A DNA stretch of 64,000 nt from a virus, in the IMG/VR virus record IMGVR_UViG_3300044631_001772, positions 1 to 64,000 of that record. One strand, given 5' to 3'. The notes below the pieces were generated by a model. That model saw only the letters and a list, made by a program, of their open reading frames with translations. It did no database searches and was not told where the DNA came from. Positions 1 through 64,000 of the stretch are shown here, one piece after another; within the stretch, counting starts at the first letter, position 1; each line of letters opens with the position of its first letter. Position numbers and translations under genes: made by a program.

Positions 1-2
1 TG

Positions 3-206
3 ATGACGGTTGTGATGAGTGAGGAGACCTACGCCATCATTCAGAAGCTGGCAGCGGACCGTATGGATGAACTGCTCAGCGTCTACGATGACTGTGATCA
101 GGTGCCCTATGATGCTCAACGTATCCTGGAAGCGGTGACCCATTTCAGTTCCTGGGACCGTGGGGCAGTTGAGCAACTGGCATACCTGCAACGCCAGATG
201 CCCTGA
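3..206 (+). CDS. small acidic hypothetical protein, start possibly upstream
   Basis: Unrecognised 67-residue acidic protein, predicted mostly helical, with no membrane segment. Codons are GC-rich (GCC, CTG, CGT), as in the next six genes and unlike the rest of the window. Only two bases precede the ATG at 3. The TGATGA context matches the start at 1067, which supports this start, but the promoter and any upstream extension lie outside the window. An in-frame ATG at 15 is an alternative. It is the first visible member of the mini-gene array and is probably an early, host-directed gene; that role is inferred from position only. Confidence 0.55.
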   Translation: MTVVMSEETYAIIQKLAADRMDELLSVYDDCDQVPYDAQRILEAVTHFSSWDRGAVEQLAYLQRQMP

Positions 207-214
207 GCACACCC

Positions 215-232
215 TACAATACTCTCAGTTCA
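215..232 (+). promoter_or_regulatory. -10 box plus conserved initial block, copy 1
   Basis: TACAATACTCTCAGTTCA lies 30 bases (start to start) before the ATG at 245. TACAAT resembles a sigma-70 -10 box, and the following CTCAGTTCA is repeated before other mini-genes. No -35 hexamer is evident 16-18 bases upstream and no SD lies between the block and the ATG. Confidence 0.6.
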
Positions 233-244
233 CAAGCGAACCCG

Positions 245-505
245 ATGGCAACCGCAACCTACCAGACCAACCTGACTGACCGCACCTATAACGGTTGGAC
301 TAATTATGAGACCTGGAATGTTGTGCTCTGGATTGAGAATGATGAGAGCATTTACAACTTCATTCAGGAGAATGAAATCGCCTGCTATGAAGATTTGCTG
401 GAGGCATTCTATGAATTCGGCACTAAAGAGACTCCTGATGGTGTGAAGTGGAACGACCCTAAGATCAACCGCGCTGAGATTAACGGCGACGTGTTCGATT
501 TCTAA
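245..505 (+). CDS. small conserved protein with NYETWNV motif
   Basis: 86-residue acidic protein. Residues 16-30 carry NGWTNYETWNVVLWIEND, a signature I recognise from small proteins of cyanophages and other phages (DUF7249-like; the family name is from memory). Function is unknown. No transmembrane segment or catalytic motif is visible. The start at 245 is fixed by the -10/leader block at 215-232, which recurs at the same spacing before 790. Codon use is GC-rich. Likely transcribed early, possibly together with 565-699. Confidence 0.75.
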   Translation: MATATYQTNLTDRTYNGWTNYETWNVVLWIENDESIYNFIQENEIACYEDLLEAFYEFGTKETPDGVKWNDPKINRAEINGDVFDF

Positions 506-564
506 ACCAATTGGAACGGCAGCGCCCTAAAGACTGCCGCAAACCGTACACTTTCAAATTACAA

Positions 565-699
565 ATGACTCGCGACCTTGCTATCTCCCTGCTGCGTTCT
601 GGCAACGACGGCGACAGCATTCTCCAGATCCTGGAAACAATCGCCTCCGATGATAGTATCAGCAACGCCGAACCTACTTCAGACCCTATCGACTTCTGA
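565..699 (+). CDS. 44-residue hypothetical protein
   Basis: Small acidic protein with a helical core containing RSGNDGDSILQILETI, a pattern seen in short cyanobacterial and cyanophage proteins of unknown function. An upstream in-frame ATG at 511 would add 18 residues of low-quality, basic sequence. I prefer 565, where the acidic helical segment starts. Unlike its neighbours it has no clear copy of the CTCAGTTCA leader, so it may be cotranscribed with 245-505, 59 bases upstream. Confidence 0.5.
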   Translation: MTRDLAISLLRSGNDGDSILQILETIASDDSISNAEPTSDPIDF

Positions 700-759
700 T
701 CATACTGTGCCACTTCGATAGGTGGCACAGCGGAGGGTTCCTCCCTCCCCTTTGCCCCC

Positions 760-777
760 TACAATACTTTCAGTTCA
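760..777 (+). promoter_or_regulatory. -10 box plus conserved initial block, copy 2
   Basis: TACAATACTTTCAGTTCA differs from copies 1 and 4 at one of 18 bases. Its start lies exactly 30 bases before the ATG at 790, the same spacing as copy 1. No SD and no clear -35. Confidence 0.6.
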
Positions 778-789
778 CAAGGCAACCCG

Positions 790-999
790 ATGACCACCGC
801 CACCGCCACCGTCTACGGTGTGTTCACGATGGGCACCGACTACTACGACTCTGAGTTGGTGCTGCACACCCTCTACGCTGACCCTGCCGATGCTGACCGC
901 CTGGCATCCGAACTCCGCGCCATGACGGAGGCAGAGTATGGCTGCCCTGATGAGCCCGTCTACAGCGCGGTGGAGGTTCAGGCGCTGACGGTTCTCTGA
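790..999 (+). CDS. small hypothetical protein of the GC-rich array
   Basis: 69-residue acidic protein. The opening VYGVFTMGTDYYDSELVLHT followed by an Ala/Asp-rich helix suggests a small alpha/beta fold. Similar short proteins (a hydrophobic strand, then a helix rich in DADRLA) occur in phages without known function. The start is set by the leader at 760-777. Strong use of GCC, ACC and GTG separates it from the AT-rich main genome. No catalytic motif or membrane helix. Confidence 0.65.
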   Translation: MTTATATVYGVFTMGTDYYDSELVLHTLYADPADADRLASELRAMTEAEYGCPDEPVYSAVEVQALTVL

Positions 1000-1037
1000 T
1001 TGGCACAAGGGGGGCGCAGACGCCCCCACCGACCCCT

Positions 1038-1055
1038 TATACTGATCTCAGTTCA
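1038..1055 (+). promoter_or_regulatory. -10 box plus conserved initial block, copy 3
   Basis: TATACTGATCTCAGTTCA matches 14 of 18 bases of copy 1, with the CTCAGTTCA part intact. It begins 29 bases before the ATG at 1067. No SD. Confidence 0.5.
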
Positions 1056-1066
1056 AACGACACCTG

Positions 1067-1228
1067 ATGACCCGCTACGACGTGATCTGCCCCTCCGCTC
1101 CCTGGGAGAACACTACCACCGATGCCGACCGCGCATGGGACCTCTGCCTGGACCTCTCTGAGGAGTACGGCTACGCCCAGGTCCGCTGCAACGGGGTGAT
1201 CATCGGAGACTACACTGAGGGGCGCTGA
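1067..1228 (+). CDS. 53-residue hypothetical protein of the GC-rich array
   Basis: Begins MTRYDVICPSAPWENTTT and ends CNGVIIGDYTEGR. It has three cysteines, two acidic stretches and an ADRAWDLCLDLSEEYG helix. The alternation looks like a small alpha/beta domain, resembling short phage proteins of the 'A.A.A.eLseeyGya.Vr.ng' kind. No known function. The start is supported by the array leader at 1038-1055. The stop at 1228 lies 16 bases before the next leader at 1245, showing tight packing of independent transcription units. Confidence 0.6.
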   Translation: MTRYDVICPSAPWENTTTDADRAWDLCLDLSEEYGYAQVRCNGVIIGDYTEGR

Positions 1229-1244
1229 CCCCCCGCTGATCTGC

Positions 1245-1262
1245 TACAATACTCTCAGTTCA
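1245..1262 (+). promoter_or_regulatory. -10 box plus conserved initial block, copy 4
   Basis: TACAATACTCTCAGTTCA is identical to copy 1 over all 18 bases and begins 32 bases before the ATG at 1277. No SD or obvious -35. Confidence 0.6.
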
Positions 1263-1276
1263 ACCGACACCGACCG

Positions 1277-1453
1277 ATGATTCTTTCTCCCGCCACCCGC
1301 CTGCATGATCGCCAGACCGTGTGGGTTGCCCGTAAGAATGACGACACCCCCTTTAACCGCCTGACGACTGAATGGGGCATCCCCGCCACCGTGTACGCTG
1401 CCCAGTTCGCCGAAGTACACGCCGCCGACGTTCGGCAGGCGCAGTGGGGTTGA
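1277..1453 (+). CDS. 58-residue hypothetical protein of the GC-rich array
   Basis: Small protein beginning MILSPATRLHDRQTVWVARK and ending in an Ala/Gln-rich helix (AAQFAEVHAADVRQAQWG). Not recognised. The start is defined by leader copy 4 at 1245. GC-rich codons throughout. The next leader-like block starts 20 bases after the stop. No signal peptide or metal-binding motif. Confidence 0.55.
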   Translation: MILSPATRLHDRQTVWVARKNDDTPFNRLTTEWGIPATVYAAQFAEVHAADVRQAQWG

Positions 1454-1472
1454 CCCCCTGCCGCCGACCCTG

Positions 1473-1488
1473 TAGAATTCTCTCAACC
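1473..1488 (+). promoter_or_regulatory. -10 box plus diverged initial block, copy 5
   Basis: TAGAATTCTCTCAACC keeps the hexamer pattern and CTCTCA but has lost GTTCA. It begins 28 bases before the ATG at 1501. Confidence 0.4.
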
Positions 1489-1500
1489 GCAACCCACCCG

Positions 1501-1710
1501 ATGAACACCCCCACCGTGATGACCGCCGCCGAACTGAATGCTGCCATCGCATCGGGTGCCATGCGCCTGACCCGTCTGCCCCGTCGTGGTCCCCGTAAGG
1601 GCGAAGCGACTGCTAACCGTGTTGGTGGTGGTGGCACCGCGTGGCGCCCTTCTGTTGCTGCGGGTCACGCCAACCGCCACATCCGCAACGGGTCGCCTGC
1701 CCTGCGGTGA
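1501..1710 (+). CDS. 69-residue basic Arg/Gly-rich hypothetical protein
   Basis: Last gene of the GC-rich array. A short Ala-rich helix (about residues 8-20) is followed by a strongly basic, low-complexity tail with PRRGPRKGE (28-36), a GGGG run and many Arg and His. It could bind nucleic acid, inferred from charge only. An in-frame ATG at 1372 would overlap the previous gene in another frame; the leader at 1473 favours 1501. No SD. Confidence 0.5.
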   Translation: MNTPTVMTAAELNAAIASGAMRLTRLPRRGPRKGEATANRVGGGGTAWRPSVAAGHANRHIRNGSPALR

Positions 1711-1901
1711 CCCCATCCCCTGCCCCCTGCGTTCGTTCGTGGGGGGCAGTTCGTTCGTTCGTGATCGACAGTGCCCCGCCGCCGCGCCCGATCGGGGGCG
1801 CCCCCGTGTTATAAAAACGCACCACTACCCTAAGCTATAAACGACCCAGATCGACCTCTAAATATCTCCCTGATTCAAAAATCCCGGAAGAATATATAAA
1901 T
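1711..1901 (+). other. intergenic junction between GC-rich and AT-rich DNA
   Basis: No gene seen. Two GTTCGTTCGT-type tetranucleotide runs (about 1730-1740 and 1750-1763) are followed by the 14-bp palindrome CGGGGGCGCCCCCG at 1793-1806. After this, composition switches to AT-rich within a few tens of bases. The palindrome could be a transcription stop without a U-tract, or a recombination scar; neither is shown. Confidence 0.6.
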
Positions 1902-2102
1902 TTGAAAAAGGTCAATGATAATACAGAAATGAAAAAAAATTCCGGTGATATTTTTGAGTCTCTACAGGTCGATCCAATTTCGGGCGATTATTATTTGATT
2001 ATACCTGAGCAAGTTATCAATGATCTTTCTTGGTACGAGGATACAGAAATTCAAATACATGTAGAGGGCAATGAAGTTATTCTGTCAGAAAGAGTTGATT
2101 GA
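1902..2102 (+). CDS. AbrB/SpoVT-like small regulator, probable
   Basis: 66 residues from a TTG start, or 57 from the ATG at 1929. The core VDPISGDYYLIIPEQVINDL, then W-x-E-D-TEIQIHVEGNEVILSE, resembles the swapped-hairpin AbrB/MazE fold (strand, PxxI/V, helix, strand-G-strand). Such proteins bind DNA as dimers, as transcription regulators or antitoxins. No toxin partner lies next to it, so a regulator is more likely. Neither start has a convincing SD. It is the first gene on the AT-rich side of the boundary. Confidence 0.5.
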   Translation: MKKVNDNTEMKKNSGDIFESLQVDPISGDYYLIIPEQVINDLSWYEDTEIQIHVEGNEVILSERVD

Positions 2103-2121
2103 CAGGTAATACATAATAGAG

Positions 2122-2127
2122 TATGAT
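2122..2127 (+). promoter_or_regulatory. probable -10 box for the glycosyltransferase gene
   Basis: TATGAT followed by ACTGAAGT, 28 bases before the ATG at 2150, with no SD in the leader. The layout is the same as in the GC-rich array and at 57785. Confidence 0.4.
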
Positions 2128-2149
2128 ACTGAAGTAAACAACTTATCTT

Positions 2150-2908
2150 ATGGCTAAAGGATTTACAGTAAAAGCAAAATCGCCAGTGACCGATTCAAAT
2201 GCACCAGAATGGGACTTTGATCTGGCAAAAGAAATGGTGCGGGGAAAATCAATCGTATTCTGCTTACCTGGCAGAGGTGTTTCTTATACCTATCTCAAAA
2301 ACTTTGTACAACTTTGTTTTGATCTTGTACAATCAGGTGCAAGTATTCAAATCTCGCAAGACTATTCATCCATGGTAAACTTTGCAAGATGCAAATGTTT
2401 AGGTGCGAATGTACTGCGTGGACCTGACCAGATTCCTTGGGACGGCAAACTTAAGTATGATTGGCAACTTTGGATTGATTCAGACATCGTTTTCAATACT
2501 GAAAAGTTTTGGCAATTGATTCTAATGGATAAAGACATTGCTGCTGGTTGGTATGCAACTGAAGACGGGCACACGACATCAGTTGCTCATTGGTTAGAAG
2601 AAGATGATTTCAGAAATAATGGTGGAGTGATGAATCATGAAACTGTTGAAAGTATCTCAAAGCGTCGTAAACCATTTACTGTTGATTATACAGGTTTTGG
2701 TTGGCTTCTAATTAAGCATGGTGTTTTTGAAAATTCAGAAATGAAATATCCTTGGTTTGCGCCAAAGATGCAAGTCTTTGAGTCTGGTGAGGTTCAAGAC
2801 ATGTGTGGTGAAGATGTATCGTTCTGTTTAGATGCTAAAGAAGCAGGATTTGAAATCTGGTGCGATCCTCGTATTAGAGTCGGGCACGAGAAGTCAAGAA
2901 TCATTTGA
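2150..2908 (+). CDS. GT-A type glycosyltransferase-like protein
   Basis: 252 residues. WIDSD at 108-112 is a DxD-type motif, which in GT-A glycosyltransferases binds the metal and nucleotide sugar. GEDVSFC (220-226) and the late H246 fit the acid/base and final metal-ligand region of family-2-like enzymes. No membrane helix or signal peptide, so it should act in the host cytoplasm, either on virion proteins or DNA or on host glycans; the acceptor is unknown. Homologues are common in T4-like cyanophages. The C-terminal end runs close to the following 64-residue gene. Confidence 0.7.
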   Translation: MAKGFTVKAKSPVTDSNAPEWDFDLAKEMVRGKSIVFCLPGRGVSYTYLKNFVQLCFDLVQSGASIQISQDYSSMVNFARCKCLGANVLRGPDQIPWDGKLKYDWQLWIDSDIVFNTEKFWQLILMDKDIAAGWYATEDGHTTSVAHWLEEDDFRNNGGVMNHETVESISKRRKPFTVDYTGFGWLLIKHGVFENSEMKYPWFAPKMQVFESGEVQDMCGEDVSFCLDAKEAGFEIWCDPRIRVGHEKSRII

Positions 2909-2912
2909 TAGA

Positions 2913-3107
2913 ATGTCTAACGAATGTTACAATATTCTTTGTAAAGGGCGCAGAATTTATACGTCGCTCACAGAGGAAGAATATTTCAATATAATGGAGG
3001 ACCTGTCGATTGAGTATTATCGGACAGGTTCTCCACAACCTGAAGATCTTGAAACTGAAATTTTATTGGAGAATACAACATGGCTGCAAAATCAAAAGTT
3101 GGATTGA
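2913..3107 (+). CDS. conserved cyanophage 64-residue protein
   Basis: Begins MSNECYNILCKGRRIYTSLT and continues with EEEYFNIMEDLSIEYYRTG, a pattern I recognise in many cyanomyovirus genomes without a function. Acidic, predicted helical. An upstream in-frame ATG at 2832 lies inside the glycosyltransferase gene and would add unrelated sequence, so 2913 is preferred. Its 3' end overlaps the next gene by 28 bases in another frame. Confidence 0.65.
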   Translation: MSNECYNILCKGRRIYTSLTEEEYFNIMEDLSIEYYRTGSPQPEDLETEILLENTTWLQNQKLD

Positions 3108-3235
3108 ATAAGAATAGTTCTTATAATCCAGGTCCTCCTAAAAAGTCTCGTCAGGGATGTGGTAATGGAACTAAATATGCTGCGTCTTCTCGTAACGTAG
3201 CACGTAAAAAGTATCGCGGACAAGGTAAAGGTTAA
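3080..3235 (+). CDS. conserved small basic protein (51 residues)
   Basis: Begins MAAKSKVGLNKNSSYNPGPP, followed by KKSRQGCGNGTKYAA and a Lys/Arg-rich tail ending YRGQGKG. Almost identical short proteins occur in most T4-like cyanophages. Very basic and Gly-rich, so nucleic-acid contact or a virion location is plausible but unproven. An SD-like TTGGAG lies 10 bases upstream inside the preceding gene. The stop overlaps the next start (TAATG at 3233-3237), indicating translational coupling. Confidence 0.75.
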   Translation: MAAKSKVGLNKNSSYNPGPPKKSRQGCGNGTKYAASSRNVARKKYRGQGKG

Positions 3236-3825
3236 TGTATCTAATCGAAGGTGATGAAGAATGGAATCATATTCATTCTGAAGACCTTTGGATCTATAAT
3301 AAATTATTTCTAAGTCGGGTTTTGGGGTATAAATGTGGTCCTGTTGGGACTACAGTTCCTCAACCCGACTTTTATATTGTGCGTCCGATGGTTAATATTT
3401 TGGGAATGGGGCGGTTTGCTCGTAAAGAATGGATTGAAAAGTACACCTGTACATTTCATCCTGGCGAATTTTGGTGTGAGATCTTTGAAGGTGAGCATTT
3501 GAGTGTTGATTTTTATCATCAGACCTCAGAACTCGTTGTATTAGGCACTCGTGACCAAGAGGATCCTTATTATAAGTGGAAGAGATGGGAAAAGATCGAT
3601 AGAAAAATCGTTTTCCCTGATGTATTAAAGAACTTGAAGGGTGATTATGACTGGATTAATTGTGAATTTATTGGTAATCAGTTAATCGAAGTTCATTTTC
3701 GTCGAAATCCAGACTTTCGCTATGATAATTCAGTTGCGATTCCAGTTTGGGATGATGAAAAAGTTGAAAATATGAGATTTATTGAAGACTCTGATTATCT
3801 ACGCAAGGGTTTTTATGTGGAATAA
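3235..3825 (+). CDS. conserved cyanophage hypothetical protein (196 residues)
   Basis: Aromatic-rich protein (many Trp, Tyr and Phe) with segments such as DLWIYNKLFLSR, DFYIVRPMVNILGMGRFARK and FHPGEFWCEIFEGEHLSVDF. A homologue is usual in cyanomyoviruses beside the 51-residue basic protein. The alternating charged/hydrophobic pattern suggests an alpha/beta enzyme or binding fold (an ATP-grasp-like shape is possible), but no catalytic motif can be assigned. Translationally coupled to the gene before it by TAATG. Confidence 0.65.
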   Translation: MYLIEGDEEWNHIHSEDLWIYNKLFLSRVLGYKCGPVGTTVPQPDFYIVRPMVNILGMGRFARKEWIEKYTCTFHPGEFWCEIFEGEHLSVDFYHQTSELVVLGTRDQEDPYYKWKRWEKIDRKIVFPDVLKNLKGDYDWINCEFIGNQLIEVHFRRNPDFRYDNSVAIPVWDDEKVENMRFIEDSDYLRKGFYVE

Positions 3826-3828
3826 ATA
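3821..3828 (+). promoter_or_regulatory. T4-type late promoter AATAAATA
   Basis: AATAAATA overlaps the stop codon of the preceding gene and starts 28 bases before the TTG start of speD. This is the same spacing (27-30) as several other late promoter to start distances in this window. Confidence 0.5.
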
Positions 3829-3848
3829 AATTTTTACTAAAAATTGAG

Positions 3849-4190
3849 TTGAAAAAGATTTCAATGGGGAAACACCTACTTTTAGAGGTGTATGATGTTC
3901 AGTTTGACTTAATCAATGACGTAGAATCTCTACAGAACGTCATGATTAAGGGAATTGAACGTGCAAAGATGACAATCTTGAACACTTTTTCGCATTGTTT
4001 TCTCCCACAAGGGTGTACAGTCGTGATTGCGTTAGCAGAAAGTCATGTTTCTTGTCATACTTGGCCAGAAAATGGGTGTTTGGCAGTCGATGTGTACACT
4101 TGTGGCGAAGGAAACCCACGCTTAATCGCTCTAGAAATTCTCAAATATCTGGATTCAGATAATTATTCTCTTCGGGAAGTCGAACGTTAA
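3849..4190 (+). CDS. speD: S-adenosylmethionine decarboxylase proenzyme
   Basis: 113 residues. The pyruvoyl-dependent enzyme decarboxylates S-adenosylmethionine to supply aminopropyl groups for spermidine. ALAESHVSCHTWPE places the self-cleavage pair E64-S65, His70 and Cys85 with the +5/+20 spacing of the bacterial enzyme (Ser63/His68/Cys83 in the Thermotoga protein). The proenzyme should split before Ser65 to give a small beta chain and a larger alpha chain. The start is TTG at 3849; an ATG at 3864 is possible. Neither has a strong SD. It is a known auxiliary metabolic gene of cyanophages, probably acting in host polyamine supply. Confidence 0.88.
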   Translation: MKKISMGKHLLLEVYDVQFDLINDVESLQNVMIKGIERAKMTILNTFSHCFLPQGCTVVIALAESHVSCHTWPENGCLAVDVYTCGEGNPRLIALEILKYLDSDNYSLREVER

Positions 4191-4228
4191 ATAGAAATAA
4201 GGAGATAGCAACCTCCTTTATAAAAGTT

Positions 4229-4251
4229 CTGTTTTATTTTTAAAACAGGAG
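4229..4251 (+). promoter_or_regulatory. hairpin overlapping the ribosome-binding site
   Basis: CTGTTTTA (4229-4236), loop TTTT, TAAAACAG (4241-4248) form a perfect 8-bp stem. Its 3' arm contains the first bases of the SD AGGAG (4247-4251) of the gene at 4257. A second stem AAGGAG/CTCCTT (4199-4204 with 4213-4218) lies just upstream. Neither is followed by a U-tract, so translational control is likelier than termination. Confidence 0.5.
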
Positions 4252-4256
4252 CTAAA

Positions 4257-4505
4257 ATGTCTAATTTACCAGTAGATAGGGACAAAGACTACATGTATGA
4301 AATGTGGGGCACAAACCAACTAATCACTGATTATGACAATGCACCCAAAAAAAGAGTCATTCAGGAAGTAATGCATGACAGAGCACCAAAACATGACTTC
4401 AGAAAACAAGTCGAGTTGCATGAAAAAATTAGAAATGATGAAGATTATGATGATTGGGATTATGGAACTGAACCAACCTATGGTTCTTCCTGGAAATCAA
4501 CATAA
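4257..4505 (+). CDS. acidic hypothetical protein (82 residues)
   Basis: Very charged protein rich in Asp, with RDKDYMYEMWGTNQLITDYD at residues 8-27 and DYDDWDYGTEPTYGSSW near the end. Not recognised beyond similarity to short cyanophage proteins. It has the clearest SD of the region (AGGAG, 5 bases before ATG), but this SD sits at the edge of a perfect hairpin (4229-4248). The CATAAATA late promoter for gp25 overlaps its stop codon. Confidence 0.6.
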   Translation: MSNLPVDRDKDYMYEMWGTNQLITDYDNAPKKRVIQEVMHDRAPKHDFRKQVELHEKIRNDEDYDDWDYGTEPTYGSSWKST

Positions 4506-4512
4506 ATAAATA
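4501..4512 (+). promoter_or_regulatory. overlapping late promoters before gp25
   Basis: CATAAATA (4501-4508) and AATAAATA (4505-4512) overlap and lie 25-29 bases before the gp25 start. They match the T4 late consensus TATAAATA except for the first base. Confidence 0.6.
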
Positions 4513-4529
4513 AAGAAATTTTATGTCCC

Positions 4530-4931
4530 ATGTCTGTTACAAGGATATCTAGATCGTTTAAAGATATTAGTTTATCCTTTGAACCTCATCCGGTGACAAA
4601 GGATCTTGCTGTTTTGAAAAATGAACGTGCAATTATGCGTTCAATTCGTAACTTAGTTGAAACAATTCCAACAGAAAGATTCTTTAATTCACTTCTTGGA
4701 TCAAACGTTCGTTCAAGTTTATTTGATTTTGTAGATTATGGTACTGCTTCATTGATTAAAGATCAAATTGAGAACACAATTTCAAATTTTGAACCAAGAG
4801 TTAATAATGTTTCAGTTGATGTTAATCCTCTTCCAGATTTAAATCAATTTGATGTGACTGTTGTTTATGACATTATTGGACAAGAACTTCCCACACAAGA
4901 CTATTCGTTCATTTTAGAGGCAGCAAGATAA
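4530..4931 (+). CDS. 25: baseplate wedge subunit gp25
   Basis: 133 residues, the length of T4 gp25 (132). It belongs to the gp25/lysozyme-like baseplate wedge family, which links the sheath and wedge in contractile tails. SRSFKDISLSFEPHPVTKDL near the N-terminus, NERAIMRSIRNLVETIPTER and the end VTVVYDIIG fit the family. First gene of the baseplate operon, directly after a doubled late promoter. gp6 starts one base after its stop codon. Confidence 0.92.
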   Translation: MSVTRISRSFKDISLSFEPHPVTKDLAVLKNERAIMRSIRNLVETIPTERFFNSLLGSNVRSSLFDFVDYGTASLIKDQIENTISNFEPRVNNVSVDVNPLPDLNQFDVTVVYDIIGQELPTQDYSFILEAAR

Positions 4932-4932
4932 A

Positions 4933-6855
4933 ATGCCTTTTACTAAATTTACCAATCTAGATTTTGATCAGATTAAGACATCCATCAAAGATTATCTCCG
5001 TGCAAACTCTACGTTTACGGATTTTGACTTTGATGGGTCTAATTTTTCTGTTCTGATTGACACGTTAGCGTATAACACATATATTACTGCTTTTAACTCA
5101 AACTTGGTTGTCAACGAATCTTTCTTAGATTCAGCAACCGTAAGAGAAAATGTTGTTTCTCTCGCAAGAAACATTGGATATGTACCACGCTCTAGAACCG
5201 CCTCTACAGCGTCTATATCTTTTAATGTTAGTACATCAGCAAGCACATCTACATTGACCTTACAGGCGGGTCTGGTGTGCGTTGGTACAGCGAATGGAAC
5301 TTCATATGTCTTTTCATCACCACAAAATGTCTCTGCGACTGTTGTAAATGGAACAGCATCTTTTAATAATATTCAGGTTAAAGAAGGAACATTTCTTAAG
5401 AAGCAATTTACTGTTGATGGATCATTAGATCAAAAGTTTATATTGGATAACTCCTTTATAGATTCTTCAACAATTGTTGTTTATGTAAAAGGAACGAGTG
5501 ATAGTGGACTGGGCAGACAATATAATCTTGTAGAAAATATTTTTGATATTGATTCAAATTCAGAAATTTTCTTATTACAAGAAGTTCAAGACGAAAAATA
5601 TCAAATTTTCTTTGGTGATGGTAGATTTGGTAAAAAACTTGAAAATGGGTCAATTATTACAGTAAGTTATATTGTTACTGATGGCAAAGATGGTAACGGT
5701 GCCAGCGACTTTTCTTTTGCAGGAACACTGAAAGATTCGAGTGATAATACCATTGTTCCAACAAACACCATTACAGTTACAACAAATCAAAAATCACAAA
5801 ATGGTTCCGATATTGAAAGTCTAGATTCAATTAAGTATTTTGCACCAAGAATATATTCATCACAGTATCGGGCAGTAACTGGAAGAGATTATGAGGCAAT
5901 TATCAAATCAAAAGTTTATCCAGATACTGAGTCAGTCTCTGTAATTGGTGGTGAAGAATTAACTCCGCCACGATTTGGAAAAGTTTTAATTAGTATTAAA
6001 CCTAAGAATGGGACATACGTATCAGATTTTGACAAGCAGCAAATTAAAAATAAACTAAAACAATATACAATTGCTGGCATTGAACCAGAAATCATCGATC
6101 TTCAAGTTCTTTATGTTGAAATTGATTCATCCATTTATTATAACTATGCACAAGTTTCTACCGTAGAGGATTTAAAAACCAATGTTAAGAATTCTCTTAC
6201 AACTTATGCAAAATCACCAAACCTAAATGCTTTTGGTGGAAGATTTAAGTATAGTAAAGTCTTGCAAGTCATTGATAATACTGATTCTGCTATTACATCT
6301 AACATTACTAAAGTTAGAATCAGAAGAGATTTAAAAGTAAAACTTAATACTCCAACTCAATATGAAATTTGTTACGGTAATCAGTTTCACGTAAAATCAT
6401 CTGGTTATAATATCAAATCTACTGGTTTTACTATTAGTGGTGATCCAGATACAGTTTACTTTACAGATACTCCAAACTCAGATCTTAAAACGGGAACAAT
6501 CTCAATTGTTAAACCATCTCCAGTAATTTCTGGCGTGGGAACAACGTCTATCGCAAAAACACCGATTCTTGTTAGATCTGCAGGTACTGTTGACTATGAA
6601 AAGGGCGAAATACTTTTAGGGGCAATTACTGTCACATCTACTTCTCTTGCTGATGACATTATCGAGATCCAAGCATATCCAGAATCAAACGATGTACTCG
6701 GATTGAAGGATCTTTATGTTTCATTTGACATCTCAAAAAGCACAATAAATATGGTTAAAGATGTTATTACATCTGGTGATGATATATCAGGTGTGGTATT
6801 TTCAAAAGATTCTTATAGATCAAGCTATTCTAACGGGGAACTAACGAGGTCGTAA
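4933..6855 (+). CDS. 6: baseplate wedge subunit gp6
   Basis: 640 residues (T4 gp6: 660), located between gp25 and a gp7-position gene as in T4. The N-terminal region (LRANSTFTDFDFDGSNFSVLIDTLAYNTY) and the central RAVTGRDYEAIIKSKVYPDTESV are typical of the gp6/gpJ baseplate family that forms the inner wedge ring. The C-terminal third is beta-rich and Thr/Ser-rich, as in cyanophage versions. One base separates it from the next gene, so it is part of one late operon. Confidence 0.9.
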   Translation: MPFTKFTNLDFDQIKTSIKDYLRANSTFTDFDFDGSNFSVLIDTLAYNTYITAFNSNLVVNESFLDSATVRENVVSLARNIGYVPRSRTASTASISFNVSTSASTSTLTLQAGLVCVGTANGTSYVFSSPQNVSATVVNGTASFNNIQVKEGTFLKKQFTVDGSLDQKFILDNSFIDSSTIVVYVKGTSDSGLGRQYNLVENIFDIDSNSEIFLLQEVQDEKYQIFFGDGRFGKKLENGSIITVSYIVTDGKDGNGASDFSFAGTLKDSSDNTIVPTNTITVTTNQKSQNGSDIESLDSIKYFAPRIYSSQYRAVTGRDYEAIIKSKVYPDTESVSVIGGEELTPPRFGKVLISIKPKNGTYVSDFDKQQIKNKLKQYTIAGIEPEIIDLQVLYVEIDSSIYYNYAQVSTVEDLKTNVKNSLTTYAKSPNLNAFGGRFKYSKVLQVIDNTDSAITSNITKVRIRRDLKVKLNTPTQYEICYGNQFHVKSSGYNIKSTGFTISGDPDTVYFTDTPNSDLKTGTISIVKPSPVISGVGTTSIAKTPILVRSAGTVDYEKGEILLGAITVTSTSLADDIIEIQAYPESNDVLGLKDLYVSFDISKSTINMVKDVITSGDDISGVVFSKDSYRSSYSNGELTRS

Positions 6856-6856
6856 T

Positions 6857-9800
6857 ATGATACAAACTGGTTTTGAATCTAGGGTAAAAATCCAACAGGT
6901 TATTGGTAATCAACTTCCAGAATTTATCTTAGATGAAAGTCCAAAAGCTTCTGAATTTTTAAAGCAATATTATATCTCACAAGAATATCAAGGTGGTACA
7001 GTTGATATTGCAGAAAATTTAGATCAATATTTGAAGTTAGATAATTTGATACCAGAAGTTGTTGTTGGATCAACAACTCTTGTTTCTTCAGTTGATTCTA
7101 GTGATACTGAAATTACTGTAGATAGTGTAAAAGGTTTTCCACCTACCTACGGATTGTTAAAAATTGATAATGAAATTATCACATATACTAGTATCAATGG
7201 AAACACTTTTACTGGTTGTATTCGTGGATTTAGTGGAATTACGACGTATAACGCAGGAATTACTACAAGCAATACTACAAATTATAGCGGAGATCTTCTC
7301 TTTAGCACATCAGAATCGGCGTCACACGATGCAGATAGTCCTGTAACCAATTTAAGTTCTTTATTTTTAAAAGAGTTTTATAAAAAATTAAAATATTCTC
7401 TTACCCCAGGATTAGAAAATATTGATTTTGTTTCTGATTTAAACGTTGGTAATTTTATAAAAGAAGCAAGAACTCTATACGAATCAAAAGGTACTGAAGA
7501 ATCTTTTAGAATTTTATTCAATGTTCTATTTGGTGAAACGCCAAAAATAATTAATTTAGAAAATAATTTAATTAAACCCTCATCTGCAACTTATGTTAGA
7601 AGAGAGGTCATAGTTGCTGAAAAAATTTCTGGAAACCCACTATTGCTTACTGGGCAGACTATTAAAAAAACAACTGATGAAGTAACTAGTGCTTCAGTTT
7701 CGGAAGTAGAAATAATTAGAAGAAGTGGAAAAGTATATTATAAACTTTTATTGTTTATTGGTTATGACGATGCATTCCCAACTGTTACTGGCAACTTTAA
7801 TATTACTAGCAGCACTAAGAATATAGAACCAGTTAGTGTTGGAGACTCAGTTATTACTGTCGATTCTACAATTGGGTTCCCATCTTCTGGAGTACTTTAT
7901 TCTGGTAATAATGAAATCACATATCAAAGCAAAAGTATAAACCAATTTTTTGGATGCTACGGAGTTACTGAAGAAATTGATACTGCATCCACAATTAGAT
8001 CAAATGATACTTATTATGGTTACGAAAATGGTGACACTTCAAAGAAAGTTGAACTAAGAATAACTGGCGTTCTATCAAATTTTGTACCAGTAACACAATC
8101 ATCATCAGTTGATGTTGGTGAAGAAATTTCCATCAAACATCTGGGAGAAGTTGTAGAGAATCCAATAGAGAATGCTTCCTATAAAGAAATTTTTGCAAAT
8201 AGTTGGATTTATAATACAAGTTCTCGCTATCAAATAGATAGTTTTTCTTCTGGTTTAACATCTCAAGTAGTTCTAAAGAGTGAAATTGATAAATCAAGTT
8301 TAAAAGTTGGTGATACAATTGAAATTTTAAATAGAACAACGGAAAATATAATTGCTTCCAATTTAATTGTAACCCAAATTAATGGTAAGCAAGTTACCAC
8401 AAATAATTCTTTTGAACTTAATTCATCATTTGATTATGATATAAGAAGAAAACTCAAATTTGCATCAAGTTCTATAGTTCCTTTAGAGTATGAAAATCTA
8501 ACATGTGATATTCAAAATGTATATGTTGAGAACGATAAGTTTGTATATGTTGCATCAAATTCATTGCCATCTTATGAGATAACTAAAAATATTTTTAGTT
8601 ACCAAGCTTCTTCTGTTTCTGGGCAAAATGCAGACACTGGCGATTACTCAATCATTAATTTTATTGAGAAGGTATCTTTTTACTCTGGATCTGAAATTTA
8701 TTACTCACCATCAGATTCTCCAATTTCAGGATTGGTAGAGGGTACTTACTACGTCGATGTAATTAACGATAAGCGACAAATTAGATTATATAATTCAAGA
8801 TCTTTTGTTGGTTCAAGTAACTATATTGAATTTGGAAATCTTACTTCTGGTATTCATACCTTTACATTAAACAGTCAAAAAGAAGGTGTCATTTCTACAC
8901 AAAAAATTCTTAGAAAATTTCCTTTAAGTGTTAATATTGCCGATGGCGAATCCGATCTAACACCAGTTGGTCAAGTTGGAATATTAATCAATGGTGTTGA
9001 AATTAGTGGTTATAAAACAAATGACAAAGTTTATTATGGTCCATTACAGTCAGTTAATGTATTAAATGGTGGTTCTGGATTTGATGTTATCAATCCCCCC
9101 ACAATTACACCATCATCCGGAAACGCTCTTTTACAACCTATTGTTAGAGGATCTTTCGAAAAAGTTTATGTTGATCCTCAAGATTTTGATATTGATACTT
9201 TAGTTTCAATTGCAGTCACCGGTGGAAATGGAAGAGGTGCTTCATTTGAACCTGTAATAGAGTTAAGAAATAGGGAAATTCAATTTGATGCAAGACAAAT
9301 TGAATTTGGAGGTGGTGTAGATACATCTGTAGAGACTATAACATTTTTAAGTTCTCATGGTTTAATAGATGGGCAACCAATCACATATAATCCTCAAAAC
9401 AATGCATCTCTTGGAATTGGGACTTTCAATGGTTCCAACACCAATACAGGGTTAACTCTTAAAAAAGATGCTACTTATTTTGCAAAGTATATTAGTGATA
9501 CCACTATTCAACTCTATCAACAGTTATCAGATTGTAGACTGGGGATTAATACTGTAGGTTTTACAACAATTGGAACTTCAGGGATACACAAATTTGCAAC
9601 TGAACCTAAAAAAACCTTAATTGATGTTAAAGTCATTAATCAAGGTTCTAATTATGAAAATAGAAAGTTAAGAGTTAAAACAACTGGTATATCTACAGTC
9701 AATAGCACAGTTTCATTTACAAATCATGGATTTGCTGATGGAGATGTCGTAACGTACACATACCAAACAACAGGAATCTCTGGTCTTTCGACATCTAATC

Positions 9801-12800
9801 AATATTATATTTTAAAAATTGATGATGACACATTCAGAATCGCAAATGCAGGCATCGGTGCAACGAATCCATCAAACTATCAGAGAAGAAAATTTGCAGA
9901 ATTTGAAAGCACTGGATCTGGATATCAAATTTTCAATTATCCAGAAATTTGCTTATCGGTAGAATATAGTGCTGCTGGAATTGGAAGTATCCAATCAAAG
10001 AGAACTATAGTATCTACCCCAATTGTTAGAGGTGAAATTGTTGGCGTATACGTATATGAGTCTGGATCTGATTATGGTTCATCAATTTTAAATTTACACA
10101 AAAAACCAACCATTACCATAAAGAATGGTAAAAATGCACAACTTAATCCCGTCATAGTAAATGGTGCGATACAAGATGTTAATATTCAGTATAGTGGATC
10201 TGAGTATTATTCAACTCCAGATATTAAAGTAACTGGATCTGGAACTGGTGCAGTAATTAAACCAGTAATTACAAATAATAAATTAACTGATGTAGTAATT
10301 ATAAATTCTGGTATTGGATATACTTCAACCAATACCACCCTTACCATAGAACCTGCCGGAAAGAATGCCATCTTAAGTTCACAAGTAAGGTCTATAACAG
10401 TTAATAAAAATCTTCTTTATGGGGAAGAGAATGATGCTAGAGAAATTGCTAACGAACTTCTCACATCATCATTGAGCAATTTAGAATATAGTGTTTGCGG
10501 TTACTCTGAAAATATTCAAAACGAATTTGGTGATGATGGATCTTCGCATTCACCAATTATTGGATGGGCATATGATGGCAATCCAATTTATGGTTCTTAC
10601 GGTTATTCAGATCCAGAAGATAGAAATTCCCCCATTAAAAGACTTTCTTCTGGATATTCTTTAAACACATCCAATATAGAAAACAGACCATCTTCTTTCG
10701 ATGATGGATTTTTTGTAGAGGACTATAAATTTACAAATAATGGAGATCTTGATGAATATAATGGAAGATTTTGCGTAACCCCAGAATTTTCAAATGGAGT
10801 TTATGCATACTTTGCAACTTCTGAGCAAAATCTTTTTGGTGATCTAGTCGGTCAGTTTCCTTACTTTATTGGAGAAAGATATAGATCTAAATTTATAACT
10901 GAGAATAGTTCATTAGACCAGACATTTGATTTTAATAATTCAAATCTTATTCGAAATACTTTACCATACAAAGTAAATGAAGAGTATGCTGGAAATGATT
11001 TTATTATAGAATCTAATGAGGTAATAAATCAAGTTACAGTAGTTGAATCTGTAACGACTGGTTCTGTTGAAAATTATCAAATTATAGATTCTGGAGATGA
11101 TTATAAAATTGGTGATGTTCTAGAATTTGATCAGCAAAATACCGGCGGCGCTGGTCTATCGGCACAAATTTCTGAAGTTACTGGTAAAGAAATTGTTGAT
11201 ATTAATACATCTATAACTTCGTATGATGATGCAATATTTACTTGGAATAATGGTCAAAAAATTGAGGTTACAGTTTCACCAAGACATAGTTTAGAGAATC
11301 TTGATTATGTAAATGTATCAGGATTTTCATCATCGTTAAGTTCTTTAAATGGTTTTCAGCAAATTGGTGTAACTTCATATAGTTCATCTCTCATTCAACA
11401 AATGCCTGCTTATTCTGCAGCGGGTATTGTAACTGATATTTACATTGCAAGTATTCCAGAAAACCTTTCAATTGGTAGTTCTATTGGAATTGAAGCAGAA
11501 ACACTATCAGTTTTAAATATTTTCAATAATATTATAAGAGTTCGCAGAGAAGCAACAGGGAGTGCTCACACTGCAACAACTCCAGTTTACTTTATTCCAA
11601 ATACATTCACAATTAATAAATCAGTAGATTATTTCGAATCTAAAGTCAACGACTTAGTTTACTTTAATCCAAAGTATTCTGTCGGTGTAGGTACTACATC
11701 TGGTATTGGAATTGCAGTTACATATAATGTTGGTGTTCAAACCAATAATATAATTTCAATCCCAACCCAATCAATTTACCTACCAAATCATCCATTTAAA
11801 ACAAATCAAGCAGTAATATTCTCAAATCCATCAGGAACTTCTGCTATTTCAGTAGCAAATACCTCTAGCAGTGCATCTTTCAACTTACCGTCAAGTGGAG
11901 ATACTCAAACTGTATATGTTATTAGTCAATCTGTAGATTATATTGGTATTGTAACACAAGTTGGTCTTACGACCTCAACAAAGGGTCTGTTCTTCTTGTC
12001 TAATGGTTCTAATGATTACCAGTATTCATTACAATCAAACTTTAATCAAGTTAAGGGTGATGTTGAGAAAGTTAAAGCACAAGTTTCTGTGTCAACATCA
12101 CATAATCTGACTTCTGGGGATACTATTAAACTTTTGGTCGAACCAAATCTTTCTGTTGGTATTGGAACTTCAACTGCAGTAAGAGTTAAAAGAAATGTAG
12201 TTGCAGACTGCGTGATAATTGATTCTATTGAAATTAGTTATTCTGACATTAATACAACAACTCAAGAAATTACAATACCGTCGCATAATTTTAAAACTGG
12301 TGATAGAATTGTTTATGTTGAAAATAAATCAATATCTGGTCAGAGTAATACTGTTTATTATGTTTATAAAGTAGACTCTAATAGAATAAAATTATGCGAG
12401 ACTCTAGTTGATTGTCTTTCAAATCCACCAATAACAGTTGACATTGATGCAGGAACTATTAAAACTTTTGGTAACGTTGGTATCGCCGCTGCAAAATGGT
12501 CTGGAGGTGTTTTAGCAAACAATGGTAAAATTTATGGAATTCCTTACAATTCTTCATCAATTCTTGAAATTGATCCAGTAGGTTTAACCACGAATACTTT
12601 TGGTAATGTTGGTACTGGTTCTGCAAAATGGATTGAAGGTGTTTTAGCAAATAATGGTAAAATTTATGGAATTCCTTTGAGTGCTTCTCAAGTACTTGAA
12701 ATTGACCCAGTAGGTTTAACCACGAATACTTTTGGTAATGTTGGTAGTAGTGGTTTAAAATGGAGCGGAGGTGTTTTAGCAAATAATGGTAAAATTTATG

Positions 12801-15800
12801 GAATTCCTTTTGGTGCCTCTCAAGTACTTGAAATTGACCCAGTAGGTTTAACTACAAATACTTTTGGTAATGTTGGTAGTAGTATTTTAAAATGGTTTGG
12901 TGGTGTTTTAGCAAATAATGGTAAAATTTATGGAATTCCTTATCGATCTTCAACAGTTCTTGAGATCGATCCAGTAGGTTTAACCACAAATACTTTTGGT
13001 AATGTTGGTAGTACTATCAATAAATGGTCTGGAGGTGTTTTAGCAAATAATGGTAAAATTTATGGAATTCCTTTTAATGTCTCTCAAGTACTTGAAATTG
13101 ACCCAGTAGGTTTAACTACAAATACTTTTGGTAATGTTGGTACTGGTAATAATGAATGGATTGGAGGTGTTTTAGCAAATAATGGTAAAATTTATGGAAT
13201 TCCTTACAATTCTTCATCAATTCTTGAAATTGATCCAGCGGTTGGAATAGCAATTACGTTTGGTAACGTTGGTACTGGTGTTGCAAAATGGTCTGGAGGT
13301 GTTTTAGCAAATAATGGTAAAATTTATGGAATTCCTTACAATTCTTCATCAGTTCTTGAATTTGTTACCAATCCAAATGACCCAGAAAATCTACCAGAAA
13401 TACAAAAAATTAATCCAGCAATTCAAACAATAAAAAATAATAACCTTGTATTTGATTTAAGTGATTCTTCTCTGTCTGGTTATAATTTTAAAATTTTCTA
13501 TGACCAAAATTTCAAAGATGAATTCGTATCTACAGGATCTACAAATAGTTTCTCAGTAAGTGGTGTTGGAACAGTTGGTGTTTCTACAAATGCTTCGCTT
13601 ACAATTAATTATAGTTCCGAATTACCTACTCAACTTTTCTATAATTTAGAAAAGTCTGGTTACATTAGCACTGCAGACAAAGAAGTTCAAAATTATTCTC
13701 AAATTAATTTTGTTGATAGTTATTATAATGGTTTTTATTCGATTTCTGGAGTTGGGACAACAACGTTCCAGATCTCTTTACCTAATTTACCAGAAAATCT
13801 TAACTATACCTCAAATGACTGTGATACTTTAGAATATACAACAAATTCATCAACTGCATCTGGTGGTGTTAGTAAAATTAGAACTATATCTCCTGGTGTT
13901 GGGTTTAATAAGATTCCATCATTTTCTGGAACGAATTCTACTAACGGTAAAGGTGCATACTTAATTGCTAAATCATCCTCCATTGGAAATATTAATCAAA
14001 CAAGAATTTTAAATGAAGGTTTTGAATACCCATCAGACAAAACTCTGAGACCAACTGCCAACATACCAAAACTTTTAATCATCAAAGATTCTAATACTAT
14101 TTCGAATATATCTGTATCAAATGGGGGCAAAAATTATACAACTGCTCCAGATTTAATCATTGTAAATTCTGAAACGGGTGAAAAAATCGATTCTGGATTA
14201 TTAACTGCCAACTTGTCTGGTACGGGAATTATATCGGTTAATATTGTTCAAGGTCCAAAAGGTCTTCCATCAAGACCAGTGGACATTAAAACAATTAATA
14301 ATACTAACGGCGTAGGTATTCAAACGATTACATCTTCTTCATCTGGAATTGTTACTTGCTATCTCGTAACACCTTCAAGTGGTTTTGATATTGAACCATT
14401 TACTGTTGGGGATAAAATATTTGTAGAAGGTATACAAAAATATAGTAATGATGGTGATGGGTTTAACTCGGAAAATTATGGTTATAATTTCTTTACTATT
14501 ACAGCATACGAAAATGGTGGAACATTACTTACAAGAAAACTTGAATATAATCTTTCTGGTCTTTCCACCAACGTTGGTATAGCCAAAACAGTTCAAGAAT
14601 CTTATGGTTATATTGTAAATTATAATAATTATCCAGTATTTGATGTAACACAAACATATTCACCATTTATAATAGGTGAAAATCTATCAGTTCAAAATGA
14701 AACTGGTTTTGAACTTCAAGATTTGAGAGTTATTCAGGATAATCAAAATTATATTAAAGTTTCTGGCAATTATGATATAAACACTAACGATGTTATTCGT
14801 GGTATTCAATCGGGTAATATTGCAACAATTGATGATGTAAAAATAACAACTGGATACTTTAATATTGACTATGCATCTACACAAAGAATTGGTTGGTCTG
14901 ATGATATTGGCAAACTAGATGAAGATACTCAGGTCATCCCAGATAACGACTATTACCAGACTCTATCTTATTCTGTAAAAAGTAACCAAGAATGGGTTGA
15001 CATTGTTACCCCAGTAAATAGTATCTTACATCCAAGCGGGTTTAAAAACTTTGCAGATACCACAATCGACAAAAATGTTGGTGTTGAAACTACTACTGCA
15101 AGTGAATCATTACAAATTCTTTATGATATTATTGACGAAAGGAGAGTTGATACTATCAATAATTTTGATCTTGTTACTGATGTTGACACGATTAATAATT
15201 CTTCTAGATATTTAAAATTTAAAAATAGAAAACTTGCAGATTATATCGAATGTCGCACTAATAGAGTTCTTGCAATAGATGATATTAGTGGAGAATTTTC
15301 AAGCAGTGACTCACAATCTGAGGGATTTGCAAACGTTTTAGAAATTACCCCATCCGATAAGTATAACAGATACCTAGTTCAAATTATAAGTGACGATAAT
15401 AGTCAGATTCAATTTACTGAAATTGTAGTAATTAATGATGATACTAATATTTACACTCTAGAAAAGTCAAGTATTAGCAATTTAGAAGACCAAATAGGTG
15501 ATATTGATGGTTATGTAGATGAAAATAATAATTTCTATTTAAAATTTACTCCATATGATCCATATAATATTGATTATAATATAAAAATTCTTAGTGATAA
15601 TTTCACAACATTTTTTAGTGGGATTGGAACATATTCGATAGGATTTATAGACTTGATAGGTTCTAACGCTTCAGTATCTTCTGGGATTACAACATCATTA
15701 GTTAGTAAAAATATAAGTCAATTAGAAGCAATATACTCAAATATTCATATTCTTGATACAAATACCGATGAGATGAATTATGTAGAAATTTATGTTGATC

Positions 15801-18800
15801 ATAATGGAGAAGATACCAACATAACGGAATTTTATATCGATTCTAATAGCGAACTTAGTTCCAATTTTATTGGTTCTTTTGGCGCATCAATTTCTGGTGG
15901 TATTTTGACATTAAATTATACCAATACTTCAAGTAATGATGTAATTATCAGAAGTAAGAATATTGGTTTCAATACCACTGCATCAGGTATTGGAACATAT
16001 AGATTCAAAAAAACAGGTCAGTTAGATGGTTATGAGAGAACTGTAAACTATATTGCAAATTACTCCAACGTATCATCTGCATCTACAGTTATATCTTTAA
16101 ACACGACTGAATTTACATCAGTTAAATCTACTGTAAGAGTAAGTATTGGTAATACCAGTGCCTTACATCAAGTTATGATGATTGTTAATGGTACAGAGAC
16201 TTATACAGTTCAATACCCATCTTTATCAATTGGAAGTACTTCTGGTATTGGTAGTTTTGGTGGAAGTATATCTGGATCTACTGCAAGTTTAATCTTCTAT
16301 CCAGACACTTCACTTTCTGGTACGTTTGAAATTCTTTCTTTCAATGAAAAATTTTACACGTATCTCGACAAAATTAATCAACCATCAGATTTGGAATATG
16401 CAAACATTATCGAAAGTATTCATACCGCAAATTATTACTCTGTCAATAGTGAAAATATAAACAGATTGGATTTTGAGTTAACATATCAAGGTTATCCAAT
16501 TTTTATGAAGGAATTTGACCCAACGGATAGTAGCATATTAAATCTATCTACTGGCGAATTTACAATTCCAAATCATTTCTTCAGCACTGGAGAAAGATTA
16601 ATTTATACACCAAAAACAACTTTCTTGGGTGTCGGTCAAACTTCTGTTGGTATTGGTTCAACATTAAATTCTGCAGGGATTGTGACTAATCGTTTACCAA
16701 GTGATGTATATGTTTATAAAATTAATAATGATAAGTTTAAGATATCTACAAGAAAAGACTATGCTCTTGCAGGAATATATGTGACTTTTACCTCTGTTGG
16801 AGAGGGTAACGCTCACCAACTCGAAATGTATAAGAAAAATGAAAAATCTATAATTTCTATCGATAATATCATTCAATATCCAATTGCATATTCATTAATC
16901 ACACATACATTAGATAATTATTCTTCAATTGGTTTTACAACATCAACATTTGCTTTAAGTGGTATTTCTTCAATAGCGGTAGAAGATCTACTAAAAGTTG
17001 ATGATGAATATATGAAAGTGAATAATGTTGGTTTTGGGACAACAGTTTTTGGACCAATATCATTTACTGGTTCAGTACCATTGGTTGAAGTGGAAAGAGG
17101 ATTTGTTGGGTCATCCGCAACTTCACATAATAATTTATCAACAGCAAACGTCTATAGAGGTTCATATAATATTGTTGGAAATAAAATTTTCTTCACTGCT
17201 CCCCCAACAGGAAGCAATATGGATCAAATTGGTCCTGATATTGATAATCTTCCTGAGGCAAGATCTTCATTTAATGGTAGAGTTTTTCTAAGAAAAGATT
17301 ATAGTTCTAATCAAGTCTATGATAACATTTCTGAAAAGTTTACCGGAATTGATCAAAGTTATACCCTTTCTTCACAAGGAATTAACACAGTTGGTTTAGG
17401 AACTAGTGGAGGAAGCGGCATTGTTCTTATTAATGGTATCTTCCAAACACCAACTACTCAAAATAATCTAAACAATAACTTTAGAATTCTAGAAAATACT
17501 ACTGTTGGTGTAAGTAGTATAGTATTTTCTGGTATTACGTCATCTAATGGTTCAATTATTATTTCACAGAATGATGTGAATCTAAATCAACTCCCAAGAG
17601 GCGGATTGATTGTATCTTTAGGTTCTACTTCTGGTCTAGGATATGCTCCTTTAGTTGGTTCTTCCGTAACAGCGATTATTGGTGCAGGTGGTTCTATTAC
17701 ATCTATTGGAATTGGAACTACTGGAAATTGGGGTTCTGGATATAGAAATCCAGTTTCAATTGCAATAACAGAATCTGGTCATACTGGCGCTGCAGCAACT
17801 ATTTCTGCAACTGTCGGTGCAGGAGGAACTTTGGCATTTACTGTTACTGGTGGAGGATCTGGTTATACAAATCCAACTATTATCATACCATCCCCAAATT
17901 ATGAAAATCTATCCGTTACTGGCGTTTCAAGACTTGGAATTGGTTCAACATCAAGTACTGGTGTTGGGTTATTACTAAATGTTGAAGTTGGCGAAAGTAA
18001 TCAAGAGCAATTAGAACCCATTAATTGGACTTTAAGAAGTTCTCCATATAATTCGGGTACGTTTGGCATTGATATTGGAAATACTAATTTAGTATCATAT
18101 GGAAATGGAATTTATATTGCGGCGGGTGAGATATATGACTCAAATTTACCTTTTTATGATTCATACATTACTACATCAACCGATGCAATTACTTGGGAAT
18201 TAAGAACTTCTAGCATTGGTGGTTCTACTGTTTTTGCCATTACTTATGCAAACAATGTCTATGTTGCTGGTGGTGTTAGTGGAATCTTAAATACCTCAAC
18301 AGATGCAATTACTTGGGAATTAAGAACTTCTAGCATTGGTGGTTCTACTGTTTTTGCCATTACTTATGCAAACAATGTCTATGTTGCTGGTGGTGCTAGT
18401 GGAATCTTAAATACCTCAACAGATGCAATTAGTTGGACTAGAAGAACTTCTGGTTTTGGTAATAGTTTCATTTATGCACTTACTTTCGCAAACAATACTT
18501 ATGTTGCTGGTGGGTTTGTGTCTGGTGGTAGTGGAATCTTAGGCACATCAACAGATTCTATTAATTGGACCTTAAGAACTACTAGTTTTGGCAATAACAA
18601 CCCCATTTATGCACTTACTTTTGGCAACAATGTCTATGTTGCTGGTGGTTATGGTGGAATCTTAAATACCTCAACAGATACAATCACATGGATCCCAACA
18701 CCTTCTGGTTTTGATACTGATAGTATTAAAACTCTCGCATTTGGAAACAATAGTTATGTTGCTGGTGGTAATAATGGAAAAATAGGCACTTCAGTTGATG

Positions 18801-20635
18801 GAATTAATTGGATAATGCGAAATTCAAATACACAAGGTTATGAATTTGATAGTTTTATCTACACTGACAATATCAATTCAATAATTTATGATGATGACAA
18901 TTCAGTTTTTCTTGCTGCTGGTGGAGCAGTGGTGCCGGCGGGGATAACTATTAACAATTATCTATCAGTTTCCGATATCAATTCTTTAAGTTCTTTGTTT
19001 GTAGTTAAATCTTTCAAGATTACTAGACCTGGATATGGATTTAAAAAAGGTGATGTATTTAAACCAGTTGGTCTAGTAACTGCTTATGGTCTAGCAAGCC
19101 CAGTTTCTCAGTTTGAATTGACGGTTTTAGAAACCTTTACAGATTCATTTGGATCTTGGCAATTTGGTGAACTAGATTATATTGATTCAGTTCAAAATTA
19201 TCAAGATGGATCTAGAACTAGATTCCCACTTTATTATAATTCTCAACTATTAAGTTTTGAAAGAAGTAGTAGTGATTCAGATTCTCAGTTGATTGACTTC
19301 GATTCTTTATTAATAATTTTTATTAATGGTATTTTACAAGAACCAAAAGTTGCATATCAATTTGAAGGTGGAACATCATTTACATTTACTCAGGCTCCAA
19401 AACCAGAAGATCAAGTTTCAATTTTCTTCTATAAAGGTAGTTCTTCAGATAGTACTTCTGTTGATGTGTTTGAATCTTTAAAAATAGGAGACAACCTACA
19501 AGTTTATAGTAACAATGCTTTACTTGACATTACTACAACACAAAATATAAGAACAATTTCGGATATTCCTTCTTCCGACAAAGTTCAAACAAATCTATAC
19601 ACATTAGATGGTATTGATATCACATATGAAAAGCCTGTAAGTTGGACAAAACAAAAAACAGATCAAATTATTGACGGTAATATTGTTTCTAAATCTAGAG
19701 ACTCTATTGAACCACAAATATACCCAACAGCAAAAATTATTAAAAACATTGGCATATCTGATACTGAAGTTTATGTTGATAATGCACAGTTCTTTAACTA
19801 CGAAGGTGAATTACCAGGAAGTATTGATTTTAATGCTCTCATTGTCTCTGGTTCCCCAGACCCAGTTTCTGCCGCAATTACAGCGATTGTTTCTGCTGCA
19901 GGAACAATTCAATCACTTACTATTAATAATTCCGGAAGTGGTTATGTCGGTTCTGCAGTAACAGTTAAGATATCTGCACCACCAACTGTGGGTGTTGGCA
20001 TTGGAACTGTTGCAACTGCATCAATTTCCATTGTAAATGGTTCTCTTTCTGTGGCAACTATAACAAACCCAGGTTTTGGTTATACAACAAGTATTGTACC
20101 TCAGGTCATTGCCCCTCTACCAGATCCAACCTATGAAAATATTTCCGACATTACTGCACTTATTGGTGCATCAGGAAATATTACTGGAATTGGAACAACA
20201 GTTGGAATTGGAACTGATTTAGCAATTAAATTTACATTATCATCAGTTAATGGTTTATCAGTTGGTTATCCAATTTATATTTTTGACACCAAAGTTGGAA
20301 ATGGTGTTACTTCAATATATTCATCTAATGATGCAATTATTGGTATTGGAACTACATTCTTAGATAACATTTATAATATTAGTGGAATTGATGCTGGTGT
20401 AGGTATAATAACTTGCAATATTAGATCTAATTCTTCTATCGTAGGAATTGCAACTACAGGTTTAACTGTAGGAAAATTCTCTTGGGGCAAGTTATCTGGA
20501 TTTACAAGATCATCTTCACCAGTTTCAATTGCAGTTTCTGGGTTTACAATTAATGCTGGTCTTACGACGTTCCCAACCATTCAAAGAAGAGGATATGGTT
20601 TAAGGAATATTGGACCAATTGAAAAGAACTTGTGA
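6857..20635 (+). CDS. giant baseplate wedge/fibre protein in the gp7 position
   Basis: A single open frame of 4,592 residues, several times the size of T4 gp7 (about 1,030), in gp7's place between gp6 and gp8. The first ~70 residues (FESRVKIQQVIGNQLPEFIL) look like a conserved cyanophage wedge-attachment domain. The rest is beta-rich and modular: 'GFP..G.LKIDNEIITY' modules (about 79-132 and 325-385), many GxGY/'SGSGY..P' modules, a YHYH-like GWAYDGNPIYGSYGY (about 1235-1249), seven 44-residue repeats (1870-2170), seven W..R[ST] units (3722-4026), and a terminal ANPGFGY-type region. Likely a baseplate protein with receptor- or glycan-binding appendages. No peptidase motif seen. Confidence 0.8.
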   Translation: MIQTGFESRVKIQQVIGNQLPEFILDESPKASEFLKQYYISQEYQGGTVDIAENLDQYLKLDNLIPEVVVGSTTLVSSVDSSDTEITVDSVKGFPPTYGLLKIDNEIITYTSINGNTFTGCIRGFSGITTYNAGITTSNTTNYSGDLLFSTSESASHDADSPVTNLSSLFLKEFYKKLKYSLTPGLENIDFVSDLNVGNFIKEARTLYESKGTEESFRILFNVLFGETPKIINLENNLIKPSSATYVRREVIVAEKISGNPLLLTGQTIKKTTDEVTSASVSEVEIIRRSGKVYYKLLLFIGYDDAFPTVTGNFNITSSTKNIEPVSVGDSVITVDSTIGFPSSGVLYSGNNEITYQSKSINQFFGCYGVTEEIDTASTIRSNDTYYGYENGDTSKKVELRITGVLSNFVPVTQSSSVDVGEEISIKHLGEVVENPIENASYKEIFANSWIYNTSSRYQIDSFSSGLTSQVVLKSEIDKSSLKVGDTIEILNRTTENIIASNLIVTQINGKQVTTNNSFELNSSFDYDIRRKLKFASSSIVPLEYENLTCDIQNVYVENDKFVYVASNSLPSYEITKNIFSYQASSVSGQNADTGDYSIINFIEKVSFYSGSEIYYSPSDSPISGLVEGTYYVDVINDKRQIRLYNSRSFVGSSNYIEFGNLTSGIHTFTLNSQKEGVISTQKILRKFPLSVNIADGESDLTPVGQVGILINGVEISGYKTNDKVYYGPLQSVNVLNGGSGFDVINPPTITPSSGNALLQPIVRGSFEKVYVDPQDFDIDTLVSIAVTGGNGRGASFEPVIELRNREIQFDARQIEFGGGVDTSVETITFLSSHGLIDGQPITYNPQNNASLGIGTFNGSNTNTGLTLKKDATYFAKYISDTTIQLYQQLSDCRLGINTVGFTTIGTSGIHKFATEPKKTLIDVKVINQGSNYENRKLRVKTTGISTVNSTVSFTNHGFADGDVVTYTYQTTGISGLSTSNQYYILKIDDDTFRIANAGIGATNPSNYQRRKFAEFESTGSGYQIFNYPEICLSVEYSAAGIGSIQSKRTIVSTPIVRGEIVGVYVYESGSDYGSSILNLHKKPTITIKNGKNAQLNPVIVNGAIQDVNIQYSGSEYYSTPDIKVTGSGTGAVIKPVITNNKLTDVVIINSGIGYTSTNTTLTIEPAGKNAILSSQVRSITVNKNLLYGEENDAREIANELLTSSLSNLEYSVCGYSENIQNEFGDDGSSHSPIIGWAYDGNPIYGSYGYSDPEDRNSPIKRLSSGYSLNTSNIENRPSSFDDGFFVEDYKFTNNGDLDEYNGRFCVTPEFSNGVYAYFATSEQNLFGDLVGQFPYFIGERYRSKFITENSSLDQTFDFNNSNLIRNTLPYKVNEEYAGNDFIIESNEVINQVTVVESVTTGSVENYQIIDSGDDYKIGDVLEFDQQNTGGAGLSAQISEVTGKEIVDINTSITSYDDAIFTWNNGQKIEVTVSPRHSLENLDYVNVSGFSSSLSSLNGFQQIGVTSYSSSLIQQMPAYSAAGIVTDIYIASIPENLSIGSSIGIEAETLSVLNIFNNIIRVRREATGSAHTATTPVYFIPNTFTINKSVDYFESKVNDLVYFNPKYSVGVGTTSGIGIAVTYNVGVQTNNIISIPTQSIYLPNHPFKTNQAVIFSNPSGTSAISVANTSSSASFNLPSSGDTQTVYVISQSVDYIGIVTQVGLTTSTKGLFFLSNGSNDYQYSLQSNFNQVKGDVEKVKAQVSVSTSHNLTSGDTIKLLVEPNLSVGIGTSTAVRVKRNVVADCVIIDSIEISYSDINTTTQEITIPSHNFKTGDRIVYVENKSISGQSNTVYYVYKVDSNRIKLCETLVDCLSNPPITVDIDAGTIKTFGNVGIAAAKWSGGVLANNGKIYGIPYNSSSILEIDPVGLTTNTFGNVGTGSAKWIEGVLANNGKIYGIPLSASQVLEIDPVGLTTNTFGNVGSSGLKWSGGVLANNGKIYGIPFGASQVLEIDPVGLTTNTFGNVGSSILKWFGGVLANNGKIYGIPYRSSTVLEIDPVGLTTNTFGNVGSTINKWSGGVLANNGKIYGIPFNVSQVLEIDPVGLTTNTFGNVGTGNNEWIGGVLANNGKIYGIPYNSSSILEIDPAVGIAITFGNVGTGVAKWSGGVLANNGKIYGIPYNSSSVLEFVTNPNDPENLPEIQKINPAIQTIKNNNLVFDLSDSSLSGYNFKIFYDQNFKDEFVSTGSTNSFSVSGVGTVGVSTNASLTINYSSELPTQLFYNLEKSGYISTADKEVQNYSQINFVDSYYNGFYSISGVGTTTFQISLPNLPENLNYTSNDCDTLEYTTNSSTASGGVSKIRTISPGVGFNKIPSFSGTNSTNGKGAYLIAKSSSIGNINQTRILNEGFEYPSDKTLRPTANIPKLLIIKDSNTISNISVSNGGKNYTTAPDLIIVNSETGEKIDSGLLTANLSGTGIISVNIVQGPKGLPSRPVDIKTINNTNGVGIQTITSSSSGIVTCYLVTPSSGFDIEPFTVGDKIFVEGIQKYSNDGDGFNSENYGYNFFTITAYENGGTLLTRKLEYNLSGLSTNVGIAKTVQESYGYIVNYNNYPVFDVTQTYSPFIIGENLSVQNETGFELQDLRVIQDNQNYIKVSGNYDINTNDVIRGIQSGNIATIDDVKITTGYFNIDYASTQRIGWSDDIGKLDEDTQVIPDNDYYQTLSYSVKSNQEWVDIVTPVNSILHPSGFKNFADTTIDKNVGVETTTASESLQILYDIIDERRVDTINNFDLVTDVDTINNSSRYLKFKNRKLADYIECRTNRVLAIDDISGEFSSSDSQSEGFANVLEITPSDKYNRYLVQIISDDNSQIQFTEIVVINDDTNIYTLEKSSISNLEDQIGDIDGYVDENNNFYLKFTPYDPYNIDYNIKILSDNFTTFFSGIGTYSIGFIDLIGSNASVSSGITTSLVSKNISQLEAIYSNIHILDTNTDEMNYVEIYVDHNGEDTNITEFYIDSNSELSSNFIGSFGASISGGILTLNYTNTSSNDVIIRSKNIGFNTTASGIGTYRFKKTGQLDGYERTVNYIANYSNVSSASTVISLNTTEFTSVKSTVRVSIGNTSALHQVMMIVNGTETYTVQYPSLSIGSTSGIGSFGGSISGSTASLIFYPDTSLSGTFEILSFNEKFYTYLDKINQPSDLEYANIIESIHTANYYSVNSENINRLDFELTYQGYPIFMKEFDPTDSSILNLSTGEFTIPNHFFSTGERLIYTPKTTFLGVGQTSVGIGSTLNSAGIVTNRLPSDVYVYKINNDKFKISTRKDYALAGIYVTFTSVGEGNAHQLEMYKKNEKSIISIDNIIQYPIAYSLITHTLDNYSSIGFTTSTFALSGISSIAVEDLLKVDDEYMKVNNVGFGTTVFGPISFTGSVPLVEVERGFVGSSATSHNNLSTANVYRGSYNIVGNKIFFTAPPTGSNMDQIGPDIDNLPEARSSFNGRVFLRKDYSSNQVYDNISEKFTGIDQSYTLSSQGINTVGLGTSGGSGIVLINGIFQTPTTQNNLNNNFRILENTTVGVSSIVFSGITSSNGSIIISQNDVNLNQLPRGGLIVSLGSTSGLGYAPLVGSSVTAIIGAGGSITSIGIGTTGNWGSGYRNPVSIAITESGHTGAAATISATVGAGGTLAFTVTGGGSGYTNPTIIIPSPNYENLSVTGVSRLGIGSTSSTGVGLLLNVEVGESNQEQLEPINWTLRSSPYNSGTFGIDIGNTNLVSYGNGIYIAAGEIYDSNLPFYDSYITTSTDAITWELRTSSIGGSTVFAITYANNVYVAGGVSGILNTSTDAITWELRTSSIGGSTVFAITYANNVYVAGGASGILNTSTDAISWTRRTSGFGNSFIYALTFANNTYVAGGFVSGGSGILGTSTDSINWTLRTTSFGNNNPIYALTFGNNVYVAGGYGGILNTSTDTITWIPTPSGFDTDSIKTLAFGNNSYVAGGNNGKIGTSVDGINWIMRNSNTQGYEFDSFIYTDNINSIIYDDDNSVFLAAGGAVVPAGITINNYLSVSDINSLSSLFVVKSFKITRPGYGFKKGDVFKPVGLVTAYGLASPVSQFELTVLETFTDSFGSWQFGELDYIDSVQNYQDGSRTRFPLYYNSQLLSFERSSSDSDSQLIDFDSLLIIFINGILQEPKVAYQFEGGTSFTFTQAPKPEDQVSIFFYKGSSSDSTSVDVFESLKIGDNLQVYSNNALLDITTTQNIRTISDIPSSDKVQTNLYTLDGIDITYEKPVSWTKQKTDQIIDGNIVSKSRDSIEPQIYPTAKIIKNIGISDTEVYVDNAQFFNYEGELPGSIDFNALIVSGSPDPVSAAITAIVSAAGTIQSLTINNSGSGYVGSAVTVKISAPPTVGVGIGTVATASISIVNGSLSVATITNPGFGYTTSIVPQVIAPLPDPTYENISDITALIGASGNITGIGTTVGIGTDLAIKFTLSSVNGLSVGYPIYIFDTKVGNGVTSIYSSNDAIIGIGTTFLDNIYNISGIDAGVGIITCNIRSNSSIVGIATTGLTVGKFSWGKLSGFTRSSSPVSIAVSGFTINAGLTTFPTIQRRGYGLRNIGPIEKNL
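12464..13370 (+). repeat. seven in-phase 132-bp coding repeats (beta-propeller-like)
   Basis: The core GGVLANNGKIYGIP recurs seven times. Its GGT codon lies at 12506, 12638, 12770, 12902, 13034, 13166 and 13298, exactly 132 bp apart. Most units end LEIDPVGLTTNTFGNVG. Seven units of 44 residues suit a seven-bladed propeller. DNA identity in the core is very high, while the KW-flanking and post-GIP residues vary. Confidence 0.9.
18023..18930 (+). repeat. second seven-unit repeat region (W..R[ST], BNR-like)
   Basis: Units carry I[NTS]W-x-x-R[TS], a Gly-rich loop, then Y-x-NN-x-Y-V-A-G-G. Seven degenerate units of about 38-45 residues are visible: INWTLRSS, ITWELRTS twice, ISWTRRTS, INWTLRTT, ITWIPTPS and INWIMRNS. 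This resembles sialidase/BNR-type propellers of phage fibre proteins. Confidence 0.8.
18182..18420 (+). repeat. 120-bp tandem duplication, nearly perfect
   Basis: 18182-18300 and 18302-18420 are identical except for one base (GTT at 18274-18276 versus GCT at 18394-18396; Val to Ala). The period is exactly 120 bp, adding one 40-residue unit. The near identity points to a recent duplication within the second repeat region. Confidence 0.92.
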
Positions 20636-20641
20636 TATTGA

Positions 20642-20649
20642 TATAAATA
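20642..20649 (+). promoter_or_regulatory. late promoter TATAAATA before gp8
   Basis: Exact T4 late consensus, 27 bases (start to start) before the gp8 ATG, in the short gap after the giant gene. Confidence 0.75.
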
Positions 20650-20668
20650 TAGAAAAAACTATATTCAA

Positions 20669-22228
20669 ATGTCTGCACTTGTAACAGATCAATTTAGAAT
20701 TCTGAATGGATCCAATTTCATAGATTCTGTTCAGGATTCTTCAAATTCATATTATGTCTTTGTAGGTCTATCAAATCCAACTACCTCTGGTTTTGGTAGA
20801 GATTCTAATTGGGATACAACTCCACCTAATCCCACTGATAATATAGATTATTTGAATCAATACAAAACGACTGCTCTTTTTGGTAAAAAAATTACAAGTG
20901 CAAATGTTAAAAGAGTAGTTAGAAGAATTGATTGGGTAAGAGGTACAAAATATGAAATGTACAGACCCGATTACAGTGTTGTAAATCCTTCACCAATTAC
21001 CGGTGCAATGAGATTATATGATGCTAACTATTATGTTATTAATTCTGATTATAGAGTTTATATTTGCATTGACAACGGTTCCTCTGGTATTAATACAACA
21101 GGAAGTGCATCCCAAGATGAACCAACTTTTACAGATTTAGAACCATCTCCAGCAGGTGAAAGTGGTGATGGTTATCTTTGGAAATATCTTTATACAGTCT
21201 CACCGAGTGATATTATTAAATTTGATTCTATTGAATATATCATTGTACCAAATGACTGGGACACATCTACAGATGCCCAAATAACCGCTGTTAGAGAAAA
21301 TGGCGACTCCACTCTAAATGATAATCAAATCAAAAAAGTTTATATTGAAAAAAGAGGATTGGGGTATACATTGTCTTCTGGACAGTCTTGCAATATTATT
21401 GGAGACGGTAGTGGTGCCACAGTAACTGTAGAAGTGGACTCATCAGGAAGAATTACAGATACTACTGTAACTTCTGGTGGTAAAAATTATACTTATGGTT
21501 TAGTTGATTTAGGAACAACAACAATCCCAGGTCAATATGCAGAATTGATTCCAATCATACCACCATCAAAAGGACATGGTTTTGATATCTATAAGGAATT
21601 AGGTGCTGATAAAATTTTAATCTATGCTAGATTTGATGATTCAACTAAAAACTTCCCTATTGATTCGAAATTTGCTCAAGTTGGAATATTGAAAAATCCA
21701 TCAGTATTTGATTCTACGGGCATTAATACAACAAATTTTACATCAACAGAATTTTCTGCCGTTTACGCACTAAAACTTGGCGGAACACCATCAGGTTCAA
21801 TTTCAGTTGGAGATAAAATTCAACAATCAGTTACTGGCGGGAAGGCAATTGGTTATGTTGCATCATATGATTCTGAAACACAAGTTCTAAAGTATTTTAG
21901 AGATAGATCTTTATACTTCAACCCCACAACTTATGATCAAACTGATTATATTGGTATATCATCTACAGGAAAAGTATTAGATTTTAATTCAACCAATCAA
22001 ATTACAAAAGTTGGTGGTGGGTTTAATGCCTCTGTAGATAGTTCTTTTTCTGGTATTACAACAACAATTTCAAATAAAATTGTAAATCTGGGGGTAGAAT
22101 TTACAAATGGTCTTGCAAATCCAGAGATAAATAATAAGTCTGGTGATGTAATCTACATTGATAATAGACCTACAGTAACAAGAAGTTCTAGACAAAAAGA
22201 AGACGTTAAAATTATCCTGGAATTTTAA
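20669..22228 (+). CDS. 8: baseplate wedge subunit gp8
   Basis: 519 residues. The opening MSALVTDQFRILNGSNFIDS, then YYVFVGLSNPTTSGFGR, TALFGKKIT and RRIDWVRGTKYEMYR, is the typical cyanophage gp8 signature. GDGYLWKYLYTVSPSDIIKF follows. It is longer than T4 gp8 (334) because of an insertion with RGLGYTLSSGQS and GSGATVTVEV, the same GxGY beta module seen in the giant gene and gp14. It forms part of the wedge around gp7/gp10. Three bases separate it from the next gene. Confidence 0.9.
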   Translation: MSALVTDQFRILNGSNFIDSVQDSSNSYYVFVGLSNPTTSGFGRDSNWDTTPPNPTDNIDYLNQYKTTALFGKKITSANVKRVVRRIDWVRGTKYEMYRPDYSVVNPSPITGAMRLYDANYYVINSDYRVYICIDNGSSGINTTGSASQDEPTFTDLEPSPAGESGDGYLWKYLYTVSPSDIIKFDSIEYIIVPNDWDTSTDAQITAVRENGDSTLNDNQIKKVYIEKRGLGYTLSSGQSCNIIGDGSGATVTVEVDSSGRITDTTVTSGGKNYTYGLVDLGTTTIPGQYAELIPIIPPSKGHGFDIYKELGADKILIYARFDDSTKNFPIDSKFAQVGILKNPSVFDSTGINTTNFTSTEFSAVYALKLGGTPSGSISVGDKIQQSVTGGKAIGYVASYDSETQVLKYFRDRSLYFNPTTYDQTDYIGISSTGKVLDFNSTNQITKVGGGFNASVDSSFSGITTTISNKIVNLGVEFTNGLANPEINNKSGDVIYIDNRPTVTRSSRQKEDVKIILEF

Positions 22229-22231
22229 GAA

Positions 22232-25200
22232 ATGGCTCAGAAAACAAATCTTAATGTAAGCCCCTACTATGATGATTTTAATGAGCCTGATGTAGGCGCT
22301 AAAGACAAAAATTATTATAAGGTTTTATTTAATCCGGGAAAACCTGTTCAAGCGAGAGAATTAAATACTTTACAATCTATTCTACAAGATCAAGTAGAAT
22401 CTTTTGGTAGTCATATTTTCAAAGAAGGGTCAATGGTGATCCCTGGAAATATTGTTTACGATAATCAATTTTATTCAGTTAAATTAAATCCCACAATTTA
22501 CGGCGCAAATATTATTTCATATCTTGAGCAGTTTGTTGGGAAAAAAATTACCGGTCAAACTTCTGGGACTACAGCAACAGTACAAAAAGTCCAATTACCA
22601 AATTCAGAAGTTGAATATGCAACCATTTATGTAAAATATCAAGATTCCGATAATAATTTTACATTTAATGAATTCCAAGATGGTGAATTTTTATATGCGA
22701 GTGAAAATGTAGTATACTCAGGAACGACAATTGCTTCTGGTACACCTTTCGCTTCCACTATTTCCAATAGTTCAACTTCTACTGGATCTGCATCTTCTAT
22801 TGGTGAAGGCGTATATTTTATCCGAGGAACATTTGTACGTGTTCCTAAGCAAACAATAATTCTTGATTATTATTCAAACACCCCATCATATAGAGTAGGT
22901 TTAAGAGTAAACGAACAAATCATCACAGCAAAAGATGACCCGACATTATATGATAATGCAAAAGGTTTTACAAACTATGCAGCACCTGGATCTGATAGAT
23001 TTAAAATATCATTAACATTAGACAAAAAACTTTTATCTGACATTGAGAATGATACTGATTTTGTCGAGTTATTAAGAGTTCAAGATGGAAACATTAAAAA
23101 GATTGAAACTAAATCCCAATATTCTATTATTAGAGATTATCTTGCCCAAAGAACATATGATGAATCTGGGGATTATGTTGTAACTCCATTTCAATTTTCA
23201 TTAAACAATTCTCTTAACAATAGATTAGGAAACGATGGTCTTTTCTTTAGTAATGAAAAGACAGAACAAAATAATATACCATCAGATAATTTGATGTGTG
23301 TTAAGTTTTCACCAGGAAAGGCTTATGTTAGAGGTTATGATATTGAAAAAACTGGTGTAGAAATTGTAGATGTTCCAAAACCCAGGACGTCCCTATCAAA
23401 ATCAAATGTTAATATACCATTTGAAATGGGCAATTTGATTAGAGTCAATAATTCTTCTGGAGCGCCAAAACAAAAGTCTTCAATTGATCTCTATAACCAA
23501 AGAAAATCATCAACAATTGCTGCAACAGGAACAAAAATAGGTGATGCTAGAGTTTATGCTTTTAATTTAACTGATGCAGCATACTCGAATGTTGCTACAA
23601 ATTGGGATCTATACTTATATGATATTCAAACATATACACAATTAACGTTAAATCAATCAATATCTGGTGCTCAACTTCCAATAACATCCTTTATAAAGGG
23701 TAAGAGTAGTGGTGCAAGTGGATATGCCACTGCTGCCGGTACAGGTTCTGATATTATTTCTCTTAGACAGACATCAGGTACTTTTATTGTTGGTGAGCAA
23801 ATTATAATTAATGGTCTAGAATTATATCCCAGAACAATTAAATCAATTAGAGTATATTCCACTCAAGATATAAAATCTTTATTCCAATCAACTGCAACTT
23901 CTGGTTTTTCTACGGCTTTTGCGGCAGATGCTCAGTTAGATAAAACAACTGCGTTTGGATTTTCTCCAACAGATGTTATTACTATTCAATCATCAGGTGC
24001 TGTTTCTTCTTCAGGAAAACCTTTTAGTGGAATTGCATCTGATACAATTATCAGATACCAAAGAGTAGGTTTTGTTACCGAAACTTACAATAGAGTTCTG
24101 TCTGTTTCGTCAGATGGTTCATCTATGACACTTGTTGGTATTAATACTGTGTCGGGTGTTTGTGATGGTGGATTGCCATTATCACAAACAAGTACAACTT
24201 TTTCAATCGGTGCTCCAAAAATTAGAAATGAGCAAAAAGGTTACCTTTATGCTCAATTGCCTGATGCCAATATTGCATCAACTAACCTGAGTAACTCCAC
24301 ATTATCATTTACAGCACAATCTAACACAACTTTAACACCATCTAGCAACACTCTGACAGTTACAACAGGAAATTTTGATTTAGGGATTAGTTCATCATTT
24401 TCTCAATTCCAGTCTTTTGATGAGGAAAGATATTCAATTCATTATGCTGACGGTAGCATAGAAGGTCTAACATCAGATAAAGTAACTCTATCTAATAATC
24501 AAGTAACATTTAATAATATCCAAAATAAAAATATTTCTACAATTAATGCCACCTTTATTAAAAATGGCACACAAAGTAAAGTAAAACAATTTACGCGAAG
24601 TCAAACCATTAATGTAAATCTATCAAAATATCCAGAATCTGGTACAGGAATTAGTACTTCTATTAATGATGGATTAACATATAATCAATTTTATGGTTTA
24701 AGGGTTCAAGATGAAGAGATATGTTTAAAATACCCAGATGTTGTAAAAGTGATTGCAGTGTATGAATCTTTAAATACTTCAGCACCTTCATTAGATACTT
24801 TAACCTTTAGTTCAATTGCAAATGTAGATACAAATGCAATCGTTGGTGAGAATATTATTGGACAATCCAGTAAGGCAATCGCCAGAGTTGTAACTAAACC
24901 ATCTTCAAATAATCTTGGTATTGTGTATTTGAATACTAATAGATTTATTGCTGGTGAGAATGTTACTTTCGAAGAGTCCAACATTAATACATCAATTGCT
25001 ACAATTATCCAAGGAAATTATAAAAATATTACCAATAGTTTTACACTTGATAAAGGTCAAAAAGAGCAATATTATGATTATTCGAAAATTATTAGAAACT
25101 CCGGAGAATCTGCTCCAACCAAACAACTTTTAATCGTATTTGATTATTATTCAATTCCATCTGGTGATACTGGAGACGTATTTACAGTTAATAGTTATAC

Positions 25201-28200
25201 TGCAGAAAGATTTGGTTCCGATATCCCATCTATAGGTAAAGACAATGTGAGAGCATCTGATACCCTTGATTTTAGACCAAGAGTATCAATATTTTCTAGC
25301 ACAACTTCTTCACCATTCGACTTCTCTTCAAGATCTTTTGGAACTGATCCAAAGTTGATTCTATCTCCGAATGAAAATTCTTTGATTGGATATGATTTTT
25401 ATCTTGGAAGAATCGACAAGTTATATCTTGATAAATTAGGAAACTTCATTGTTCTTCAAGGAACCCCATCAACTGATCCTAAGGCACCATCAAAACCTGA
25501 TGATGTAATGGAGATTGCAACAATAAATCTTCCACCATATCTTTATAATCCAAAAGATGCGTCAGTCTTTCTTGCAGATAATAGAAGATATACGATGCGT
25601 GATATTGGTTTAATTGAAGATAGAGTAGAAAATCTTGAAAGAGTTACCTCTTTATCTCTTTTGGAACTTAATGTTCAAACATTACAAATTCAGGATGCAC
25701 AAGGTTTTAATAGATTTAAAACAGGATTTTTTGTCGATGATTTTAAAAACACAGATTTAATTAATACGGATGTATCAAAAGTTGAAGTAGATTTTGAGAA
25801 TGATGAATTAACTCCACAAATTAGTAGAAATAGTATTAATTTACTTCCTGTTTCTGCCCAGGTCTTTACCGACGAAACTTTAGATCTTAGTAGCAATTTC
25901 TCTTTATATGATTCAAATGTTCAAAAAATCAATGATGTAATTACATTAAAGTACGAATCTATTGGTTGGATTGAGCAACCATTGGCAACTAAGGTTGAAA
26001 ATGTGAACCCATTCCATGTCGTTTCTTACAGTGGAACTATTAAACTTAATCCATCTAGTGATAGTTGGGTAAGAACAATTAGACTTGCAGATGTAAATAT
26101 TAATCAAACAAACTGGGTCTGGTTGAGAGCAACTGGACGTTGGGCTATTGTTGGATCAAGTTCTTCTACAAATGTTGATGATAGATTACTTGCCAGTGGA
26201 ACCGAACTCTATATGAGATCCCGTAACACTGGTTTTAGTGCAGTTAATATGAAACCATTGACACAAACTTATCAATTCTTAGATGGTAATAGTGGTGTAG
26301 ATTTTATTCCAAAACTTGTTGAGATTGCGAATGATTCTACTCTACAAAACTATGGCGCATCGGCAGCATTTTCTGTTGGAGAAACTGTTGTTGGTTCATA
26401 TAATGGACAAAACTTAATTAGATTTAGAGTTGCAACATCAAATCATAAAGAGGGTCCATTTAGTTCCCCAACAACAACATATAATATTAACCCATACAAT
26501 AAGAGCGAAAATATTCCCTCTTCATATAGTTTAACTTCTAAAGTTCTCAATATTGATATTGATTCCCTTTGCGCTGAAGCTCAAGGTTTATATTCTGGTT
26601 ATCTTATTACTGGAATGAAATTAGTTGGACAAACTAGTGGTGCTGTTGCTTATGTTAAAACCCTTAGATTAATTACAGATAACTATGGAGATTTGAAGGG
26701 TTCTTTCTTCTTAAGAGATCCAAATACAAATCCTACACCTCCAGTTAGAATCGCCACTGGTTCTAAGGTTTATAAATTAACATCAAGTTCAACAAATCAG
26801 ACTCCACTTCCAGGAAGCAAACTTATTTGTTCTGCAGAAACGATTTATAAGGCAGAAGGTACTTGGGAACAGAGACAAAGAGTTACAACAACATCAACAA
26901 CCATTTATTTCGTTGATCCTTTAGCACAATCTTTCTCTGTTGGCGGAAATATTGAAGATACTAATGGCAATTCTCCAAATGATGATGCAAATGGTGCATA
27001 CTTAACTGCGGTGGATTTATTCTTTGCAAGTAAAGATCCAAATAATGCCCCACTAACGGTAGAAGTTAGAACTGTTGAACTAGGAACACCTACTAGAGTA
27101 ATTGTTGGCAATCCTGTTACCCTAAAACCAGATCAAATTCAAACGTCAACTAATGCGTCTGTTGCAACAACAGTAACATTCGACTATCCAATTTATCTTG
27201 CACCTGGACTAGAGTATGCCATTGTTCTTCTTGCCCCTCAAACTGATCAATATGAGGTTTGGATCGCAGAGATGGGTGAGAAGACTGTAAATACTGCAAA
27301 TCTTCCAGATGCTGAAAGTGTAAGATACACAAAACAGTTTGCAATTGGTAGTCTCTTCAAATCACAAAATGGTTCAATTTGGACTGAGAATCAATATCAA
27401 GATCTCAAGTTTAAACTTTACAAGGCAAACTTTACTGCAACAAGTGGAAGTGTATTCTTCCAAAATCCAACTTTAAACGAAAGTAATGGGTATGTTCCAA
27501 CACTTTCAAACAATCCAGTCACAACTTTACCTAAAAAGTTTGCAATTGGTATAAGCACTGTAACAAGTAGTGCAATGATTGGGATCTTAACGACTGGAAG
27601 AAAAATTGCAGACGCAGCAAAACCATACAATTATGGTTATATTGTTGGCACCGGAAGTTCGGTATCAACTGTAGGTATTACGACTGGTGGGTCAAATTAT
27701 ACAACCACTTCTAATGTTGGAACATATTCGATTACTGGAAGTGGAACTGGTTTGAGACTCAATATTACTGCAACCAATGGTGCTGTTTCTGCCGCTACAG
27801 TTGCATCTGTTGGAAATGGTTATGCAGTAGGAGATGTGGTTGGAATCACGACTGCCAATGTTTCACCTGCCGCAGGTCGTGATGCAAGAATTACAATCAC
27901 TGCAATAACTGGTTTAGATACCCTGTACATCTCAAATGCTCAGGCAGAATCATTTACAACCGTTGGGATTTCTACTTTAGTTTATTATAATGACTCTGGA
28001 ACTGCAATCTCTCTTGCAAGCACAACTATTAGAACTTCATCTCCAGTTGGTGGAATTTATGCTGGTAACTTTATGAAGGTAAATCATTTTGATCATGGAA
28101 TGTACGCAGCAAACAATAAACTTACATTATATAATGTAGAATCTAATATTATTCCAACTACACTTTCTTTACCTCTACTTTCAACAGACACTTCTATTAG

Positions 28201-29425
28201 TGTTGCTTCAACCTCAAACTTTACAACATTTGAAGGTATTGCAGTTAGCGGATCTAACCCAGGATACATAAAAATAGAAAATGAAATTATTAAATATGAA
28301 TCTGTTGGAACTGGTCAGTTATTAACAATCACCAGAGGAATAGATTCGACTCTTGTTTTAGATCATCCTGTAAGCACTCTAGTCTATAAGTATGAACTCA
28401 GTGGTGTTTCTCTAAGAAGAATCAATACCACACATGACATTAGTGATACTGGAAACGATATTGATAGTTACTATATTGAGTTCAATAGGTCAAACTTTGA
28501 TTCAAATGCAATCAATAGAAGTACTGATGGAAGTCTCTCATCAGCACCACAATTATCTTTTGATGCTGAAATTGCTACTGGAGGATCTGGAGTTGAATCC
28601 ACAGAAAATATACAGTATGATAGCATTATCCCAGAAATTGTTGGTTTGGTTCCTGGATCTGCAACCGAAGTTACTGCACAAATTAGAAGTGTAAGTGGAA
28701 CAAGTGTAGACGGAACCGAAGTTTCATTCCAAGATCAAGGTTATGAAAATGTGGAAATTGGAGTACTTAATAAACTTTCTTCAACAAGAATTATTTGTTC
28801 CAACATTAACGAAGACACTTATCTGGAAGGCGTACTACTGTCTAATAGATCTAAATCTTTTGTTGCAAAGGTTAATTTATCTACAACAGATAATAATCTT
28901 TCGCCCATGATTTTCTGGAAGAACTCTGCAGTTCAACTTCTTAGTAGCAGACTTAATAGTCCTGTCTCAAACTATATCACTGACAACAGAGCAAATTCAT
29001 TGATTGATGATCCACATGCTGCAATATATGTTTCAAATACGGTACGTCTTTCTCAATCGGCAACTTCACTTAAGGTCATTATAAGCGCATATAGACATTC
29101 ATCAGCAGATTTTAGAGTTCTTTATAGTCTAATTAGACCAGATTCAAGTGAGGTTGAGCAGGCATTTGTATTATTCCCAGGTTATAATAACCTCACAATT
29201 GATGCAAATCAAGACGGTTATCCCGATGTTATTAATTCTGCAAATAATAGCGGTTTACCAGATACATTTGTTCCTGCAAGTTTAGAAAATCAGTTCTTAG
29301 ATTATGAATTTACTGCAAACAATTTAGGCGAATTTACAGGGTACACAATTAAAATTGTAATGTCTGGCACTAACCAGGCATATGCCCCAAGATTTAAAGA
29401 TCTAAGAAGTATTGCAATTAGATGA
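22232..29425 (+). CDS. large DUF4815-type baseplate/fibre structural protein
   Basis: 2,397 residues. The N-terminus (MAQKTNLNVSPYYDDFNEPD, then PGKPVQARELNTLQSILQDQ, VESFGSHIFKEGSMVIPG) is the DUF4815 domain of phage tail/baseplate proteins. The middle holds long beta-rich regions, including DTLDFRPRVSIF and a coiled-coil-like IGLIEDRVENLERVTSLSLL. Residues about 1805-1900 carry GxGY-type modules and about 1990-2050 an IENEIIKYESVGTGQLLTI module. It lies where T4 has gp9/gp10, suggesting a baseplate-to-fibre connector. It overlaps the next gene by 4 bases. Confidence 0.82.
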   Translation: MAQKTNLNVSPYYDDFNEPDVGAKDKNYYKVLFNPGKPVQARELNTLQSILQDQVESFGSHIFKEGSMVIPGNIVYDNQFYSVKLNPTIYGANIISYLEQFVGKKITGQTSGTTATVQKVQLPNSEVEYATIYVKYQDSDNNFTFNEFQDGEFLYASENVVYSGTTIASGTPFASTISNSSTSTGSASSIGEGVYFIRGTFVRVPKQTIILDYYSNTPSYRVGLRVNEQIITAKDDPTLYDNAKGFTNYAAPGSDRFKISLTLDKKLLSDIENDTDFVELLRVQDGNIKKIETKSQYSIIRDYLAQRTYDESGDYVVTPFQFSLNNSLNNRLGNDGLFFSNEKTEQNNIPSDNLMCVKFSPGKAYVRGYDIEKTGVEIVDVPKPRTSLSKSNVNIPFEMGNLIRVNNSSGAPKQKSSIDLYNQRKSSTIAATGTKIGDARVYAFNLTDAAYSNVATNWDLYLYDIQTYTQLTLNQSISGAQLPITSFIKGKSSGASGYATAAGTGSDIISLRQTSGTFIVGEQIIINGLELYPRTIKSIRVYSTQDIKSLFQSTATSGFSTAFAADAQLDKTTAFGFSPTDVITIQSSGAVSSSGKPFSGIASDTIIRYQRVGFVTETYNRVLSVSSDGSSMTLVGINTVSGVCDGGLPLSQTSTTFSIGAPKIRNEQKGYLYAQLPDANIASTNLSNSTLSFTAQSNTTLTPSSNTLTVTTGNFDLGISSSFSQFQSFDEERYSIHYADGSIEGLTSDKVTLSNNQVTFNNIQNKNISTINATFIKNGTQSKVKQFTRSQTINVNLSKYPESGTGISTSINDGLTYNQFYGLRVQDEEICLKYPDVVKVIAVYESLNTSAPSLDTLTFSSIANVDTNAIVGENIIGQSSKAIARVVTKPSSNNLGIVYLNTNRFIAGENVTFEESNINTSIATIIQGNYKNITNSFTLDKGQKEQYYDYSKIIRNSGESAPTKQLLIVFDYYSIPSGDTGDVFTVNSYTAERFGSDIPSIGKDNVRASDTLDFRPRVSIFSSTTSSPFDFSSRSFGTDPKLILSPNENSLIGYDFYLGRIDKLYLDKLGNFIVLQGTPSTDPKAPSKPDDVMEIATINLPPYLYNPKDASVFLADNRRYTMRDIGLIEDRVENLERVTSLSLLELNVQTLQIQDAQGFNRFKTGFFVDDFKNTDLINTDVSKVEVDFENDELTPQISRNSINLLPVSAQVFTDETLDLSSNFSLYDSNVQKINDVITLKYESIGWIEQPLATKVENVNPFHVVSYSGTIKLNPSSDSWVRTIRLADVNINQTNWVWLRATGRWAIVGSSSSTNVDDRLLASGTELYMRSRNTGFSAVNMKPLTQTYQFLDGNSGVDFIPKLVEIANDSTLQNYGASAAFSVGETVVGSYNGQNLIRFRVATSNHKEGPFSSPTTTYNINPYNKSENIPSSYSLTSKVLNIDIDSLCAEAQGLYSGYLITGMKLVGQTSGAVAYVKTLRLITDNYGDLKGSFFLRDPNTNPTPPVRIATGSKVYKLTSSSTNQTPLPGSKLICSAETIYKAEGTWEQRQRVTTTSTTIYFVDPLAQSFSVGGNIEDTNGNSPNDDANGAYLTAVDLFFASKDPNNAPLTVEVRTVELGTPTRVIVGNPVTLKPDQIQTSTNASVATTVTFDYPIYLAPGLEYAIVLLAPQTDQYEVWIAEMGEKTVNTANLPDAESVRYTKQFAIGSLFKSQNGSIWTENQYQDLKFKLYKANFTATSGSVFFQNPTLNESNGYVPTLSNNPVTTLPKKFAIGISTVTSSAMIGILTTGRKIADAAKPYNYGYIVGTGSSVSTVGITTGGSNYTTTSNVGTYSITGSGTGLRLNITATNGAVSAATVASVGNGYAVGDVVGITTANVSPAAGRDARITITAITGLDTLYISNAQAESFTTVGISTLVYYNDSGTAISLASTTIRTSSPVGGIYAGNFMKVNHFDHGMYAANNKLTLYNVESNIIPTTLSLPLLSTDTSISVASTSNFTTFEGIAVSGSNPGYIKIENEIIKYESVGTGQLLTITRGIDSTLVLDHPVSTLVYKYELSGVSLRRINTTHDISDTGNDIDSYYIEFNRSNFDSNAINRSTDGSLSSAPQLSFDAEIATGGSGVESTENIQYDSIIPEIVGLVPGSATEVTAQIRSVSGTSVDGTEVSFQDQGYENVEIGVLNKLSSTRIICSNINEDTYLEGVLLSNRSKSFVAKVNLSTTDNNLSPMIFWKNSAVQLLSSRLNSPVSNYITDNRANSLIDDPHAAIYVSNTVRLSQSATSLKVIISAYRHSSADFRVLYSLIRPDSSEVEQAFVLFPGYNNLTIDANQDGYPDVINSANNSGLPDTFVPASLENQFLDYEFTANNLGEFTGYTIKIVMSGTNQAYAPRFKDLRSIAIR

Positions 29426-29625
29426 TGATACCAGTAAAAGGACACCCAAATTTATATCGTGATGAGCAATCGGGGGCAATTATAAACTGTGATAATTATT
29501 CCTATAATCAATATGTGAACAGTTTATACAATAGAGATTCTCAAAAACGTGAGATGGAACAAATAAAAAAAGATATTGACGAAATTAAATTATTACTTAA
29601 GGAGTTTATAAATGGAACCAAATGA
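29422..29625 (+). CDS. small conserved coiled-coil protein
   Basis: 67 residues. MMIPVKGHPNLYRDEQSGAI and INCDNYSYNQYVNSLYNR precede a charged coiled coil (REMEQIKKDIDEIKLLLKEF). Versions of this protein follow the fibre protein in many cyanomyoviruses. Its start overlaps the stop of the 2,397-residue gene (ATGA), and a second ATG at 29425 is possible. The overlap and coiled coil suggest a small oligomerising virion or assembly factor; function unknown. Confidence 0.7.
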   Translation: MMIPVKGHPNLYRDEQSGAIINCDNYSYNQYVNSLYNRDSQKREMEQIKKDIDEIKLLLKEFINGTK

Positions 29626-29788
29626 TATTCAACTGGAAACGATAGATAAAATGTTTGAATTTGAAAAGCATTCTCGGGTTATAGATGAACTAAATTTCGA
29701 AGAACTTAAAGAGTTTTCGAAGTTATATTGTAAATTATATCTTAAGCAACAAGAAGTTTTGAGTTCCCTTGGCACTCTTGAGGTATAA
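29612..29788 (+). CDS. conserved 58-residue helical protein
   Basis: Begins MEPNDIQLETIDKMFEFEKH, continues FEELKEFSKLYCKLYLKQQE and ends LGTLEV. Acidic, helical, with a known type of homologue in cyanophages and no assigned function. An excellent SD (AAGGAG, 29599-29604) precedes the ATG inside the end of the previous gene. Its stop codon lies within the TATAAATA late promoter at 29784. Confidence 0.7.
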   Translation: MEPNDIQLETIDKMFEFEKHSRVIDELNFEELKEFSKLYCKLYLKQQEVLSSLGTLEV

Positions 29789-29791
29789 ATA
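29784..29791 (+). promoter_or_regulatory. late promoter TATAAATA before the neck operon
   Basis: Exact consensus, overlapping the stop codon of the 58-residue gene. Begins 30 bases before the ATG at 29814 and can drive the following structural genes through gp17. Confidence 0.75.
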
Positions 29792-29813
29792 AAAAGTAGA
29801 GCTTAAAAAATAG

Positions 29814-30158
29814 ATGGCAGCAGTATACGTCAATAACTTAGTTGTGAATGCTGGCAGTGATTTTGATCAAACTTTTATTTTAGAAGGTGCAAATACTAAT
29901 TCTGCTTTAGATTTATCTGGATATACAGTTGTAGCCCAAATGAGAAAATGGGCAGGAAGTTCTTCTGCAACAAGTTTTACTGCTACAATCATAAGTCCAT
30001 ATACAAGTGGAAAAATTACATTAAGTTTAACTTCCACACAAACTTCGAGTTTAAAAGCAGGAAGATACGTATACGATATTGTAATCACAGACCTATCTGG
30101 CAGTAAAACTAGAGTTGTTGAGGGAATGGTTCTCGTAACAGAGGGAGTTACCCGATAA
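29814..30158 (+). CDS. virion structural protein, beta-rich
   Basis: 114 residues. MAAVYVNNLVVNAGSDFDQT and the C-terminal half (KITLSLTSTQTSSLKAGRY, VYDIVITDLSGSKTRVVEGM) match a common cyanophage structural protein resembling the N-terminal fibre or baseplate-binding (BppU-like) Ig-type domains of other phages. It shares its last base with the next start (TAATG at 30156-30160), so translation is coupled. Likely part of a fibre or neck appendage. Confidence 0.65.
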   Translation: MAAVYVNNLVVNAGSDFDQTFILEGANTNSALDLSGYTVVAQMRKWAGSSSATSFTATIISPYTSGKITLSLTSTQTSSLKAGRYVYDIVITDLSGSKTRVVEGMVLVTEGVTR

Positions 30159-30607
30159 TGTCAGATATTAAAATTAGAGTTGGGCAACAAAATTCTATAA
30201 AAGTTATTTCGAGTATAGCAGGTGAACGCGCTTTCAATGACGCAGTAAATGTAATAGGAGGAATTGCTTCTGTTACACAACTACAAGTCAGTGGTGTATC
30301 CACATTTGTTGGTGTAAGTACATTTAAAAGTGATGTTTACATTGATGGTGATTTAATTATTGGCGATGATTTAAAATTTGATGAATTTACTGCTAGAAAT
30401 GGAAATATCACCGGCATTGCTACCATTTCTGGTGGATTATATTATGGTCCATATTATACAAATGGATTGCCTTACTTTAATTCTTCAGGGTTAATGGTAT
30501 CAACTGCAAGTCCTCAGAATGGAATTGATTATACAAACTATATAATGACGACAGATAATGCTGGAGTTCCAGCTTGGTCAAATGCAATAGACGGAGGAAC
30601 TTATTAA
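30158..30607 (+). CDS. small fibre-like structural protein
   Basis: 149 residues. SDIKIRVGQQNSIKVISSIA followed by VTQLQVSGVSTFVGVSTFKS and DVYIDGDLIIGDDLKF, typical shaft-like repeats of cyanophage fibre proteins, and a glycine/tyrosine-rich end (GGLYYGPYYTNGLPYFNSSG). Translationally coupled to the gene before it and one base away from gp13. It could be a short neck fibre (whisker-like); that is inference from position and composition. Confidence 0.6.
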   Translation: MSDIKIRVGQQNSIKVISSIAGERAFNDAVNVIGGIASVTQLQVSGVSTFVGVSTFKSDVYIDGDLIIGDDLKFDEFTARNGNITGIATISGGLYYGPYYTNGLPYFNSSGLMVSTASPQNGIDYTNYIMTTDNAGVPAWSNAIDGGTY

Positions 30608-30608
30608 A

Positions 30609-31451
30609 ATGTCTAAACCGGCAAGTAGACAGCAACTAATTGATTATTGTTTAAGACGTTTAGGTGCTCCAGTCTTGGAAATTAATATTGATGATGATCA
30701 AATTGACGATTTAGTGGATGATGCTCTTCAATATTTTCAAGAGCGTCATTTTGACGGTGTTGAAAGAATGTATTTAAAATACAAGATCACAGAGGCAGAT
30801 TTAAATAGAGGTAGGGCAAATCCAACAAATGGTGTAGGAATTGTTACAACTACAGGAACTGCATCAATTAGTGGAATTGGAACCACAACATTTAATTTTT
30901 ACGAAAATTCAAACTTTATTCAAGTTCCAGATAGTGTTATAGGAATTGAAAAAGTTTTTAAATTTGATACCAGTTCAATTTCTGCTGGTATGTGGAGTAT
31001 TAAATATCAGTTATTTTTAAATGACTTATACTATTTTAATTCTGTAGAACTTTTACAATATGCAATGGTAAAAACTTATCTTGAAGATATTGATTTTTTA
31101 CTTTCTACAGATAAGCAAATTAGGTTTAATAAAAGGCAAAATAGATTGTATCTAGATATTGACTGGGAAGCAAAAGCAAAAGATACTTTTATTATTCTAG
31201 ACTGCTATAGAATTTTAGATCCAAATGATTTTACTAAAGTATATAATGATAGTTTCTTGAAGAAATATCTAACTGCCATAATGAAGCGTCAATGGGGTCA
31301 AAACTTAATTAAATTTAGGGGAGTTAAATTGCCAGGTGGTATTGAATTAAATGGGAGAGAGATATATGAAGATGCTGAAAGAGAGTTAGAAAGTATAAGG
31401 CAAAGAATGTCTATGGATTATGAACTTCCCCCTTACGATTTTATTGGTTAG
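30609..31451 (+). CDS. 13: neck protein gp13
   Basis: 280 residues (T4 gp13: 309). The N-terminus SRQQLIDYCLRRLGAPVLEI with DDDQIDDLVDDALQYFQERH is the hallmark of gp13, which with gp14 completes the head and joins it to the tail. The central YYFNSVELLQYAMVKTYLED and the C-terminal MKRQWGQNLIKFRGVKLPGG are conserved. A small Thr/Gly-rich loop (NGVGIVTTTGTASISGIGTT) is inserted around residues 76-95. Followed by gp14, the T4 order. Confidence 0.92.
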   Translation: MSKPASRQQLIDYCLRRLGAPVLEINIDDDQIDDLVDDALQYFQERHFDGVERMYLKYKITEADLNRGRANPTNGVGIVTTTGTASISGIGTTTFNFYENSNFIQVPDSVIGIEKVFKFDTSSISAGMWSIKYQLFLNDLYYFNSVELLQYAMVKTYLEDIDFLLSTDKQIRFNKRQNRLYLDIDWEAKAKDTFIILDCYRILDPNDFTKVYNDSFLKKYLTAIMKRQWGQNLIKFRGVKLPGGIELNGREIYEDAERELESIRQRMSMDYELPPYDFIG

Positions 31452-31453
31452 TA

Positions 31454-32845
31454 ATGTCTCTCAATCCCTTTTTCTTACAAGGTTCTCCAGGAGAACAAAG
31501 ACTTATACAAGATTTAATTAATGAACAGTTAAAAATTTATGGTGTAGATGTCATCTACATTCCAAGAAAATTTGTAAGAAAGCAAACTATTATTAAAGAA
31601 ATACAATCATCAAAATTTGATGATAATTTTGCTATTGAAGCATATGTTAATAGTTTTGATGGTTATGGTGGGCAAGGAGATATTCTCACAAAATTTGGAA
31701 TGAGTTTAAGAGATGAATTAAGTTTAATCATTTCAAAAGAAAGGTTTGAAGATTTCATCTCTCCATTTTTAGAAGGAGAAAATGACAATGAAATTGTTCT
31801 TTCATCTAGACCGAGAGAAGGAGATTTAATATATTTTCCTTTGGGTCAAAGAATATTTGAAGTTAAGTTTGTTGAACATGAAGTAAACTTTTATCAACTT
31901 GGAAAATTATATGTTTATGAATTAAAGTGTGAATTATTTGAATATGAAGATGAAGTTATTGATACTTCTATTCAAGAAATTGATACTCAAATTGAAGATC
32001 AGGGATACATTACAACTCTACAATTGATTGGAACTGGTTCAACAGCATCCGCAACTGCTTTTATTAATACTGGTTATATTAGAGAAATATACTTAAACAA
32101 TGATGGTTACGACTACACTTCGTCACCAACTGTTGCAATTTCAACAGCACCATCTGGTGGAACTAATGCTGCAGCAGTTGCTATTACAACAAATAGAGCA
32201 GGTGTTTATTCAATTGAGTCTATTGTATTAATTAATGCCGGTGCAGGATACACTGTTGCCCCAACAATTACAATAGTTGGTGGTGGAGGATCTGGTGCAG
32301 CGGTAACTTGTGCAATTGAAACCTCTAGAAGTGGAGTTACTAGGTTTACAGTAACTTCTCCTGGAAGTGGATACGTTACATCACCAACTGTTACCATTAC
32401 AGGTTCAGTTGGAACTGGTCAAACCTCTATAGGACTTGCTGTAGTTGGTTCTGGTCAAACTATTTCTTCAATTAGGATTATCAATTCTGGTGTTGGTTAT
32501 ACTGTATCCCCAACTGTTACAATTGCAGCACCATCAATTTTATCTGGAATTGGTACATATCAATTTAATGAAGAAGTGGTTGGTTCTCAATCTGGAACTA
32601 GGGCACGTGTTAAATCTTGGGATTATGATACCAAGATTCTCAAAGTTTCTTTAGTTGATAATGCAGCAACAAAAGGTTTTTATGGTGGTGAACTTATTGT
32701 TGGTGCAGCATCTAGTGCCATATATTCTCTCAGTTCTTTTGATTCTTGGGATCAATATGATAAATATAGTGAAAATATAGAAATTGAAAATGCGGCTGAC
32801 GGCATTATAGATTTCTCAGAGTCTAATCCATTTGGTATATTTTAA
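31454..32845 (+). CDS. 14: neck protein gp14 with beta-repeat insertion
   Basis: 463 residues against 256 in T4. Residues 1-185 (MSLNPFFLQGSPGEQRLIQD; IYIPRKFVRKQTIIKEIQ) are the gp14 body. From about 190 to 365 there is an insertion of four or five 'NxGxGYTxxPTVTI' units (DYTSSPTVAI, GAGYTVAPTITIVGGG, GSGYVTSPTVTITG, GVGYTVSPTVTIA). The canonical gp14 end resumes with DSWDQYDKYSENIEIENAAD. The repeats are of the same kind as in the giant baseplate protein. They probably project from the neck as a surface domain. Confidence 0.9.
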   Translation: MSLNPFFLQGSPGEQRLIQDLINEQLKIYGVDVIYIPRKFVRKQTIIKEIQSSKFDDNFAIEAYVNSFDGYGGQGDILTKFGMSLRDELSLIISKERFEDFISPFLEGENDNEIVLSSRPREGDLIYFPLGQRIFEVKFVEHEVNFYQLGKLYVYELKCELFEYEDEVIDTSIQEIDTQIEDQGYITTLQLIGTGSTASATAFINTGYIREIYLNNDGYDYTSSPTVAISTAPSGGTNAAAVAITTNRAGVYSIESIVLINAGAGYTVAPTITIVGGGGSGAAVTCAIETSRSGVTRFTVTSPGSGYVTSPTVTITGSVGTGQTSIGLAVVGSGQTISSIRIINSGVGYTVSPTVTIAAPSILSGIGTYQFNEEVVGSQSGTRARVKSWDYDTKILKVSLVDNAATKGFYGGELIVGAASSAIYSLSSFDSWDQYDKYSENIEIENAADGIIDFSESNPFGIF

Positions 32846-33642
32846 TGCTAGGAACTTATTACTATCACGAAATTATTAGAAGAACAGTGATTGCCTTTGG
32901 CACACTGTTTAATGACATTTATGTCAGGCATAAAGACTCAAGTGGTGATAGTATCAATGAAATGAAAGTTCCATTGGCATATGGTCCAATTCAAAAATTT
33001 CTTGCGAGGATAGAGCAACAACCAGAATTAAATAAACCAATTGCAATGACATTGCCTAGATTATCATTTGAGATGAACTCCATTCAGTATGATCCAACAA
33101 GAAAGGCAAATATAACTCAAACATTTAGAGCTTGTGATGGTTCTAATTTGAAAAAAGTTTTTCTACCTGTACCATATAATATAGGTTTTCAACTAAATTT
33201 GATGACAAAACTTCAAGATGATGCCTTGCAGGTAACAGAACAAATCCTTCCTTATTTTCAACCATCATTCAATCTTACAGTCGATCTTATCGATTCTATT
33301 GGTGAAAAACGAGATATACCTATTGTATTAGATAATGTTTCGTTCGTTGATGATTATGAGGGTGATTTTTCGACAAGAAGAATTTTAATTTACACTTTTA
33401 ACTTTACAGTTAAAACATATCTATTTGGACCTGTAGCAGAAACAACTGATGGTCTGATCCGTAAGGTTCAAGTTGATATGTATAGTGATACAAATAGGCA
33501 AACTGCAAAGAGAGAGATGAGATATACTGCCCAACCAGATCCTTATGATGCTGCACCAGATGATAATTTTGGGTTTGATGAAGAGTGGTTATCTTTTGAT
33601 GACTCTAAGACTTATAGTCCTACACAACAAACTGACATTTAA
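32845..33642 (+). CDS. 15: tail completion/sheath terminator gp15
   Basis: 265 residues (T4 gp15: 272). Forms the ring capping the contracted-tail end and binding the neck. MLGTYYYHEIIRRTVIAFGT, FNDIYVRHK, PLAYGPIQKFLARIEQ and MTLPRLSFEM are characteristic. Its ATG overlaps the gp14 stop (TAATG). The C-terminal acidic tail (DDNFGFDEEWLSFDD) is usual in cyanophage members. Confidence 0.92.
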   Translation: MLGTYYYHEIIRRTVIAFGTLFNDIYVRHKDSSGDSINEMKVPLAYGPIQKFLARIEQQPELNKPIAMTLPRLSFEMNSIQYDPTRKANITQTFRACDGSNLKKVFLPVPYNIGFQLNLMTKLQDDALQVTEQILPYFQPSFNLTVDLIDSIGEKRDIPIVLDNVSFVDDYEGDFSTRRILIYTFNFTVKTYLFGPVAETTDGLIRKVQVDMYSDTNRQTAKREMRYTAQPDPYDAAPDDNFGFDEEWLSFDDSKTYSPTQQTDI

Positions 33643-33648
33643 TATCTT

Positions 33649-34071
33649 ATGAAAAATAATTATGATGGTCTAGATAATGCCCTCAACATTGAAAGTAAAA
33701 TTGTTGAGGTAGAAAAGACCGAAAATAAATTAGAAGTCGTACCAATTCAAGGTCAAGATATTAAAAAGGACTATGAATACACCCGTGCAAATCTTTATTC
33801 TTTGATAGAAAAGGGTCAGGAAGCTATCAATGGAATTATGGAACTTGCCGGCGAAAGTGATTCGCCTAGAGCATATGAAGTTGCTGGTCAATTAATTAAA
33901 AGCGTTGGTGATGTGACAGATAAACTTATTGATTTGCAAAAGAAACTTAAGGATGTTGAAGAGGACACTGCAAAAACAACAAACAATGTTACCAACAATG
34001 CCGTATTTGTTGGTTCCACATCCGAACTTTCTAAACTACTCAAGCAAGGTTTTCTAAATAATAAAGAGTAA
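33649..34071 (+). CDS. 16: small terminase subunit gp16
   Basis: 140 residues (T4 gp16: 164). Helical protein with the conserved central segment EYTRANLYSLIEKGQEAING, SDSPRAYEVAGQLIKSVGDV and TDKLIDLQKKLKDVE, consistent with the coiled-coil oligomerising core of T4-like small terminases that stimulate gp17 and recognise DNA. Lies between gp15 and, two conserved phage genes later, gp17; cyanophages often carry insertions here. Confidence 0.88.
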   Translation: MKNNYDGLDNALNIESKIVEVEKTENKLEVVPIQGQDIKKDYEYTRANLYSLIEKGQEAINGIMELAGESDSPRAYEVAGQLIKSVGDVTDKLIDLQKKLKDVEEDTAKTTNNVTNNAVFVGSTSELSKLLKQGFLNNKE

Positions 34072-34084
34072 TTTTAATCTCCTA

Positions 34085-35605
34085 ATGGGTTGGTCAGACA
34101 AATATAAAAAATCTATTGACTGCGACAATCCAAAAGGATTTTCACAAAAAGCTCACTGCCAGGGTCGTAAAGAGAAATTGAAAGAGCAATTGAAATCATT
34201 TAAAACCGTTGAGCAAATTGCTAAGAAGCATCGTATGGATGTTTCTTTCATCCAAAAGCAATTGGATATGGGGGAACCTATTGAACATGAGCATACCAAA
34301 AATCATGAACTTGCTAAAGAAATCGCCCTTCAACATTTGGACGAAATTCCAGATTATTATACTCGCCTCAAAAAAATGGAAACAGATGCTAAAAAGCATC
34401 ATAAAAAATTTAAAGATGTAAAAGAAGAAACTACATCTGGCGATGAAGGTCTTCATGATTGGTTTAATAAATCAAAGTCCTCTGATGATAAAAAAGGATG
34501 GGTTCAATTAGGTGGTAAATGGGCAGGAAAACCTTGTGCTCGCCAACCAGGTCAAACTTCTACACCAAAATGCGGAAGTTCTAAAATGAAGAGGGTGTTA
34601 TCTAAAGACGAAGAAGAATCTGCAAGAAGAAGAAAAAATCGTTTAGATCCAAATCAACCAGAAAAAACTGGTGGCACTAAACCAACAAACGTAAGAACTG
34701 AAGAAATGCATTTACAAGAAGTCAAAGACAAACCAGGCAAAGGTAGCGGTAAAAAAGATGCTTGCTACCACAAGGTAAAGTCAAGATATGATGTTTGGCC
34801 AAGTGCATATGCATCTGGAGCACTTGTTAAATGTCGTAAAGTTGGTGCCGATAACTGGGGCACAAAATTGGAAGATTGTTGGGATGGTTATAAGCAAGAG
34901 GGTATGAAAAAGAAAGGTAAAAAAATTGTCCCAAATTGCGTACCAGTAAAAGAGGAGCAAACAATGATTAGATACTGCCCCAAGTGTCAAAAAGACGAAA
35001 CTCGTGATGAGTGTAAGTATGGACCAAAGTATTGGGATATGTTCTCAATTCCATCGACACTTACAACCAATCAATTAAAGTATAATATTGCTACGGTTCA
35101 TCCTGGAAATTTCCCAGAGTCATATGACCATGAGTATTCAATGGCTCGTTCGGAACTTTCTACTATTATTAAGGCAGCAAAGAGACTTCGTAAAAAAATG
35201 AAGGGTGAAGGTAATATTGAAGCGTGGGTTCAATCAAAAATTACTAAAGCAGCAGATTATATTGATGCTGCCGCAGATTATGTCGATAGTGGTGAAATGA
35301 AGACGGAAGAATATTCAAATTGGAGAGAAGATTTTGGATTATCGGAAGATTGGCAAAAAGTCAATCGTCAAGACAAGACTGATGGTTTAAGTCAAAAAGC
35401 AGTTAATGCTTATCGCCGCGAGAATCCAGGTTCAAAACTACAAACTGCAGTCACTGAAAAGAACCCAAAAGGAAAAAGGGCAGATCGTCGTTCAAATTTT
35501 TGTAGTCGTATGTCTGGGATGAAGGATAAACTTACCTCAGCAAAAACTGCAAGAGATCCAGATTCAAGAATCAATAAAGCACTTCGTCGTTGGAACTGTA
35601 ACTAA
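34085..35605 (+). CDS. multi-domain basic protein joining several phage DUFs
   Basis: 506 residues, Lys-rich, about a dozen Cys. Modules in order: GWSDKYKKSIDCDNPKGFSQ/KAHCQGRK (1-30); TVEQIAKKHRMDVSFIQKQL with EIALQHLDEIPDYYTRL (41-95, DUF5661-like); GWVQLGGKWAGKPCARQPGQ ... CGSSKMKRVLSKDEE (138-190, DUF5872-like); KKDACYHKVKSRYDVWPSAY/ASGALVKCRKVG (223-254); YCPKCQKDETRDECKYG zinc-ribbon-like (297-313) with an Ala-rich helical pair (352-403); and a C-terminal GLSQKAVNAYRRENPGSKLQ ... FCSRMSGMK ... INKALRRWNC domain (434-505, DUF6321-like). DUF names are from memory. Each recurs as a small separate protein in phages. Function unknown; a virion or head-associated DNA-binding role is plausible. 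Confidence 0.75.
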   Translation: MGWSDKYKKSIDCDNPKGFSQKAHCQGRKEKLKEQLKSFKTVEQIAKKHRMDVSFIQKQLDMGEPIEHEHTKNHELAKEIALQHLDEIPDYYTRLKKMETDAKKHHKKFKDVKEETTSGDEGLHDWFNKSKSSDDKKGWVQLGGKWAGKPCARQPGQTSTPKCGSSKMKRVLSKDEEESARRRKNRLDPNQPEKTGGTKPTNVRTEEMHLQEVKDKPGKGSGKKDACYHKVKSRYDVWPSAYASGALVKCRKVGADNWGTKLEDCWDGYKQEGMKKKGKKIVPNCVPVKEEQTMIRYCPKCQKDETRDECKYGPKYWDMFSIPSTLTTNQLKYNIATVHPGNFPESYDHEYSMARSELSTIIKAAKRLRKKMKGEGNIEAWVQSKITKAADYIDAAADYVDSGEMKTEEYSNWREDFGLSEDWQKVNRQDKTDGLSQKAVNAYRRENPGSKLQTAVTEKNPKGKRADRRSNFCSRMSGMKDKLTSAKTARDPDSRINKALRRWNCN

Positions 35606-35606
35606 A

Positions 35607-35915
35607 ATGAAATCATTTCAACAGTTTATTTCCGAAAGCATTAATATTGCAGGAGATTTCAATGGAAATCTTTATATGAATTCATCTCAACCAGAGACCG
35701 CAAGCGAATCTTTCCTTGCAGATGTAGTTTGGCAGGGGAGATTATATCGTATGCAAGTTGAAGGTAAGATGATGGATAAAAATCAACTTGCAGAACAACT
35801 ACAAGGAGAATATCCTGGAGCGATTGTTCATAATATATACCCAATAGAATCTAATTCTATAAAAATCAAAAACGCACAAAGATATAGACCAGAAAGATTA
35901 TCGTGGAGTGAATGA
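35607..35915 (+). CDS. candidate capsid-targeted structural protein
   Basis: 102 residues. Begins MKSFQQFISE-S, close to the T4 internal-protein capsid-targeting sequence MKTYQEFIAE-A, and ending in I-S-E, a gp21 protease site of the (L/I)xE form. The mature part would start SINIAGDFNGNLYMNSSQ. FLADVVWQGRLYRMQVEGKM and EYPGAIVHNIYP are conserved in cyanophages. It lies one base after the multi-domain gene and three bases before the next. Likely packaged inside the prohead; inference from the N-terminus. Confidence 0.65.
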   Translation: MKSFQQFISESINIAGDFNGNLYMNSSQPETASESFLADVVWQGRLYRMQVEGKMMDKNQLAEQLQGEYPGAIVHNIYPIESNSIKIKNAQRYRPERLSWSE

Positions 35916-35918
35916 TTA

Positions 35919-37520
35919 ATGGCACAATTTAATAAGAATGACCAGGACTTTCTGAATCAAGAAAGAACCCTTTTTGAAGTCAATATGATTGCCAATAAGA
36001 ATGGCGAAGTAGTTACTATTGATAATCCATTTCCAGTATCTCTTGGAAGTTCCAATATTACTATTAATGGTAGTATTACAATTCCAGGAATAGTAACAGT
36101 TACAAGCACTCCAGATAATCCAATTCATAATCACATAGTTGAAGTTGGGACAGGTGGAACATTAACAACTCCGTATCTTCCAGTCGGTATTTCTACATTA
36201 CTGAATACTGTAGGTATTGGCACCACAGGGCAAGTATCAATCAACCTCAACAATTCACCAGTCAGCACCACAAATCCATTTCCGATTACTGGATCAGTTG
36301 ATATTGAATTACCACCAATAGCAACTGATGCATTTGGTAGACAAAGAATGTCTACTCCACTCACTCTCTTTGATTCATCTCACAGATATAGAGATAATAA
36401 TCTTTGGAGTGGTTTAGTTGTTGGTACTGGTTCAACAGTTGGATTTTCAACAGCACAAGGTTTGATTAATATGACTGTTGGGGTGGGAAGTACCGCATCA
36501 GTCATTAGAGAAACTACAAAAGTATTCTCTTATCAACCGGGAAAATCATTACAGGTATTGAATACATTTGTAATGAATTCAGCAAAAGCAAATCTTCGCC
36601 AAAGAGTAGGATACTATGGTGCAGACAATGGGATGTATCTAGAACTTAATGGAGATACTTTATATTTTGTAGAAAGAACTTATGTTCCTGGAGTTTTAAC
36701 AGAAACTAGAAAATCTCAACACGAATGGAATGTTGATACGATGCTTGGACCTGGGCATCTCAATCCATCTGGTGTCACATTAGATATTTCCAAAGCACAG
36801 ATTATGTGGATGGATATTGAATGGTTAGGACTTGGAACAGTTAGATTGGGTTTTGTAATTGACGGTCAATTCATTCACTGCCATTCATTTCATCACGCAA
36901 ATCTTATCAATACAACTTATATCACAACAGCATCATTACCTTTGAGATATGAGATTGCAAATACTGGAATTACAACGAGTGCAAGCACACTGAAACAAGT
37001 TTGTTCCACTGTAATTTCAGAAGGTGGTTATGAACTTCGTGGATTACAACAAGCAGTAGGAACACCAATTCAAACACCAGTTGATTTAACAACAGCAGGA
37101 ACTTATTATACTGTTTTATCAATTCGTCTCAAAGCAACGCCAAATAGATTGGATGCAATTGTAATTATGACTGCACTTTCTATTCTTGGTATTACAAATA
37201 ATGCAACTTATAACTGGCAAGTAAGAGCAAGTGGAACATCTAATGGCGGAACTTGGAATGATGCTGGTCTTGATAGTTCTGTGGAATATAAAATTGATGG
37301 TGGAACTTATACTGGTGGAAGAATATTAGCATCTGGATATTTGTACGGGTCTAATCAAGGTTCAACACCAGTTGATATTCTTAAAGAGGCATTATTTAAG
37401 TTTCAGTTAGAAAGAGATGCACTAACTGGAACACCTTATGAACTTTCTCTCGTTGCTTCTTCCAATTCTAATGGTGCAGATATTCACGGGTCTATGGACT
37501 GGGAAGAAATTAGTAGGTAA
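35919..37520 (+). CDS. virion structural protein (cyanophage conserved)
   Basis: 533 residues. The first ~130 residues include NKNGEVVTIDNPFPVSLGSS and prolines in PFPITGSVDIELPP. A conserved core begins DAFGRQRMSTPLTLFDSSHR and continues with YQPGKSLQVLNTFVMNSAKA and WMDIEWLGLGTVRLGFVIDG, known in many phages as a structural protein, probably with a jelly-roll or lectin-like beta fold. It could be a head or neck decoration. Lies directly before gp17 in the late operon. The SD is weak. Confidence 0.65.
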   Translation: MAQFNKNDQDFLNQERTLFEVNMIANKNGEVVTIDNPFPVSLGSSNITINGSITIPGIVTVTSTPDNPIHNHIVEVGTGGTLTTPYLPVGISTLLNTVGIGTTGQVSINLNNSPVSTTNPFPITGSVDIELPPIATDAFGRQRMSTPLTLFDSSHRYRDNNLWSGLVVGTGSTVGFSTAQGLINMTVGVGSTASVIRETTKVFSYQPGKSLQVLNTFVMNSAKANLRQRVGYYGADNGMYLELNGDTLYFVERTYVPGVLTETRKSQHEWNVDTMLGPGHLNPSGVTLDISKAQIMWMDIEWLGLGTVRLGFVIDGQFIHCHSFHHANLINTTYITTASLPLRYEIANTGITTSASTLKQVCSTVISEGGYELRGLQQAVGTPIQTPVDLTTAGTYYTVLSIRLKATPNRLDAIVIMTALSILGITNNATYNWQVRASGTSNGGTWNDAGLDSSVEYKIDGGTYTGGRILASGYLYGSNQGSTPVDILKEALFKFQLERDALTGTPYELSLVASSNSNGADIHGSMDWEEISR

Positions 37521-37525
37521 TTTTT

Positions 37526-39226
37526 ATGCCAAATAATGACATCTATCTTGGTAATCCTCTACTAAAAAGAGCAAATACACAAATTCAATTTACGGAAGAA
37601 CAAATTATAGAGTTCTTGAAGTGTAAAGAAGATCCTGTATATTTTGCAAAGAACTATATTAAGATCGTTTCTCTGGATCACGGTCTTGTTCCTTTTGAGA
37701 TGTATCCATTTCAAGAGAAACTTGTAAAAAACTTCCACGAGAATAGATTTAACATTTGTAAGATGCCACGACAGACTGGTAAATCAACCACCTGCGTATC
37801 CTACCTGCTCCACTACGCTGTGTTTAACGATAATGTCAATATTGCCATCTTAGCGAACAAAGCATCCACTGCAAGAGATCTGCTTGGGAGATTACAACTC
37901 GCCTATGAGAACCTACCCAAGTGGATGCAACAGGGCATTATATCTTGGAACAAAGGATCACTCGAATTAGAAAATGGATCAAAAATTTCATCAAACTCTA
38001 CTTCTTCATCTGCTGTCAGAGGCGGATCCTATAATGTCATCTTTTTGGACGAATTCGCATTCATCCCAAATCACATTGCTGATGACTTCTTTGCCTCTGT
38101 TTATCCTACTATTTCTTCTGGTCAAAGCACAAAGGTAATTATTGTTTCTACACCTCGCGGTATGAATCACTTCTACCGCATGTGGCATGACGCTGAGAGG
38201 GGCAAGAACGAATATGTGCCTACAGATGTTCATTGGTCCGAAGTGCCTGGTAGAGACGCTGCCTGGAAGGAGCAGACGATTGCTAACACTAGTGAGCAAC
38301 AGTTTAAGGTTGAGTTTGAATGTGAATTTTTGGGTTCTACAAATACACTCATTAATCCATCAAAACTTAGAAATCTTGTATATGAGGATCCAATTAAAAG
38401 AAATGCTGGATTGGATGTTTATGTTCACCCAAAAGAAGAACATAACTATCTAATTACAGTTGACGTAGCACGTGGTCTCGGAAACGATTACTCGGCATTC
38501 ATTGTCTTTGACATTACGAACTTTCCATATAAAGTTGTAGCAAAATATAGAAATAATGAAATTAAACCAATGCTATTCCCAAGCATTATTCATGAAGTTG
38601 CAAAGGGTTACAATGATGCTTGGTTATTAATCGAAGTTAATGATATTGGAGACCAAGTAGCAAGTATTCTACATTTTGATCTTGAGTATGATAATGTTTT
38701 AATGTGTGCGATGAGAGGTCGTGCTGGTCAAATTGTTGGTTCAGGTTTTAGTGGTAAAAAATCTCAACTTGGGGTAAGAACTACTGCCGCCGTTAAAAAA
38801 CTTGGTTGTTCTAACTTAAAAACTCTATTAGAGGATGATAAGTTACTTACTGTTGACTACGATATTATTTCCGAATTGACAACATTTGCACAAAAGCATA
38901 ATTCTTTTGAAGCAGAGGAAGGTTGTAATGATGACTTAGCAATGTGCTTAGTTATTTTCTCTTGGTTAGTTGCTCAAGATTATTTCAAAGAAATGACGGA
39001 CAATGATGTTCGTAAAAGAATTTATGAAGAACAAAAGAATCAGATTGAACAAGATATGGCACCTTTTGGTTTCATATCAGATGGTTTAGACGACATGGAA
39101 ACGTTTATTGAAGAATCAACTGGAGATAGGTGGTTGCTTGCAACAAAGGATAATGGTATGCAATCAACTGAAGTTTGGAACGTGGATGAATATGGCGACA
39201 GATCCTATATGTGGGAATATCGCTAA
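37526..39226 (+). CDS. 17: large terminase subunit gp17
   Basis: 566 residues (T4 gp17: 610). The packaging motor ATPase-nuclease acts at the portal. Walker A is PRQTGKST (81-88), Walker B VIFLDEF (171-177), and the coupling motif VSTPRG lies near 207-212. The C-terminal nuclease domain begins ITVDVARGLGNDYSAFIVFD with its first catalytic Asp near 314, and GCNDDLAMCL supplies a late acidic residue. Its stop overlaps the next start (TAATG). No intron or intein is present. Confidence 0.95.
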   Translation: MPNNDIYLGNPLLKRANTQIQFTEEQIIEFLKCKEDPVYFAKNYIKIVSLDHGLVPFEMYPFQEKLVKNFHENRFNICKMPRQTGKSTTCVSYLLHYAVFNDNVNIAILANKASTARDLLGRLQLAYENLPKWMQQGIISWNKGSLELENGSKISSNSTSSSAVRGGSYNVIFLDEFAFIPNHIADDFFASVYPTISSGQSTKVIIVSTPRGMNHFYRMWHDAERGKNEYVPTDVHWSEVPGRDAAWKEQTIANTSEQQFKVEFECEFLGSTNTLINPSKLRNLVYEDPIKRNAGLDVYVHPKEEHNYLITVDVARGLGNDYSAFIVFDITNFPYKVVAKYRNNEIKPMLFPSIIHEVAKGYNDAWLLIEVNDIGDQVASILHFDLEYDNVLMCAMRGRAGQIVGSGFSGKKSQLGVRTTAAVKKLGCSNLKTLLEDDKLLTVDYDIISELTTFAQKHNSFEAEEGCNDDLAMCLVIFSWLVAQDYFKEMTDNDVRKRIYEEQKNQIEQDMAPFGFISDGLDDMETFIEESTGDRWLLATKDNGMQSTEVWNVDEYGDRSYMWEYR

Positions 39227-39453
39227 TGGATTTGGAGGAACAGTTTGAAGTAGAACATTTACTTTTTACAGAAAGAAAATGTAGAGTTTGTGGAATGAAA
39301 AAAAATCTAATAGATGGTTTCTATAAAATAAGAAAGAATAATACACTTCTTTCATCATATGCATATGAGTGCAAAGAATGCACCATAAAAAGAGTTGAAG
39401 AATATAGAAAAAAAGATATTTACTCTACAGAATGGAAATATCCTGATTGGTAG
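39226..39453 (+). CDS. small zinc-ribbon protein
   Basis: 75 residues. CRVCGMKKNLIDGFYKI and ECKECTIKRVEEYRKK give a CxxC...CxxC four-cysteine zinc site, and the protein ends YPDW. It is a familiar cyanophage gene between gp17 and gp18. The fold resembles the zinc fingers of HNH endonucleases but there is no nuclease domain. Its ATG overlaps the gp17 stop; an in-frame upstream ATG at 39211 would lie inside gp17. DNA or RNA binding is inferred. Confidence 0.7.
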   Translation: MDLEEQFEVEHLLFTERKCRVCGMKKNLIDGFYKIRKNNTLLSSYAYECKECTIKRVEEYRKKDIYSTEWKYPDW

Positions 39454-39492
39454 ACATTCATGCACCGTTTCCCCAATTAAAAGAACCATTTT

Positions 39493-39500
39493 AATAAATA
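39493..39500 (+). promoter_or_regulatory. late promoter AATAAATA before gp18
   Basis: Differs from the T4 consensus at the first base. Lies 43 bases before the gp18 ATG, whose SD is CGGAG a few bases upstream of the start. Confidence 0.5.
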
Positions 39501-39535
39501 CTTTTAGATAATTCTGGTTAGCACGGAGAATAAAG

Positions 39536-41686
39536 ATGCCGCTAAATTTAGCATCTCCTGGAATTGTAGTAAGGGAAGTTGATTTAACACTTGGAAGAGC
39601 TACTCCTTCATCGGATAAGATTGGTGCCATTGTTGCACCTTTCGCTCAAGGACCTGTAGATTCTCCCACTTTAGTAGAAAATGAGAACGATTTACTTAAT
39701 GTTTTTGGACAACCATATAATGCAGATAAGCACTATGAGCATTGGTTAACAGCATCATCATACCTTGCTTATGGTGGATCTTTAAGAGTTGTTAGAGCAG
39801 ATGATGATGAAATCAAAAATGCTTTTGTAGGAACTGCATCTAGCGTCAAGATCAAGAGTTTGGAGCATTATGAAGCTTTAGGATATGACGAGAACACAAT
39901 TAGTAATGTTGTAGTTACCGCCAAAAACCCAGGTTCTTGGGGTAATGGTATCAATGTTGCCATTATCGATGCCAAGGCAGATCAAATTCTTGGTGTCACA
40001 ACTACTGGCGCTGTTCTTGGGTATGGGGTAACTCAAGCAATTTCTTCTGTTCTTCCAGGAGCAGGTTCAACTTCCGTTTTAAATGGTTACTTAAAAGGAA
40101 TCATTACAGAAATTGGTGTTGGAAAACTTAGTGTAAAAGTTTTAAGTCAAGTATCTGTTGCTGGTACAGAAACAATAGTTGATTATCAACCAAGTGGTGT
40201 TTATACATTTGGGACAGCAGGTAATGTAACTGTTGTAAATGCAAGTGGTGTTGGTGTTGCTACTACATCAGTTTCATCACAAGCAGATTGGTTCGATCAG
40301 CAGACAATTGGTATTACAACCAGTTCAACCATCAATTGGAATAATATTGCACCTAGACCATCTACAACCGCATACGCTGCTGCCAGAAACTCAAGATTTG
40401 ATGAGGTTCACGTTGTAGTTATTGACTCTCTTGGAAAGGTTACAGGTAACGCTGGAACGATTCTTGAAAAGCACCTAGGTCTTTCAAAAGCAACAGATGC
40501 AGAATTCTCAGTAGGTTCACCATCTTACTGGAGAAAGTACATTGCAACCAATTCAGATTACATTTTTGCAGGTGGATCGCCTGTTGGAGTTGTAACTACT
40601 GGATTCAGTTCTGGATATACACTTTCGAGTGATGTTGCTTGGGATCAAGAAGCATCTAATATTACTTTTGCTGCTGCAGGTTCTTCAACCAATACATTAG
40701 GTGGCGGTAAAGATTATGGTGGTGCTTCTGATGTAACAACATCTGGTTCACTCAGCGTATCTTTAGGTAATCTTTCTTCTGGATATGATTTATTTGAAAA
40801 TACCGATAACTTTAAAGTTGACTTCTTATTAATGGGATCTGCAGGTTATAGTAAAGAGACTGCACAGGCTCTTGCTAATAAACTAATCTCTGTTGCAGAA
40901 CTGAGAAAAGATGCAATTGCATTCATTTCACCATATAGAGGTGCTGCTTTAACGGATACTTCATCACAAACTGCAGTTACTATCAATTCAGCAGAAGATA
41001 TTACGACTAATGTTTTATCTTTCTATGCACCTATTACATCATCATCTTATGCAGTATTTGATAGTGGTTATAAGTACATGTACGATAGATTTGCGAACAC
41101 CTTTAGATATGTTCCTCTAAATGGTGATATTGCTGGTCTATGTGCCCGTAATGATATTAACAATTTCCCTTGGTACTCGCCCGCTGGAACTTCTAGAGGT
41201 GCGATTTTAAACGCAGTGAAACTGGCGTATAACCCATCCAAATCTCAAAGAGATCGTCTTTATACTAGTAGAATTAATCCAGTTATCTTCTCACCTGGTG
41301 CAGGAATTATTCTGTTTGGTGATAGAACTGGACTTGCAAAGGCATCTGCATTTGATCGCATCAATGTTCGTAGACTATTTGTTTATGTTGAAGATGCAAT
41401 TTCTCAGGCTGCTAAAGATCAACTCTTCGAATTTAATGATGAGATTACAAGAACAAACTTTGTAAATACAATTGAACCTTTCCTCCGTGATGTTCAGGCA
41501 AAGAGAGGAATCTCTGATTATGTTGTTATTTGTGATGAAACAAATAACACTGCTGCAGTAATTGATAACAATGAATTTGTAGCAGATGTTTATATCAAAC
41601 CAGCAAGATCAATTAACTTCATTGGTCTTACTTTCATCGCCACTAAGACTGGTGTTTCGTTTGAAGAAGTAATCGGCAATTTCTAA
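39536..41686 (+). CDS. 18: tail sheath protein gp18
   Basis: 716 residues (T4 gp18: 659). N-terminal LASPGIVVREVDLTLGRATP, the internal YGGSLRVVRADDDEIKNAFV, GSWGNGINVAIIDA, and C-terminal NPVIFSPGAGIILFGDRTGL, ASAFDRINVRRLFVYVEDAI are diagnostic of contractile sheath proteins. The middle (about 160-400) is an expanded beta-rich protrusion domain exposed on the sheath. Good SD. Followed by gp19 after a 20-base gap. Confidence 0.95.
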   Translation: MPLNLASPGIVVREVDLTLGRATPSSDKIGAIVAPFAQGPVDSPTLVENENDLLNVFGQPYNADKHYEHWLTASSYLAYGGSLRVVRADDDEIKNAFVGTASSVKIKSLEHYEALGYDENTISNVVVTAKNPGSWGNGINVAIIDAKADQILGVTTTGAVLGYGVTQAISSVLPGAGSTSVLNGYLKGIITEIGVGKLSVKVLSQVSVAGTETIVDYQPSGVYTFGTAGNVTVVNASGVGVATTSVSSQADWFDQQTIGITTSSTINWNNIAPRPSTTAYAAARNSRFDEVHVVVIDSLGKVTGNAGTILEKHLGLSKATDAEFSVGSPSYWRKYIATNSDYIFAGGSPVGVVTTGFSSGYTLSSDVAWDQEASNITFAAAGSSTNTLGGGKDYGGASDVTTSGSLSVSLGNLSSGYDLFENTDNFKVDFLLMGSAGYSKETAQALANKLISVAELRKDAIAFISPYRGAALTDTSSQTAVTINSAEDITTNVLSFYAPITSSSYAVFDSGYKYMYDRFANTFRYVPLNGDIAGLCARNDINNFPWYSPAGTSRGAILNAVKLAYNPSKSQRDRLYTSRINPVIFSPGAGIILFGDRTGLAKASAFDRINVRRLFVYVEDAISQAAKDQLFEFNDEITRTNFVNTIEPFLRDVQAKRGISDYVVICDETNNTAAVIDNNEFVADVYIKPARSINFIGLTFIATKTGVSFEEVIGNF

Positions 41687-41706
41687 TCTAACAGAGGTTA
41701 ACAACA

Positions 41707-42297
41707 ATGGCAACTAGAAATCAAATTAATAATATTCCTTTAAGGAAGATTACAGATTTCAAGAGTAAGCTTACTGGTGGCGGTACTAGAAGTAACCTCT
41801 TTGAAGTTGAGTTAGCATTCCCTGCTGCAGTTGGAGTTGATAATGTAGTTTTGGACAAATCAAGATTTCTTGTAAAGGCAGCTGCAATTCCATCATCAAA
41901 TGTTACTTCTCTTGAAGTTTCTTTTAGAGGAAGAACTTTAAAAGTAGCAGGTGATCGTTCATTCGAATCGTGGACAATTACCGTTATCAACGACACTGAC
42001 TTTGCAATTCGCTCTGCTTTTGAACAGTGGATGAATTATATCAACCGTCTTTCTGATAATACTGGTACAACTGATCCTGCACTTTATCAAGCAGATGCAT
42101 TTGTTCATCAACTTAATCGTGATGGATCTATTTTAAGATCCTATCACATGTATGATTTGTTCCCAACTAGTATCAGCAGCATTCCTCTTGACTATGGCAC
42201 CGACTCAATTCAAGAGTTTACAGTTGAACTACAAGTTCTCTGGTGGGAGGCTATCAAGGGATCTTCTCCTGCTGCTGGTGGCGCCAACATCAACTAA
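41707..42297 (+). CDS. 19: tail tube protein gp19
   Basis: 196 residues (T4: 163). Hexameric rings form the inner tail tube. TDFKSKLTGGGTRSNLFEVE, the hydrophobic FRGRTLKVAGDRSFESWTIT and FAIRSAFEQWMNYINRLSDN are typical of the T4/gp19 family. It has SD AGAGG about 11 bases upstream. The protein at 48637 shows the same fold pattern and is called gp3. Confidence 0.94.
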   Translation: MATRNQINNIPLRKITDFKSKLTGGGTRSNLFEVELAFPAAVGVDNVVLDKSRFLVKAAAIPSSNVTSLEVSFRGRTLKVAGDRSFESWTITVINDTDFAIRSAFEQWMNYINRLSDNTGTTDPALYQADAFVHQLNRDGSILRSYHMYDLFPTSISSIPLDYGTDSIQEFTVELQVLWWEAIKGSSPAAGGANIN

Positions 42298-42325
42298 ATA
42301 GTAAACAACAGTTAAAGTTTATAAG

Positions 42326-44008
42326 ATGGCGAAACTTTTTGGTTTTTCGATTGAGGATAAAGAAGATAAATCAAAATCCATAGTATCCCCCGTACCTCAA
42401 ACAGATGAGGACGGGGTTGATTATTATATTCAGTCTGGTTTTTATGGTCAGTATGTAGATATTGAAGGTGTCTACAGAACTGAATTTGATTTGATGCGTC
42501 GTTATCGTGAAATGGCATTACATCCAGAATGTGATGCAGCGATTGAAGATGTTGTAAATGAAGCAATTGTAAGTGATCTTTATGATTCTCCGGTTGAAAT
42601 TGAATTATCAAATTTAAACGCTAGTGATAAGTTAAAGCAGGCAATTAGGGATGAGTTTAAGTCCATCAAAGAAATGATGGACTTTGATAGGAAGTGTCAC
42701 GAAATTTTTAGAAACTGGTATGTAGATGGTAGATTATATTACTTGAAGATTATTGATGTCAAGAAACCTGAGGAAGGAATAAAAGAAATCAGGTATATTG
42801 ACCCAATGAAGATGAAGCACGTTCGTCAAGAAACTAGGACGAAAGGGAAAAATGGTGAAGCAATTGTTAGCACCTTAACTGCAAACGCAAACCTCACAAA
42901 TTCTGAATTAAGTTATTCAGATGTTGAAGAGTATTTCATTTATTCTCCAGCACCAAATTATCCAATGGGTTCTTTAAGTGGTGCTTCTAAAGGATCTCTT
43001 AAAATTGCAAAAGATTCAATTACTTATTGTACATCTGGACTTGTAGATAGAAATAAGGGAACTGTTCTTTCATATCTTCACAAAGCAATTAAAGCACTCA
43101 ATCAATTGAGAATGATTGAAGATAGTCTGGTCATTTATAGACTATCACGTGCTCCAGAAAGAAGGATTTTCTATATTGATGTTGGCAATCTTCCTAAGGT
43201 AAAAGCAGAGCAATATCTTAAAGAAGTTATGAGTCGTTATCGTAACAAACTTGTTTACGATGCAAATACTGGAGAAATTCGTGATGACCGTAAATATATG
43301 TCAATGCTTGAAGATTTTTGGCTCCCAAGAAGAGAAGGTGGTAGAGGAACTGAAATCACAACTCTTCCAGGTGGTCAAAATCTTGGAGAACTTGCAGATA
43401 TTGAATATTTCCAGAAAAAACTTTATAGGGCACTTGGAGTTCCAGAATCCAGAATTGCTGGTGGTGGTGATGGTTTTAATCTTGGGCGTTCATCCGAAAT
43501 TCTAAGAGATGAACTTAAGTTTTCTAAGTTTGTAGGGAGACTTAGAAAGCGTTTCTCAAATATGTTCAATGATATGCTTCGCACCCAACTTCTTTTAAAG
43601 AATGTTGTATCTCCAGAAGATTGGGAAAAAATGGAAGATCATATCCAATATGATTTCCTCTATGATAATCATTTTGCAGAACTTAAGGAAGCTGAACTTA
43701 TAACAAATCGATTAACTTTAATGACACAAATGGAACCTTATATTGGAAAATATTACTCCACCGAATATGTAAGAAAAAGAATTCTTCGCCAAACTGATGC
43801 AGAGATTATTGAAATTGATACTCAAATTGAAGATGAGATAGAAAAAGGTATTCTTCCAGATCCCAACGCACCTGTCGATGAAATGGGCAATCCAATTCCT
43901 CCAGAAGGTGCAGTAGGAGAACAACCAGCACTTGGAGAAACTCCAATGGAACCTGCTGCCTCGCCCGCACCAGAGGTTCCTACGGAACCCAAAGGTGGGA
44001 AGATATAA
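42326..44008 (+). CDS. 20: portal protein gp20
   Basis: 560 residues (T4 gp20: 524). Dodecameric portal at the unique vertex, the start point of prohead assembly and docking site for gp17. MRRYREMALHPECDAAIEDV, DRKCHEIFRNWYVDGRLYYL, VIYRLSRAPERRIFYIDVGN and DFWLPRREGGRGTEITTLPG are standard gp20 landmarks used in cyanophage diversity work. The C-terminus is a Pro/Glu-rich tail (EMGNPIPPEGAVGEQPALGE). A weak ACTAAATA motif precedes it at 42293. Confidence 0.95.
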   Translation: MAKLFGFSIEDKEDKSKSIVSPVPQTDEDGVDYYIQSGFYGQYVDIEGVYRTEFDLMRRYREMALHPECDAAIEDVVNEAIVSDLYDSPVEIELSNLNASDKLKQAIRDEFKSIKEMMDFDRKCHEIFRNWYVDGRLYYLKIIDVKKPEEGIKEIRYIDPMKMKHVRQETRTKGKNGEAIVSTLTANANLTNSELSYSDVEEYFIYSPAPNYPMGSLSGASKGSLKIAKDSITYCTSGLVDRNKGTVLSYLHKAIKALNQLRMIEDSLVIYRLSRAPERRIFYIDVGNLPKVKAEQYLKEVMSRYRNKLVYDANTGEIRDDRKYMSMLEDFWLPRREGGRGTEITTLPGGQNLGELADIEYFQKKLYRALGVPESRIAGGGDGFNLGRSSEILRDELKFSKFVGRLRKRFSNMFNDMLRTQLLLKNVVSPEDWEKMEDHIQYDFLYDNHFAELKEAELITNRLTLMTQMEPYIGKYYSTEYVRKRILRQTDAEIIEIDTQIEDEIEKGILPDPNAPVDEMGNPIPPEGAVGEQPALGETPMEPAASPAPEVPTEPKGGKI

Positions 44009-44023
44009 ATAATCTTATAAATA
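44004..44023 (+). promoter_or_regulatory. two tandem late promoters TATAAATA
   Basis: Two exact consensus boxes at 44004-44011 and 44016-44023, 12 bp apart, begin 33 and 21 bases before the gp67 ATG. The first overlaps the gp20 stop codon. Confidence 0.8.
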
Positions 44024-44036
44024 TAAACTGTTTTTC

Positions 44037-44207
44037 ATGGAAGAACTTATCGATTTGATTGCAACTGATGGATCACCATTGGTTGTTTCCGACAAAATTA
44101 AAGAACTTTTATACAATAAAGCTGCTGAAAGAGTTGATGCTGCTCGTCCAGAAATAGCATCATTTATTTTTGGTGATGATGAACAATCAGGAGGAGACGA
44201 AGAATAA
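44037..44207 (+). CDS. 67: prohead core protein gp67
   Basis: 56 residues: MEELIDLIATDGSPLVVSDK, a helical KELLYNKAAERVDAARPEIA, and an acidic tail GDDEQSGGDEE. T4 gp67 (PIP) starts similarly (MEGLIEAI), sits directly after gene 20, is acidic and is cut by gp21. The match is by position, N-terminal pattern and charge. It is preceded by two late promoters, and its stop overlaps the next ATG (TAATG). Confidence 0.75.
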   Translation: MEELIDLIATDGSPLVVSDKIKELLYNKAAERVDAARPEIASFIFGDDEQSGGDEE

Positions 44208-44734
44208 TGGCAATAAAAGTTGTTCAGAACGTAAATAGAATTTCTCCCACAGTATCTGTAGCAGCTACTAGCAATCCAATTGCACTTAAAAGTGGATACC
44301 TTCGTGTTGCTTGTGCTTCGACTGCAGTATATGTGGAAACTGGTGGGGAACCTGTAGCTACTGTTAATTCTTTCCTGATTTCTCCTTTTGGAAATGAAGT
44401 TTTAAAAGAGAGAATTGCAAAACAACAAATAGCAGGAATTACTACAGGAGCATCAACCGTAATTACTTTTGATAATAATGCAGGAAATCCATTTTTAGTT
44501 GGTGATTATGTAACAATTGAAAATGCTCAACCTGCAGGAATTAATACAGTTCATAGATTAATAACTGCTACAACTAATGCATCAGTTACTATTGCTGCAA
44601 ATACATCCTCAGTTGTTGGCGTAATTACTGCAACTGGTGCCACTTTATCTAGAAGTGTAAAGGTTTCAGCCCTTGCTCTTGATAATACAACAAACGTTAG
44701 TATCACAGAAGTTGTTCAATTAGTTTCCGAATAA
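44207..44734 (+). CDS. virion structural protein in the gp68 position
   Basis: 175 residues, no clear similarity to T4 gp68. MAIKVVQNVNRISPTVSVAA, SGYLRVACASTAVYVETGGE and a Thr/Ala-rich beta domain suggest a surface or tail decoration. A homologue commonly lies between gp67 and gp21 in cyanophages and is reported as structural. Translationally coupled to gp67. gp21 starts one base after its stop. Confidence 0.6.
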   Translation: MAIKVVQNVNRISPTVSVAATSNPIALKSGYLRVACASTAVYVETGGEPVATVNSFLISPFGNEVLKERIAKQQIAGITTGASTVITFDNNAGNPFLVGDYVTIENAQPAGINTVHRLITATTNASVTIAANTSSVVGVITATGATLSRSVKVSALALDNTTNVSITEVVQLVSE

Positions 44735-44735
44735 A

Positions 44736-45386
44736 ATGAAACTCATCACAGAAGAAGTCTCACAAGTAAAATTCATCACCGAAGGAAAAGGTGCTGAAAA
44801 GAAAATGTATATTGAGGGAGTTTTCCTTCAGGGTGATATTTGCAATCGTAATGGAAGAATGTATCCTATGCAAACTCTTGCCCGCGAGGTAAAAAGATAT
44901 AACGAAGCATTTGTTTCTAAGGGTCGTGCTCTTGGAGAACTTGGACATCCTGATGGTCCTACCGTCAATCTTGACCGTGTTTCTCATAAAATTGTTTCTC
45001 TTGAACAAAAGGGAACCAATTTCATCGGTAAAGCACAACTTCTTGGAACTCCAATGGGTAAGATTGCAGAATCTTTAATCAAAGAAGGAGTTTGTCTTGG
45101 TGTTTCTTCTCGTGGTGTTGGTTCACTCAAGATGACCAACGAAGGTCATAAAATTGTTGGTGAAGATTTTATGCTAGCAACTGCTGCAGATATCGTTGCC
45201 GATCCCTCTGCTCCTGATGCTTTTGTTCAGGGAATTATGGAAGGTAAAGAGTGGGTTTGGGAAGGAGGAATTCTTCGCGAAAAACTTGCCGAGTCAACTA
45301 AGCGTAGAATTAATACCTTAGTTAATGAAAAGACTCTTCAGGAACATAAAGTACAATTGTTCCAACAGTTTCTTTCAAATCTATAA
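44736..45386 (+). CDS. 21: prohead core protein and protease gp21
   Basis: 216 residues (T4 gp21: 212). Serine protease with a herpesvirus-assemblin-like fold that matures the prohead. GRALGELGHPDGPTVNLDRV carries the catalytic His (71) and CLGVSSRGVGSL the Ser (124/125). GKIAESLIKEG and AADIVADPSAPDAFVQGIME are conserved. In T4 it cleaves after (L/I)xE, which bears on the N-terminal peptides of gp23 and several accessory proteins here. Followed by a late promoter and gp22. Confidence 0.94.
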   Translation: MKLITEEVSQVKFITEGKGAEKKMYIEGVFLQGDICNRNGRMYPMQTLAREVKRYNEAFVSKGRALGELGHPDGPTVNLDRVSHKIVSLEQKGTNFIGKAQLLGTPMGKIAESLIKEGVCLGVSSRGVGSLKMTNEGHKIVGEDFMLATAADIVADPSAPDAFVQGIMEGKEWVWEGGILREKLAESTKRRINTLVNEKTLQEHKVQLFQQFLSNL

Positions 45387-45388
45387 TT

Positions 45389-45396
45389 TATAAATA
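45389..45396 (+). promoter_or_regulatory. late promoter TATAAATA before gp22
   Basis: Exact consensus, with an overlapping AATAAATA at 45393-45400; 39 bases before the gp22 ATG. Confidence 0.7.
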
Positions 45397-45427
45397 AATA
45401 TAGATTATATACAAGAATCTAAAACAA

Positions 45428-46585
45428 ATGTCCGTTGGTAGAAATTTACAAGAAATGGAAAACGTAGTAACCAAAGGGGCTGCACCTGCCGAACCAATGC
45501 ACAAATTAACTGGAGCAACTCCAGGTCAAACTGCTGGTTGGGAAGATCTTGGTGGTCCTACTCCAGAAAATTATCGTCCAGATGACGAGTCAGCACATCT
45601 CAAAACTCCAACTCTTGCTCAGGTAAGAAATGTAGTCAATGCCAAGGCAGCGGCTGCTGAACCTATGAAGACTGTGGCAAAGGAAGAGACTGAAGAGGAT
45701 GAGGATCTTATTGATGAAGAAGAGATTCTCGAAGATGAAGAGGAAGTAGTTGCTGAGGCGGCTGAGGAGGAAGAGGAAGAGGAGGAGGAAGAGGAAGAGG
45801 AAGAGGAAGAAGAAGAGGGTGGCAAGAAAAAGGGCAAAAAGAAAATGGAAGAAGAGTTCGACATCGATGAAGATGTCAATGCTCTTCTTGCTGGCGAAGA
45901 ACTCTCCGAAGAGTTCCAAGAAAAAGCACGTACTATTTTTGAAGCAGCAATCAGATCAAAGGTTGTTGAAATCAAAGAGTCTCTACAAAATGCTTATGAG
46001 CATACACTTGTAGAAGAAATCGAAGCAATCAAGGAAAGCCTCACCAGTAGAGTTGATGCTTATCTTGAGTATGTTGCTGACGAGTGGATCCAAGAAAATG
46101 CACTCGCAGTTGAGCACGGTCTTAAGACCGAAATGACTGAATCATTCCTTGTTGGAATGAAGCAACTTTTTGAAGATCATTATGTAACAATCCCTGAAGA
46201 TAGATATGATGTAATCGAGAATATGGTAGATAAACTTGATGAAATGGAAGGAAAACTCAACGAGCAAATCGAAAGAAATGTTGCTCTGAATAGAAGATTA
46301 GCGGAGTCAGTTGCTGATGTAATTTTTGCAGATGTCGCTGAGGGGCTTGCACTTTCTCAGAAGGACAAACTCGCTTCTCTTGCCGAAAATGTTGAGTTTG
46401 ATGGTGAAGAGAGCTATCGTGAGAAACTGGTAACTCTGAGGGAATCATACTTCCCAACCAGAACTACTGGTGCTCAAAGAAACGCTAGTGAAAATTTGTC
46501 TGAGGAAACCAATTTGAATATTCAATCAGTCGGTGGCACCATGGGTGCATATCTTCAGACTCTCCAAAGAGTTTCTAAAAAGTGA
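45428..46585 (+). CDS. 22: prohead core scaffold gp22
   Basis: 385 residues (T4: 269). Helical internal scaffold, degraded by gp21 on maturation. Residues about 85-140 are a nearly uninterrupted acidic run (a GAG/GAA tract near 45765-45815) ending in GGKKKGKKK. The C-terminal helical half (MTESFLVGMKQLFEDHYVTI, RYDVIENMVDKLDEMEGKL) is the conserved gp22 region. The acidic insertion makes it larger than T4's. Followed by gp23. Confidence 0.9.
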   Translation: MSVGRNLQEMENVVTKGAAPAEPMHKLTGATPGQTAGWEDLGGPTPENYRPDDESAHLKTPTLAQVRNVVNAKAAAAEPMKTVAKEETEEDEDLIDEEEILEDEEEVVAEAAEEEEEEEEEEEEEEEEEEGGKKKGKKKMEEEFDIDEDVNALLAGEELSEEFQEKARTIFEAAIRSKVVEIKESLQNAYEHTLVEEIEAIKESLTSRVDAYLEYVADEWIQENALAVEHGLKTEMTESFLVGMKQLFEDHYVTIPEDRYDVIENMVDKLDEMEGKLNEQIERNVALNRRLAESVADVIFADVAEGLALSQKDKLASLAENVEFDGEESYREKLVTLRESYFPTRTTGAQRNASENLSEETNLNIQSVGGTMGAYLQTLQRVSKK

Positions 46586-46635
46586 TTTTTAAATCATAAC
46601 AATCAAACTAACACTTCTAAAGAGGTAAAAACCAA

Positions 46636-48036
46636 ATGCAAATGTTCAATACCGAGCAATTGCAGGAGAAGTGGGCACCGCTCCTAGACTACGACGGTCT
46701 GGATCCTATCAAAGATTCACATCGTAGAGCTGTAACCGCAATCCTGCTCGAAAACCAAGAGAGAATCATCCGCGAAGAGCGCGAGTTCCTCTATGAGTCA
46801 CCAACTAATAGCACAGGAACCAGCACTGGAGCTGGTACTGGATTTAGTGCTGGTAGCACCGGCGCTATGCAAGGTTTCGATCCCGTACTGATCTCACTGA
46901 TCCGTCGTTCGATGCCTAACCTGATCGCCTATGATCTCTGTGGCGTTCAACCAATGAACGGTCCTACCGGACTGATCTTCGCAATGCGTTCACGCTACAC
47001 CAACCAGTCTGGAACTGAAACCTTCTACAACGAAGTAGATTCAGCATTCTCTGGTCAGAGTGCATCGTTCGATCAAGTCGAAGGATGGACGAGTGGTGCT
47101 GTTGGTATGGGTACTACTGCCCAGCAAGGTCTCAACCCTTCAGTTCTAAGTCCAACAAACCAGACTGCTAACGCTACCGGCGCTGATATCTACAACGTCG
47201 GTCAGGGCATGAGAACTGACAACGCAGAATCGCTTGGCGAATCTGATGCGTTTAACCAGATGGCATTCTCGATTGAGAAAGTCACCGTTACCGCTAAGTC
47301 ACGCGCCCTCAAGGCTGAGTACTCACTTGAGCTTGCTCAGGACCTCAAGGCAATCCACGGTCTGAATGCTGAGGCTGAACTCGCAAATATTCTCTCAACT
47401 GAGATTCTTGCTGAGATCAACCGCGAAGTTATCAGAACCATCTACAAGATTGCTAAGCCTGGTGCTCAAGTAAATACCGCTACCGCTGGTACTTTTGACC
47501 TCGACGTTGACTCCAACGGTCGTTGGTCGGTTGAGAAGTTCAAGGGTCTTATCTTCCAAATCGAGCGCGATGCAAACGCAATTGCACAGCAAACTCGTAG
47601 AGGAAAGGGCAACACTATCCTTTGCTCCGCTGACGTTGCTTCAGCACTTGCAATGGCTGGTGTTCTCGATTACACCCCTGCACTCAACGCTAACCTGAAC
47701 GTTGATGATACCGGTAACACCTTCGCTGGTGTTCTCCAAGGTAAGTATCGCGTATACATTGACCCATATTCGGCAAACGTATCTGCTAACCAGTTCTACG
47801 TTGTCGGTTATAAGGGTTCTAGCCCATATGATGCTGGTCTGTTCTATTGCCCATATGTACCTCTCCAGATGGTACGTGCAGTTGGCGAGAACACCTTCCA
47901 GCCTAAGATCGGCTTTAAGACCCGTTATGGAATGGTTGCAAACCCATTCGCTGAGGGTCTTAACCCAGGTGCAGGTGCTCTGACCACCAATGCAAACACC
48001 TACTACAGAAGAGTCAAGGTTGCTAACCTGATGTGA
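46636..48036 (+). CDS. 23: major capsid protein gp23
   Basis: 466 residues (T4: 521). HK97-fold subunit. MFNTEQLQEKWAPLLDYDGL, a propeptide, then EREFLYE-SPTNST. L52-Y-E54 is a gp21 cleavage site, so mature protein should start at Ser55. FDPVLISLIRRSMPNLIAYD, CGVQPMNGPTGLIFAMRSRY and the C-terminal PFAEGLNPGAGALTTNAN are diagnostic. SD AGAGG lies 12 bases before the ATG; a second ATG follows two codons later. Codons are much richer in CTG, ATC, CGT and AAC than in adjacent genes, as expected for very high expression. No gp24 paralogue in this window. Confidence 0.96.
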   Translation: MQMFNTEQLQEKWAPLLDYDGLDPIKDSHRRAVTAILLENQERIIREEREFLYESPTNSTGTSTGAGTGFSAGSTGAMQGFDPVLISLIRRSMPNLIAYDLCGVQPMNGPTGLIFAMRSRYTNQSGTETFYNEVDSAFSGQSASFDQVEGWTSGAVGMGTTAQQGLNPSVLSPTNQTANATGADIYNVGQGMRTDNAESLGESDAFNQMAFSIEKVTVTAKSRALKAEYSLELAQDLKAIHGLNAEAELANILSTEILAEINREVIRTIYKIAKPGAQVNTATAGTFDLDVDSNGRWSVEKFKGLIFQIERDANAIAQQTRRGKGNTILCSADVASALAMAGVLDYTPALNANLNVDDTGNTFAGVLQGKYRVYIDPYSANVSANQFYVVGYKGSSPYDAGLFYCPYVPLQMVRAVGENTFQPKIGFKTRYGMVANPFAEGLNPGAGALTTNANTYYRRVKVANLM

Positions 48037-48056
48037 GTTAGTTCACAACTCGACCA

Positions 48057-48082
48057 AGAGACCCTTAGGGGTCTCTTTTTTT
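48057..48082 (+). terminator. intrinsic terminator after gp23
   Basis: AGAGACCC (48057-48064), loop TTAG, GGGTCTCT (48069-48076), then seven T. A smaller stem GAGTT/AACTC (48035-48039 with 48047-48051) overlaps the gp23 stop and may protect the mRNA 3' end. Confidence 0.9.
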
Positions 48083-48083
48083 A

Positions 48084-48091
48084 TCTAAATA
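48084..48091 (+). promoter_or_regulatory. late-promoter-like TCTAAATA
   Basis: One mismatch to TATAAATA, two bases after the T-run of the gp23 terminator and 19 bases before the ATG at 48103. Confidence 0.4.
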
Positions 48092-48102
48092 CAAATAAAA
48101 AG

Positions 48103-48633
48103 ATGAAAACATTTAGAGAGTTTTTATCGGAATCTCAAGTTTTGGCATATAAAAACTATAAACCAGGAGTTCTTGATAAGAAAACTGGAAAATTTACACC
48201 AAGATCTCATAGTGATACTGAACAAAAAAGATATGGTTGGAAACCTGTAAAGGTCAGTTCTTATAGTAAAGCAGATACTCCAGGTTCATTGACAGCAAGT
48301 GGAGAACGTTTTAATGATAAGCAAAGATTAGTTGCCGTTCCATATGCATCAAGAACTAGTACTAAACCTTCAGCACCATTTGGTACAAAGCTGCAAATGA
48401 CAATGGCACCAGGGACAAAAGCACCTGTTGCAACAACTAAAGTATCCGATACTGGTAATTTTGGACCTGCTGGAGATTATAATCGTTCAACAAACTACGA
48501 TTTGGCATTACAAACAGCTCGAGATGTTTCAGGTAATCCAAAAATTACATCAAGTGATTTTGGAAAAAGAACAATTTACGTGAAAACTGCTCAGAATCCG
48601 CAAACAGCAAAAGTAAAACCCAATAAGAGGTAA
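48103..48633 (+). CDS. capsid-targeted double-psi beta-barrel (3D/RlpA-like) protein, candidate
   Basis: 176 residues. MKTFREFLSE-S resembles the T4 capsid-targeting sequence and ends in L-S-E, a gp21 site. The mature part contains KVSSYSKADTPGSLTASGER, LVAVPYASRT, PFGTKLQMTM and VSDTGNFG, the order of motifs in 3D/RlpA-type double-psi barrels (T-A-S-G, VAVP, PFGT, D-x-G), a fold used by lytic transglycosylases and expansin-like proteins. It could be a peptidoglycan-active protein carried in the head. It stands just after the gp23 terminator and just before gp3. The C-terminus is basic. Confidence 0.6.
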   Translation: MKTFREFLSESQVLAYKNYKPGVLDKKTGKFTPRSHSDTEQKRYGWKPVKVSSYSKADTPGSLTASGERFNDKQRLVAVPYASRTSTKPSAPFGTKLQMTMAPGTKAPVATTKVSDTGNFGPAGDYNRSTNYDLALQTARDVSGNPKITSSDFGKRTIYVKTAQNPQTAKVKPNKR

Positions 48634-48636
48634 AAA

Positions 48637-49182
48637 ATGTCTTGTAATTTCCCAAACCAAATTACGAATAGAAATTTTTTATCGCCAGTTGGTTTCAAGT
48701 TTAGCTTATCAAAAGAACCAACTGTTCCATTTTTTTGCAACTCTGCAAGAATACCTGAAATAAATCTTACAGTTTTACAACAACCAACTTACTTAAAGGA
48801 TCTTGATGTTCCTGGTGGAAAGATTCAATATGGTGATCTAATCTTAAGATTTATCGTTGATGAGAATATGGAAAATTATATGGCAATTCATAATTGGTTA
48901 ACTGGTCTTGGTTTTCCAGAGACAACAGGGCAGTATAAAGATTTAATTACAGATGCTGATGGTATTTTAGATCCTAAACAAGCATTTAGTGATGGAAGTT
49001 TATATGTGCTGAATAGTAACTATAAAACTAGTGCGGTTGTAAAATTTAAAGATCTTTTTCCAGTTTCATTATCATCTCTCGATTTTGACTCCACACAAAC
49101 TGACATTCAGTACTTTACAGCAGACGTTACTTTCAAGTATACTGTCTACAATATACTCAATGAAAATAATCAACCCTTATGA
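48637..49182 (+). CDS. 3: tail completion protein gp3 (tail-tube-fold)
   Basis: 181 residues (T4 gp3: 176). FPNQITNRNFLSPVGFKFSL, CNSARIPEINLTVLQQPTYL, DVPGGKIQYGDLILRFIVDE and MENYMAIHNWLTGLGFPE follow the tail-tube pattern also seen in gp19. Its place between gp23 and uvsY is where cyanophages carry gp3, which ends the tail tube. I call it gp3 from that and the fold; it could be another tube-like protein. It overlaps uvsY by 4 bases. Confidence 0.65.
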   Translation: MSCNFPNQITNRNFLSPVGFKFSLSKEPTVPFFCNSARIPEINLTVLQQPTYLKDLDVPGGKIQYGDLILRFIVDENMENYMAIHNWLTGLGFPETTGQYKDLITDADGILDPKQAFSDGSLYVLNSNYKTSAVVKFKDLFPVSLSSLDFDSTQTDIQYFTADVTFKYTVYNILNENNQPL

Positions 49183-49610
49183 ACCTTGACGAAATCCAGG
49201 AGATGTGGCAGAGAGACTCTGTTATGGATCCTGACAATTTACATGATGAGTCTTTAAAAATTCCTCAACTTCATTCAAAGTATTATACAATCTATAACAC
49301 AATTACTTTGTTACGTGAAAAGGCAAGAGAGACTTTTAATAGAGTCAAACTAGAACGTTACAATTACTACACTGGAAAGGCGCCTATAGAGGTCTACGAA
49401 GAAGAACCGTTCCCATATAAAGTTCGGGACAAAGAGGCACTACAGAGGCATATGGATGGTGATGAGAAGTTAAGTAAGGTAGAACTCAAAATAAGATACT
49501 ACGACATTATGTTGAAGTTCTTAGAAGAAATTATTAAGTGTATATCTAATAGAACTTTCCAAATTAAAAATGCTCTGGAATGGCATAGATTCCAATCGGG
49601 ATTCAACTGA
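49179..49610 (+). CDS. uvsY: recombination/repair mediator UvsY
   Basis: 143 residues (T4: 137). MNLDEIQEMWQRDSVMDPDN, LHDESLKIPQLHSKYYTIYN and LLREKARETFNRVKLERYNY are typical. UvsY loads UvsX recombinase on gp32-covered ssDNA. The C-terminal helix KFLEEIIKCISNRTFQIKNA is the oligomerising part. ATGA overlap with gp3. Its stop codon is built into a terminator stem. Confidence 0.93.
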   Translation: MNLDEIQEMWQRDSVMDPDNLHDESLKIPQLHSKYYTIYNTITLLREKARETFNRVKLERYNYYTGKAPIEVYEEEPFPYKVRDKEALQRHMDGDEKLSKVELKIRYYDIMLKFLEEIIKCISNRTFQIKNALEWHRFQSGFN

Positions 49611-49630
49611 GGCAGAAATGCCTCTTTTTT
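49609..49630 (+). terminator. intrinsic terminator after uvsY
   Basis: GAGGCA (49609-49614), GAAA loop, TGCCTC (49619-49624), then TTTTTT. The first two stem bases are the last two of the uvsY stop codon. Confidence 0.9.
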
Positions 49631-49636
49631 ATTGCC

Positions 49637-49644
49637 AATAAATA
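49637..49644 (+). promoter_or_regulatory. late promoter AATAAATA before uvsW
   Basis: Lies six bases after the T-run of the uvsY terminator and 29 bases before the uvsW ATG. Late synthesis of UvsW is known in T4. Confidence 0.6.
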
Positions 49645-49665
49645 TTTTTGTATTGATATGAACGT

Positions 49666-51129
49666 ATGTCACATTTGGTTATATCTAAAAAGAATGAGGT
49701 ATATCTTCAGGTAAAAGCAGAACCACACGTCTATTACGAACTTGCAGATCAGTTCACATTTGACGTGCCAGGTGCCAAGTTTATGCCCCAGTTTCGCAAC
49801 AAGCATTGGGATGGAAAAATACGTCTATTCAATACGCAGACTGGTGAGATTTATATCGGTCTTCTAGATAAACTCACTCGGTTCTGTGAAAATCAGGATT
49901 ATACTTATGAGTTTATAAACAATAAGTATTATGGTCTTCCCTTTGAAGTGAACGAAAATATCTCAAAGGAGGGTGTGAAAGACTATATGACTTCTATCTG
50001 CAAGTATTCTCCCCGCGAGTACCAAGTTGAGGGAGTATACGACGCTTTACGACATAATCGAAAGTTGTTGATATCTCCAACTGCTTCTGGAAAGTCGTTG
50101 ATGATATATTCGATTGTGAGATATTACGTTGAGAAAGGACAAAATACTTTGATAATTGTTCCAACGACATCCCTTGTAGAACAACTTTATAAAGATTTTG
50201 CAGATTATGGGTGGGATGTGGGTTCATTTTGCCACAAGATCTATGCAGGTAAAGAAAGAGAAACTGACTCTCAGGTGATCATTACGACCTGGCAATCCAT
50301 CTACAAACTTCCCCGACAATATTTTTCAAGATTCAATGTGGTCGTTGGAGATGAAGCACACCAGTTTAAATCAAAGTCATTAGTATCTATAATGACAAAA
50401 CTTTCTGATGCAAAATATCGTTTTGGATTTACAGGAACACTTGATGGCACACAGACGCACAAGTGGGTTCTGGAAGGTTTATTTGGACCTTCATACAAAA
50501 TTATCCGTACAGAAGAACTGATGCAGAAGGGTCACGTTGCCAAACTGGATATTAACATTCTCCTATTGAAACACCCACCGAATAAGTTTGAAACATTTGA
50601 GGATGAGGTTCAGTATATTATCAATCACGAGAAACGCAACAAGTTCATCAAGAACCTTGCTATTGATCTTAAAGGTAATACTTTGATTCTATTTTCAAGA
50701 GTAGAAGGTCACGGACAACCTTTATACGAACTCATAAATAAGAATATCGCTGAAGATCGTCACGTGTTCTTTGTTCATGGTGGTGTTGATACTGAGGACC
50801 GAGAAAAAGTTAGAGAAATTACAGAAAAAGAAAATAATGCAATCATCGTTGCTTCTTACGGGACTTTTTCTACTGGTATTAACATTAGAAATCTACATAA
50901 TGTTATCTTTGCTTCCCCTAGTAAATCAAGAATCAGAAACCTCCAATCAATCGGAAGAGTCTTAAGAAAGGGGGACAATAAAACAAAGGCAACTCTGTAT
51001 GACATTGCCGATGATATTAGTTATAAATCAAGAAAAAATTATACGCTCAATCATTTAATCGAAAGAATTAAAGTTTATAATGAAGAAAACTTTAATTATG
51101 ATATTGTAAACATACCGCTTAAAAACTAA
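49666..51129 (+). CDS. uvsW: RNA-DNA and DNA helicase UvsW
   Basis: 487 residues. SF2 helicase that unwinds R-loops and branched DNA and ends origin-dependent replication in T4. The N-terminal domain (PQFRNKHWDGKIRLF) precedes the motor: Walker A SPTASGKS (137-144), GDEAH (228-232), FGFTGTL (about 254-260), and motif VI RNLQSIGRVLRKGD near 425-438. All helicase motifs appear intact. Reading into the next gene is coupled by TAATG. Confidence 0.94.
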   Translation: MSHLVISKKNEVYLQVKAEPHVYYELADQFTFDVPGAKFMPQFRNKHWDGKIRLFNTQTGEIYIGLLDKLTRFCENQDYTYEFINNKYYGLPFEVNENISKEGVKDYMTSICKYSPREYQVEGVYDALRHNRKLLISPTASGKSLMIYSIVRYYVEKGQNTLIIVPTTSLVEQLYKDFADYGWDVGSFCHKIYAGKERETDSQVIITTWQSIYKLPRQYFSRFNVVVGDEAHQFKSKSLVSIMTKLSDAKYRFGFTGTLDGTQTHKWVLEGLFGPSYKIIRTEELMQKGHVAKLDINILLLKHPPNKFETFEDEVQYIINHEKRNKFIKNLAIDLKGNTLILFSRVEGHGQPLYELINKNIAEDRHVFFVHGGVDTEDREKVREITEKENNAIIVASYGTFSTGINIRNLHNVIFASPSKSRIRNLQSIGRVLRKGDNKTKATLYDIADDISYKSRKNYTLNHLIERIKVYNEENFNYDIVNIPLKN

Positions 51130-51536
51130 TGGGTGAAGAGTTTTACGCAATTATTAAATTAATATCTGGTGAAGAAATATTATCATTGGTCATGTCTGAT
51201 GAAAATGATGGCGATCCAGTTATTGTTCTACAAAATCCAGTCACTATGAAAGCATTTCATAATCATCATGGAACTCACATTAAGGTAAAACCCTGGATAG
51301 AAATGTCAAGTGATGATTTCTTTATTGTAAAACTTGATAAGATTATTACAATGACAGAGACTAAAGATAAGAGATTGATTGATATTTACAATAATTATAT
51401 TGAAGATGAATCTTTAATTGATGTCTATAACCCTTCAGGAAAAGTAAAACCATCATCAAAGATGGGATATATTTCTTCTGTTGAAGATGCCAGAAAGAAA
51501 CTTGAGGATCTCTTTAAGGATATTAAAGAAGGCTAG
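51129..51536 (+). CDS. conserved cyanophage protein, Sm-like fold possible
   Basis: 135 residues. FYAIIKLISGEEILSLVMSD, DPVIVLQNPVTM, then IKVKPWIEMSSDDFFIVKLD and KIITMTETKD give the five-strand pattern seen in phage Sm/Hfq-like proteins. The tail is acidic, ending with EDARKKLEDLFKDIKE. Its ATG overlaps the uvsW stop (TAATG). If it is Sm-like it might bind RNA; function is not known. Confidence 0.55.
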   Translation: MGEEFYAIIKLISGEEILSLVMSDENDGDPVIVLQNPVTMKAFHNHHGTHIKVKPWIEMSSDDFFIVKLDKIITMTETKDKRLIDIYNNYIEDESLIDVYNPSGKVKPSSKMGYISSVEDARKKLEDLFKDIKEG

Positions 51537-51585
51537 ATCCTTATCTTCAAAAGCAACAAAGCAATTCTACTCGTATTTTCATACC

Positions 51586-51614
51586 TTGTCAAGCTTTTTT
51601 AGTTATGCTATAAT
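51586..51614 (+). promoter_or_regulatory. strong sigma-70 promoter before gp55
   Basis: TTGTCA (51586-51591), 17-bp spacer, TATAAT (51609-51614) with TGC just before it (extended -10). Predicted start near 51621; leader about 26 bases. The best vegetative-type promoter in the window, driving the late sigma gene before late transcription starts. Confidence 0.85.
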
Positions 51615-51646
51615 AAACAAAAGTTATATTAAATGAGTCCAATGCC

Positions 51647-52165
51647 ATGCCCAAGAAAAAAACTGAACATTATGTAAACAATAAAGAATTATTAGAAGCG
51701 ATGATCGTTTATCGCTCTAAGGTTGAAAGTTCTTTTCTTAAAAAGTATGATAGAGCACCAACTAAACAGGATAGGGGAAAGCATTGGGAAGGTAAACCAC
51801 CAATTCCAAACTATCTTGGCGAATGTTTTCTAAAAATTGCGACTCATTTATCATACAAACCAAATTTTGTAAATTATATGTTTCGTGAGGATATGATTTC
51901 TGACGGAATTGAAAATTGTGTTCAATATATTCATAACTTTGATCCTGAGAAGTCAAAGAATCCTTTTGCTTATTTTACTCAAATCATTCACTACGCATTT
52001 TTGAGAAGAATTCAAAAAGAGAAGAAGCAACTAGATATTAAGACTAAGATTATCGAACGAACTGGGTTTGATGAGGTTATGATGATAGATGACAACTTGC
52101 TTTCTGGAAGCAATTCGGAGTATAATAGTATGAAGGACAATATCCAGTATCGCAGTAACCGATGA
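51647..52165 (+). CDS. 55: late-transcription sigma factor gp55
   Basis: 172 residues (T4: 185). Directs host RNA polymerase to TATAAATA promoters with gp33 and the gp45 clamp. YVNNKELLEAMIVYRSKVES, IPNYLGECFLKIATHLSYKP, NFVNYMFREDMISDGIENCV, QYIHNFDPEKSKNPFAYFTQ and IIHYAFLRRIQKEKKQLDIK are the sigma-region-2-like core. Transcribed from its own strong promoter. Overlaps gp47 by 4 bases, so early/middle expression of 55-47-46 is likely linked. Confidence 0.95.
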   Translation: MPKKKTEHYVNNKELLEAMIVYRSKVESSFLKKYDRAPTKQDRGKHWEGKPPIPNYLGECFLKIATHLSYKPNFVNYMFREDMISDGIENCVQYIHNFDPEKSKNPFAYFTQIIHYAFLRRIQKEKKQLDIKTKIIERTGFDEVMMIDDNLLSGSNSEYNSMKDNIQYRSNR

Positions 52166-53199
52166 AGGTAGCAATTTTAACTGACAGTCATTATGGGGCA
52201 AGGAAGGGTTCAAAATACCTCCACGACCACTTTGAACTCTTCTATAAAAATGTCTTCTTTCCTGCCCTTGAAGAACATGGGGTAGAGGCAGTCATTCATA
52301 TGGGTGATGCATTTGATAGTCGCAAATCAATTGATTATCAAAGTCTTGAATGGGCAAAGCGTGTTGTATTTGAACCTCTGCGAGATTATGATGTTCATAT
52401 GATTATTGGTAATCACGATTGCTATTATAAGAATACCAATAGTGTTAACTCTCCAAGTTTGCTTCTTCAAACTTATCCTAATGTTCGCACTTATAGTTCT
52501 CCACAGACTATTAAAGTTGGTGGTCTGGATATTATGATGGTTCCCTGGATTTGTAGTGAGAACTATGATGAAACTCTCAATCAAATCAAAAAGACCAAAG
52601 CAAAGATTGCAATGGGGCACTTAGAACTTAAAGGTTTCCGTGTAAATCGAAATTTGATTATGGAGGAACATGGACTGGATTCGAATATTTTTTCAAACTT
52701 CACAAAGGTATTTTCTGGTCATTACCACACTCGTTCTGATAATGGACGCATTTTCTATCTTGGTAATCCTTATGAAATGTACTGGACAGATGTGAATGAT
52801 ACTCGCGGTTTTCATATCTTTGATACAGAAACATTAGAACACATTCCAGTCAATAATCCTTATAAATTGTTTTACCACATTTATTATGAGGATACGCCAT
52901 ATCAGTTATTTGACGCTACCGAATATGAAAATAAAATTGTTAAAGTGATTGTTCGCAAAAAATCTAAACCAAAAGATTTTGAGAAATTCATCGACAAACT
53001 TTATACTGCTGGCATTCAAGAACTCAAAATTGTTGAGAACTTTGACATTCAAGAAAGTGAAGATTTTGAAATTGATGAAGAGGAAAGCACCATTTCAATT
53101 TTGAATAGATATATTGATGAGGCAGAGTTTGAGTTTGATAAGAATGTCATCAAAGGAATCTTTCAAGACCTCTATAAACAATCTTGCGAAGTAGAGTAA
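52162..53199 (+). CDS. 47: recombination endonuclease subunit gp47 (Mre11-like)
   Basis: 345 residues (T4: 339). Metallophosphoesterase nuclease that works with gp46 in end resection and host DNA breakdown. Metal-binding motifs: DSHYG (8-12), GDAFDSR (48-54), GNHD (83-86), GHLELKG (152-158), GHYHTR (186-191). The C-terminal part (acidic, 300-345) would bind gp46. ATGA overlap with gp55. Confidence 0.95.
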   Translation: MKVAILTDSHYGARKGSKYLHDHFELFYKNVFFPALEEHGVEAVIHMGDAFDSRKSIDYQSLEWAKRVVFEPLRDYDVHMIIGNHDCYYKNTNSVNSPSLLLQTYPNVRTYSSPQTIKVGGLDIMMVPWICSENYDETLNQIKKTKAKIAMGHLELKGFRVNRNLIMEEHGLDSNIFSNFTKVFSGHYHTRSDNGRIFYLGNPYEMYWTDVNDTRGFHIFDTETLEHIPVNNPYKLFYHIYYEDTPYQLFDATEYENKIVKVIVRKKSKPKDFEKFIDKLYTAGIQELKIVENFDIQESEDFEIDEEESTISILNRYIDEAEFEFDKNVIKGIFQDLYKQSCEVE

Positions 53200-53475
53200 A
53201 TGTTTCTTCTTACACTCAAGGACAGAAAAGACGACGGAGCATATGCAGTTCAGGACCAGTACGGTCATAAGGTCCTATTTCTTTTTGAGAAAGAAGATGA
53301 TGCAACTCGTTATGCCTTGATGTTAGAAGATCAAGAAGAAACTGAAATGGAAGTTGTAGAAGTTGATGATGAGCTTGCAATCAAGACTTGTAAGATGTAT
53401 AATTACCGTTATGCTGTAATCACTCCTGACGATATCGTTATTCCTCCTAAGAATGCTAGTATTTCACAAGATTAA
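53200..53475 (+). CDS. DUF3110-like small protein between gp47 and gp46
   Basis: 91 residues. MFLLTLKDRKDDGAYAVQDQ, VLFLFEKEDDATRYALMLED and VVEVDDELAIKTCKMYNYRY are close to the short DUF3110 proteins of cyanobacteria, and a homologue sits at the same point in many cyanophages. Starts immediately after the gp47 stop and overlaps gp46 by 23 bases in another frame, so it is firmly part of the 55-47-46 operon. Function unknown; a small ferredoxin-like fold is likely. Confidence 0.7.
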   Translation: MFLLTLKDRKDDGAYAVQDQYGHKVLFLFEKEDDATRYALMLEDQEETEMEVVEVDDELAIKTCKMYNYRYAVITPDDIVIPPKNASISQD

Positions 53476-55168
53476 ATGGAAAAATTTTCTTTCTACTGGA
53501 AATCAGTGGACAGAAGTTGATTTTGAAAAACACCATACAAATTTAATTATTGGAACGAATGGTGCAGGTAAGTCCACAATCTTGGATGCACTTACTTTTG
53601 TTCTTTTCAACAAACCATTTAGGCGGATTAATAAACCGCAACTGGTTAATACTACCAACGAAAAAGATTGTCTTGTAGAGATTGAGTTCTCTGTGAATAG
53701 TCGAGATTATCTTGTTCGTCGTGGGATTAAACCAAATATTTTTGATATTGAGGTTAATGGTAATCTTCTTCATAAAGAAGCGGATGATAGGGCAAATCAA
53801 AGAATATTAGAAGAAAATATTCTTAAAGTAAATTATAAGTCTTTTACTCAAATTGTAATTTTGGGTAGTAGTACTTTTGTCCCGTTCATGCAATTGACTA
53901 CTTCTAATCGTCGAGAGGTCATTGAAGATCTTTTGGATATTCGTATTTTTTCTGCGATGAACAATCTCATTAAGGATAAAATTCGTGAGAAAAAAGACCA
54001 GATTAAATCTCTTGAACTTAAGAAAGAAACTCTTAAGGATAAGATGAAGATGCAACAGAGTTTCATTGAGGAACTTGAAAATCGTGGTAATGCCAATATC
54101 AATGCCAATAAAGAAAAGATTGTCAATTTAGATGCAGAAGTTGGCATTTATATGACCGAAAGTGCCAAAACCGAAGAGCAGATTTTTACCTATACTAAAG
54201 AGCAGGAAGAACTCATTGGTGCCGATGATAAGTTAGTAAAACTAAACAATCTTAAGGGCAAAATATCACAGAAAGTATCTGCTATTACCAAAGAACATAA
54301 GTTTTTCACAGAAAATACGGTCTGCCCCACTTGCACTCAAACAATTGAAGAAGAGTTTAGGTTAAATAGAATTGTACACGCTCAAAATAAAGCAAAGGAA
54401 CTCCAGAAAGGTTTTCAAGAACTTGAGGAGACTATAAAGTTAGAACAAGAACGAGAGCGTCAATTCGCAGTTCTATCCAAGGAGATTACGAAACTCAACC
54501 ATGAGATTTCTCAAAACAATACTCGCATTTCACTCAACCAGAGACAAATCCGAGACCTTGAATCTGAAATTCAAACTATTACCCAAAACCTTGCAAACAG
54601 AAATACTGAGCATGAGAAGTTAGAAGAATTTCAAACCAATCTCCAAAAAACATTCGAAGACCTTTCAAAGAAAAAAGAAGAAATCGTTTATTACGATTTT
54701 GCCTATTCCTTACTCAAGGACGATGGCGTTAAAACGAAGATAATCAAGAAGTATCTTCCGTTTATAAATCAGCAGGTGAATCGTTATCTTCAGATGATGG
54801 ATTTTTATATTAATTTTGAATTGGATTCTGAATTTAATGAGAGTGTTAAGTCACCTATTCATGAAGATTTCTCATACTCTTCATTTTCTGAAGGTGAAAA
54901 GGCAAGAATTGATTTGAGTTTGCTGTTTGCTTGGCGTGAAGTTGCAAGAGTCAAAAACTCCGTAAATTGCAATATTCTTTTATTTGACGAAGTTTTTGAC
55001 TCTTCTCTTGATGGTTTTGGTGCGGATGAATTTTTAAAAATTATTAGATATGTGGTTAAAGATACTAATGTTTTTGTAATTTCTCATAAAACAGACCTTC
55101 AAGATAAGTTTGATACGACTCTAAAATTTGAAAAGAAAAAAGGATTTTCTTATAAAACTGAATTATAA
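53453..55168 (+). CDS. 46: recombination endonuclease subunit gp46 (Rad50/SbcC-like)
   Basis: 571 residues (T4: 560). SMC-like ATPase partner of gp47. N-terminal KWKNFLSTGNQWTEVDFEKH, Walker A GTNGAGKST (34-42), a long coiled coil with a zinc hook CPTC (291-294), the ABC signature FSEGEKARIDLSLLFAW, and Walker B NILLFDEVFDSSLD. All catalytic parts are intact. The start overlaps the preceding small gene. A gap with no late promoter follows. Confidence 0.95.
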   Translation: MLVFHKIKWKNFLSTGNQWTEVDFEKHHTNLIIGTNGAGKSTILDALTFVLFNKPFRRINKPQLVNTTNEKDCLVEIEFSVNSRDYLVRRGIKPNIFDIEVNGNLLHKEADDRANQRILEENILKVNYKSFTQIVILGSSTFVPFMQLTTSNRREVIEDLLDIRIFSAMNNLIKDKIREKKDQIKSLELKKETLKDKMKMQQSFIEELENRGNANINANKEKIVNLDAEVGIYMTESAKTEEQIFTYTKEQEELIGADDKLVKLNNLKGKISQKVSAITKEHKFFTENTVCPTCTQTIEEEFRLNRIVHAQNKAKELQKGFQELEETIKLEQERERQFAVLSKEITKLNHEISQNNTRISLNQRQIRDLESEIQTITQNLANRNTEHEKLEEFQTNLQKTFEDLSKKKEEIVYYDFAYSLLKDDGVKTKIIKKYLPFINQQVNRYLQMMDFYINFELDSEFNESVKSPIHEDFSYSSFSEGEKARIDLSLLFAWREVARVKNSVNCNILLFDEVFDSSLDGFGADEFLKIIRYVVKDTNVFVISHKTDLQDKFDTTLKFEKKKGFSYKTEL

Positions 55169-55190
55169 GACACTTTCTCAACTGGACTCC

Positions 55191-55219
55191 TTGACTTCCG
55201 TAAATACAGATAGTAATCT
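55191..55219 (+). promoter_or_regulatory. possible early promoter TTGACT-N17-TAATCT
   Basis: A good -35 (TTGACT) and exact 17-bp spacing, but a poor -10. Would start about 15 bases before the ATG at 55241. Confidence 0.35.
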
Positions 55220-55240
55220 GTCCTCACAAGCACAAGACTA

Positions 55241-55375
55241 ATGCAAGTCCCCAACCGCTACCATCATTCTAAAAAGGAGCAGAAGCGGAAACTGAAACCG
55301 CAAGCACTTCGACAAGCAAAGGCACGACGCCAAGCACTCAAGAAAAAGCACTCCGAAAGGGGTGTTTTTTTATAA
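55241..55375 (+). CDS. 44-residue very basic peptide
   Basis: MQVPNRYHHSKKEQKRKLKP followed by QALRQAKARRQALKKKHSER and a GVFL end. About half the residues are Lys, Arg or His and it should form one amphipathic helix; it may bind nucleic acid or host RNA polymerase (inference from charge). Its last codons are also the 3' arm and T-run of a terminator, and its stop lies inside a TATAAATA box. The weak RBS lowers confidence; it may instead be a leader region. Confidence 0.5.
   Translation: MQVPNRYHHSKKEQKRKLKPQALRQAKARRQALKKKHSERGVFL
55349..55371 (+). terminator. intrinsic terminator fused to a late promoter
   Basis: CACTCC (55349-55354), GAAA loop, GGGGTG (55359-55364; one G-T pair), then seven T. 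The last T is the first base of TATAAATA. Confidence 0.85.
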
Positions 55376-55378
55376 ATA
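55371..55378 (+). promoter_or_regulatory. late promoter TATAAATA, cassette copy A
   Basis: Exact consensus sharing a base with the terminator T-run and starting 27 bases before the ATG at 55398. The leader to the ATG is nearly the same as at 56293-56319. Confidence 0.8.
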
Positions 55379-55397
55379 ACTCAAAAGTACTTGAAAG

Positions 55398-56291
55398 ATG
55401 AAAGTGAAAGAATATCTAGAATTAGTTGAGGCATATCAAAAAGTTTATGAACAACAAATTGGAGTTCCTTTAAAAGAACCAACTGATCGTGCTGCAAAGG
55501 ATCAACTTGAAAAAATGATACCCAAAGGAGAAAAGGTTCACACATTCAAGGGTGGGCTGCAAAAAGCACATTATGAACTAGAAGGTGAAGTTCTTGATGA
55601 AGATCTTTATGATGAAGTTTTAGATTATCTTATTAATGAGGGATGTACTTTAGAAGAATCAAACTATATTATGTCTTACGTTGTGGAACAAGGAATGAAT
55701 CCACAGGAAGTAATTGGTAGAGGAATTGCAAATATTCTTGGATTTGATAAACCACATCCAACTCAGGTTTTTGCCCAAGGATTGAGAAAAATGCTCTATC
55801 CAAATAAACCAAAAGAAGTTAAAGCTCCTAAAGCACCTGCTCCTAAAATAACAAAAACTGCTTCTCCAGCAGCAAAACCACCAGCACCAACAAAACCAAA
55901 TCCATATAGACCTGGTGCTACAGTTAGAGCAACTGGACCAAATATGGATAAGTTTCCAGAACTTCAACGATTTGCTGGACAGGCAAGAAAAGTTGCTGAA
56001 CCAGTTGCTAAAACTGCTGGTGCCGTTTCTGCGCTAAGAAATATTGCCAGTTCTGGTCGTGTTGGTGCTGCTGCTCCTGCTGCTGCTGTAATGGCACCCA
56101 AACCAGTTGGTGATGCCACATTAACTGGTGCTCTTAAGAGAGGAGATTATAAACCAAAACAAGGACCAAAAAATCCAGATCAAGGTTTGACTAGAGCACA
56201 GTCTTTTGATAAGGCATATAAAACAGCAAAACAGAAGAGTGGAATGGGTTCTACTTTTACTTGGAACAACAAATCTTATAAGGTTGCTTAA
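55398..56291 (+). CDS. candidate capsid-targeted internal protein A
   Basis: 297 residues. MKVKEYLELVE-AYQKVYEQ has an L-V-E site at residue 11, a gp21-type cut. The body has a helical region (YDEVLDYLINEGCTLEESNY, IMSYVVEQGMNPQEVIGRGI), then a Pro/Ala/Lys-rich linker (about 132-175) and an Ala-rich basic part, ending TFTWNNKSYKVA, a tail seen in other cyanophage proteins. Basic and flexible, in keeping with a packaged DNA-associated protein. Late promoter with a 14-base leader. Paralogous N-terminus and leader with 56320. Confidence 0.6.
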   Translation: MKVKEYLELVEAYQKVYEQQIGVPLKEPTDRAAKDQLEKMIPKGEKVHTFKGGLQKAHYELEGEVLDEDLYDEVLDYLINEGCTLEESNYIMSYVVEQGMNPQEVIGRGIANILGFDKPHPTQVFAQGLRKMLYPNKPKEVKAPKAPAPKITKTASPAAKPPAPTKPNPYRPGATVRATGPNMDKFPELQRFAGQARKVAEPVAKTAGAVSALRNIASSGRVGAAAPAAAVMAPKPVGDATLTGALKRGDYKPKQGPKNPDQGLTRAQSFDKAYKTAKQKSGMGSTFTWNNKSYKVA

Positions 56292-56292
56292 T

Positions 56293-56300
56293 TATAAATA
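56293..56300 (+). promoter_or_regulatory. late promoter TATAAATA, cassette copy B
   Basis: Exact consensus directly after the stop of protein A, 27 bases before the ATG at 56320, with the same leader except three bases. Confidence 0.8.
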
Positions 56301-56319
56301 ACTAAAAAGTAGTTGTAAG

Positions 56320-56889
56320 ATGAACTCAAAAGAACTTCGTGCCCTTCAAGAAGCCTATCAGCAAGTTTATTCTTCTCAAGAGGAAGTAGAGCAACTTGAT
56401 GAAGGTAGAACAACGAGTCTCAGTGCTCTTTCACGTGAATCTCAAAAGCGTAAAGAAGATAAGGAAAGAGGAAGACCAGAAACTAAGTCTGAAACTCACG
56501 GCAGATTAATGTTGGGTAAATTCCGTCCAGGAGCTTCTAAAGAGGAGAGAGCAGAAGGTGGTCGTGAGAGACTTAGAGATAGGGGAAAAGTTCCTAAAAA
56601 AGGCGGTAAAGATATGTTTGAGCATATCTTGGAGCACCTAGTTGCCGAAGGTTATGCTGACACCAACAATGCAGCACTTGCTATTATGGCAAACATGAGT
56701 GAAGAGTGGAGGCAGAGTATTATTGAGCAAACCGCAAGAATTGATTATGTTCAGGATAAATTTAATCGTCAAAATGCTGAAAAATCTGGATCAGGTCTTA
56801 CTTATATTCCAGGAAAACAAAATGCTGGACAAGCATTACAAAAGGCCAAAGAGTCTGCAAGACAAATGGGAAAACTTGAAGGTGCGTGA
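56320..56889 (+). CDS. candidate capsid-targeted internal protein B
   Basis: 189 residues. MNSKELRALQE-AYQQVYSSQ: L-Q-E at residues 9-11 gives a gp21-type site at the same place as in protein A, with the same AYQxVY after it. The next part is charged and Arg/Lys/Glu-rich (38-95). A helical domain FEHILEHLVAEGYADTNNAA, LAIMANMSEEWRQSIIEQTA is a motif found in several cyanophage proteins of unknown function. The end is KQNAGQALQKAKESARQMGK. Probably injected with the DNA; not proven. Confidence 0.6.
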   Translation: MNSKELRALQEAYQQVYSSQEEVEQLDEGRTTSLSALSRESQKRKEDKERGRPETKSETHGRLMLGKFRPGASKEERAEGGRERLRDRGKVPKKGGKDMFEHILEHLVAEGYADTNNAALAIMANMSEEWRQSIIEQTARIDYVQDKFNRQNAEKSGSGLTYIPGKQNAGQALQKAKESARQMGKLEGA

Positions 56890-56913
56890 GTCCACTTTTT
56901 AAACTGGTACATA

Positions 56914-56939
56914 AGAGGGTTTCACCACCCTCTTTTTTT
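56914..56939 (+). terminator. intrinsic terminator after protein B
   Basis: AGAGGGT (56914-56920), loop TTCACC, ACCCTCT (56927-56933), then a run of seven T to 56939. Confidence 0.9.
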
Positions 56940-56943
56940 GTAT

Positions 56944-56951
56944 GATAAATA
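56944..56951 (+). promoter_or_regulatory. late-promoter-like GATAAATA
   Basis: Four bases after the T-run of the preceding terminator. Transcripts from here would include the whole inverted-repeat structure before the endonuclease gene. Confidence 0.4.
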
Positions 56952-56988
56952 GTTGAACCTAATACGACGGCAATCTGTTAGGATGGTT

Positions 56989-57010
56989 AAGGCACTTTCG
57001 GGTGCCTTTT
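56989..57010 (+). terminator. hairpin with short T-run inside the inverted repeat
   Basis: AAGGCAC (56989-56995), loop TTTCGG, GTGCCTT (57002-57008), followed by TT then CC; a moderate terminator. Confidence 0.65.
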
Positions 57011-57014
57011 CCTG

Positions 57015-57022
57015 TATAAATA
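57015..57022 (+). promoter_or_regulatory. late promoter TATAAATA of the GIY-YIG gene
   Basis: Exact consensus. By the T4 rule (+1 six bases on) RNA would begin at about 57028, inside the 3' arm of the inverted repeat, and lack the 5' arm. Leader about 19 bases. Confidence 0.75.
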
Positions 57023-57046
57023 CTTATGCCGTTGTATTAGAGTAGG

Positions 57047-57766
57047 ATGAAAAATCCAAAAAGATTTTATACTTACGCTTATTTGCGTAAAGATGGAACT
57101 CCTTATTATATTGGTAAGGGCCAAAGAGATAGGGCATATAGTAAAAATCACATCAATATTTTTGTTCCACCAAAAGAACGGATTTTGTTTTTAAAGAAAA
57201 ATCTTTTAGAAGAAGAGGCATTTAATCACGAAAAGTATATGATTGCTGTTTTTGGTAGAAAAGATTTGGGGACAGGTATTCTGCATAATAGGACAGAAGG
57301 TGGTGATGGAACATCAAATATAAGTGATATTACAAAGGAAAAAATGAGACAAAAAAAACTTGGTAAGTCCCTATCTCAAAAACATAGAGAAAAATTGAGT
57401 AAAGTTAGAAAGGGAAATAAAAGATGGAATAATGGTATAAAAGAAAAACTTTGTAAAGAATGTCCTGGTGATGGTTGGGTTCTTGGAAGAATTATATCAA
57501 ACAAAGTAGGTGTTGAATATGGTAAATGGAATATTGGTAGAAAAGCAACACCAGAAACTTTAAAAAAACTTTCTAATAGAAGTATAAAATATGAATATAC
57601 AATTCAAAGTCCTGATGAAAATATTTTCATTACTAATAATATGAAAAAATTTTGTGAAGAACATAATTTAACTGCTCGTTTAATGACTTCTGTTGCTCGT
57701 GGTAAGTATACAAACCATAAGGGTTGGAAGGTTGTGACAGTTGAGGAACTGGATAAAAAGGTGTGA
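57047..57766 (+). CDS. GIY-YIG homing endonuclease
   Basis: 239 residues. The N-terminal nuclease has YTYAY (8-12) and YYIGKG (20-25), catalytic Arg at about 27-29 and Glu62. A basic linker with KKLGKSLSQKHREKLSKVRK (NUMOD3-like) follows, then a C-terminal helix-turn-helix, MKKFCEEHNLTARLMTSVAR. This is the modular layout of T4 Seg-type and intron-encoded enzymes. Free-standing between protein B and the VWA gene, not within an intron. It has its own late promoter and a putative translational lock (56959-57040). The start at 57047 has a weak GAG/AGG SD. Confidence 0.9.
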   Translation: MKNPKRFYTYAYLRKDGTPYYIGKGQRDRAYSKNHINIFVPPKERILFLKKNLLEEEAFNHEKYMIAVFGRKDLGTGILHNRTEGGDGTSNISDITKEKMRQKKLGKSLSQKHREKLSKVRKGNKRWNNGIKEKLCKECPGDGWVLGRIISNKVGVEYGKWNIGRKATPETLKKLSNRSIKYEYTIQSPDENIFITNNMKKFCEEHNLTARLMTSVARGKYTNHKGWKVVTVEELDKKV

Positions 57767-57784
57767 AGCGTTTTAAAGTTACCG

Positions 57785-57790
57785 TATAAT
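57785..57790 (+). promoter_or_regulatory. -10 box TATAAT before the VWA gene
   Basis: TATAATACTCACA, 29 bases before the ATG at 57814. It shares the hexamer and ACTC start with the array leaders at 215 and 1245. No clear -35 and no SD. Confidence 0.6.
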
Positions 57791-57813
57791 ACTCACATAT
57801 CGCACACAACCAA

Positions 57814-59961
57814 ATGTCCGTTAAGTTTGAAGTCAAAGGGTCCCTTGCTCGTTTATTGGCGACGGAGGACCTTGTGGTGGAACATAAAAAGGTAGAAACT
57901 GCTTGTTTTAATGTCCATACAAGGGTATTGACCTTACCTATGTGGGAAAAAGCGAGTGATAATATTTACACCATGCTTGTCCTGCACGAAATTAGCCATG
58001 CCCTTTGGACCCCAAATTATGATTGGACTAAAGAATGTAAAGTCCCAGCGACTTTTGTAAATATTTGTGAGGATGTGCGTGTAGAAAAACTTTGTAAAAG
58101 AAAATATCCAGGTTCTCCTAAAAGTTTTTATAGTGGTTACAAGGAACTTGCCGATGATGACTTCTTTCAAATCAAAGATGATAATGTAGAAACTTATAAC
58201 CTTGCTGACCGTGCAAACCTGTGGTTCAAGATTGGCAATTATGTTGATGTGCCGATTGAGCGTGGTGAAGAGACTGAGATTATCAAACTGATTGCTAATA
58301 CTGAGACCTTTGCTGATGTGTTAATTGCTGCAGAAGCATTGTATAAGTATTGTAAGCAAAAGCAACAGGAAGAAACCAAGACTTCTCTGGATAGTCTTGA
58401 GTTGCAACAAAGTGGTGCCGATAATCAACCTGCTTCTGATTTTAGTGATCAGGAGCAAGGTGAGAGCGATCAACCTGAAACTGAGGGTTCTGATCGTGCT
58501 TCCTCTTCTGAAGAAAATTCTCAGCAACAGCAACCTACGAATGAAGGTGGTGAGAAGAATGAGGAACCTGAAGTCAAAACGATGGAGTCTCTTGAAGAGG
58601 CACTGAAAGAACTCGTCGGTACTAACCCTTATGAGAATGTTTATCTTGAACTGCCTCAACTTGATTTGACTAAAGTTATTGTTCCCAATCAAGAGATTCA
58701 TTCCAAGTGTAAAGAATCTTGGGATGACTTTCTTACAAGAAATGATTATAAGTATGAGAATATCTTTGGTGAAGTTGATAAGCAGTATTTTGAATTCAAG
58801 CGTTCTGCTCAAAAGGAAGTCAACTATCTGGTGAAAGAGTTTGAGTGTCGCAAGGCAGCAGATTCCTATGCACGTGCATCAACTGCCCGTACTGGCGTTC
58901 TGGACTGCTCCAAACTGCACACTTACAAGTATAATGAAGATATCTTCAGGAAGGTTACAACTCTTGCTGATGGTAAGAATCATGGTCTGGTGTTCGTTCT
59001 AGACTGGTCTGGTTCTATGTCCAATGTGATGCTGGATACTGCCAAACAACTCTTCAATCTTATTTGGTTTTGTAAAAAAGTTGCGATTCCGTTTGAGGTC
59101 TATGCCTTCACCACTGATTATCCTCTTGTAAAGTATGATGTAGATGGTAAGGCAAACATTCGTGAACTTGCCTACAAGAAGAAAGATGGTCTTGTTCAGG
59201 TGGGTGAATGGTTCTCTATGATGAATCTTCTCACCAGCAAAGTGAATTCAAACACTCTGGAGGAGCAGATGAAAAATATCTTTCGTCTTGCTAAGTCATT
59301 CTCTTATAATTCTCACTGCTACTATTCTACTCCTCTTGGAATGGGACTTTCAGGCACTCCCCTGAATGAGGCACTGATTTCTCTTCACCAGATTCTGCCT
59401 AAGTTCCAGAAGGAGAACAAACTGCAGAAAGTTCAGTGTGTGGTTTTGACTGATGGTGAGGGTTGCCTTGTGAAATATCATCGTGAGGTTCAACGCCGCT
59501 GGGAGGATAACCCCTTTATGGGCACTGCTCATATTGGATCTAATGCCTTTCTTCGCGATCGTAAGACTGGAATGACCTATTCTTGTGACTATGAGCATCA
59601 GGATTTCACTGAGGTTCTTCTTCACAATTTGCGGGACAAGTTTATTGATATTAACTTTATTGGTATTCGTGTTCTTGAATCTCGTGATGCTGGCGCTTTT
59701 ATTCGTCGCTACTGTGGATATTATGGTTCTGAGTATGATAAGGTAACGAACGCTTGGAAAAAAGAGAAAGCATTTATTCTTAAGAATTCTGGTTATCATT
59801 CCTACTTCGGTCTGTCTGCAAACACTCTTTCTCAGGAATCTGAGTTTGCTGTTGCTGAGGATGCAACAAAGGCACAAATTAAATCCGCATTTGTGAAAAG
59901 TCTTAAAACTAAAAAAATGAATAAGAAAATTTTGGGTGAGTTTGTGGAACTTGTTGCTTGA
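57814..59961 (+). CDS. VWA-domain protein with HExxH motif (CobT-like)
   Basis: 715 residues. The N-terminal region holds MLVLHEISHALWT, an HExxH zinc-peptidase-like motif at 58-62. A Gln/Glu/Ser-rich acidic linker lies at about 186-265. A von Willebrand A domain starts at VFVLDWSGSMS with the MIDAS DxSxS at 397-401, the later Thr in STPLGMGLSGTPL and Asp in VVLTDGEG. Such proteins pair with a MoxR/CobS ATPase to remodel or insert metal in a target. The CobS-like partner follows at 60233. Often labelled cobalamin protein CobT in cyanophages; real target unknown. Codons are more host-like than in the structural block. Confidence 0.85.
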   Translation: MSVKFEVKGSLARLLATEDLVVEHKKVETACFNVHTRVLTLPMWEKASDNIYTMLVLHEISHALWTPNYDWTKECKVPATFVNICEDVRVEKLCKRKYPGSPKSFYSGYKELADDDFFQIKDDNVETYNLADRANLWFKIGNYVDVPIERGEETEIIKLIANTETFADVLIAAEALYKYCKQKQQEETKTSLDSLELQQSGADNQPASDFSDQEQGESDQPETEGSDRASSSEENSQQQQPTNEGGEKNEEPEVKTMESLEEALKELVGTNPYENVYLELPQLDLTKVIVPNQEIHSKCKESWDDFLTRNDYKYENIFGEVDKQYFEFKRSAQKEVNYLVKEFECRKAADSYARASTARTGVLDCSKLHTYKYNEDIFRKVTTLADGKNHGLVFVLDWSGSMSNVMLDTAKQLFNLIWFCKKVAIPFEVYAFTTDYPLVKYDVDGKANIRELAYKKKDGLVQVGEWFSMMNLLTSKVNSNTLEEQMKNIFRLAKSFSYNSHCYYSTPLGMGLSGTPLNEALISLHQILPKFQKENKLQKVQCVVLTDGEGCLVKYHREVQRRWEDNPFMGTAHIGSNAFLRDRKTGMTYSCDYEHQDFTEVLLHNLRDKFIDINFIGIRVLESRDAGAFIRRYCGYYGSEYDKVTNAWKKEKAFILKNSGYHSYFGLSANTLSQESEFAVAEDATKAQIKSAFVKSLKTKKMNKKILGEFVELVA

Positions 59962-59967
59962 TAAATA
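59960..59967 (+). promoter_or_regulatory. late-promoter-like GATAAATA
   Basis: Overlaps the stop of the VWA gene and lies 32 bases before the ATG at 59992. Confidence 0.5.
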
Positions 59968-59991
59968 CTTTCAAGAATTATACTAGGTCTA

Positions 59992-60126
59992 ATGAGTAGA
60001 TTTACAGATTTACTTCAGGAAACACCCCCAGAAGTAACACCAGAACCAGAAGTAAAATCAGAATCGGTCAAGGTTGAAGAAGTTGTTGTTGAAAAACCGA
60101 CAAAAGCAACTAAAAAGAAAAGTTAA
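59992..60126 (+). CDS. 44-residue Pro/Glu/Lys peptide, possible capsid-targeting start
   Basis: MSRFTDLLQE-TPPEVTPEPE then KSESVKVEEVVVEKPTKATK and a KKKS end. The first ten residues again end in L-Q-E, like the gp21 sites at 35607 and 48103. The rest is low-complexity and without a fold. It stands between the VWA and CobS-like genes but has its own late-type promoter and is followed by a terminator, so it is an insertion in that pair rather than part of it. Confidence 0.5.
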   Translation: MSRFTDLLQETPPEVTPEPEVKSESVKVEEVVVEKPTKATKKKS

Positions 60127-60163
60127 CAATGAACCTTACCTGAACCACTTTTCAAACTGTCAC

Positions 60164-60189
60164 AAGGGGCACTTGGTTGCCCCTTTTTT
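60164..60189 (+). terminator. intrinsic terminator before the CobS-like gene
   Basis: AAGGGGCA (60164-60171), loop CTTGGT, TGCCCCTT (60178-60185), T-run to 60189. Confidence 0.92.
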
Positions 60190-60194
60190 GTGTG

Positions 60195-60200
60195 TATAAT
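60195..60200 (+). promoter_or_regulatory. -10 box TATAAT before the CobS-like gene
   Basis: TATAAT six bases after the terminator T-run, 38 bases before the ATG at 60233. The terminator loop contains TTGGTT (60173-60178), 16 bases upstream, a possible weak -35. No SD in the leader. Confidence 0.6.
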
Positions 60201-60232
60201 AAGTCTGTTGAAACAAACCACCTAACTACATT

Positions 60233-61363
60233 ATGTCTCGCAAGTCCTCTGTGAACGACGCTCAACTGATTGAATCCATCAAAGAACTTTATGGTTCCGA
60301 AATTACTTCTGGTGACCTGAAAGGTTTCTGTGCTTCTCGTAGTCTCAACTACCAGACTGTGACTCGTCGTTTGGAGCAATTCAAGACTTCTCGTGGTCGT
60401 TGGAATCTGGAAGTGACTCAAGAACGTGTAGAAGAGATTGAACGTTCTTATCAAGCACCTCCCGCACTTCCTGCCGTGGAACAAAACCTGATCCCTGATA
60501 AAGATGATACCTTCGTCAAGTTTGGTAATTTTAACGATATTAAGAAAATTATTTCTTCCAATCTTTTTTATCCAACGTTCATTACGGGTCTTTCGGGTAA
60601 TGGTAAAACGTTCAGTATTGAGCAAGCGTGTGCTCAACTTAAGCGTGAACTGATTCGTGTCAACATCACCATTGAGACTGATGAGGATGATTTGATTGGT
60701 GGTTTCCGTCTTGTGAATGGTGAAACTGCCTGGCATAACGGTCCTGTGATTGAGGCACTGGAACGTGGTGCAATCCTTCTGCTGGATGAGATTGACCTTG
60801 CTTCTAACAAGATTCTGTGTCTTCAATCTGTTCTGGAAGGTAAGGGTGTCTTCCTCAAGAAAATCGGCAAGTTCGTCAAACCTGCTGCTGGATTCAACGT
60901 ATTCGCCACTGCAAACACCAAGGGCAAGGGCAGCGATGATGGGCGCTTCATTGGCACCAACGTGCTCAACGAGGCGTTTCTAGAGCGTTTCCCTGTGACT
61001 CTGGAGCAGTCCTATCCTGCTCCTGCTACTGAGCAGAAGATTCTGGAAGGCATCGCTCTGGACCTTGGGATGGAGGATCGTGACTTCTGCAAGCGTCTGG
61101 TGGATTGGGGTGATATTATCCGCAAGACCTTCTATGATGGTGGTATTGAGGAAATCATCAGCACCCGTCGTCTGGTTCATATCATTCGTGCTTACAGCAT
61201 CTTCAACGATAAGGCAAAGGCAATTCAAGTCTGTGTGAATCGTTTTGATGAAGAAACCAAGACTGCTTTCCTTGAACTGTATGATAAGGTGGATGCTGAT
61301 TTTGTGATGCCTTCACAACCTGAATTGACTGTAGAATACATTGACTATCCTCCTCAAATTTGA
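60233..61363 (+). CDS. AAA+ ATPase, CobS/MoxR-like
   Basis: 376 residues. An N-terminal helical DNA-binding-like segment (DLKGFCASRSLNYQTVTRRL, 28-47) precedes the AAA+ core: Walker A GLSGNGKT (119-126), Walker B ILLLDEID (181-188), sensor-1 VFATANTKGKG, and an arginine-finger region LNEAFLERFPVTLEQ. This is the arrangement of the CobS subunit of aerobic cobaltochelatase and of MoxR ATPases, which act on VWA partners. The VWA protein is at 57814, separated by a small late gene. It probably hydrolyses ATP to drive metal insertion or remodelling of a host or phage target. Confidence 0.88.
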   Translation: MSRKSSVNDAQLIESIKELYGSEITSGDLKGFCASRSLNYQTVTRRLEQFKTSRGRWNLEVTQERVEEIERSYQAPPALPAVEQNLIPDKDDTFVKFGNFNDIKKIISSNLFYPTFITGLSGNGKTFSIEQACAQLKRELIRVNITIETDEDDLIGGFRLVNGETAWHNGPVIEALERGAILLLDEIDLASNKILCLQSVLEGKGVFLKKIGKFVKPAAGFNVFATANTKGKGSDDGRFIGTNVLNEAFLERFPVTLEQSYPAPATEQKILEGIALDLGMEDRDFCKRLVDWGDIIRKTFYDGGIEEIISTRRLVHIIRAYSIFNDKAKAIQVCVNRFDEETKTAFLELYDKVDADFVMPSQPELTVEYIDYPPQI

Positions 61364-61369
61364 TATAAT
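61341..61369 (+). promoter_or_regulatory. strong extended -10 promoter inside the CobS-like 3' end
   Basis: TTGACT (61341-61346), 17-bp spacer, TATAAT (61364-61369), with TGA as an extended -10 element. The stop codon of the CobS-like gene is that same TGA. RNA would start near 61376 and serve the DUF3310-like and gp45 genes. Confidence 0.85.
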
Positions 61370-61371
61370 TG

Positions 61372-61395
61372 GGGAAGGTAAAAATGTGCCTTCTC
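61372..61395 (+). terminator. weak hairpin at the promoter start point
   Basis: GGGAAGG (61372-61378) pairs with CCTTCTC (61389-61395; one G-T), followed by TTTAT. It may stop readthrough from the CobS-like gene; RNA made from the local promoter would lack part of the 5' arm. Confidence 0.4.
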
Positions 61396-61425
61396 TTTAT
61401 GATTGATTCGAATTTTACTATTACT

Positions 61426-61752
61426 ATGACTGAAAAAACAAATCATCTTTGGAAATACAACGAAGATAAAATCCTAAAAGATATTCAAGATTACGTGACT
61501 AGCACTTACGGCAGTCACTACTGTGGACATAATCAGCAGTATCAAGACATTCAAACAATTGACTTGATGGCGGCAAAAGATCTTGCACCAGGATTCTGTC
61601 AGGCAAATATCTTAAAATATGGAAGTCGTTATGGTGATAAAGATGGACGCAACAAACGTGATTTGATGAAGGTTATTCACTATGCTATGCTTCTTCTCCA
61701 CTTCGATGGGCATTATTCTCGCAAAGATAATGGTCTTACTGAATTTCGCTGA
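61426..61752 (+). CDS. DUF3310-like (SaV-type) phage protein
   Basis: 108 residues from the ATG at 61426. LWKYNEDKILKDIQDYVTST, QTIDLMAAKDLAPGFCQANI, LKYGSRYGDKDGRNKRDLMK and VIHYAMLLLHF match DUF3310, a small family often called nucleotide kinase-like but without a proved function. Upstream in-frame starts exist (61384, 61399, TTG 61369). I prefer 61426 because family members start close to this point and the RNA probably begins near 61376. Placed directly before the clamp gene. Confidence 0.72.
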   Translation: MTEKTNHLWKYNEDKILKDIQDYVTSTYGSHYCGHNQQYQDIQTIDLMAAKDLAPGFCQANILKYGSRYGDKDGRNKRDLMKVIHYAMLLLHFDGHYSRKDNGLTEFR

Positions 61753-61775
61753 TTATGAAACTTCCGAACAAAACT

Positions 61776-62441
61776 ATGAAACTTTCTGACAATACTCTCG
61801 CACTTCTCAAGAACTTTGCTGGTATTAACAACTCGATTCTTGTGAAACAGGGCAATCGTCTTCGCACGATTTCTGTGGCAAAGAACATTCTTGCCGAGGC
61901 AGAGATTACAGAAGACTTCCCCCGTGACTTTGCGATTTATGATCTCAACCAGTTTTTGAATGGTCTGAGTCTTCATCAGGACCCTGATCTTGATTTCACT
62001 GAGGGATCTTACCTAAGCATCAAAGAAGGCAAACGTCGTGTGAAGTATTTCTTTGCAGACCCCAATGTGATCATTTCACCCCCCGATAAGGACATTCAAC
62101 TTCCTTCACAAGATGTTTGCTTCCAACTGGACAGCACTTCTCTGGAGAAACTGGTCAAGGCAGCAGCAGTATATCAACTCCCTGATCTCTCTGCGGTTGG
62201 TGAGAATGGTGTGATCAAACTGGTGGTTCGTGATAAGAAGAATGATACTTCTAACGAGTATGCCATCGTGGTTGGTGAAACTGACAAGGAGTTTACCTTT
62301 AACTTCAAGGTAGAAAACATCAAGATTATTCCTGGTGCCTATGACGTGGTAGTGTCTTCTAAACTTCTGTCACAGTTCACGAATCCTAAGTACAACCTCT
62401 GCTATTATATTGCTCTGGAACCTGATTCTACTTTTGGTTAA
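61776..62441 (+). CDS. 45: sliding clamp gp45
   Basis: 221 residues from 61776 (T4: 228). Trimeric clamp for the polymerase and activator of late transcription. MKLSDNTLALLKNFAGINNS aligns with the T4 start MKLSKDTTALLKNFATINS, so I prefer this ATG over an in-frame one at 61755. FAIYDLNQFLNGLSLHQDPD, VKYFFADPNVIISPPDKDIQ and the C-terminal YYIALEPDSTFG are typical. The stop overlaps the next start (TAATG). Shares the promoter at 61341 with the DUF3310-like gene. Confidence 0.93.
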   Translation: MKLSDNTLALLKNFAGINNSILVKQGNRLRTISVAKNILAEAEITEDFPRDFAIYDLNQFLNGLSLHQDPDLDFTEGSYLSIKEGKRRVKYFFADPNVIISPPDKDIQLPSQDVCFQLDSTSLEKLVKAAAVYQLPDLSAVGENGVIKLVVRDKKNDTSNEYAIVVGETDKEFTFNFKVENIKIIPGAYDVVVSSKLLSQFTNPKYNLCYYIALEPDSTFG

Positions 62442-62863
62442 TGGAATTCTTACTGTATCTTACTCCTCAAGCAAAAGATATTCTTAATCAAATCTATCGA
62501 GCAAAATATTCTGTTCTTGAAAATTTTGGATATTGTAGGAGTAACAAAAATCTTTTTGGATATGCAGATTTTGATAAAAAATTCATAATATGCACCAAAA
62601 ATATTAAACGCAGTGGATTTGATCCAAAATTTTATATTAATGAAACTGTTTATCACGAAGGTACTCACGTTGGTCATTTTTGTAATGGATACAAACCATT
62701 TGGAATATCACTAAATGATATGCCTCTTCCATCCAATAAACTTCAAGATATTAAAAATTCTTTAAGTGCTTCTACTGCCCCTAGAAGAATTGAACACGAA
62801 GCATATTGGATGGAAGATAAACCTAACGAAGTTAAATATGTACTCCAAAAGTACTGTTTCTGA
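62441..62863 (+). CDS. small HExxH metallopeptidase-like protein
   Basis: 140 residues. VYHEGTHVGHF gives an HExxH motif (72-76, HEGTH) with a further His79, and RRIEHEAYWMED (from about residue 116) could give a third ligand, a minimal zincin pattern. The N-terminal half (KFIICTKNIKRSGFDPKFYI) is beta-rich. No signal peptide. Not a family I can name. AT-rich codons differ from the clamp before it, and together with an HNH gene downstream this suggests later insertion. Coupled to gp45 by TAATG. Confidence 0.6.
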   Translation: MEFLLYLTPQAKDILNQIYRAKYSVLENFGYCRSNKNLFGYADFDKKFIICTKNIKRSGFDPKFYINETVYHEGTHVGHFCNGYKPFGISLNDMPLPSNKLQDIKNSLSASTAPRRIEHEAYWMEDKPNEVKYVLQKYCF

Positions 62864-62864
62864 T

Positions 62865-63059
62865 ATGAATGAAACTAAAACAAGTTTGCCAGTTTTTATC
62901 ACAAGTGATTGGGGGAAAATCTTTGGTTTTGTTTGGCATAATCAAGGATATTGTACTCCAACTGGTTTTAGTGGATATTGGGATGAACCAACAAAAAGAA
63001 CCTGGACTATTATGCCAAAAGGAGTATTTCCTTTTGTGAGATTTGATAGAGTGAAATAA
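62865..63059 (+). CDS. 64-residue hypothetical protein
   Basis: MNETKTSLPVFITSDWGKIF, then GFVWHNQGYCTPTGFSGYWD and a Trp/Pro/Phe-rich end (KRTWTIMPKGVFPFVRFD). Aromatic-rich small beta protein, not recognised. An in-frame ATG at 62838 inside the previous gene is possible; 62865, one base after the previous stop, is preferred. The short gap after it holds the HNH gene's late promoter. Confidence 0.5.
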   Translation: MNETKTSLPVFITSDWGKIFGFVWHNQGYCTPTGFSGYWDEPTKRTWTIMPKGVFPFVRFDRVK

Positions 63060-63078
63060 CATTTGTAAGTTTTCTTTT

Positions 63079-63086
63079 TATAAATA
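63079..63086 (+). promoter_or_regulatory. late promoter TATAAATA of the HNH gene
   Basis: Exact consensus 32 bases before the ATG at 63111. TATAAATACTTAT is identical to the sequence before the GIY-YIG gene (57015), also 32 bases from its ATG. Confidence 0.75.
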
Positions 63087-63110
63087 CTTATACAGTTAGA
63101 AGATAATCAA

Positions 63111-63692
63111 ATGTATTGTTTGGAATGTAATTCTATTCTTGGCAAAAGACAAAGAAAATTTTGCTCTCGCAAATGTATGAATGTATATAATGCAAGAGAA
63201 TTTGGTATGAAACACCGAGAAGAAAATCCAAACAGATACAAAGTTTGCAAAAAGTGCAATCAATCACTAAATCTTAATAAGTTTAGTTTAATTGAAAAAT
63301 GGAATGTTAATTCTGGAACAAAAGACATTTGTAAGAAATGTTCTACAAAAATAAGACAAATTGAAAAATTAAACAGAGATTGGAAAGTTGATGCTGCTAA
63401 ACTTCTCTACAAAAACATCAAATCAAGATGCAAAAGAACTGGAAGAGAGTTTTCTATTGAATTGGAAGATATTATAATTCCAGAAAAATGCCCTGTATTT
63501 GGATTTGAGTTAAAAAGAGAAGACAAACAAACTTGGATGTATGCTCCGAGTGTAGATAGAATTGACAGTTCCAAAGGTTATATAAAAGGAAATGTTACAG
63601 TTGTCAGTAGAAGAGCAAATATCTTAAAGAGAGATGCTACAGTTAAAGAGTTAGAACTACTTTTAAATTATTACAAAACTTTGAGGAACTAA
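63111..63692 (+). CDS. HNH-type homing endonuclease with zinc fingers
   Basis: 193 residues. Cysteine pairs in MYCLECNSILG, KFCSRKCMNVY, KVCKKCNQSLN and DICKKCSTK make two zinc-binding regions. The C-terminal core CPVFGFELKRED ... APSVDRIDSSKGYIKGNVTV and VSRRANILKRDAT is the D-R-I-D / G-Y-x-x-G-N-V / N nuclease pattern of phage HNH enzymes. Probably a mobile free-standing gene targeting a site next to the clamp or the following gene. AT-rich, with its own late promoter. Confidence 0.85.
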   Translation: MYCLECNSILGKRQRKFCSRKCMNVYNAREFGMKHREENPNRYKVCKKCNQSLNLNKFSLIEKWNVNSGTKDICKKCSTKIRQIEKLNRDWKVDAAKLLYKNIKSRCKRTGREFSIELEDIIIPEKCPVFGFELKREDKQTWMYAPSVDRIDSSKGYIKGNVTVVSRRANILKRDATVKELELLLNYYKTLRN

Positions 63693-63694
63693 CT

Positions 63695-64000
63695 TTGAAT
63701 ATTTTTGTCACTTCACCATTTCCAGCAGAAAGTGCTATCGTACTTCCTGACCGTCACGTAACGAAAATGTCTCTTGAGTGCTGCCAAATGCTTTCTATCG
63801 TGGCATCTAAGTGGTATCACAACTATGGCACTCTTCCTAAAGCAGATGGAACCTCCTATGCAACTGAGAAGGGTGCCTTTCGCAATCATCCCTGCACTCA
63901 ATGGGTAGCAAAGACTATTGACAATGCCTACTGGTTGATTAAGCACGGGATGAATCTCTGTGATGAGTACACTCTGCGATACGGCAAGCAGCATTCGTGT
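63695..64000 (+). CDS. conserved phage protein, truncated by the window end
   Basis: At least 102 residues from a TTG start at 63695, with SD GAGGA eight bases upstream. MNIFVTSPFPAESAIVLPDR, HVTKMSLECCQMLSIVASKW, then AFRNHPCTQWVAKTIDNAYW and LIKHGMNLCDEYTLRYGK. This matches a family of T4-like phages with 'D.HV.KM..E..QML' and 'HPC..W', of unknown function. Host-like codons resemble those of gp45 rather than the HNH gene, consistent with the HNH gene having been inserted before it. Confidence 0.75.
   Translation, partial: MNIFVTSPFPAESAIVLPDRHVTKMSLECCQMLSIVASKWYHNYGTLPKADGTSYATEKGAFRNHPCTQWVAKTIDNAYWLIKHGMNLCDEYTLRYGKQHSC

Follow-up and report, generated by a model that had tools for sequence, protein, structure and literature searches.

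A predicted promoter-leader repeat precedes unrelated mini-genes in a GC-rich array of T4-like cyanophages

We found that a short block of sequence, consisting of a -10-like hexamer, a discriminator and a predicted transcript start, is repeated in front of unrelated mini-genes that lie next to each other in one GC-rich array. The DNA that we analysed, called the window here, is a 64,000-nucleotide stretch taken from the start of an IMG/VR virus record of 73,979 bp (IMGVR_UViG_3300044631_001772). Its positions 1-1710 appear, from their sequence, to be the 3' portion of an array of individually promoted mini-genes in a T4-like cyanophage, and the block appears to be a previously unrecognised repeated element of these phages. 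Our preferred reading, to which we give a probability of about 70%, is that the mini-genes have their own promoters, that these promoters are of host type and share a start region, and that the array sits at a fixed locus and grows by the copying of promoter-leaders.

A mini-gene array near the baseplate genes

The gene content of the window points to a T4-like cyanophage (Kyanoviridae) as its source. The baseplate genes gp25 (at position 4530) and gp6 (at position 4933) adjoin the array, and the arrangement is that of Synechococcus phage S-PM2. The initial 1.9 kb of the window has sequence matches to cyanophages only, and in related contigs a member of the PF23790 (Kyano_Gp96) family flanks the array upstream. 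A search for psbA in the 74-kb fragment did not find this gene. Where a contig has both the array and gp25-gp6, the array is found, with one exception, 2.5-5 kb upstream of these genes and in their orientation.

The original prediction described this region as a GC-rich array of at least seven very small genes, and this description holds: seven plus-strand ORFs of 44-86 aa follow each other within positions 1-1710, where the GC content is 57.9%, compared with 35.2% over positions 1851-64000 and 48% in the next GC-richest 1.7-kb stretch of the window. Contig L066, which is 100% identical to the window across 6,604 bp, shows that the array extends upstream past the window edge.

All the features that make up the array in the window are on the plus strand. 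The first ORF (3..206; 67 aa, truncated at the window edge) has its block and true start upstream, where L066 reads TACAATACTCTCAGTTCA-AACGACACCG-ATG, so there is a sixth block copy just outside the window. Promoter-leader copy 1 (215..244) consists of the -10 hexamer TACAAT (215-220), ACTCTC, a predicted +1 at A227 and the leader AGTTCACAAGCGAACCCG; the block starts 30 nt before the ATG, and its exact 18-mer recurs in at least 119 viral stretches. It precedes an ORF of 86 aa (245..505; DUF7249, PF23907, phrog_871; array family 2) that is also present in S-PM2 and S-CREM1. The next ORF (565..699; 44 aa, family 33) has no promoter of its own, and a -10 is likewise absent in 50 of its 52 homologues, so it is probably co-transcribed with 245..505 as the downstream member of a bicistronic mRNA. 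Inter-unit stem-loops at 705..757 (perfect 9-bp arms at 705-713/722-730, and arms at 719-737/743-761 that match at 84%) lie upstream of copy 2 (760..789), which has one mismatch, a predicted +1 at A772 and a distance of 30 nt to the ATG of an ORF of 69 aa (790..999; array family 9; S-PM2 homologue S-PM2d241). Immediately upstream of copy 3 is a stem-loop, read from the sequence as GGGGGCG-CAGA-CGCCCCC (1010..1027). Copy 3 itself (1038..1066; predicted +1 at A1050, 29 nt before the ATG) has the second main form of the block, TATACTGATCTCAGTTCA, and is followed by an ORF of 53 aa (1067..1228; family 3, phrog_17176).

Copy 4 (1245..1276; predicted +1 at A1257, 32 nt before the ATG) has an extended -10, TGC-TACAAT, and precedes an ORF of 58 aa (1277..1453; family 1; S-PM2 homologue S-PM2d242). 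A stem-loop at 1442..1460, CAGTGGGG-TTGA-CCCCCTG, has a loop that begins the -35 hexamer of copy 5 (TTGACC, 1450-1455). Copy 5 (1473..1500; predicted +1 at A1485, 28 nt before the ATG) is the variant TAGAATTCTCTCAACCGCAACC, in which the -10 and TCTCA are retained and then AACCGC stands in place of AGTTCA. It serves an ORF of 69 aa (1501..1710; family 13) that is the usual final gene of the array. The window array is closed by a GC-rich inverted repeat, CTGCCCCC/GGGGGCAG (1720..1749); at the equivalent position in S-PM2 the array ends with a hairpin plus a T-run. Thus five genes have the block 28-32 nt before their ATG, with block starts at 215, 760, 1038, 1245 and 1473, and the same 18 bases stand at 215 and at 1245, both as originally reported.

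The proteins of the array are small and diverse. At least 59 families, with a median length of 62 aa, were found behind the block by single-linkage clustering of BLASTP matches, although some singletons are possibly remote relatives. Values of pN/pS range from 0.19 to 0.86 across nine families (0.20 for ORF 1067-1228), which argues that the ORFs encode real proteins, some of them fast evolving. Pfam and PHROGs searches with array proteins returned only DUFs, weak domain matches or unknowns, and a fold search with the DUF7249 protein gave no match. A known function attaches to almost none of these proteins, and the host-takeover role originally suggested for the genes is hypothetical. The structure model of ORF 1067-1228 is a beta-beta-alpha-beta-beta fold (pLDDT 91). 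Its best PDB matches are the antitoxin Dmd of T4 and RB69, which are not significant (E 0.7-2.5), and its significant viral matches are uncharacterised proteins, one of them named Cyanophage P-TIM40.

The block is tied to gene starts

A search of the whole window for TACAATACTCTCAGTTCA with up to 3 mismatches gave 4 occurrences, compared with 0.11 expected from shuffles; one of these, at 54515, falls inside a long coding ORF and was discounted as spurious. The block is also widespread in exact form: its first form, TACAATACTNTCAGTTCA, is found in at least 119 IMG/VR viral stretches, many with 2-5 exact copies, and its second form in at least 120, with up to five exact copies. The first form was seen in 119 distinct contexts, and in 118 of them an ATG follows at 27-38 nt, counted from the first base of the -10. 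Similarly, among distinct-context CTCAGTTCA sites in block-bearing contigs, 234 of 238 have an ATG 5-22 nt downstream, whereas the reversed word behaves like background in the same contigs, with no ATG association. The block is thus not equally frequent away from gene starts, and the shuffle expectation together with the link to ATGs rules out chance as its origin. Flanks have wholly diverged among many contigs and S-PM2, yet the start region has stayed the same. A scan of 84,980 species genomes of bacteria and archaea for the exact block gave two matches, in Nitrospira and in Peregrinibacteria; no cyanobacterial genome had one.

Because a panel chosen by the block itself would be biased, we assembled a gene-selected panel seeded by relatives of ORF 1067-1228, plus a few matches of ORF 790-999. 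A strong -10 is present 24-42 nt upstream of 546 of its 674 array gene starts, compared with 21 after shuffling. The hexamers include TACAAT, TATACT and TAGAAT (general form TAnAnT) and are followed by a fixed 6-nt discriminator, mostly xxTCTC, then the start region AGTTCA, an A/C-rich leader and the ATG. The five blocks of the window have the form TAnAnT-xx-xx-TCAGTTCA-like. Because the gap between the -10 and the TCAGTTCA core is rigid (4 nt in 233 of 233 cases) and the gap between the core and the ATG is loose (9-19 nt), we place the core in the promoter start site and transcript 5' end; by its spacing it looks like an element of these rather than a ribosome site.

The start region is conserved as strongly as the -10 itself. 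AGTTCA is its commonest form, accounting for about 60% of the 674-start panel and half of a larger gene-selected panel; ATACCA, AACCGC, GTCAAC and GCAACC also occur. Since about half of the gene-selected leaders have no AGTTCA, the exact block is not obligatory.

The array promoters look SigA/sigma70-like. TTGACA-like -35 hexamers (at least 5 of 6 bases) at a distance of 15-19 nt are present in 76 of 483 promoters (16%; 4 in shuffles), with a spacing peak at 17, and an extended -10 (TGn) in about a third (159 of 483; 18 in shuffles), leaving 264 with neither. The claim that the blocks share no -35 therefore stands for four of the five window copies, but fails for the copy at 1473, which has TTGACC at a 17-nt spacer, and for the 16% of the 483 with a genuine -35. 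The 48 nt upstream of the -10 fold with a mean z-score of -1.1, and 24% of these regions are below -2. Clear promoter-linked stem-loops are those at 1010-1027 and 1442-1460; the stem-loops of the window are GC-rich and have no T-run.

An SD-like motif occurs in 8% of array leaders, compared with 24% of the other ORFs in the window, in agreement with the reported lack of SD sequences, and the leaders are A/C-rich and slightly less structured than shuffled sequences. These properties make SD-independent initiation likely. That part of the suggestion of SD-independent translation from a conserved leader survives, but the idea that the block drives it is weakened by the fixed spacing of the block from the -10, and initiation of this kind does not require the block as its cause. 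A possible pairing of CTCAGTTC with a stretch of 16S rRNA that is said to be universal was set aside, because the match lies mostly upstream of the predicted transcript start.

Leaders are shared between unrelated genes

Gene order in the array is highly variable, with 71 distinct orders and up to 23 different successors for a single family. We compared leaders over the 12 nt after the -10 at 126 non-overlapping gene-selected loci, from contigs that are related, so that the permutations are approximate and not strictly independent. Leaders of different genes within a contig have an identity of 0.599, compared with a mean of 0.501 (maximum 0.526) when leaders are permuted among members of the same family. 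When one gene is compared between contigs, its leaders have an identity of 0.510, compared with 0.476 when permuted within contigs. Both effects are present, and on these values the leader appears to follow the genome more closely than the gene. This is a statistical tendency: a stricter rule of one leader type per genome was rejected, as types are mixed within genomes.

Unrelated genes in one contig can share 28-32 identical nucleotides from the -10 towards the ATG. The cultured phage S-PM2 gives a similar picture. Beside its ORFanage, a stretch of about 3.1 kb has 10-11 copies of the block, and predicted transcription starts lie at about positions 12539, 13942, 14228, 14568, 14783 and 15053 of LN828717. 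Unrelated genes that adjoin each other there have leader blocks of 39-51 nt in common, with 94-100% identity, and one unit of leader plus gene has been duplicated in tandem. The annotation of S-PM2 omits several array genes or places them on the wrong strand. These copy patterns suggest recombination at the leaders. The proposal that a duplicated promoter-leader collects unrelated genes is borne out by the 59 families, by the whole-leader identities between neighbours and by a within-genome similarity beyond that of permutations.

Comparison with other phage elements

The T4-type phages reportedly contain promoter-early stem-loops (PeSLs), which are said, in work by Arbiol in 2010 and Comeau in 2014, to be tied to gene-order shuffling. 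Like PeSLs, the array has sigma70-like promoters between shuffled genes, in a clear case (window 1442-1478) a stem-loop overlapping the -35 and, with its 71 gene orders, promoters at the borders of shuffled modules. Unlike PeSLs, its hallmark is a conserved discriminator and predicted transcript start at fixed spacing, usually without a -35; its stem-loops are variable and usually have no T-run, and all its copies are concentrated in one array. The array may be a relative of PeSLs, with a stem-loop association that is only moderate.

Morons are single genes with their own promoter and terminator and a foreign GC content. Array genes resemble them in having their own promoters, often a stem-loop, and an atypical base composition unlike the rest of the phage. 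They differ in that many lie in tandem behind one shared leader in a lytic phage. As for a moron-type terminator, we found GC stem-loops without a T-run in the window and the hairpin plus T-run that ends the S-PM2 array.

In cluster K mycobacteriophages, the SAS and ESAS are short asymmetric repeats, present in 11-19 copies before genes of unrelated families and absent from the host (PMC3203893). SAS is a 13-bp sequence, GGGATAGGAGCCC, that lies next to start codons, can partly pair with 16S rRNA and is scattered through the genome, and the ESAS consensus varies between subclusters in a lineage-specific drift (PMC3203893). The cyanophage block is likewise a short, lineage-dependent repeat in front of genes of unrelated families, but it is tied to the -10 and confined to one array. 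The SAS motif was not found in array leaders, whose consensus is TACAATACTCTCAGTTCA, and with an ATG gap of 9-19 nt and SD-like motifs in 8% of leaders they have neither the start-codon tie nor the 16S pairing of SAS. By its sequence and spacing the array repeat is not a member of the SAS family. By analogy, the array may combine the workings of T4 PeSLs with those of mycobacteriophage SAS/ESAS.

The S-PM2 ORFanage has been described as a locus of small orphan genes, common in freshwater, whose order is rarely conserved and whose genes are shuffled, and PeSLs were judged unlikely there (Puxty 2015, PMC4503421). The available part of that study makes no mention of a repeated promoter-leader (PMC4503421). 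As far as that part describes it, the ORFanage is a neighbouring locus that is similar in its small orphan genes and shifting order; the difference is that the promoter-leader repeat sits in the adjacent stretch.

Discussion

We propose that the array promoters would be read at once on infection by the RNA polymerase of the host, which would be unmodified and carry the main sigma factor. Early expression is suggested by their sigma70-like form, because cyanomyovirus early genes are generally expected to use the unmodified host polymerase (PMC2984593). The first transcribed base would be the A of AGTTCA, which lies 7 nt past the -10, and the products would be short, mostly monocistronic mRNAs with unstructured leaders of about 16-20 nt, on which host ribosomes would initiate without an SD. 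The 40-50-bp promoter-leader would itself be duplicated and provide homology for recombination, so that an incoming gene could be fitted with a resident leader and the array would grow and turn over.

Some properties of the block could be read differently. The absence of SD sequences from the leaders, the A/C pattern of conserved bases past the predicted start, and the occurrence of the block only before ATGs are what would be expected if it were mainly a SAS-like translation-initiation element, with AGTTCA...ACGACC in the mRNA recruiting ribosomes or a phage factor that replaces the SD. We regard this as quite improbable, because the core keeps a fixed distance from the -10 but a variable one from the ATG, other start sequences are found in half of the array leaders, and the -10, TGn and -35 signals are parts of a promoter. 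The discriminator and start region might instead be the site of a trans-acting regulator, of phage or host and binding DNA or RNA, that acts as an array-wide switch and co-evolves with it in each lineage. Leaders do drift jointly within genomes, conservation of the start region equals that of the -10, and lineage-specific drift is also seen in the cluster K ESAS (PMC3203893), but leader types are mixed within one genome, no candidate factor was found, and copying by recombination explains the homogeneity without one. We consider such a regulator unlikely.

The two remaining alternatives seem to us very improbable. The GC content of picocyanobacterial hosts is high, and the similarly GC-rich island could suggest that the block was captured from the promoter of a picocyanobacterial gene; the genome scan, with no cyanobacterial match to the exact form, largely rejects a host origin of the exact block. 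The long identical leaders before unrelated genes could also be no more than remnants of duplication that serve recombination, their start region being free of selection. Under that explanation it is hard to see why the start region is kept across contigs and S-PM2 where flanks have wholly diverged, and why the exact spacing is retained.

Our preferred reading, of host-type promoters spread by leader copying, can be extended in a more speculative direction that we hold only tentatively: the promoter-leader may be the array's unit of inheritance, and the array a site of gene capture where any small gene that comes in is recombined onto a resident leader, with the leaders of each lineage drifting in concert through a lineage-specific factor or repeated conversion of one leader by another. 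If this were true, leaders would be the expression address of a genome, and not of a gene. In practical terms, the block offers a simple tag for finding badly annotated mini-genes, even in the reference phage S-PM2. With both S-PM2 and its host available as cultures, direct tests of the promoter, of its timing and of leader-based exchange are feasible. More broadly, the array would be a sequence-defined route by which lytic T4-like phages may gather and exchange the tiny orphan genes that make up the bulk of phage 'dark matter'.

A candidate small RNA among the array promoters

At some loci the array promoter-leader is followed by no gene. In contig L086 (10327-10480, plus strand) it precedes a conserved stretch, and we found the same gene-less arrangement in L021, L074, L102 and L379 and, with a variant promoter, in L377 and L378. 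In these seven contigs the stretch downstream of the promoter-leader is about 85-115 nt long and highly conserved, and its sole ORF has three codons (ATG AGT GTT TAA). A short hairpin follows it in five of the seven, with a double change from A-T to G-C in the stem. The loci scanned had no match in Rfam. We propose the conserved stretch as a candidate small non-coding RNA.

In place of a promoter, the gene at window positions 565-699 has in many contigs a conserved leader of its own, GGAACGGCAGCGCCCTAAAGACTGCC (window 511-564), a potential hairpin. Outside the island, an array-like promoter-leader, TATAATACTCACATATCGCACACAACCAA-ATG (window 57785-57814), differs in its start region and precedes a longer gene.

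Array genes and a possible array border in S-PM2 and the window

The array genes of S-PM2 (L005:10963-14223; S-PM2d, LN828717, about 12000-15260) are misannotated. S-PM2d071 and S-PM2d074 are annotated on the minus strand, overlying plus-strand array genes; several small genes have no annotation (for example at L005 10991, 11252, 12433, 12684 and 12924). Among the overlain plus-strand genes is that of DUF7249, at L005 13210-13479. Directly past the array end, S-PM2 (L005, about 14565-14580) and the window (1825-1846) share the stretch ctaagctataaacg, possibly a late promoter or array border.

For the 53-aa protein of window 1067-1225, the best PDB matches of the predicted fold, which are non-significant, were the antitoxin Dmd of T4 and RB69. 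They are a lead for a possible antitoxin or anti-defence role.

Follow-up and report, generated by a model that had tools for sequence, protein, structure and literature searches.

Does the T4-like cyanophage DNA studied here (the window, 64,000 nt) encode proteins that are addressed to the phage head by their N-termini? The source record is a fragment of 73,979 bases, and its nearest named phage is S-SRM01. An earlier note had read four open reading frames (ORFs), and perhaps a fifth (59992), as a family of unrelated cargo proteins with T4-like capsid-targeting sequences (CTS), and all five, with their N-termini, were found exactly at the coordinates it gave. The relevant features are listed below; ORFs are named by their first position and the hyphen marks the proposed cut point.

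35607-35915, + strand: CTS-bearing ORF, 102 aa, MKSFQQFISE-S; strict pattern match; phrog_1742
35607..35636, + strand: leader codons 1-10 of 35607, MKSFQQFISE; strict pattern, conservation in relatives
44736-45386, + strand: gp21-type prohead protease, predicted cleaving enzyme; Peptidase_S77 PF03420, E=3.2e-36; phrog_207
45428..46585, + strand: gp22-type scaffold; gene position as in the S-SRM01 head scaffolding protein
46636..48036, + strand: gp23 major capsid protein; FLYE-S site
48085..48091, + strand: late-promoter-like CTAAATA, 18 nt before 48103
48103-48633, + strand: predicted head cargo, 176 aa, MKTFREFLSE-S; leader, relatives, predicted double-psi beta-barrel (DPBB)
48103..48132, + strand: leader codons 1-10 of 48103, MKTFREFLSE; strict pattern match
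55372..55378, + strand: late-promoter-like ATAAATA, 26 nt before 55398
55398-56291, + strand: class-2-leader protein, 297 aa, MKVKEYLELVE-AYQKVY, helical module
56294..56300, + strand: late-promoter-like ATAAATA, 26 nt before 56320
56320-56889, + strand: class-2-leader protein, 189 aa, MNSKELRALQE-AYQQVY, helical module
59992-60126, + strand: 44-aa ORF, MSRFTDLLQE-T; unsupported as cargo

Our main reading, to which we assign a probability of roughly 0.78, is that 35607 and 48103 start with a genuine T4-type CTS, and that this leader is a portable head-packaging tag in T4-like cyanophages and their relatives. Overall, the packaging-tag reading is partly supported and extends a known T4 mechanism to cyanophages.

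To define the leader we used a strict pattern, M-K-x-[FY]-x-x-F-hydrophobic-x-E with the residue after E10 left free, which was set up after S-CREM2 had been viewed. Counting both strands, the window has 153 ORFs that start with ATG and are 40 aa or longer; of these it matched only 35607 and 48103, and the entire 73,979-base record gave the same two matches vs none for the backward-read control. A T4-type leader with a gp21-type ending is present on these two ORFs and not on 55398, 56320 and 59992, which have no strict match. The idea of all five as a single family was rejected, as 55398 and 56320 carry another leader on what is mostly one modular family, and 59992, for which a search of the phages collection (50,697 records) gave nothing at E<=1, was given up as cargo. 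We also rejected the looser [LI]-x-E motif (E at residue 10-12) as a packaging signature, since it does not discriminate virion from other proteins: in the published virion proteomes of S-CREM2, S-SZBM1 and S-SCSM1 it was present on 10/130 virion and 24/589 other proteins (p=0.07), i.e. about as common in non-virion proteins, which had been named beforehand as the finding that would speak against it.

The leader of 55398 and 56320, [LI]-x-E-[AS]-Y-x-x-[VI]-Y (55398 reads V-x-E), is conserved and distinct from the CTS. The motif behind our class-2 table itself demanded a hydrophobic residue, [ED], [AS], Y, [VIL] and Y, and it is therefore informative only for the spacing, the preference for E over D and that for L among hydrophobics. 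Since 28 of the 32 class-2 bodies fall in one cluster, common descent alone can explain the conservation of the leader. The odds are about even that these leaders are simply the conserved N-terminus of one structural or scaffold-binding family, in which Y-x-x-[VI]-Y is functional, and not packaging tags. This would fit with a motif that runs beyond the proposed cut point, with the lack of [LI]xE[AS]Y in 4 of the 21 loci that are homologues of 56320 (one of the four has F for Y) and with an S-SRM01 relative, MNSQQVQDIRLMYEAVYNSQ, that is without LxE. However, the other 17 loci retain [LI]xE[AS]Y close to the N-terminus, as one would expect if gp21 cuts there, and S-PRM1 has a hybrid-like leader, MKTYNQFVLE-AYAVY; the end of the class-2 leader is a possible gp21 site. 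Both proteins resemble the family of the virion-flagged S-SCSM1_89, which has the leader and a helical module of ~40 residues in common with 56320 (pairwise E=1e-6 for the module and 7e-4 for the leader; E=7.6e-4 in a search of 719 proteins) and, more weakly, with 55398 (module E=2e-5, pairwise only; nothing at E<=0.01 among the 719 proteins). We assign 55398 and 56320 to a family apart from the CTS proteins, which has a leader of its own and is probably virion-associated. Neither matched a Pfam family at E<=0.1. In PHROGs, 56320 matched two families of unknown function (phrog_3708 and phrog_22522) and 55398 had no match, and a PDB sequence search with 56320 gave none. A possible class-2 homology between S-CREM2 gp111 and S-CRM01 g292 was left unused, being a weak 18-residue match (E=0.054).

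In the leader of 35607, F7, E10 and S11 were invariant in 31 distinct relatives, a recount limited to protein-search loci in which one of the six search peptides was the leader itself. An earlier table of 57 leader sequences from this family was limited to those with MK.[FY] and drew in part on loci from the CTS pattern search. The family is encoded by two of the three phages with virion proteomes, yet its members (S-SZBM1_191 and S-SCSM1_30) were undetected among the 30 virion proteins of S-SZBM1 and the 48 flagged in S-SCSM1, where the protein is small and the data shallow. A stable presence of 35607 in the virion is thus unsupported. The protein is also acidic (pI 5.4), unlike the T4 internal proteins, and we therefore class it only as CTS-bearing and not as an internal protein; its structure model was poor (pLDDT 69.9). 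Somewhat short of even odds, 35607 may instead be a transient core component and not delivered cargo: the CTS would target it, gp21 would cut it, and it would then disappear from the head at maturation. The invariant leader on an undetected, acidic protein is in line with this, as is the partial or complete loss of the T4 core proteins gp67 and gp68 from the mature head, described in the portion of a review available to us (PMC9026906). On the other hand, a protein of ~10 kDa is easily overlooked, and the S-SZBM1 mass spectrometry reported 30 proteins only.

The second strict match, 48103, has 88 relatives in IMG/VR, and its family is found in 3 phage records (2 phages), neither phage being among the three with virion proteomes. 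The cultured phages DSL-LC03 and S-PRM1 encode the family. A start of the form M[KR][TS][FY]xxF was present in 37 of the 42 family loci examined, which were hand-picked from 80. Within these 37 loci, which are related sequences and not independent, a second [LIVC]xE downstream accompanied 28/31 leaders with degenerate positions 8/10 vs 2/6 canonical leaders, and the corresponding counts for [LI]xE alone were 20/31 vs 0/6. Mature 48103 is basic (pI 10.2). The AlphaFold model (pLDDT 84.6) matched 4avr in Foldseek with E=1e-6 (TM-score 0.46 by query, 0.80 by target), and by VIA residues 45-165 gave Z 12.3 to 4avr and 11.7 to 8kea (28% identity). These models predict that the body is a DPBB of the expansin/RlpA type, where the RlpA label for the fold group is our assumption apart from the annotation of S-SZBM1_29. 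Sequence searches gave little for this protein: zero Pfam families at E<=0.1, curated DPBB_1 in only 1/36 family members (E=0.08, not significant), a weak match to phrog_7930 (E=0.0033) and a single weak PDB match (E=0.21). In the three proteomes, a close relative was absent from all three phages and the one weak match was S-SZBM1_29 (annotated RlpA, E=0.003), which was not virion-detected. Upstream of 48103, 55398 and 56320 lie CTAAATA or ATAAATA, which resemble late-promoter motifs, and [CA]TAAATA occurred within 100 nt in 26 of the 34 members of the 48103 family with sufficient upstream sequence.

Evidence that tagged proteins reach the virion comes from published mass spectrometry. With the three proteomes pooled, the strict leader was found on 6/130 virion vs 2/589 other proteins (p=6e-4), and both non-virion matches are members of the 35607 family. 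Five of the six virion matches are from S-CREM2 (5/52 virion vs 0/167 others), the phage that shaped the strict pattern. S-SZBM1 gave 0/30 vs 1/188 and S-SCSM1 1/48 vs 1/234, combined 1/78 vs 2/422, so that replication of the enrichment outside S-CREM2 is weak. The S-SCSM1 flags were taken from the GenBank record (48/282; the paper gives 45), and the virion NMNAT of S-SZBM1 has a leader one residue shorter, which fits the pattern only after a one-residue shift. The head-cargo reading is supported by the same leader on virion-detected proteins of S-CREM2 and S-SCSM1, and not by the 35607 homologues, which were undetected. It would be improbable, in our estimate, that the tagged virion proteins represent contaminating late proteins of high abundance and that the leader serves elsewhere, e.g. 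in binding free scaffold. The authors of the S-CREM2 and S-SCSM1 studies themselves warn that non-structural virion proteins may be lysate carry-over, late-type promoter motifs precede 71/149 CTS ORFs (vs 228/1095 of the remaining ORFs with an ATG start and 100 aa or more, called mechanically), which equally fits the late timing in our main reading, and there is little enrichment beyond S-CREM2. Against contamination stand the S-CREM2 counts and the agreement of the leader with T4 IPII and IPIII, which are head proteins according to the literature. Cleavage by gp21 would leave a diagnostic peptide: for S-SCSM1_91 the predicted cut N-terminal peptide is AAESGASVQAK (after E10) and the uncut, fully tryptic form EAAESGASVQAK, and for S-SCSM1_89 the predicted semi-tryptic peptide is AYAAVYSNTVEETYTVTAADK with TFNSLSEAYAAVYSNTVEETYTVTAADK as its uncut counterpart. 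In S-CREM2, the uncut, leader-containing peptides would be DFDSFLEEFDR for gp6 and NFSSFLTEADEK for gp154.

Beyond the proteomes, the distribution of the strict leader is non-random. As a DNA pattern it gave 24 matches in 12 whole records, with 0 for the backward control, and in T4 it picked out ipII, ipIII and gp61.1; S-PM2, one of the whole records scanned, had zero matches. In IMG/VR at least 120 stretches matched the forward pattern, vs 56 for the backward one over the full scan. Among the matches listed, 111 of the 115 that were uncut had an open frame of 50 aa or more starting at the matched ATG, and T4-core genes accompanied 60/119 forward loci vs 5/56 control loci. The residue after E10 was A or S in 64/118 of the listed matches (54%, background 14.5%; 118 of 124 were kept after removal of those below 25 aa), and in 23/54 when one protein per body cluster was counted. 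A bias was seen both at position 6 and at position 11, which the strict pattern leaves unconstrained. When listed proteins below 45 aa were removed, the 114 that were kept fell into 54 body clusters without mutual BLASTP similarity at 1e-4, i.e. BLAST-distinct clusters among which distant homology is still possible, including NMNAT, SAM lyase, GNAT, HD, HNH and HicA. Labels assigned by eye (ART-like for L262 and the first ORF of L271, kinase-like for L272) were dropped because there was no Pfam match at E<=0.01. The mature forms of the listed proteins had a median pI of 9.4, with 72/106 above 8. The leader is modular and co-occurs with T4-type genes. These 54 clusters support the view of it as a tag on different bodies, though the five ORFs of the window do not form one such set. 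Chance or composition would fit the uninformative loose motif and still stands for 59992, but for the strict leader it is already refuted and has next to no probability, with 0 matches when 176,057 positions inside the proteins of three cyanophages were scanned, 24 vs 0 in the whole records and bias at free positions.

The machinery that such a tag would need is encoded in the window. The gp21 gene that the earlier note had placed here is borne out by the Peptidase_S77 match, and phrog_207 is the head maturation protease. The FLYE-S site of gp23 is likewise present; [FLI]L[YSTA]E-[AS] occupied this position in 7/7 phages compared and ends like the CTS, so that by analogy it would be the maturation site. 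In mutagenesis of the T4 CTS, residues 4 and 7 were the main ones for targeting, and residues 8 and 10 those for processing (available portion of PMC9026906). From this analogy we infer that, late in infection, the aromatic residues at 4 and 7 would dock the protein on the gp22-type scaffold of the prohead core, the predicted CTS receptor; that gp21 would recognize hydrophobic 8 and E10 and cut after E10, releasing the mature body within the head; and that this body would leave the head together with the DNA. In virion preparations the tag is borne by bodies as varied as NMNAT, SAM hydrolase/lyase and an APH-like kinase.

We lean slightly towards a wider view, in which T4-like cyanophages and related environmental phages deliver proteins in general by means of an N-terminal address code of the T4 type, a second virion family uses the second leader, [LI]xE[AS]Yxx[VI]Y, and the cargo of uncultured phages can be read from sequence. 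If this is true, the virion is preloaded with enzymes whose action precedes the expression of phage genes: NMNAT, encoded by one of the cyanophage core genes, would perhaps counter NAD depletion, SAM lyase would counter restriction, and kinases, acetyltransferases and HD, HNH and HicA-like proteins would likewise be delivered. Injected early-acting proteins could then be listed for uncultured T4-like phages. The question whether cyanophage virion enzymes (NMNAT, SAM hydrolase, kinase) are cargo or contamination gains a mechanism and a sequence test, and the leader might serve to bring reporters into the heads of cyanophages.

Among known systems, expansin/MltA/RlpA DPBB proteins resemble 48103 in predicted fold, although 48103 is without a curated Pfam match, and the baseplate-initiator domain of cyanophage A-1(L) (8kea) has a fold akin to that predicted for residues 45-165. 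A cyanophage parallel is the NMNAT/cytidylyltransferase (T4-GC190), which has the same leader and is virion-detected in S-CREM2, S-SZBM1 and S-SCSM1, and also in S-SM1 according to the available part of Sullivan 2010. The leader was present on NMNAT in 10 of 11 cyanophages chosen irrespective of it (one shifted by one residue), and two further cases were found via the pattern; RaK2 NMNAT begins directly at the catalytic domain, that of S-PM2 has no leader in the portion read, and the 73,979-base record has no pattern match on any NMNAT. Published accounts of cyanophage virion NMNAT, in the parts available to us, make no mention of a packaging leader, and titles and abstract openings of open-licence papers gave no prior report of a CTS in cyanophages, which leaves the absence of one unproven. 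The available part of PMC9026906 suggests that T-even relatives have CTS-like proteins and that the packaging of varied proteins by T4-like phages may be made possible by the CTS. The T4 internal proteins IPI, IPII and IPIII (Mullaney and Black 1996, as summarized in PMC9026906) differ from the proteins studied here in host and bodies, and from the acidic 35607, unseen in virions. They have in common with 35607 and 48103 a ten-residue leader with an aromatic residue at 4, F7, hydrophobic 8 and E10, gp21, gp22 and gp23-type genes are likewise present here, and mature 48103 is basic.

The IMG/VR record containing the window comprises 73,979 bases. Among named phages it is closest to Synechococcus phage S-SRM01 (79.9% identity over 75% of the 22 kb queried), and the S-SRM01 order of genes, terS-terL-gp18-gp19-gp20-gp21-gp22-gp23-tail tube-uvsY-uvsW, is kept in the window, with gp21 as a Peptidase_S77. 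An earlier note had read four N-termini, perhaps with 59992 as a fifth, here named by gene start, as a single set of T4-type capsid-targeting sequences (CTS, leaders). All five are present exactly as written, and they split into three groups: M-K-[ST]-F-x-x-F-[IL]-S-E/S in 35607 and 48103 (slash, proposed cut), an 11-residue leader ending in [LV]-x-E/A and followed by Y-Q-x-V-Y in 55398 and 56320, and 59992, a 44-aa ORF for which no match was found in the phages collection. The idea of a T4-type leader holds for two of the five (35607, 48103), where it reaches well beyond the window, but not for the five as one set.

The strict leader (M-K-x-[FY]-x-x-F-hydrophobic-x-E) was recast as the DNA pattern ATGAARNNNTWYNNNNNNTTYNTNNNNGAR and searched in 12 whole records, 11 named phages and the window's own. 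The results showed 24 matches spread over 11 of the 12 records, S-PM2 being the sole record without one, as compared to 0 for the pattern read backwards, and every matched ATG started an open frame of 54 aa or more. From the window's record only 35607 and 48103 were matched, and T4, the positive control, gave ipII, ipIII and gp61.1. At internal positions of three cyanophage proteomes the strict motif occurred at 0 of 176,057. T4 gp61.1 (AF158101 18966-19130; loci L193 and L236) is a hypothetical protein of 54 aa with a start, MKTFKEFIKE/D, that fits the CTS pattern; it is possibly a further T4 internal protein, although its mature form is acidic (pI 5.0).

IMG/VR was scanned with a narrower DNA pattern, giving at least 120 forward stretches vs. 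56 backward ones (backward scan full), and 119 forward loci were analysed among the matches listed. Among these listed matches 111 of 115 uncut cases had an open frame of 50 aa or more, the residue after E10 was A or S in 64/118 (background 14.5%) and position 6 was Q or E in 76/118, both positions being free in the pattern; with each body cluster represented by a single protein, the values for the two positions were 23/54 and 33/54. Still among the matches listed, 114 leader proteins of at least 45 aa fell into 54 body clusters (BLASTP, 1e-4), most bodies had no Pfam domain found, and T4-core genes of the window's record lay in 60/119 forward loci vs. 5/56 control loci. Domains on some leader-bearing bodies included CTP_transf_like (NMNAT), S-AdoMet_lyase, GNAT acetyltransferase, HD_4, HNH, HicA_toxin with DUF6321, methyltransferase, NTP_transf_2 and DUF6267. 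The motif [CA]TAAATA, which we take to be the T4-like late promoter, was located within 100 nt upstream of 71/149 leader ORFs, as compared to 228 of the 1,095 remaining ATG ORFs with 100 aa or more, a mechanically called set in which some ORFs are false. It precedes 48103, 55398, 56320 and 59992, and was absent within 100 nt of 35607.

Virion proteomes were compared for three phages. S-CREM2, with 52 virion proteins among 219 by Table 3 of PMC10665884, carries the strict leader on 5/52 virion proteins (SAM hydrolase gp6, gp13, APH-like kinase gp14, gp136 and NMNAT gp154) vs. 0/167 others. For S-SZBM1 the counts were 0/30 vs. 1/188 by Table 1 of PMC9146016; its virion-detected cytidylyltransferase starts with MRFRQFIIE/A, the leader minus one residue, and SSZBM1_192 (MKTFKQYITE/A) is not among the 30 proteins of that table. 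In S-SCSM1, with virion status taken from the flags in GenBank record MK867354, the leader is found on 1/48 (NMNAT, MKSFLQFLKE/A) vs. 1/234. Pooled over these published lists, the strict leader marks 6/130 virion vs. 2/589 other proteins (p=6e-4), both of the latter belonging to the 35607 family. S-CREM2 is not an independent test, because its leaders were seen before the strict pattern was fixed, and with it left out the same lists give 1/78 vs. 2/422, no evidence of enrichment. The generic [LI]-x-E motif proposed earlier did not separate virion proteins from others on these lists (10/130 vs. 24/589, p=0.07). S-CREM2 gp12 (L006:7704-10313), a virion nuclease annotated as Cas9, has a CTS-like LRFASFMAE/A at residues 17-25 rather than at its very start, possibly reflecting another start codon or a shifted leader.

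The NMNAT (T4-GC190) offers a natural leader fusion. Eleven cyanophage enzymes were chosen without regard to the leader (S-CREM2, S-SZBM1, S-SCSM1, Syn9, P-SSM2, S-PM2, P-SSM4, S-RIM2, ACG-2014d, P-RSM4 and ACG-2014f); 10/11 carry it, the S-SZBM1 copy being one residue shorter, and S-PM2 shows none in the stretch read, which omits its first seven residues. These counts cover the 11 phages just named, out of 531 phage records matching the enzyme. Two further leader-bearing NMNATs (S-SRM01, S-CRM01) came from the pattern search, and in jumbo phage RaK2, the sole non-cyanophage example read, the enzyme begins at the catalytic domain. The available parts of Sullivan 2010 count T4-GC190 among the cyanophage core proteins and report its detection in virions of S-SM1; for virions of S-PM2 they list it with the proteins not detected, and the S-PM2 study missed several true structural proteins as well.

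Gene 35607 belongs to phrog_1742, and F7, E10 and S11 are invariant in 31 distinct relatives from a protein search for which the leader served as one of the search peptides. The protein is acidic, and the family went undetected in virions, by the published lists, in both proteomes that encode it; therefore a transient role in the head core is a serious rival to cargo, and 35607 is a weakly supported candidate for stable cargo. The large protein just upstream (window 34085-35605) has a C-terminal DUF6321 domain, which also ends a CTS-bearing HicA-toxin-like protein (L303:12007-12630), and by eye the C-terminus of virion-detected S-CREM2 gp137 resembles theirs.

For 55398 and 56320, [LI]xE[AS]Y near the start is kept in 17/21 loci homologous to 56320, and E is residue 11 in 24/32 distinct proteins retrieved with the motif of this leader type. 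As 28 of the 32 bodies belong to one modular family, the conservation may reflect descent rather than a tag. The virion-flagged S-SCSM1_89 resembles both the leader and the module of 56320 (E=7.6e-4 in a search of 719 proteins), and 55398 more weakly. Virion association of the group is therefore likely and cutting by gp21 possible, and the leader may or may not act as a tag. Two or three different genes with such leaders share a short locus in L220, L222 and L058, as do 55398 and 56320. In the window the latter two precede the phrog_459 peptidase gene (57814-59961), unlike in S-SRM01, where a gene with a similar start but no LxE (L001:32328-33236) directly follows it.

In T4, residues 4 and 7 mainly control targeting and 8 and 10 processing, and with Asp at 10 processing is blocked while targeting persists, according to the available part of PMC9026906. 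The leaders found here keep all four positions. The gp23 site in seven phages, [FLI]L[YSTA]E/[AS], matches the end of the leader in form and, by analogy with T4, may be read as a maturation site; by the same analogy the leader would dock, be cut by gp21 and its cargo be injected. The leader of 48103 is canonical and directly abuts the body. In its family 31/37 leaders are degenerate at positions 8/10, where C and D are frequent. A new [LIVC]xE, located between residues 12 and 20, is found in 28/31 degenerate vs. 2/6 canonical leaders (p=0.007), or in 20/31 vs. 0/6 if only [LI]xE is counted as second site. These counts are indicative only, since the sequences are related; as such, the second site would agree with the T4 mechanism.

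The mature 48103 is strongly basic (pI 10.2). Its sequence profile matches were below significance, and S-SZBM1_29, annotated as RlpA and without a CTS, gave a weak BLASTP match (E=0.003). Some relatives have a DUF3008 module in place of the CTS ahead of the 48103-type body (L069, L089). S-SCSM1_93 (L177:31627-31836), flagged as virion, is by eye a small free DUF3008-like protein, and the slot after gp23 held by 48103 in the window is occupied in S-SRM01 (L001:22034-22204) by a 56-aa protein with a leader-like start, MKSFQQFQED, and no double-psi beta-barrel body. In the AlphaFold model (pLDDT 84.6), residues 45-165 match double-psi beta-barrels, with 4avr at Foldseek E=1e-6 (VIA Z 12.3, rmsd 2.5 over 94). 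The model is similar to the baseplate-initiator domain of cyanophage A-1(L) (8kea, Z 11.7) and to kiwellins and expansins (Z 9-11); for MltA the Z of 7.6 is at a level rated possibly unspecific by the tool.

As far as our literature searches reached, we found no prior description of the CTS on cyanophage enzymes. The principle itself is known from T4 and, in the available part of PMC9026906, is proposed for T4-like phages in general.
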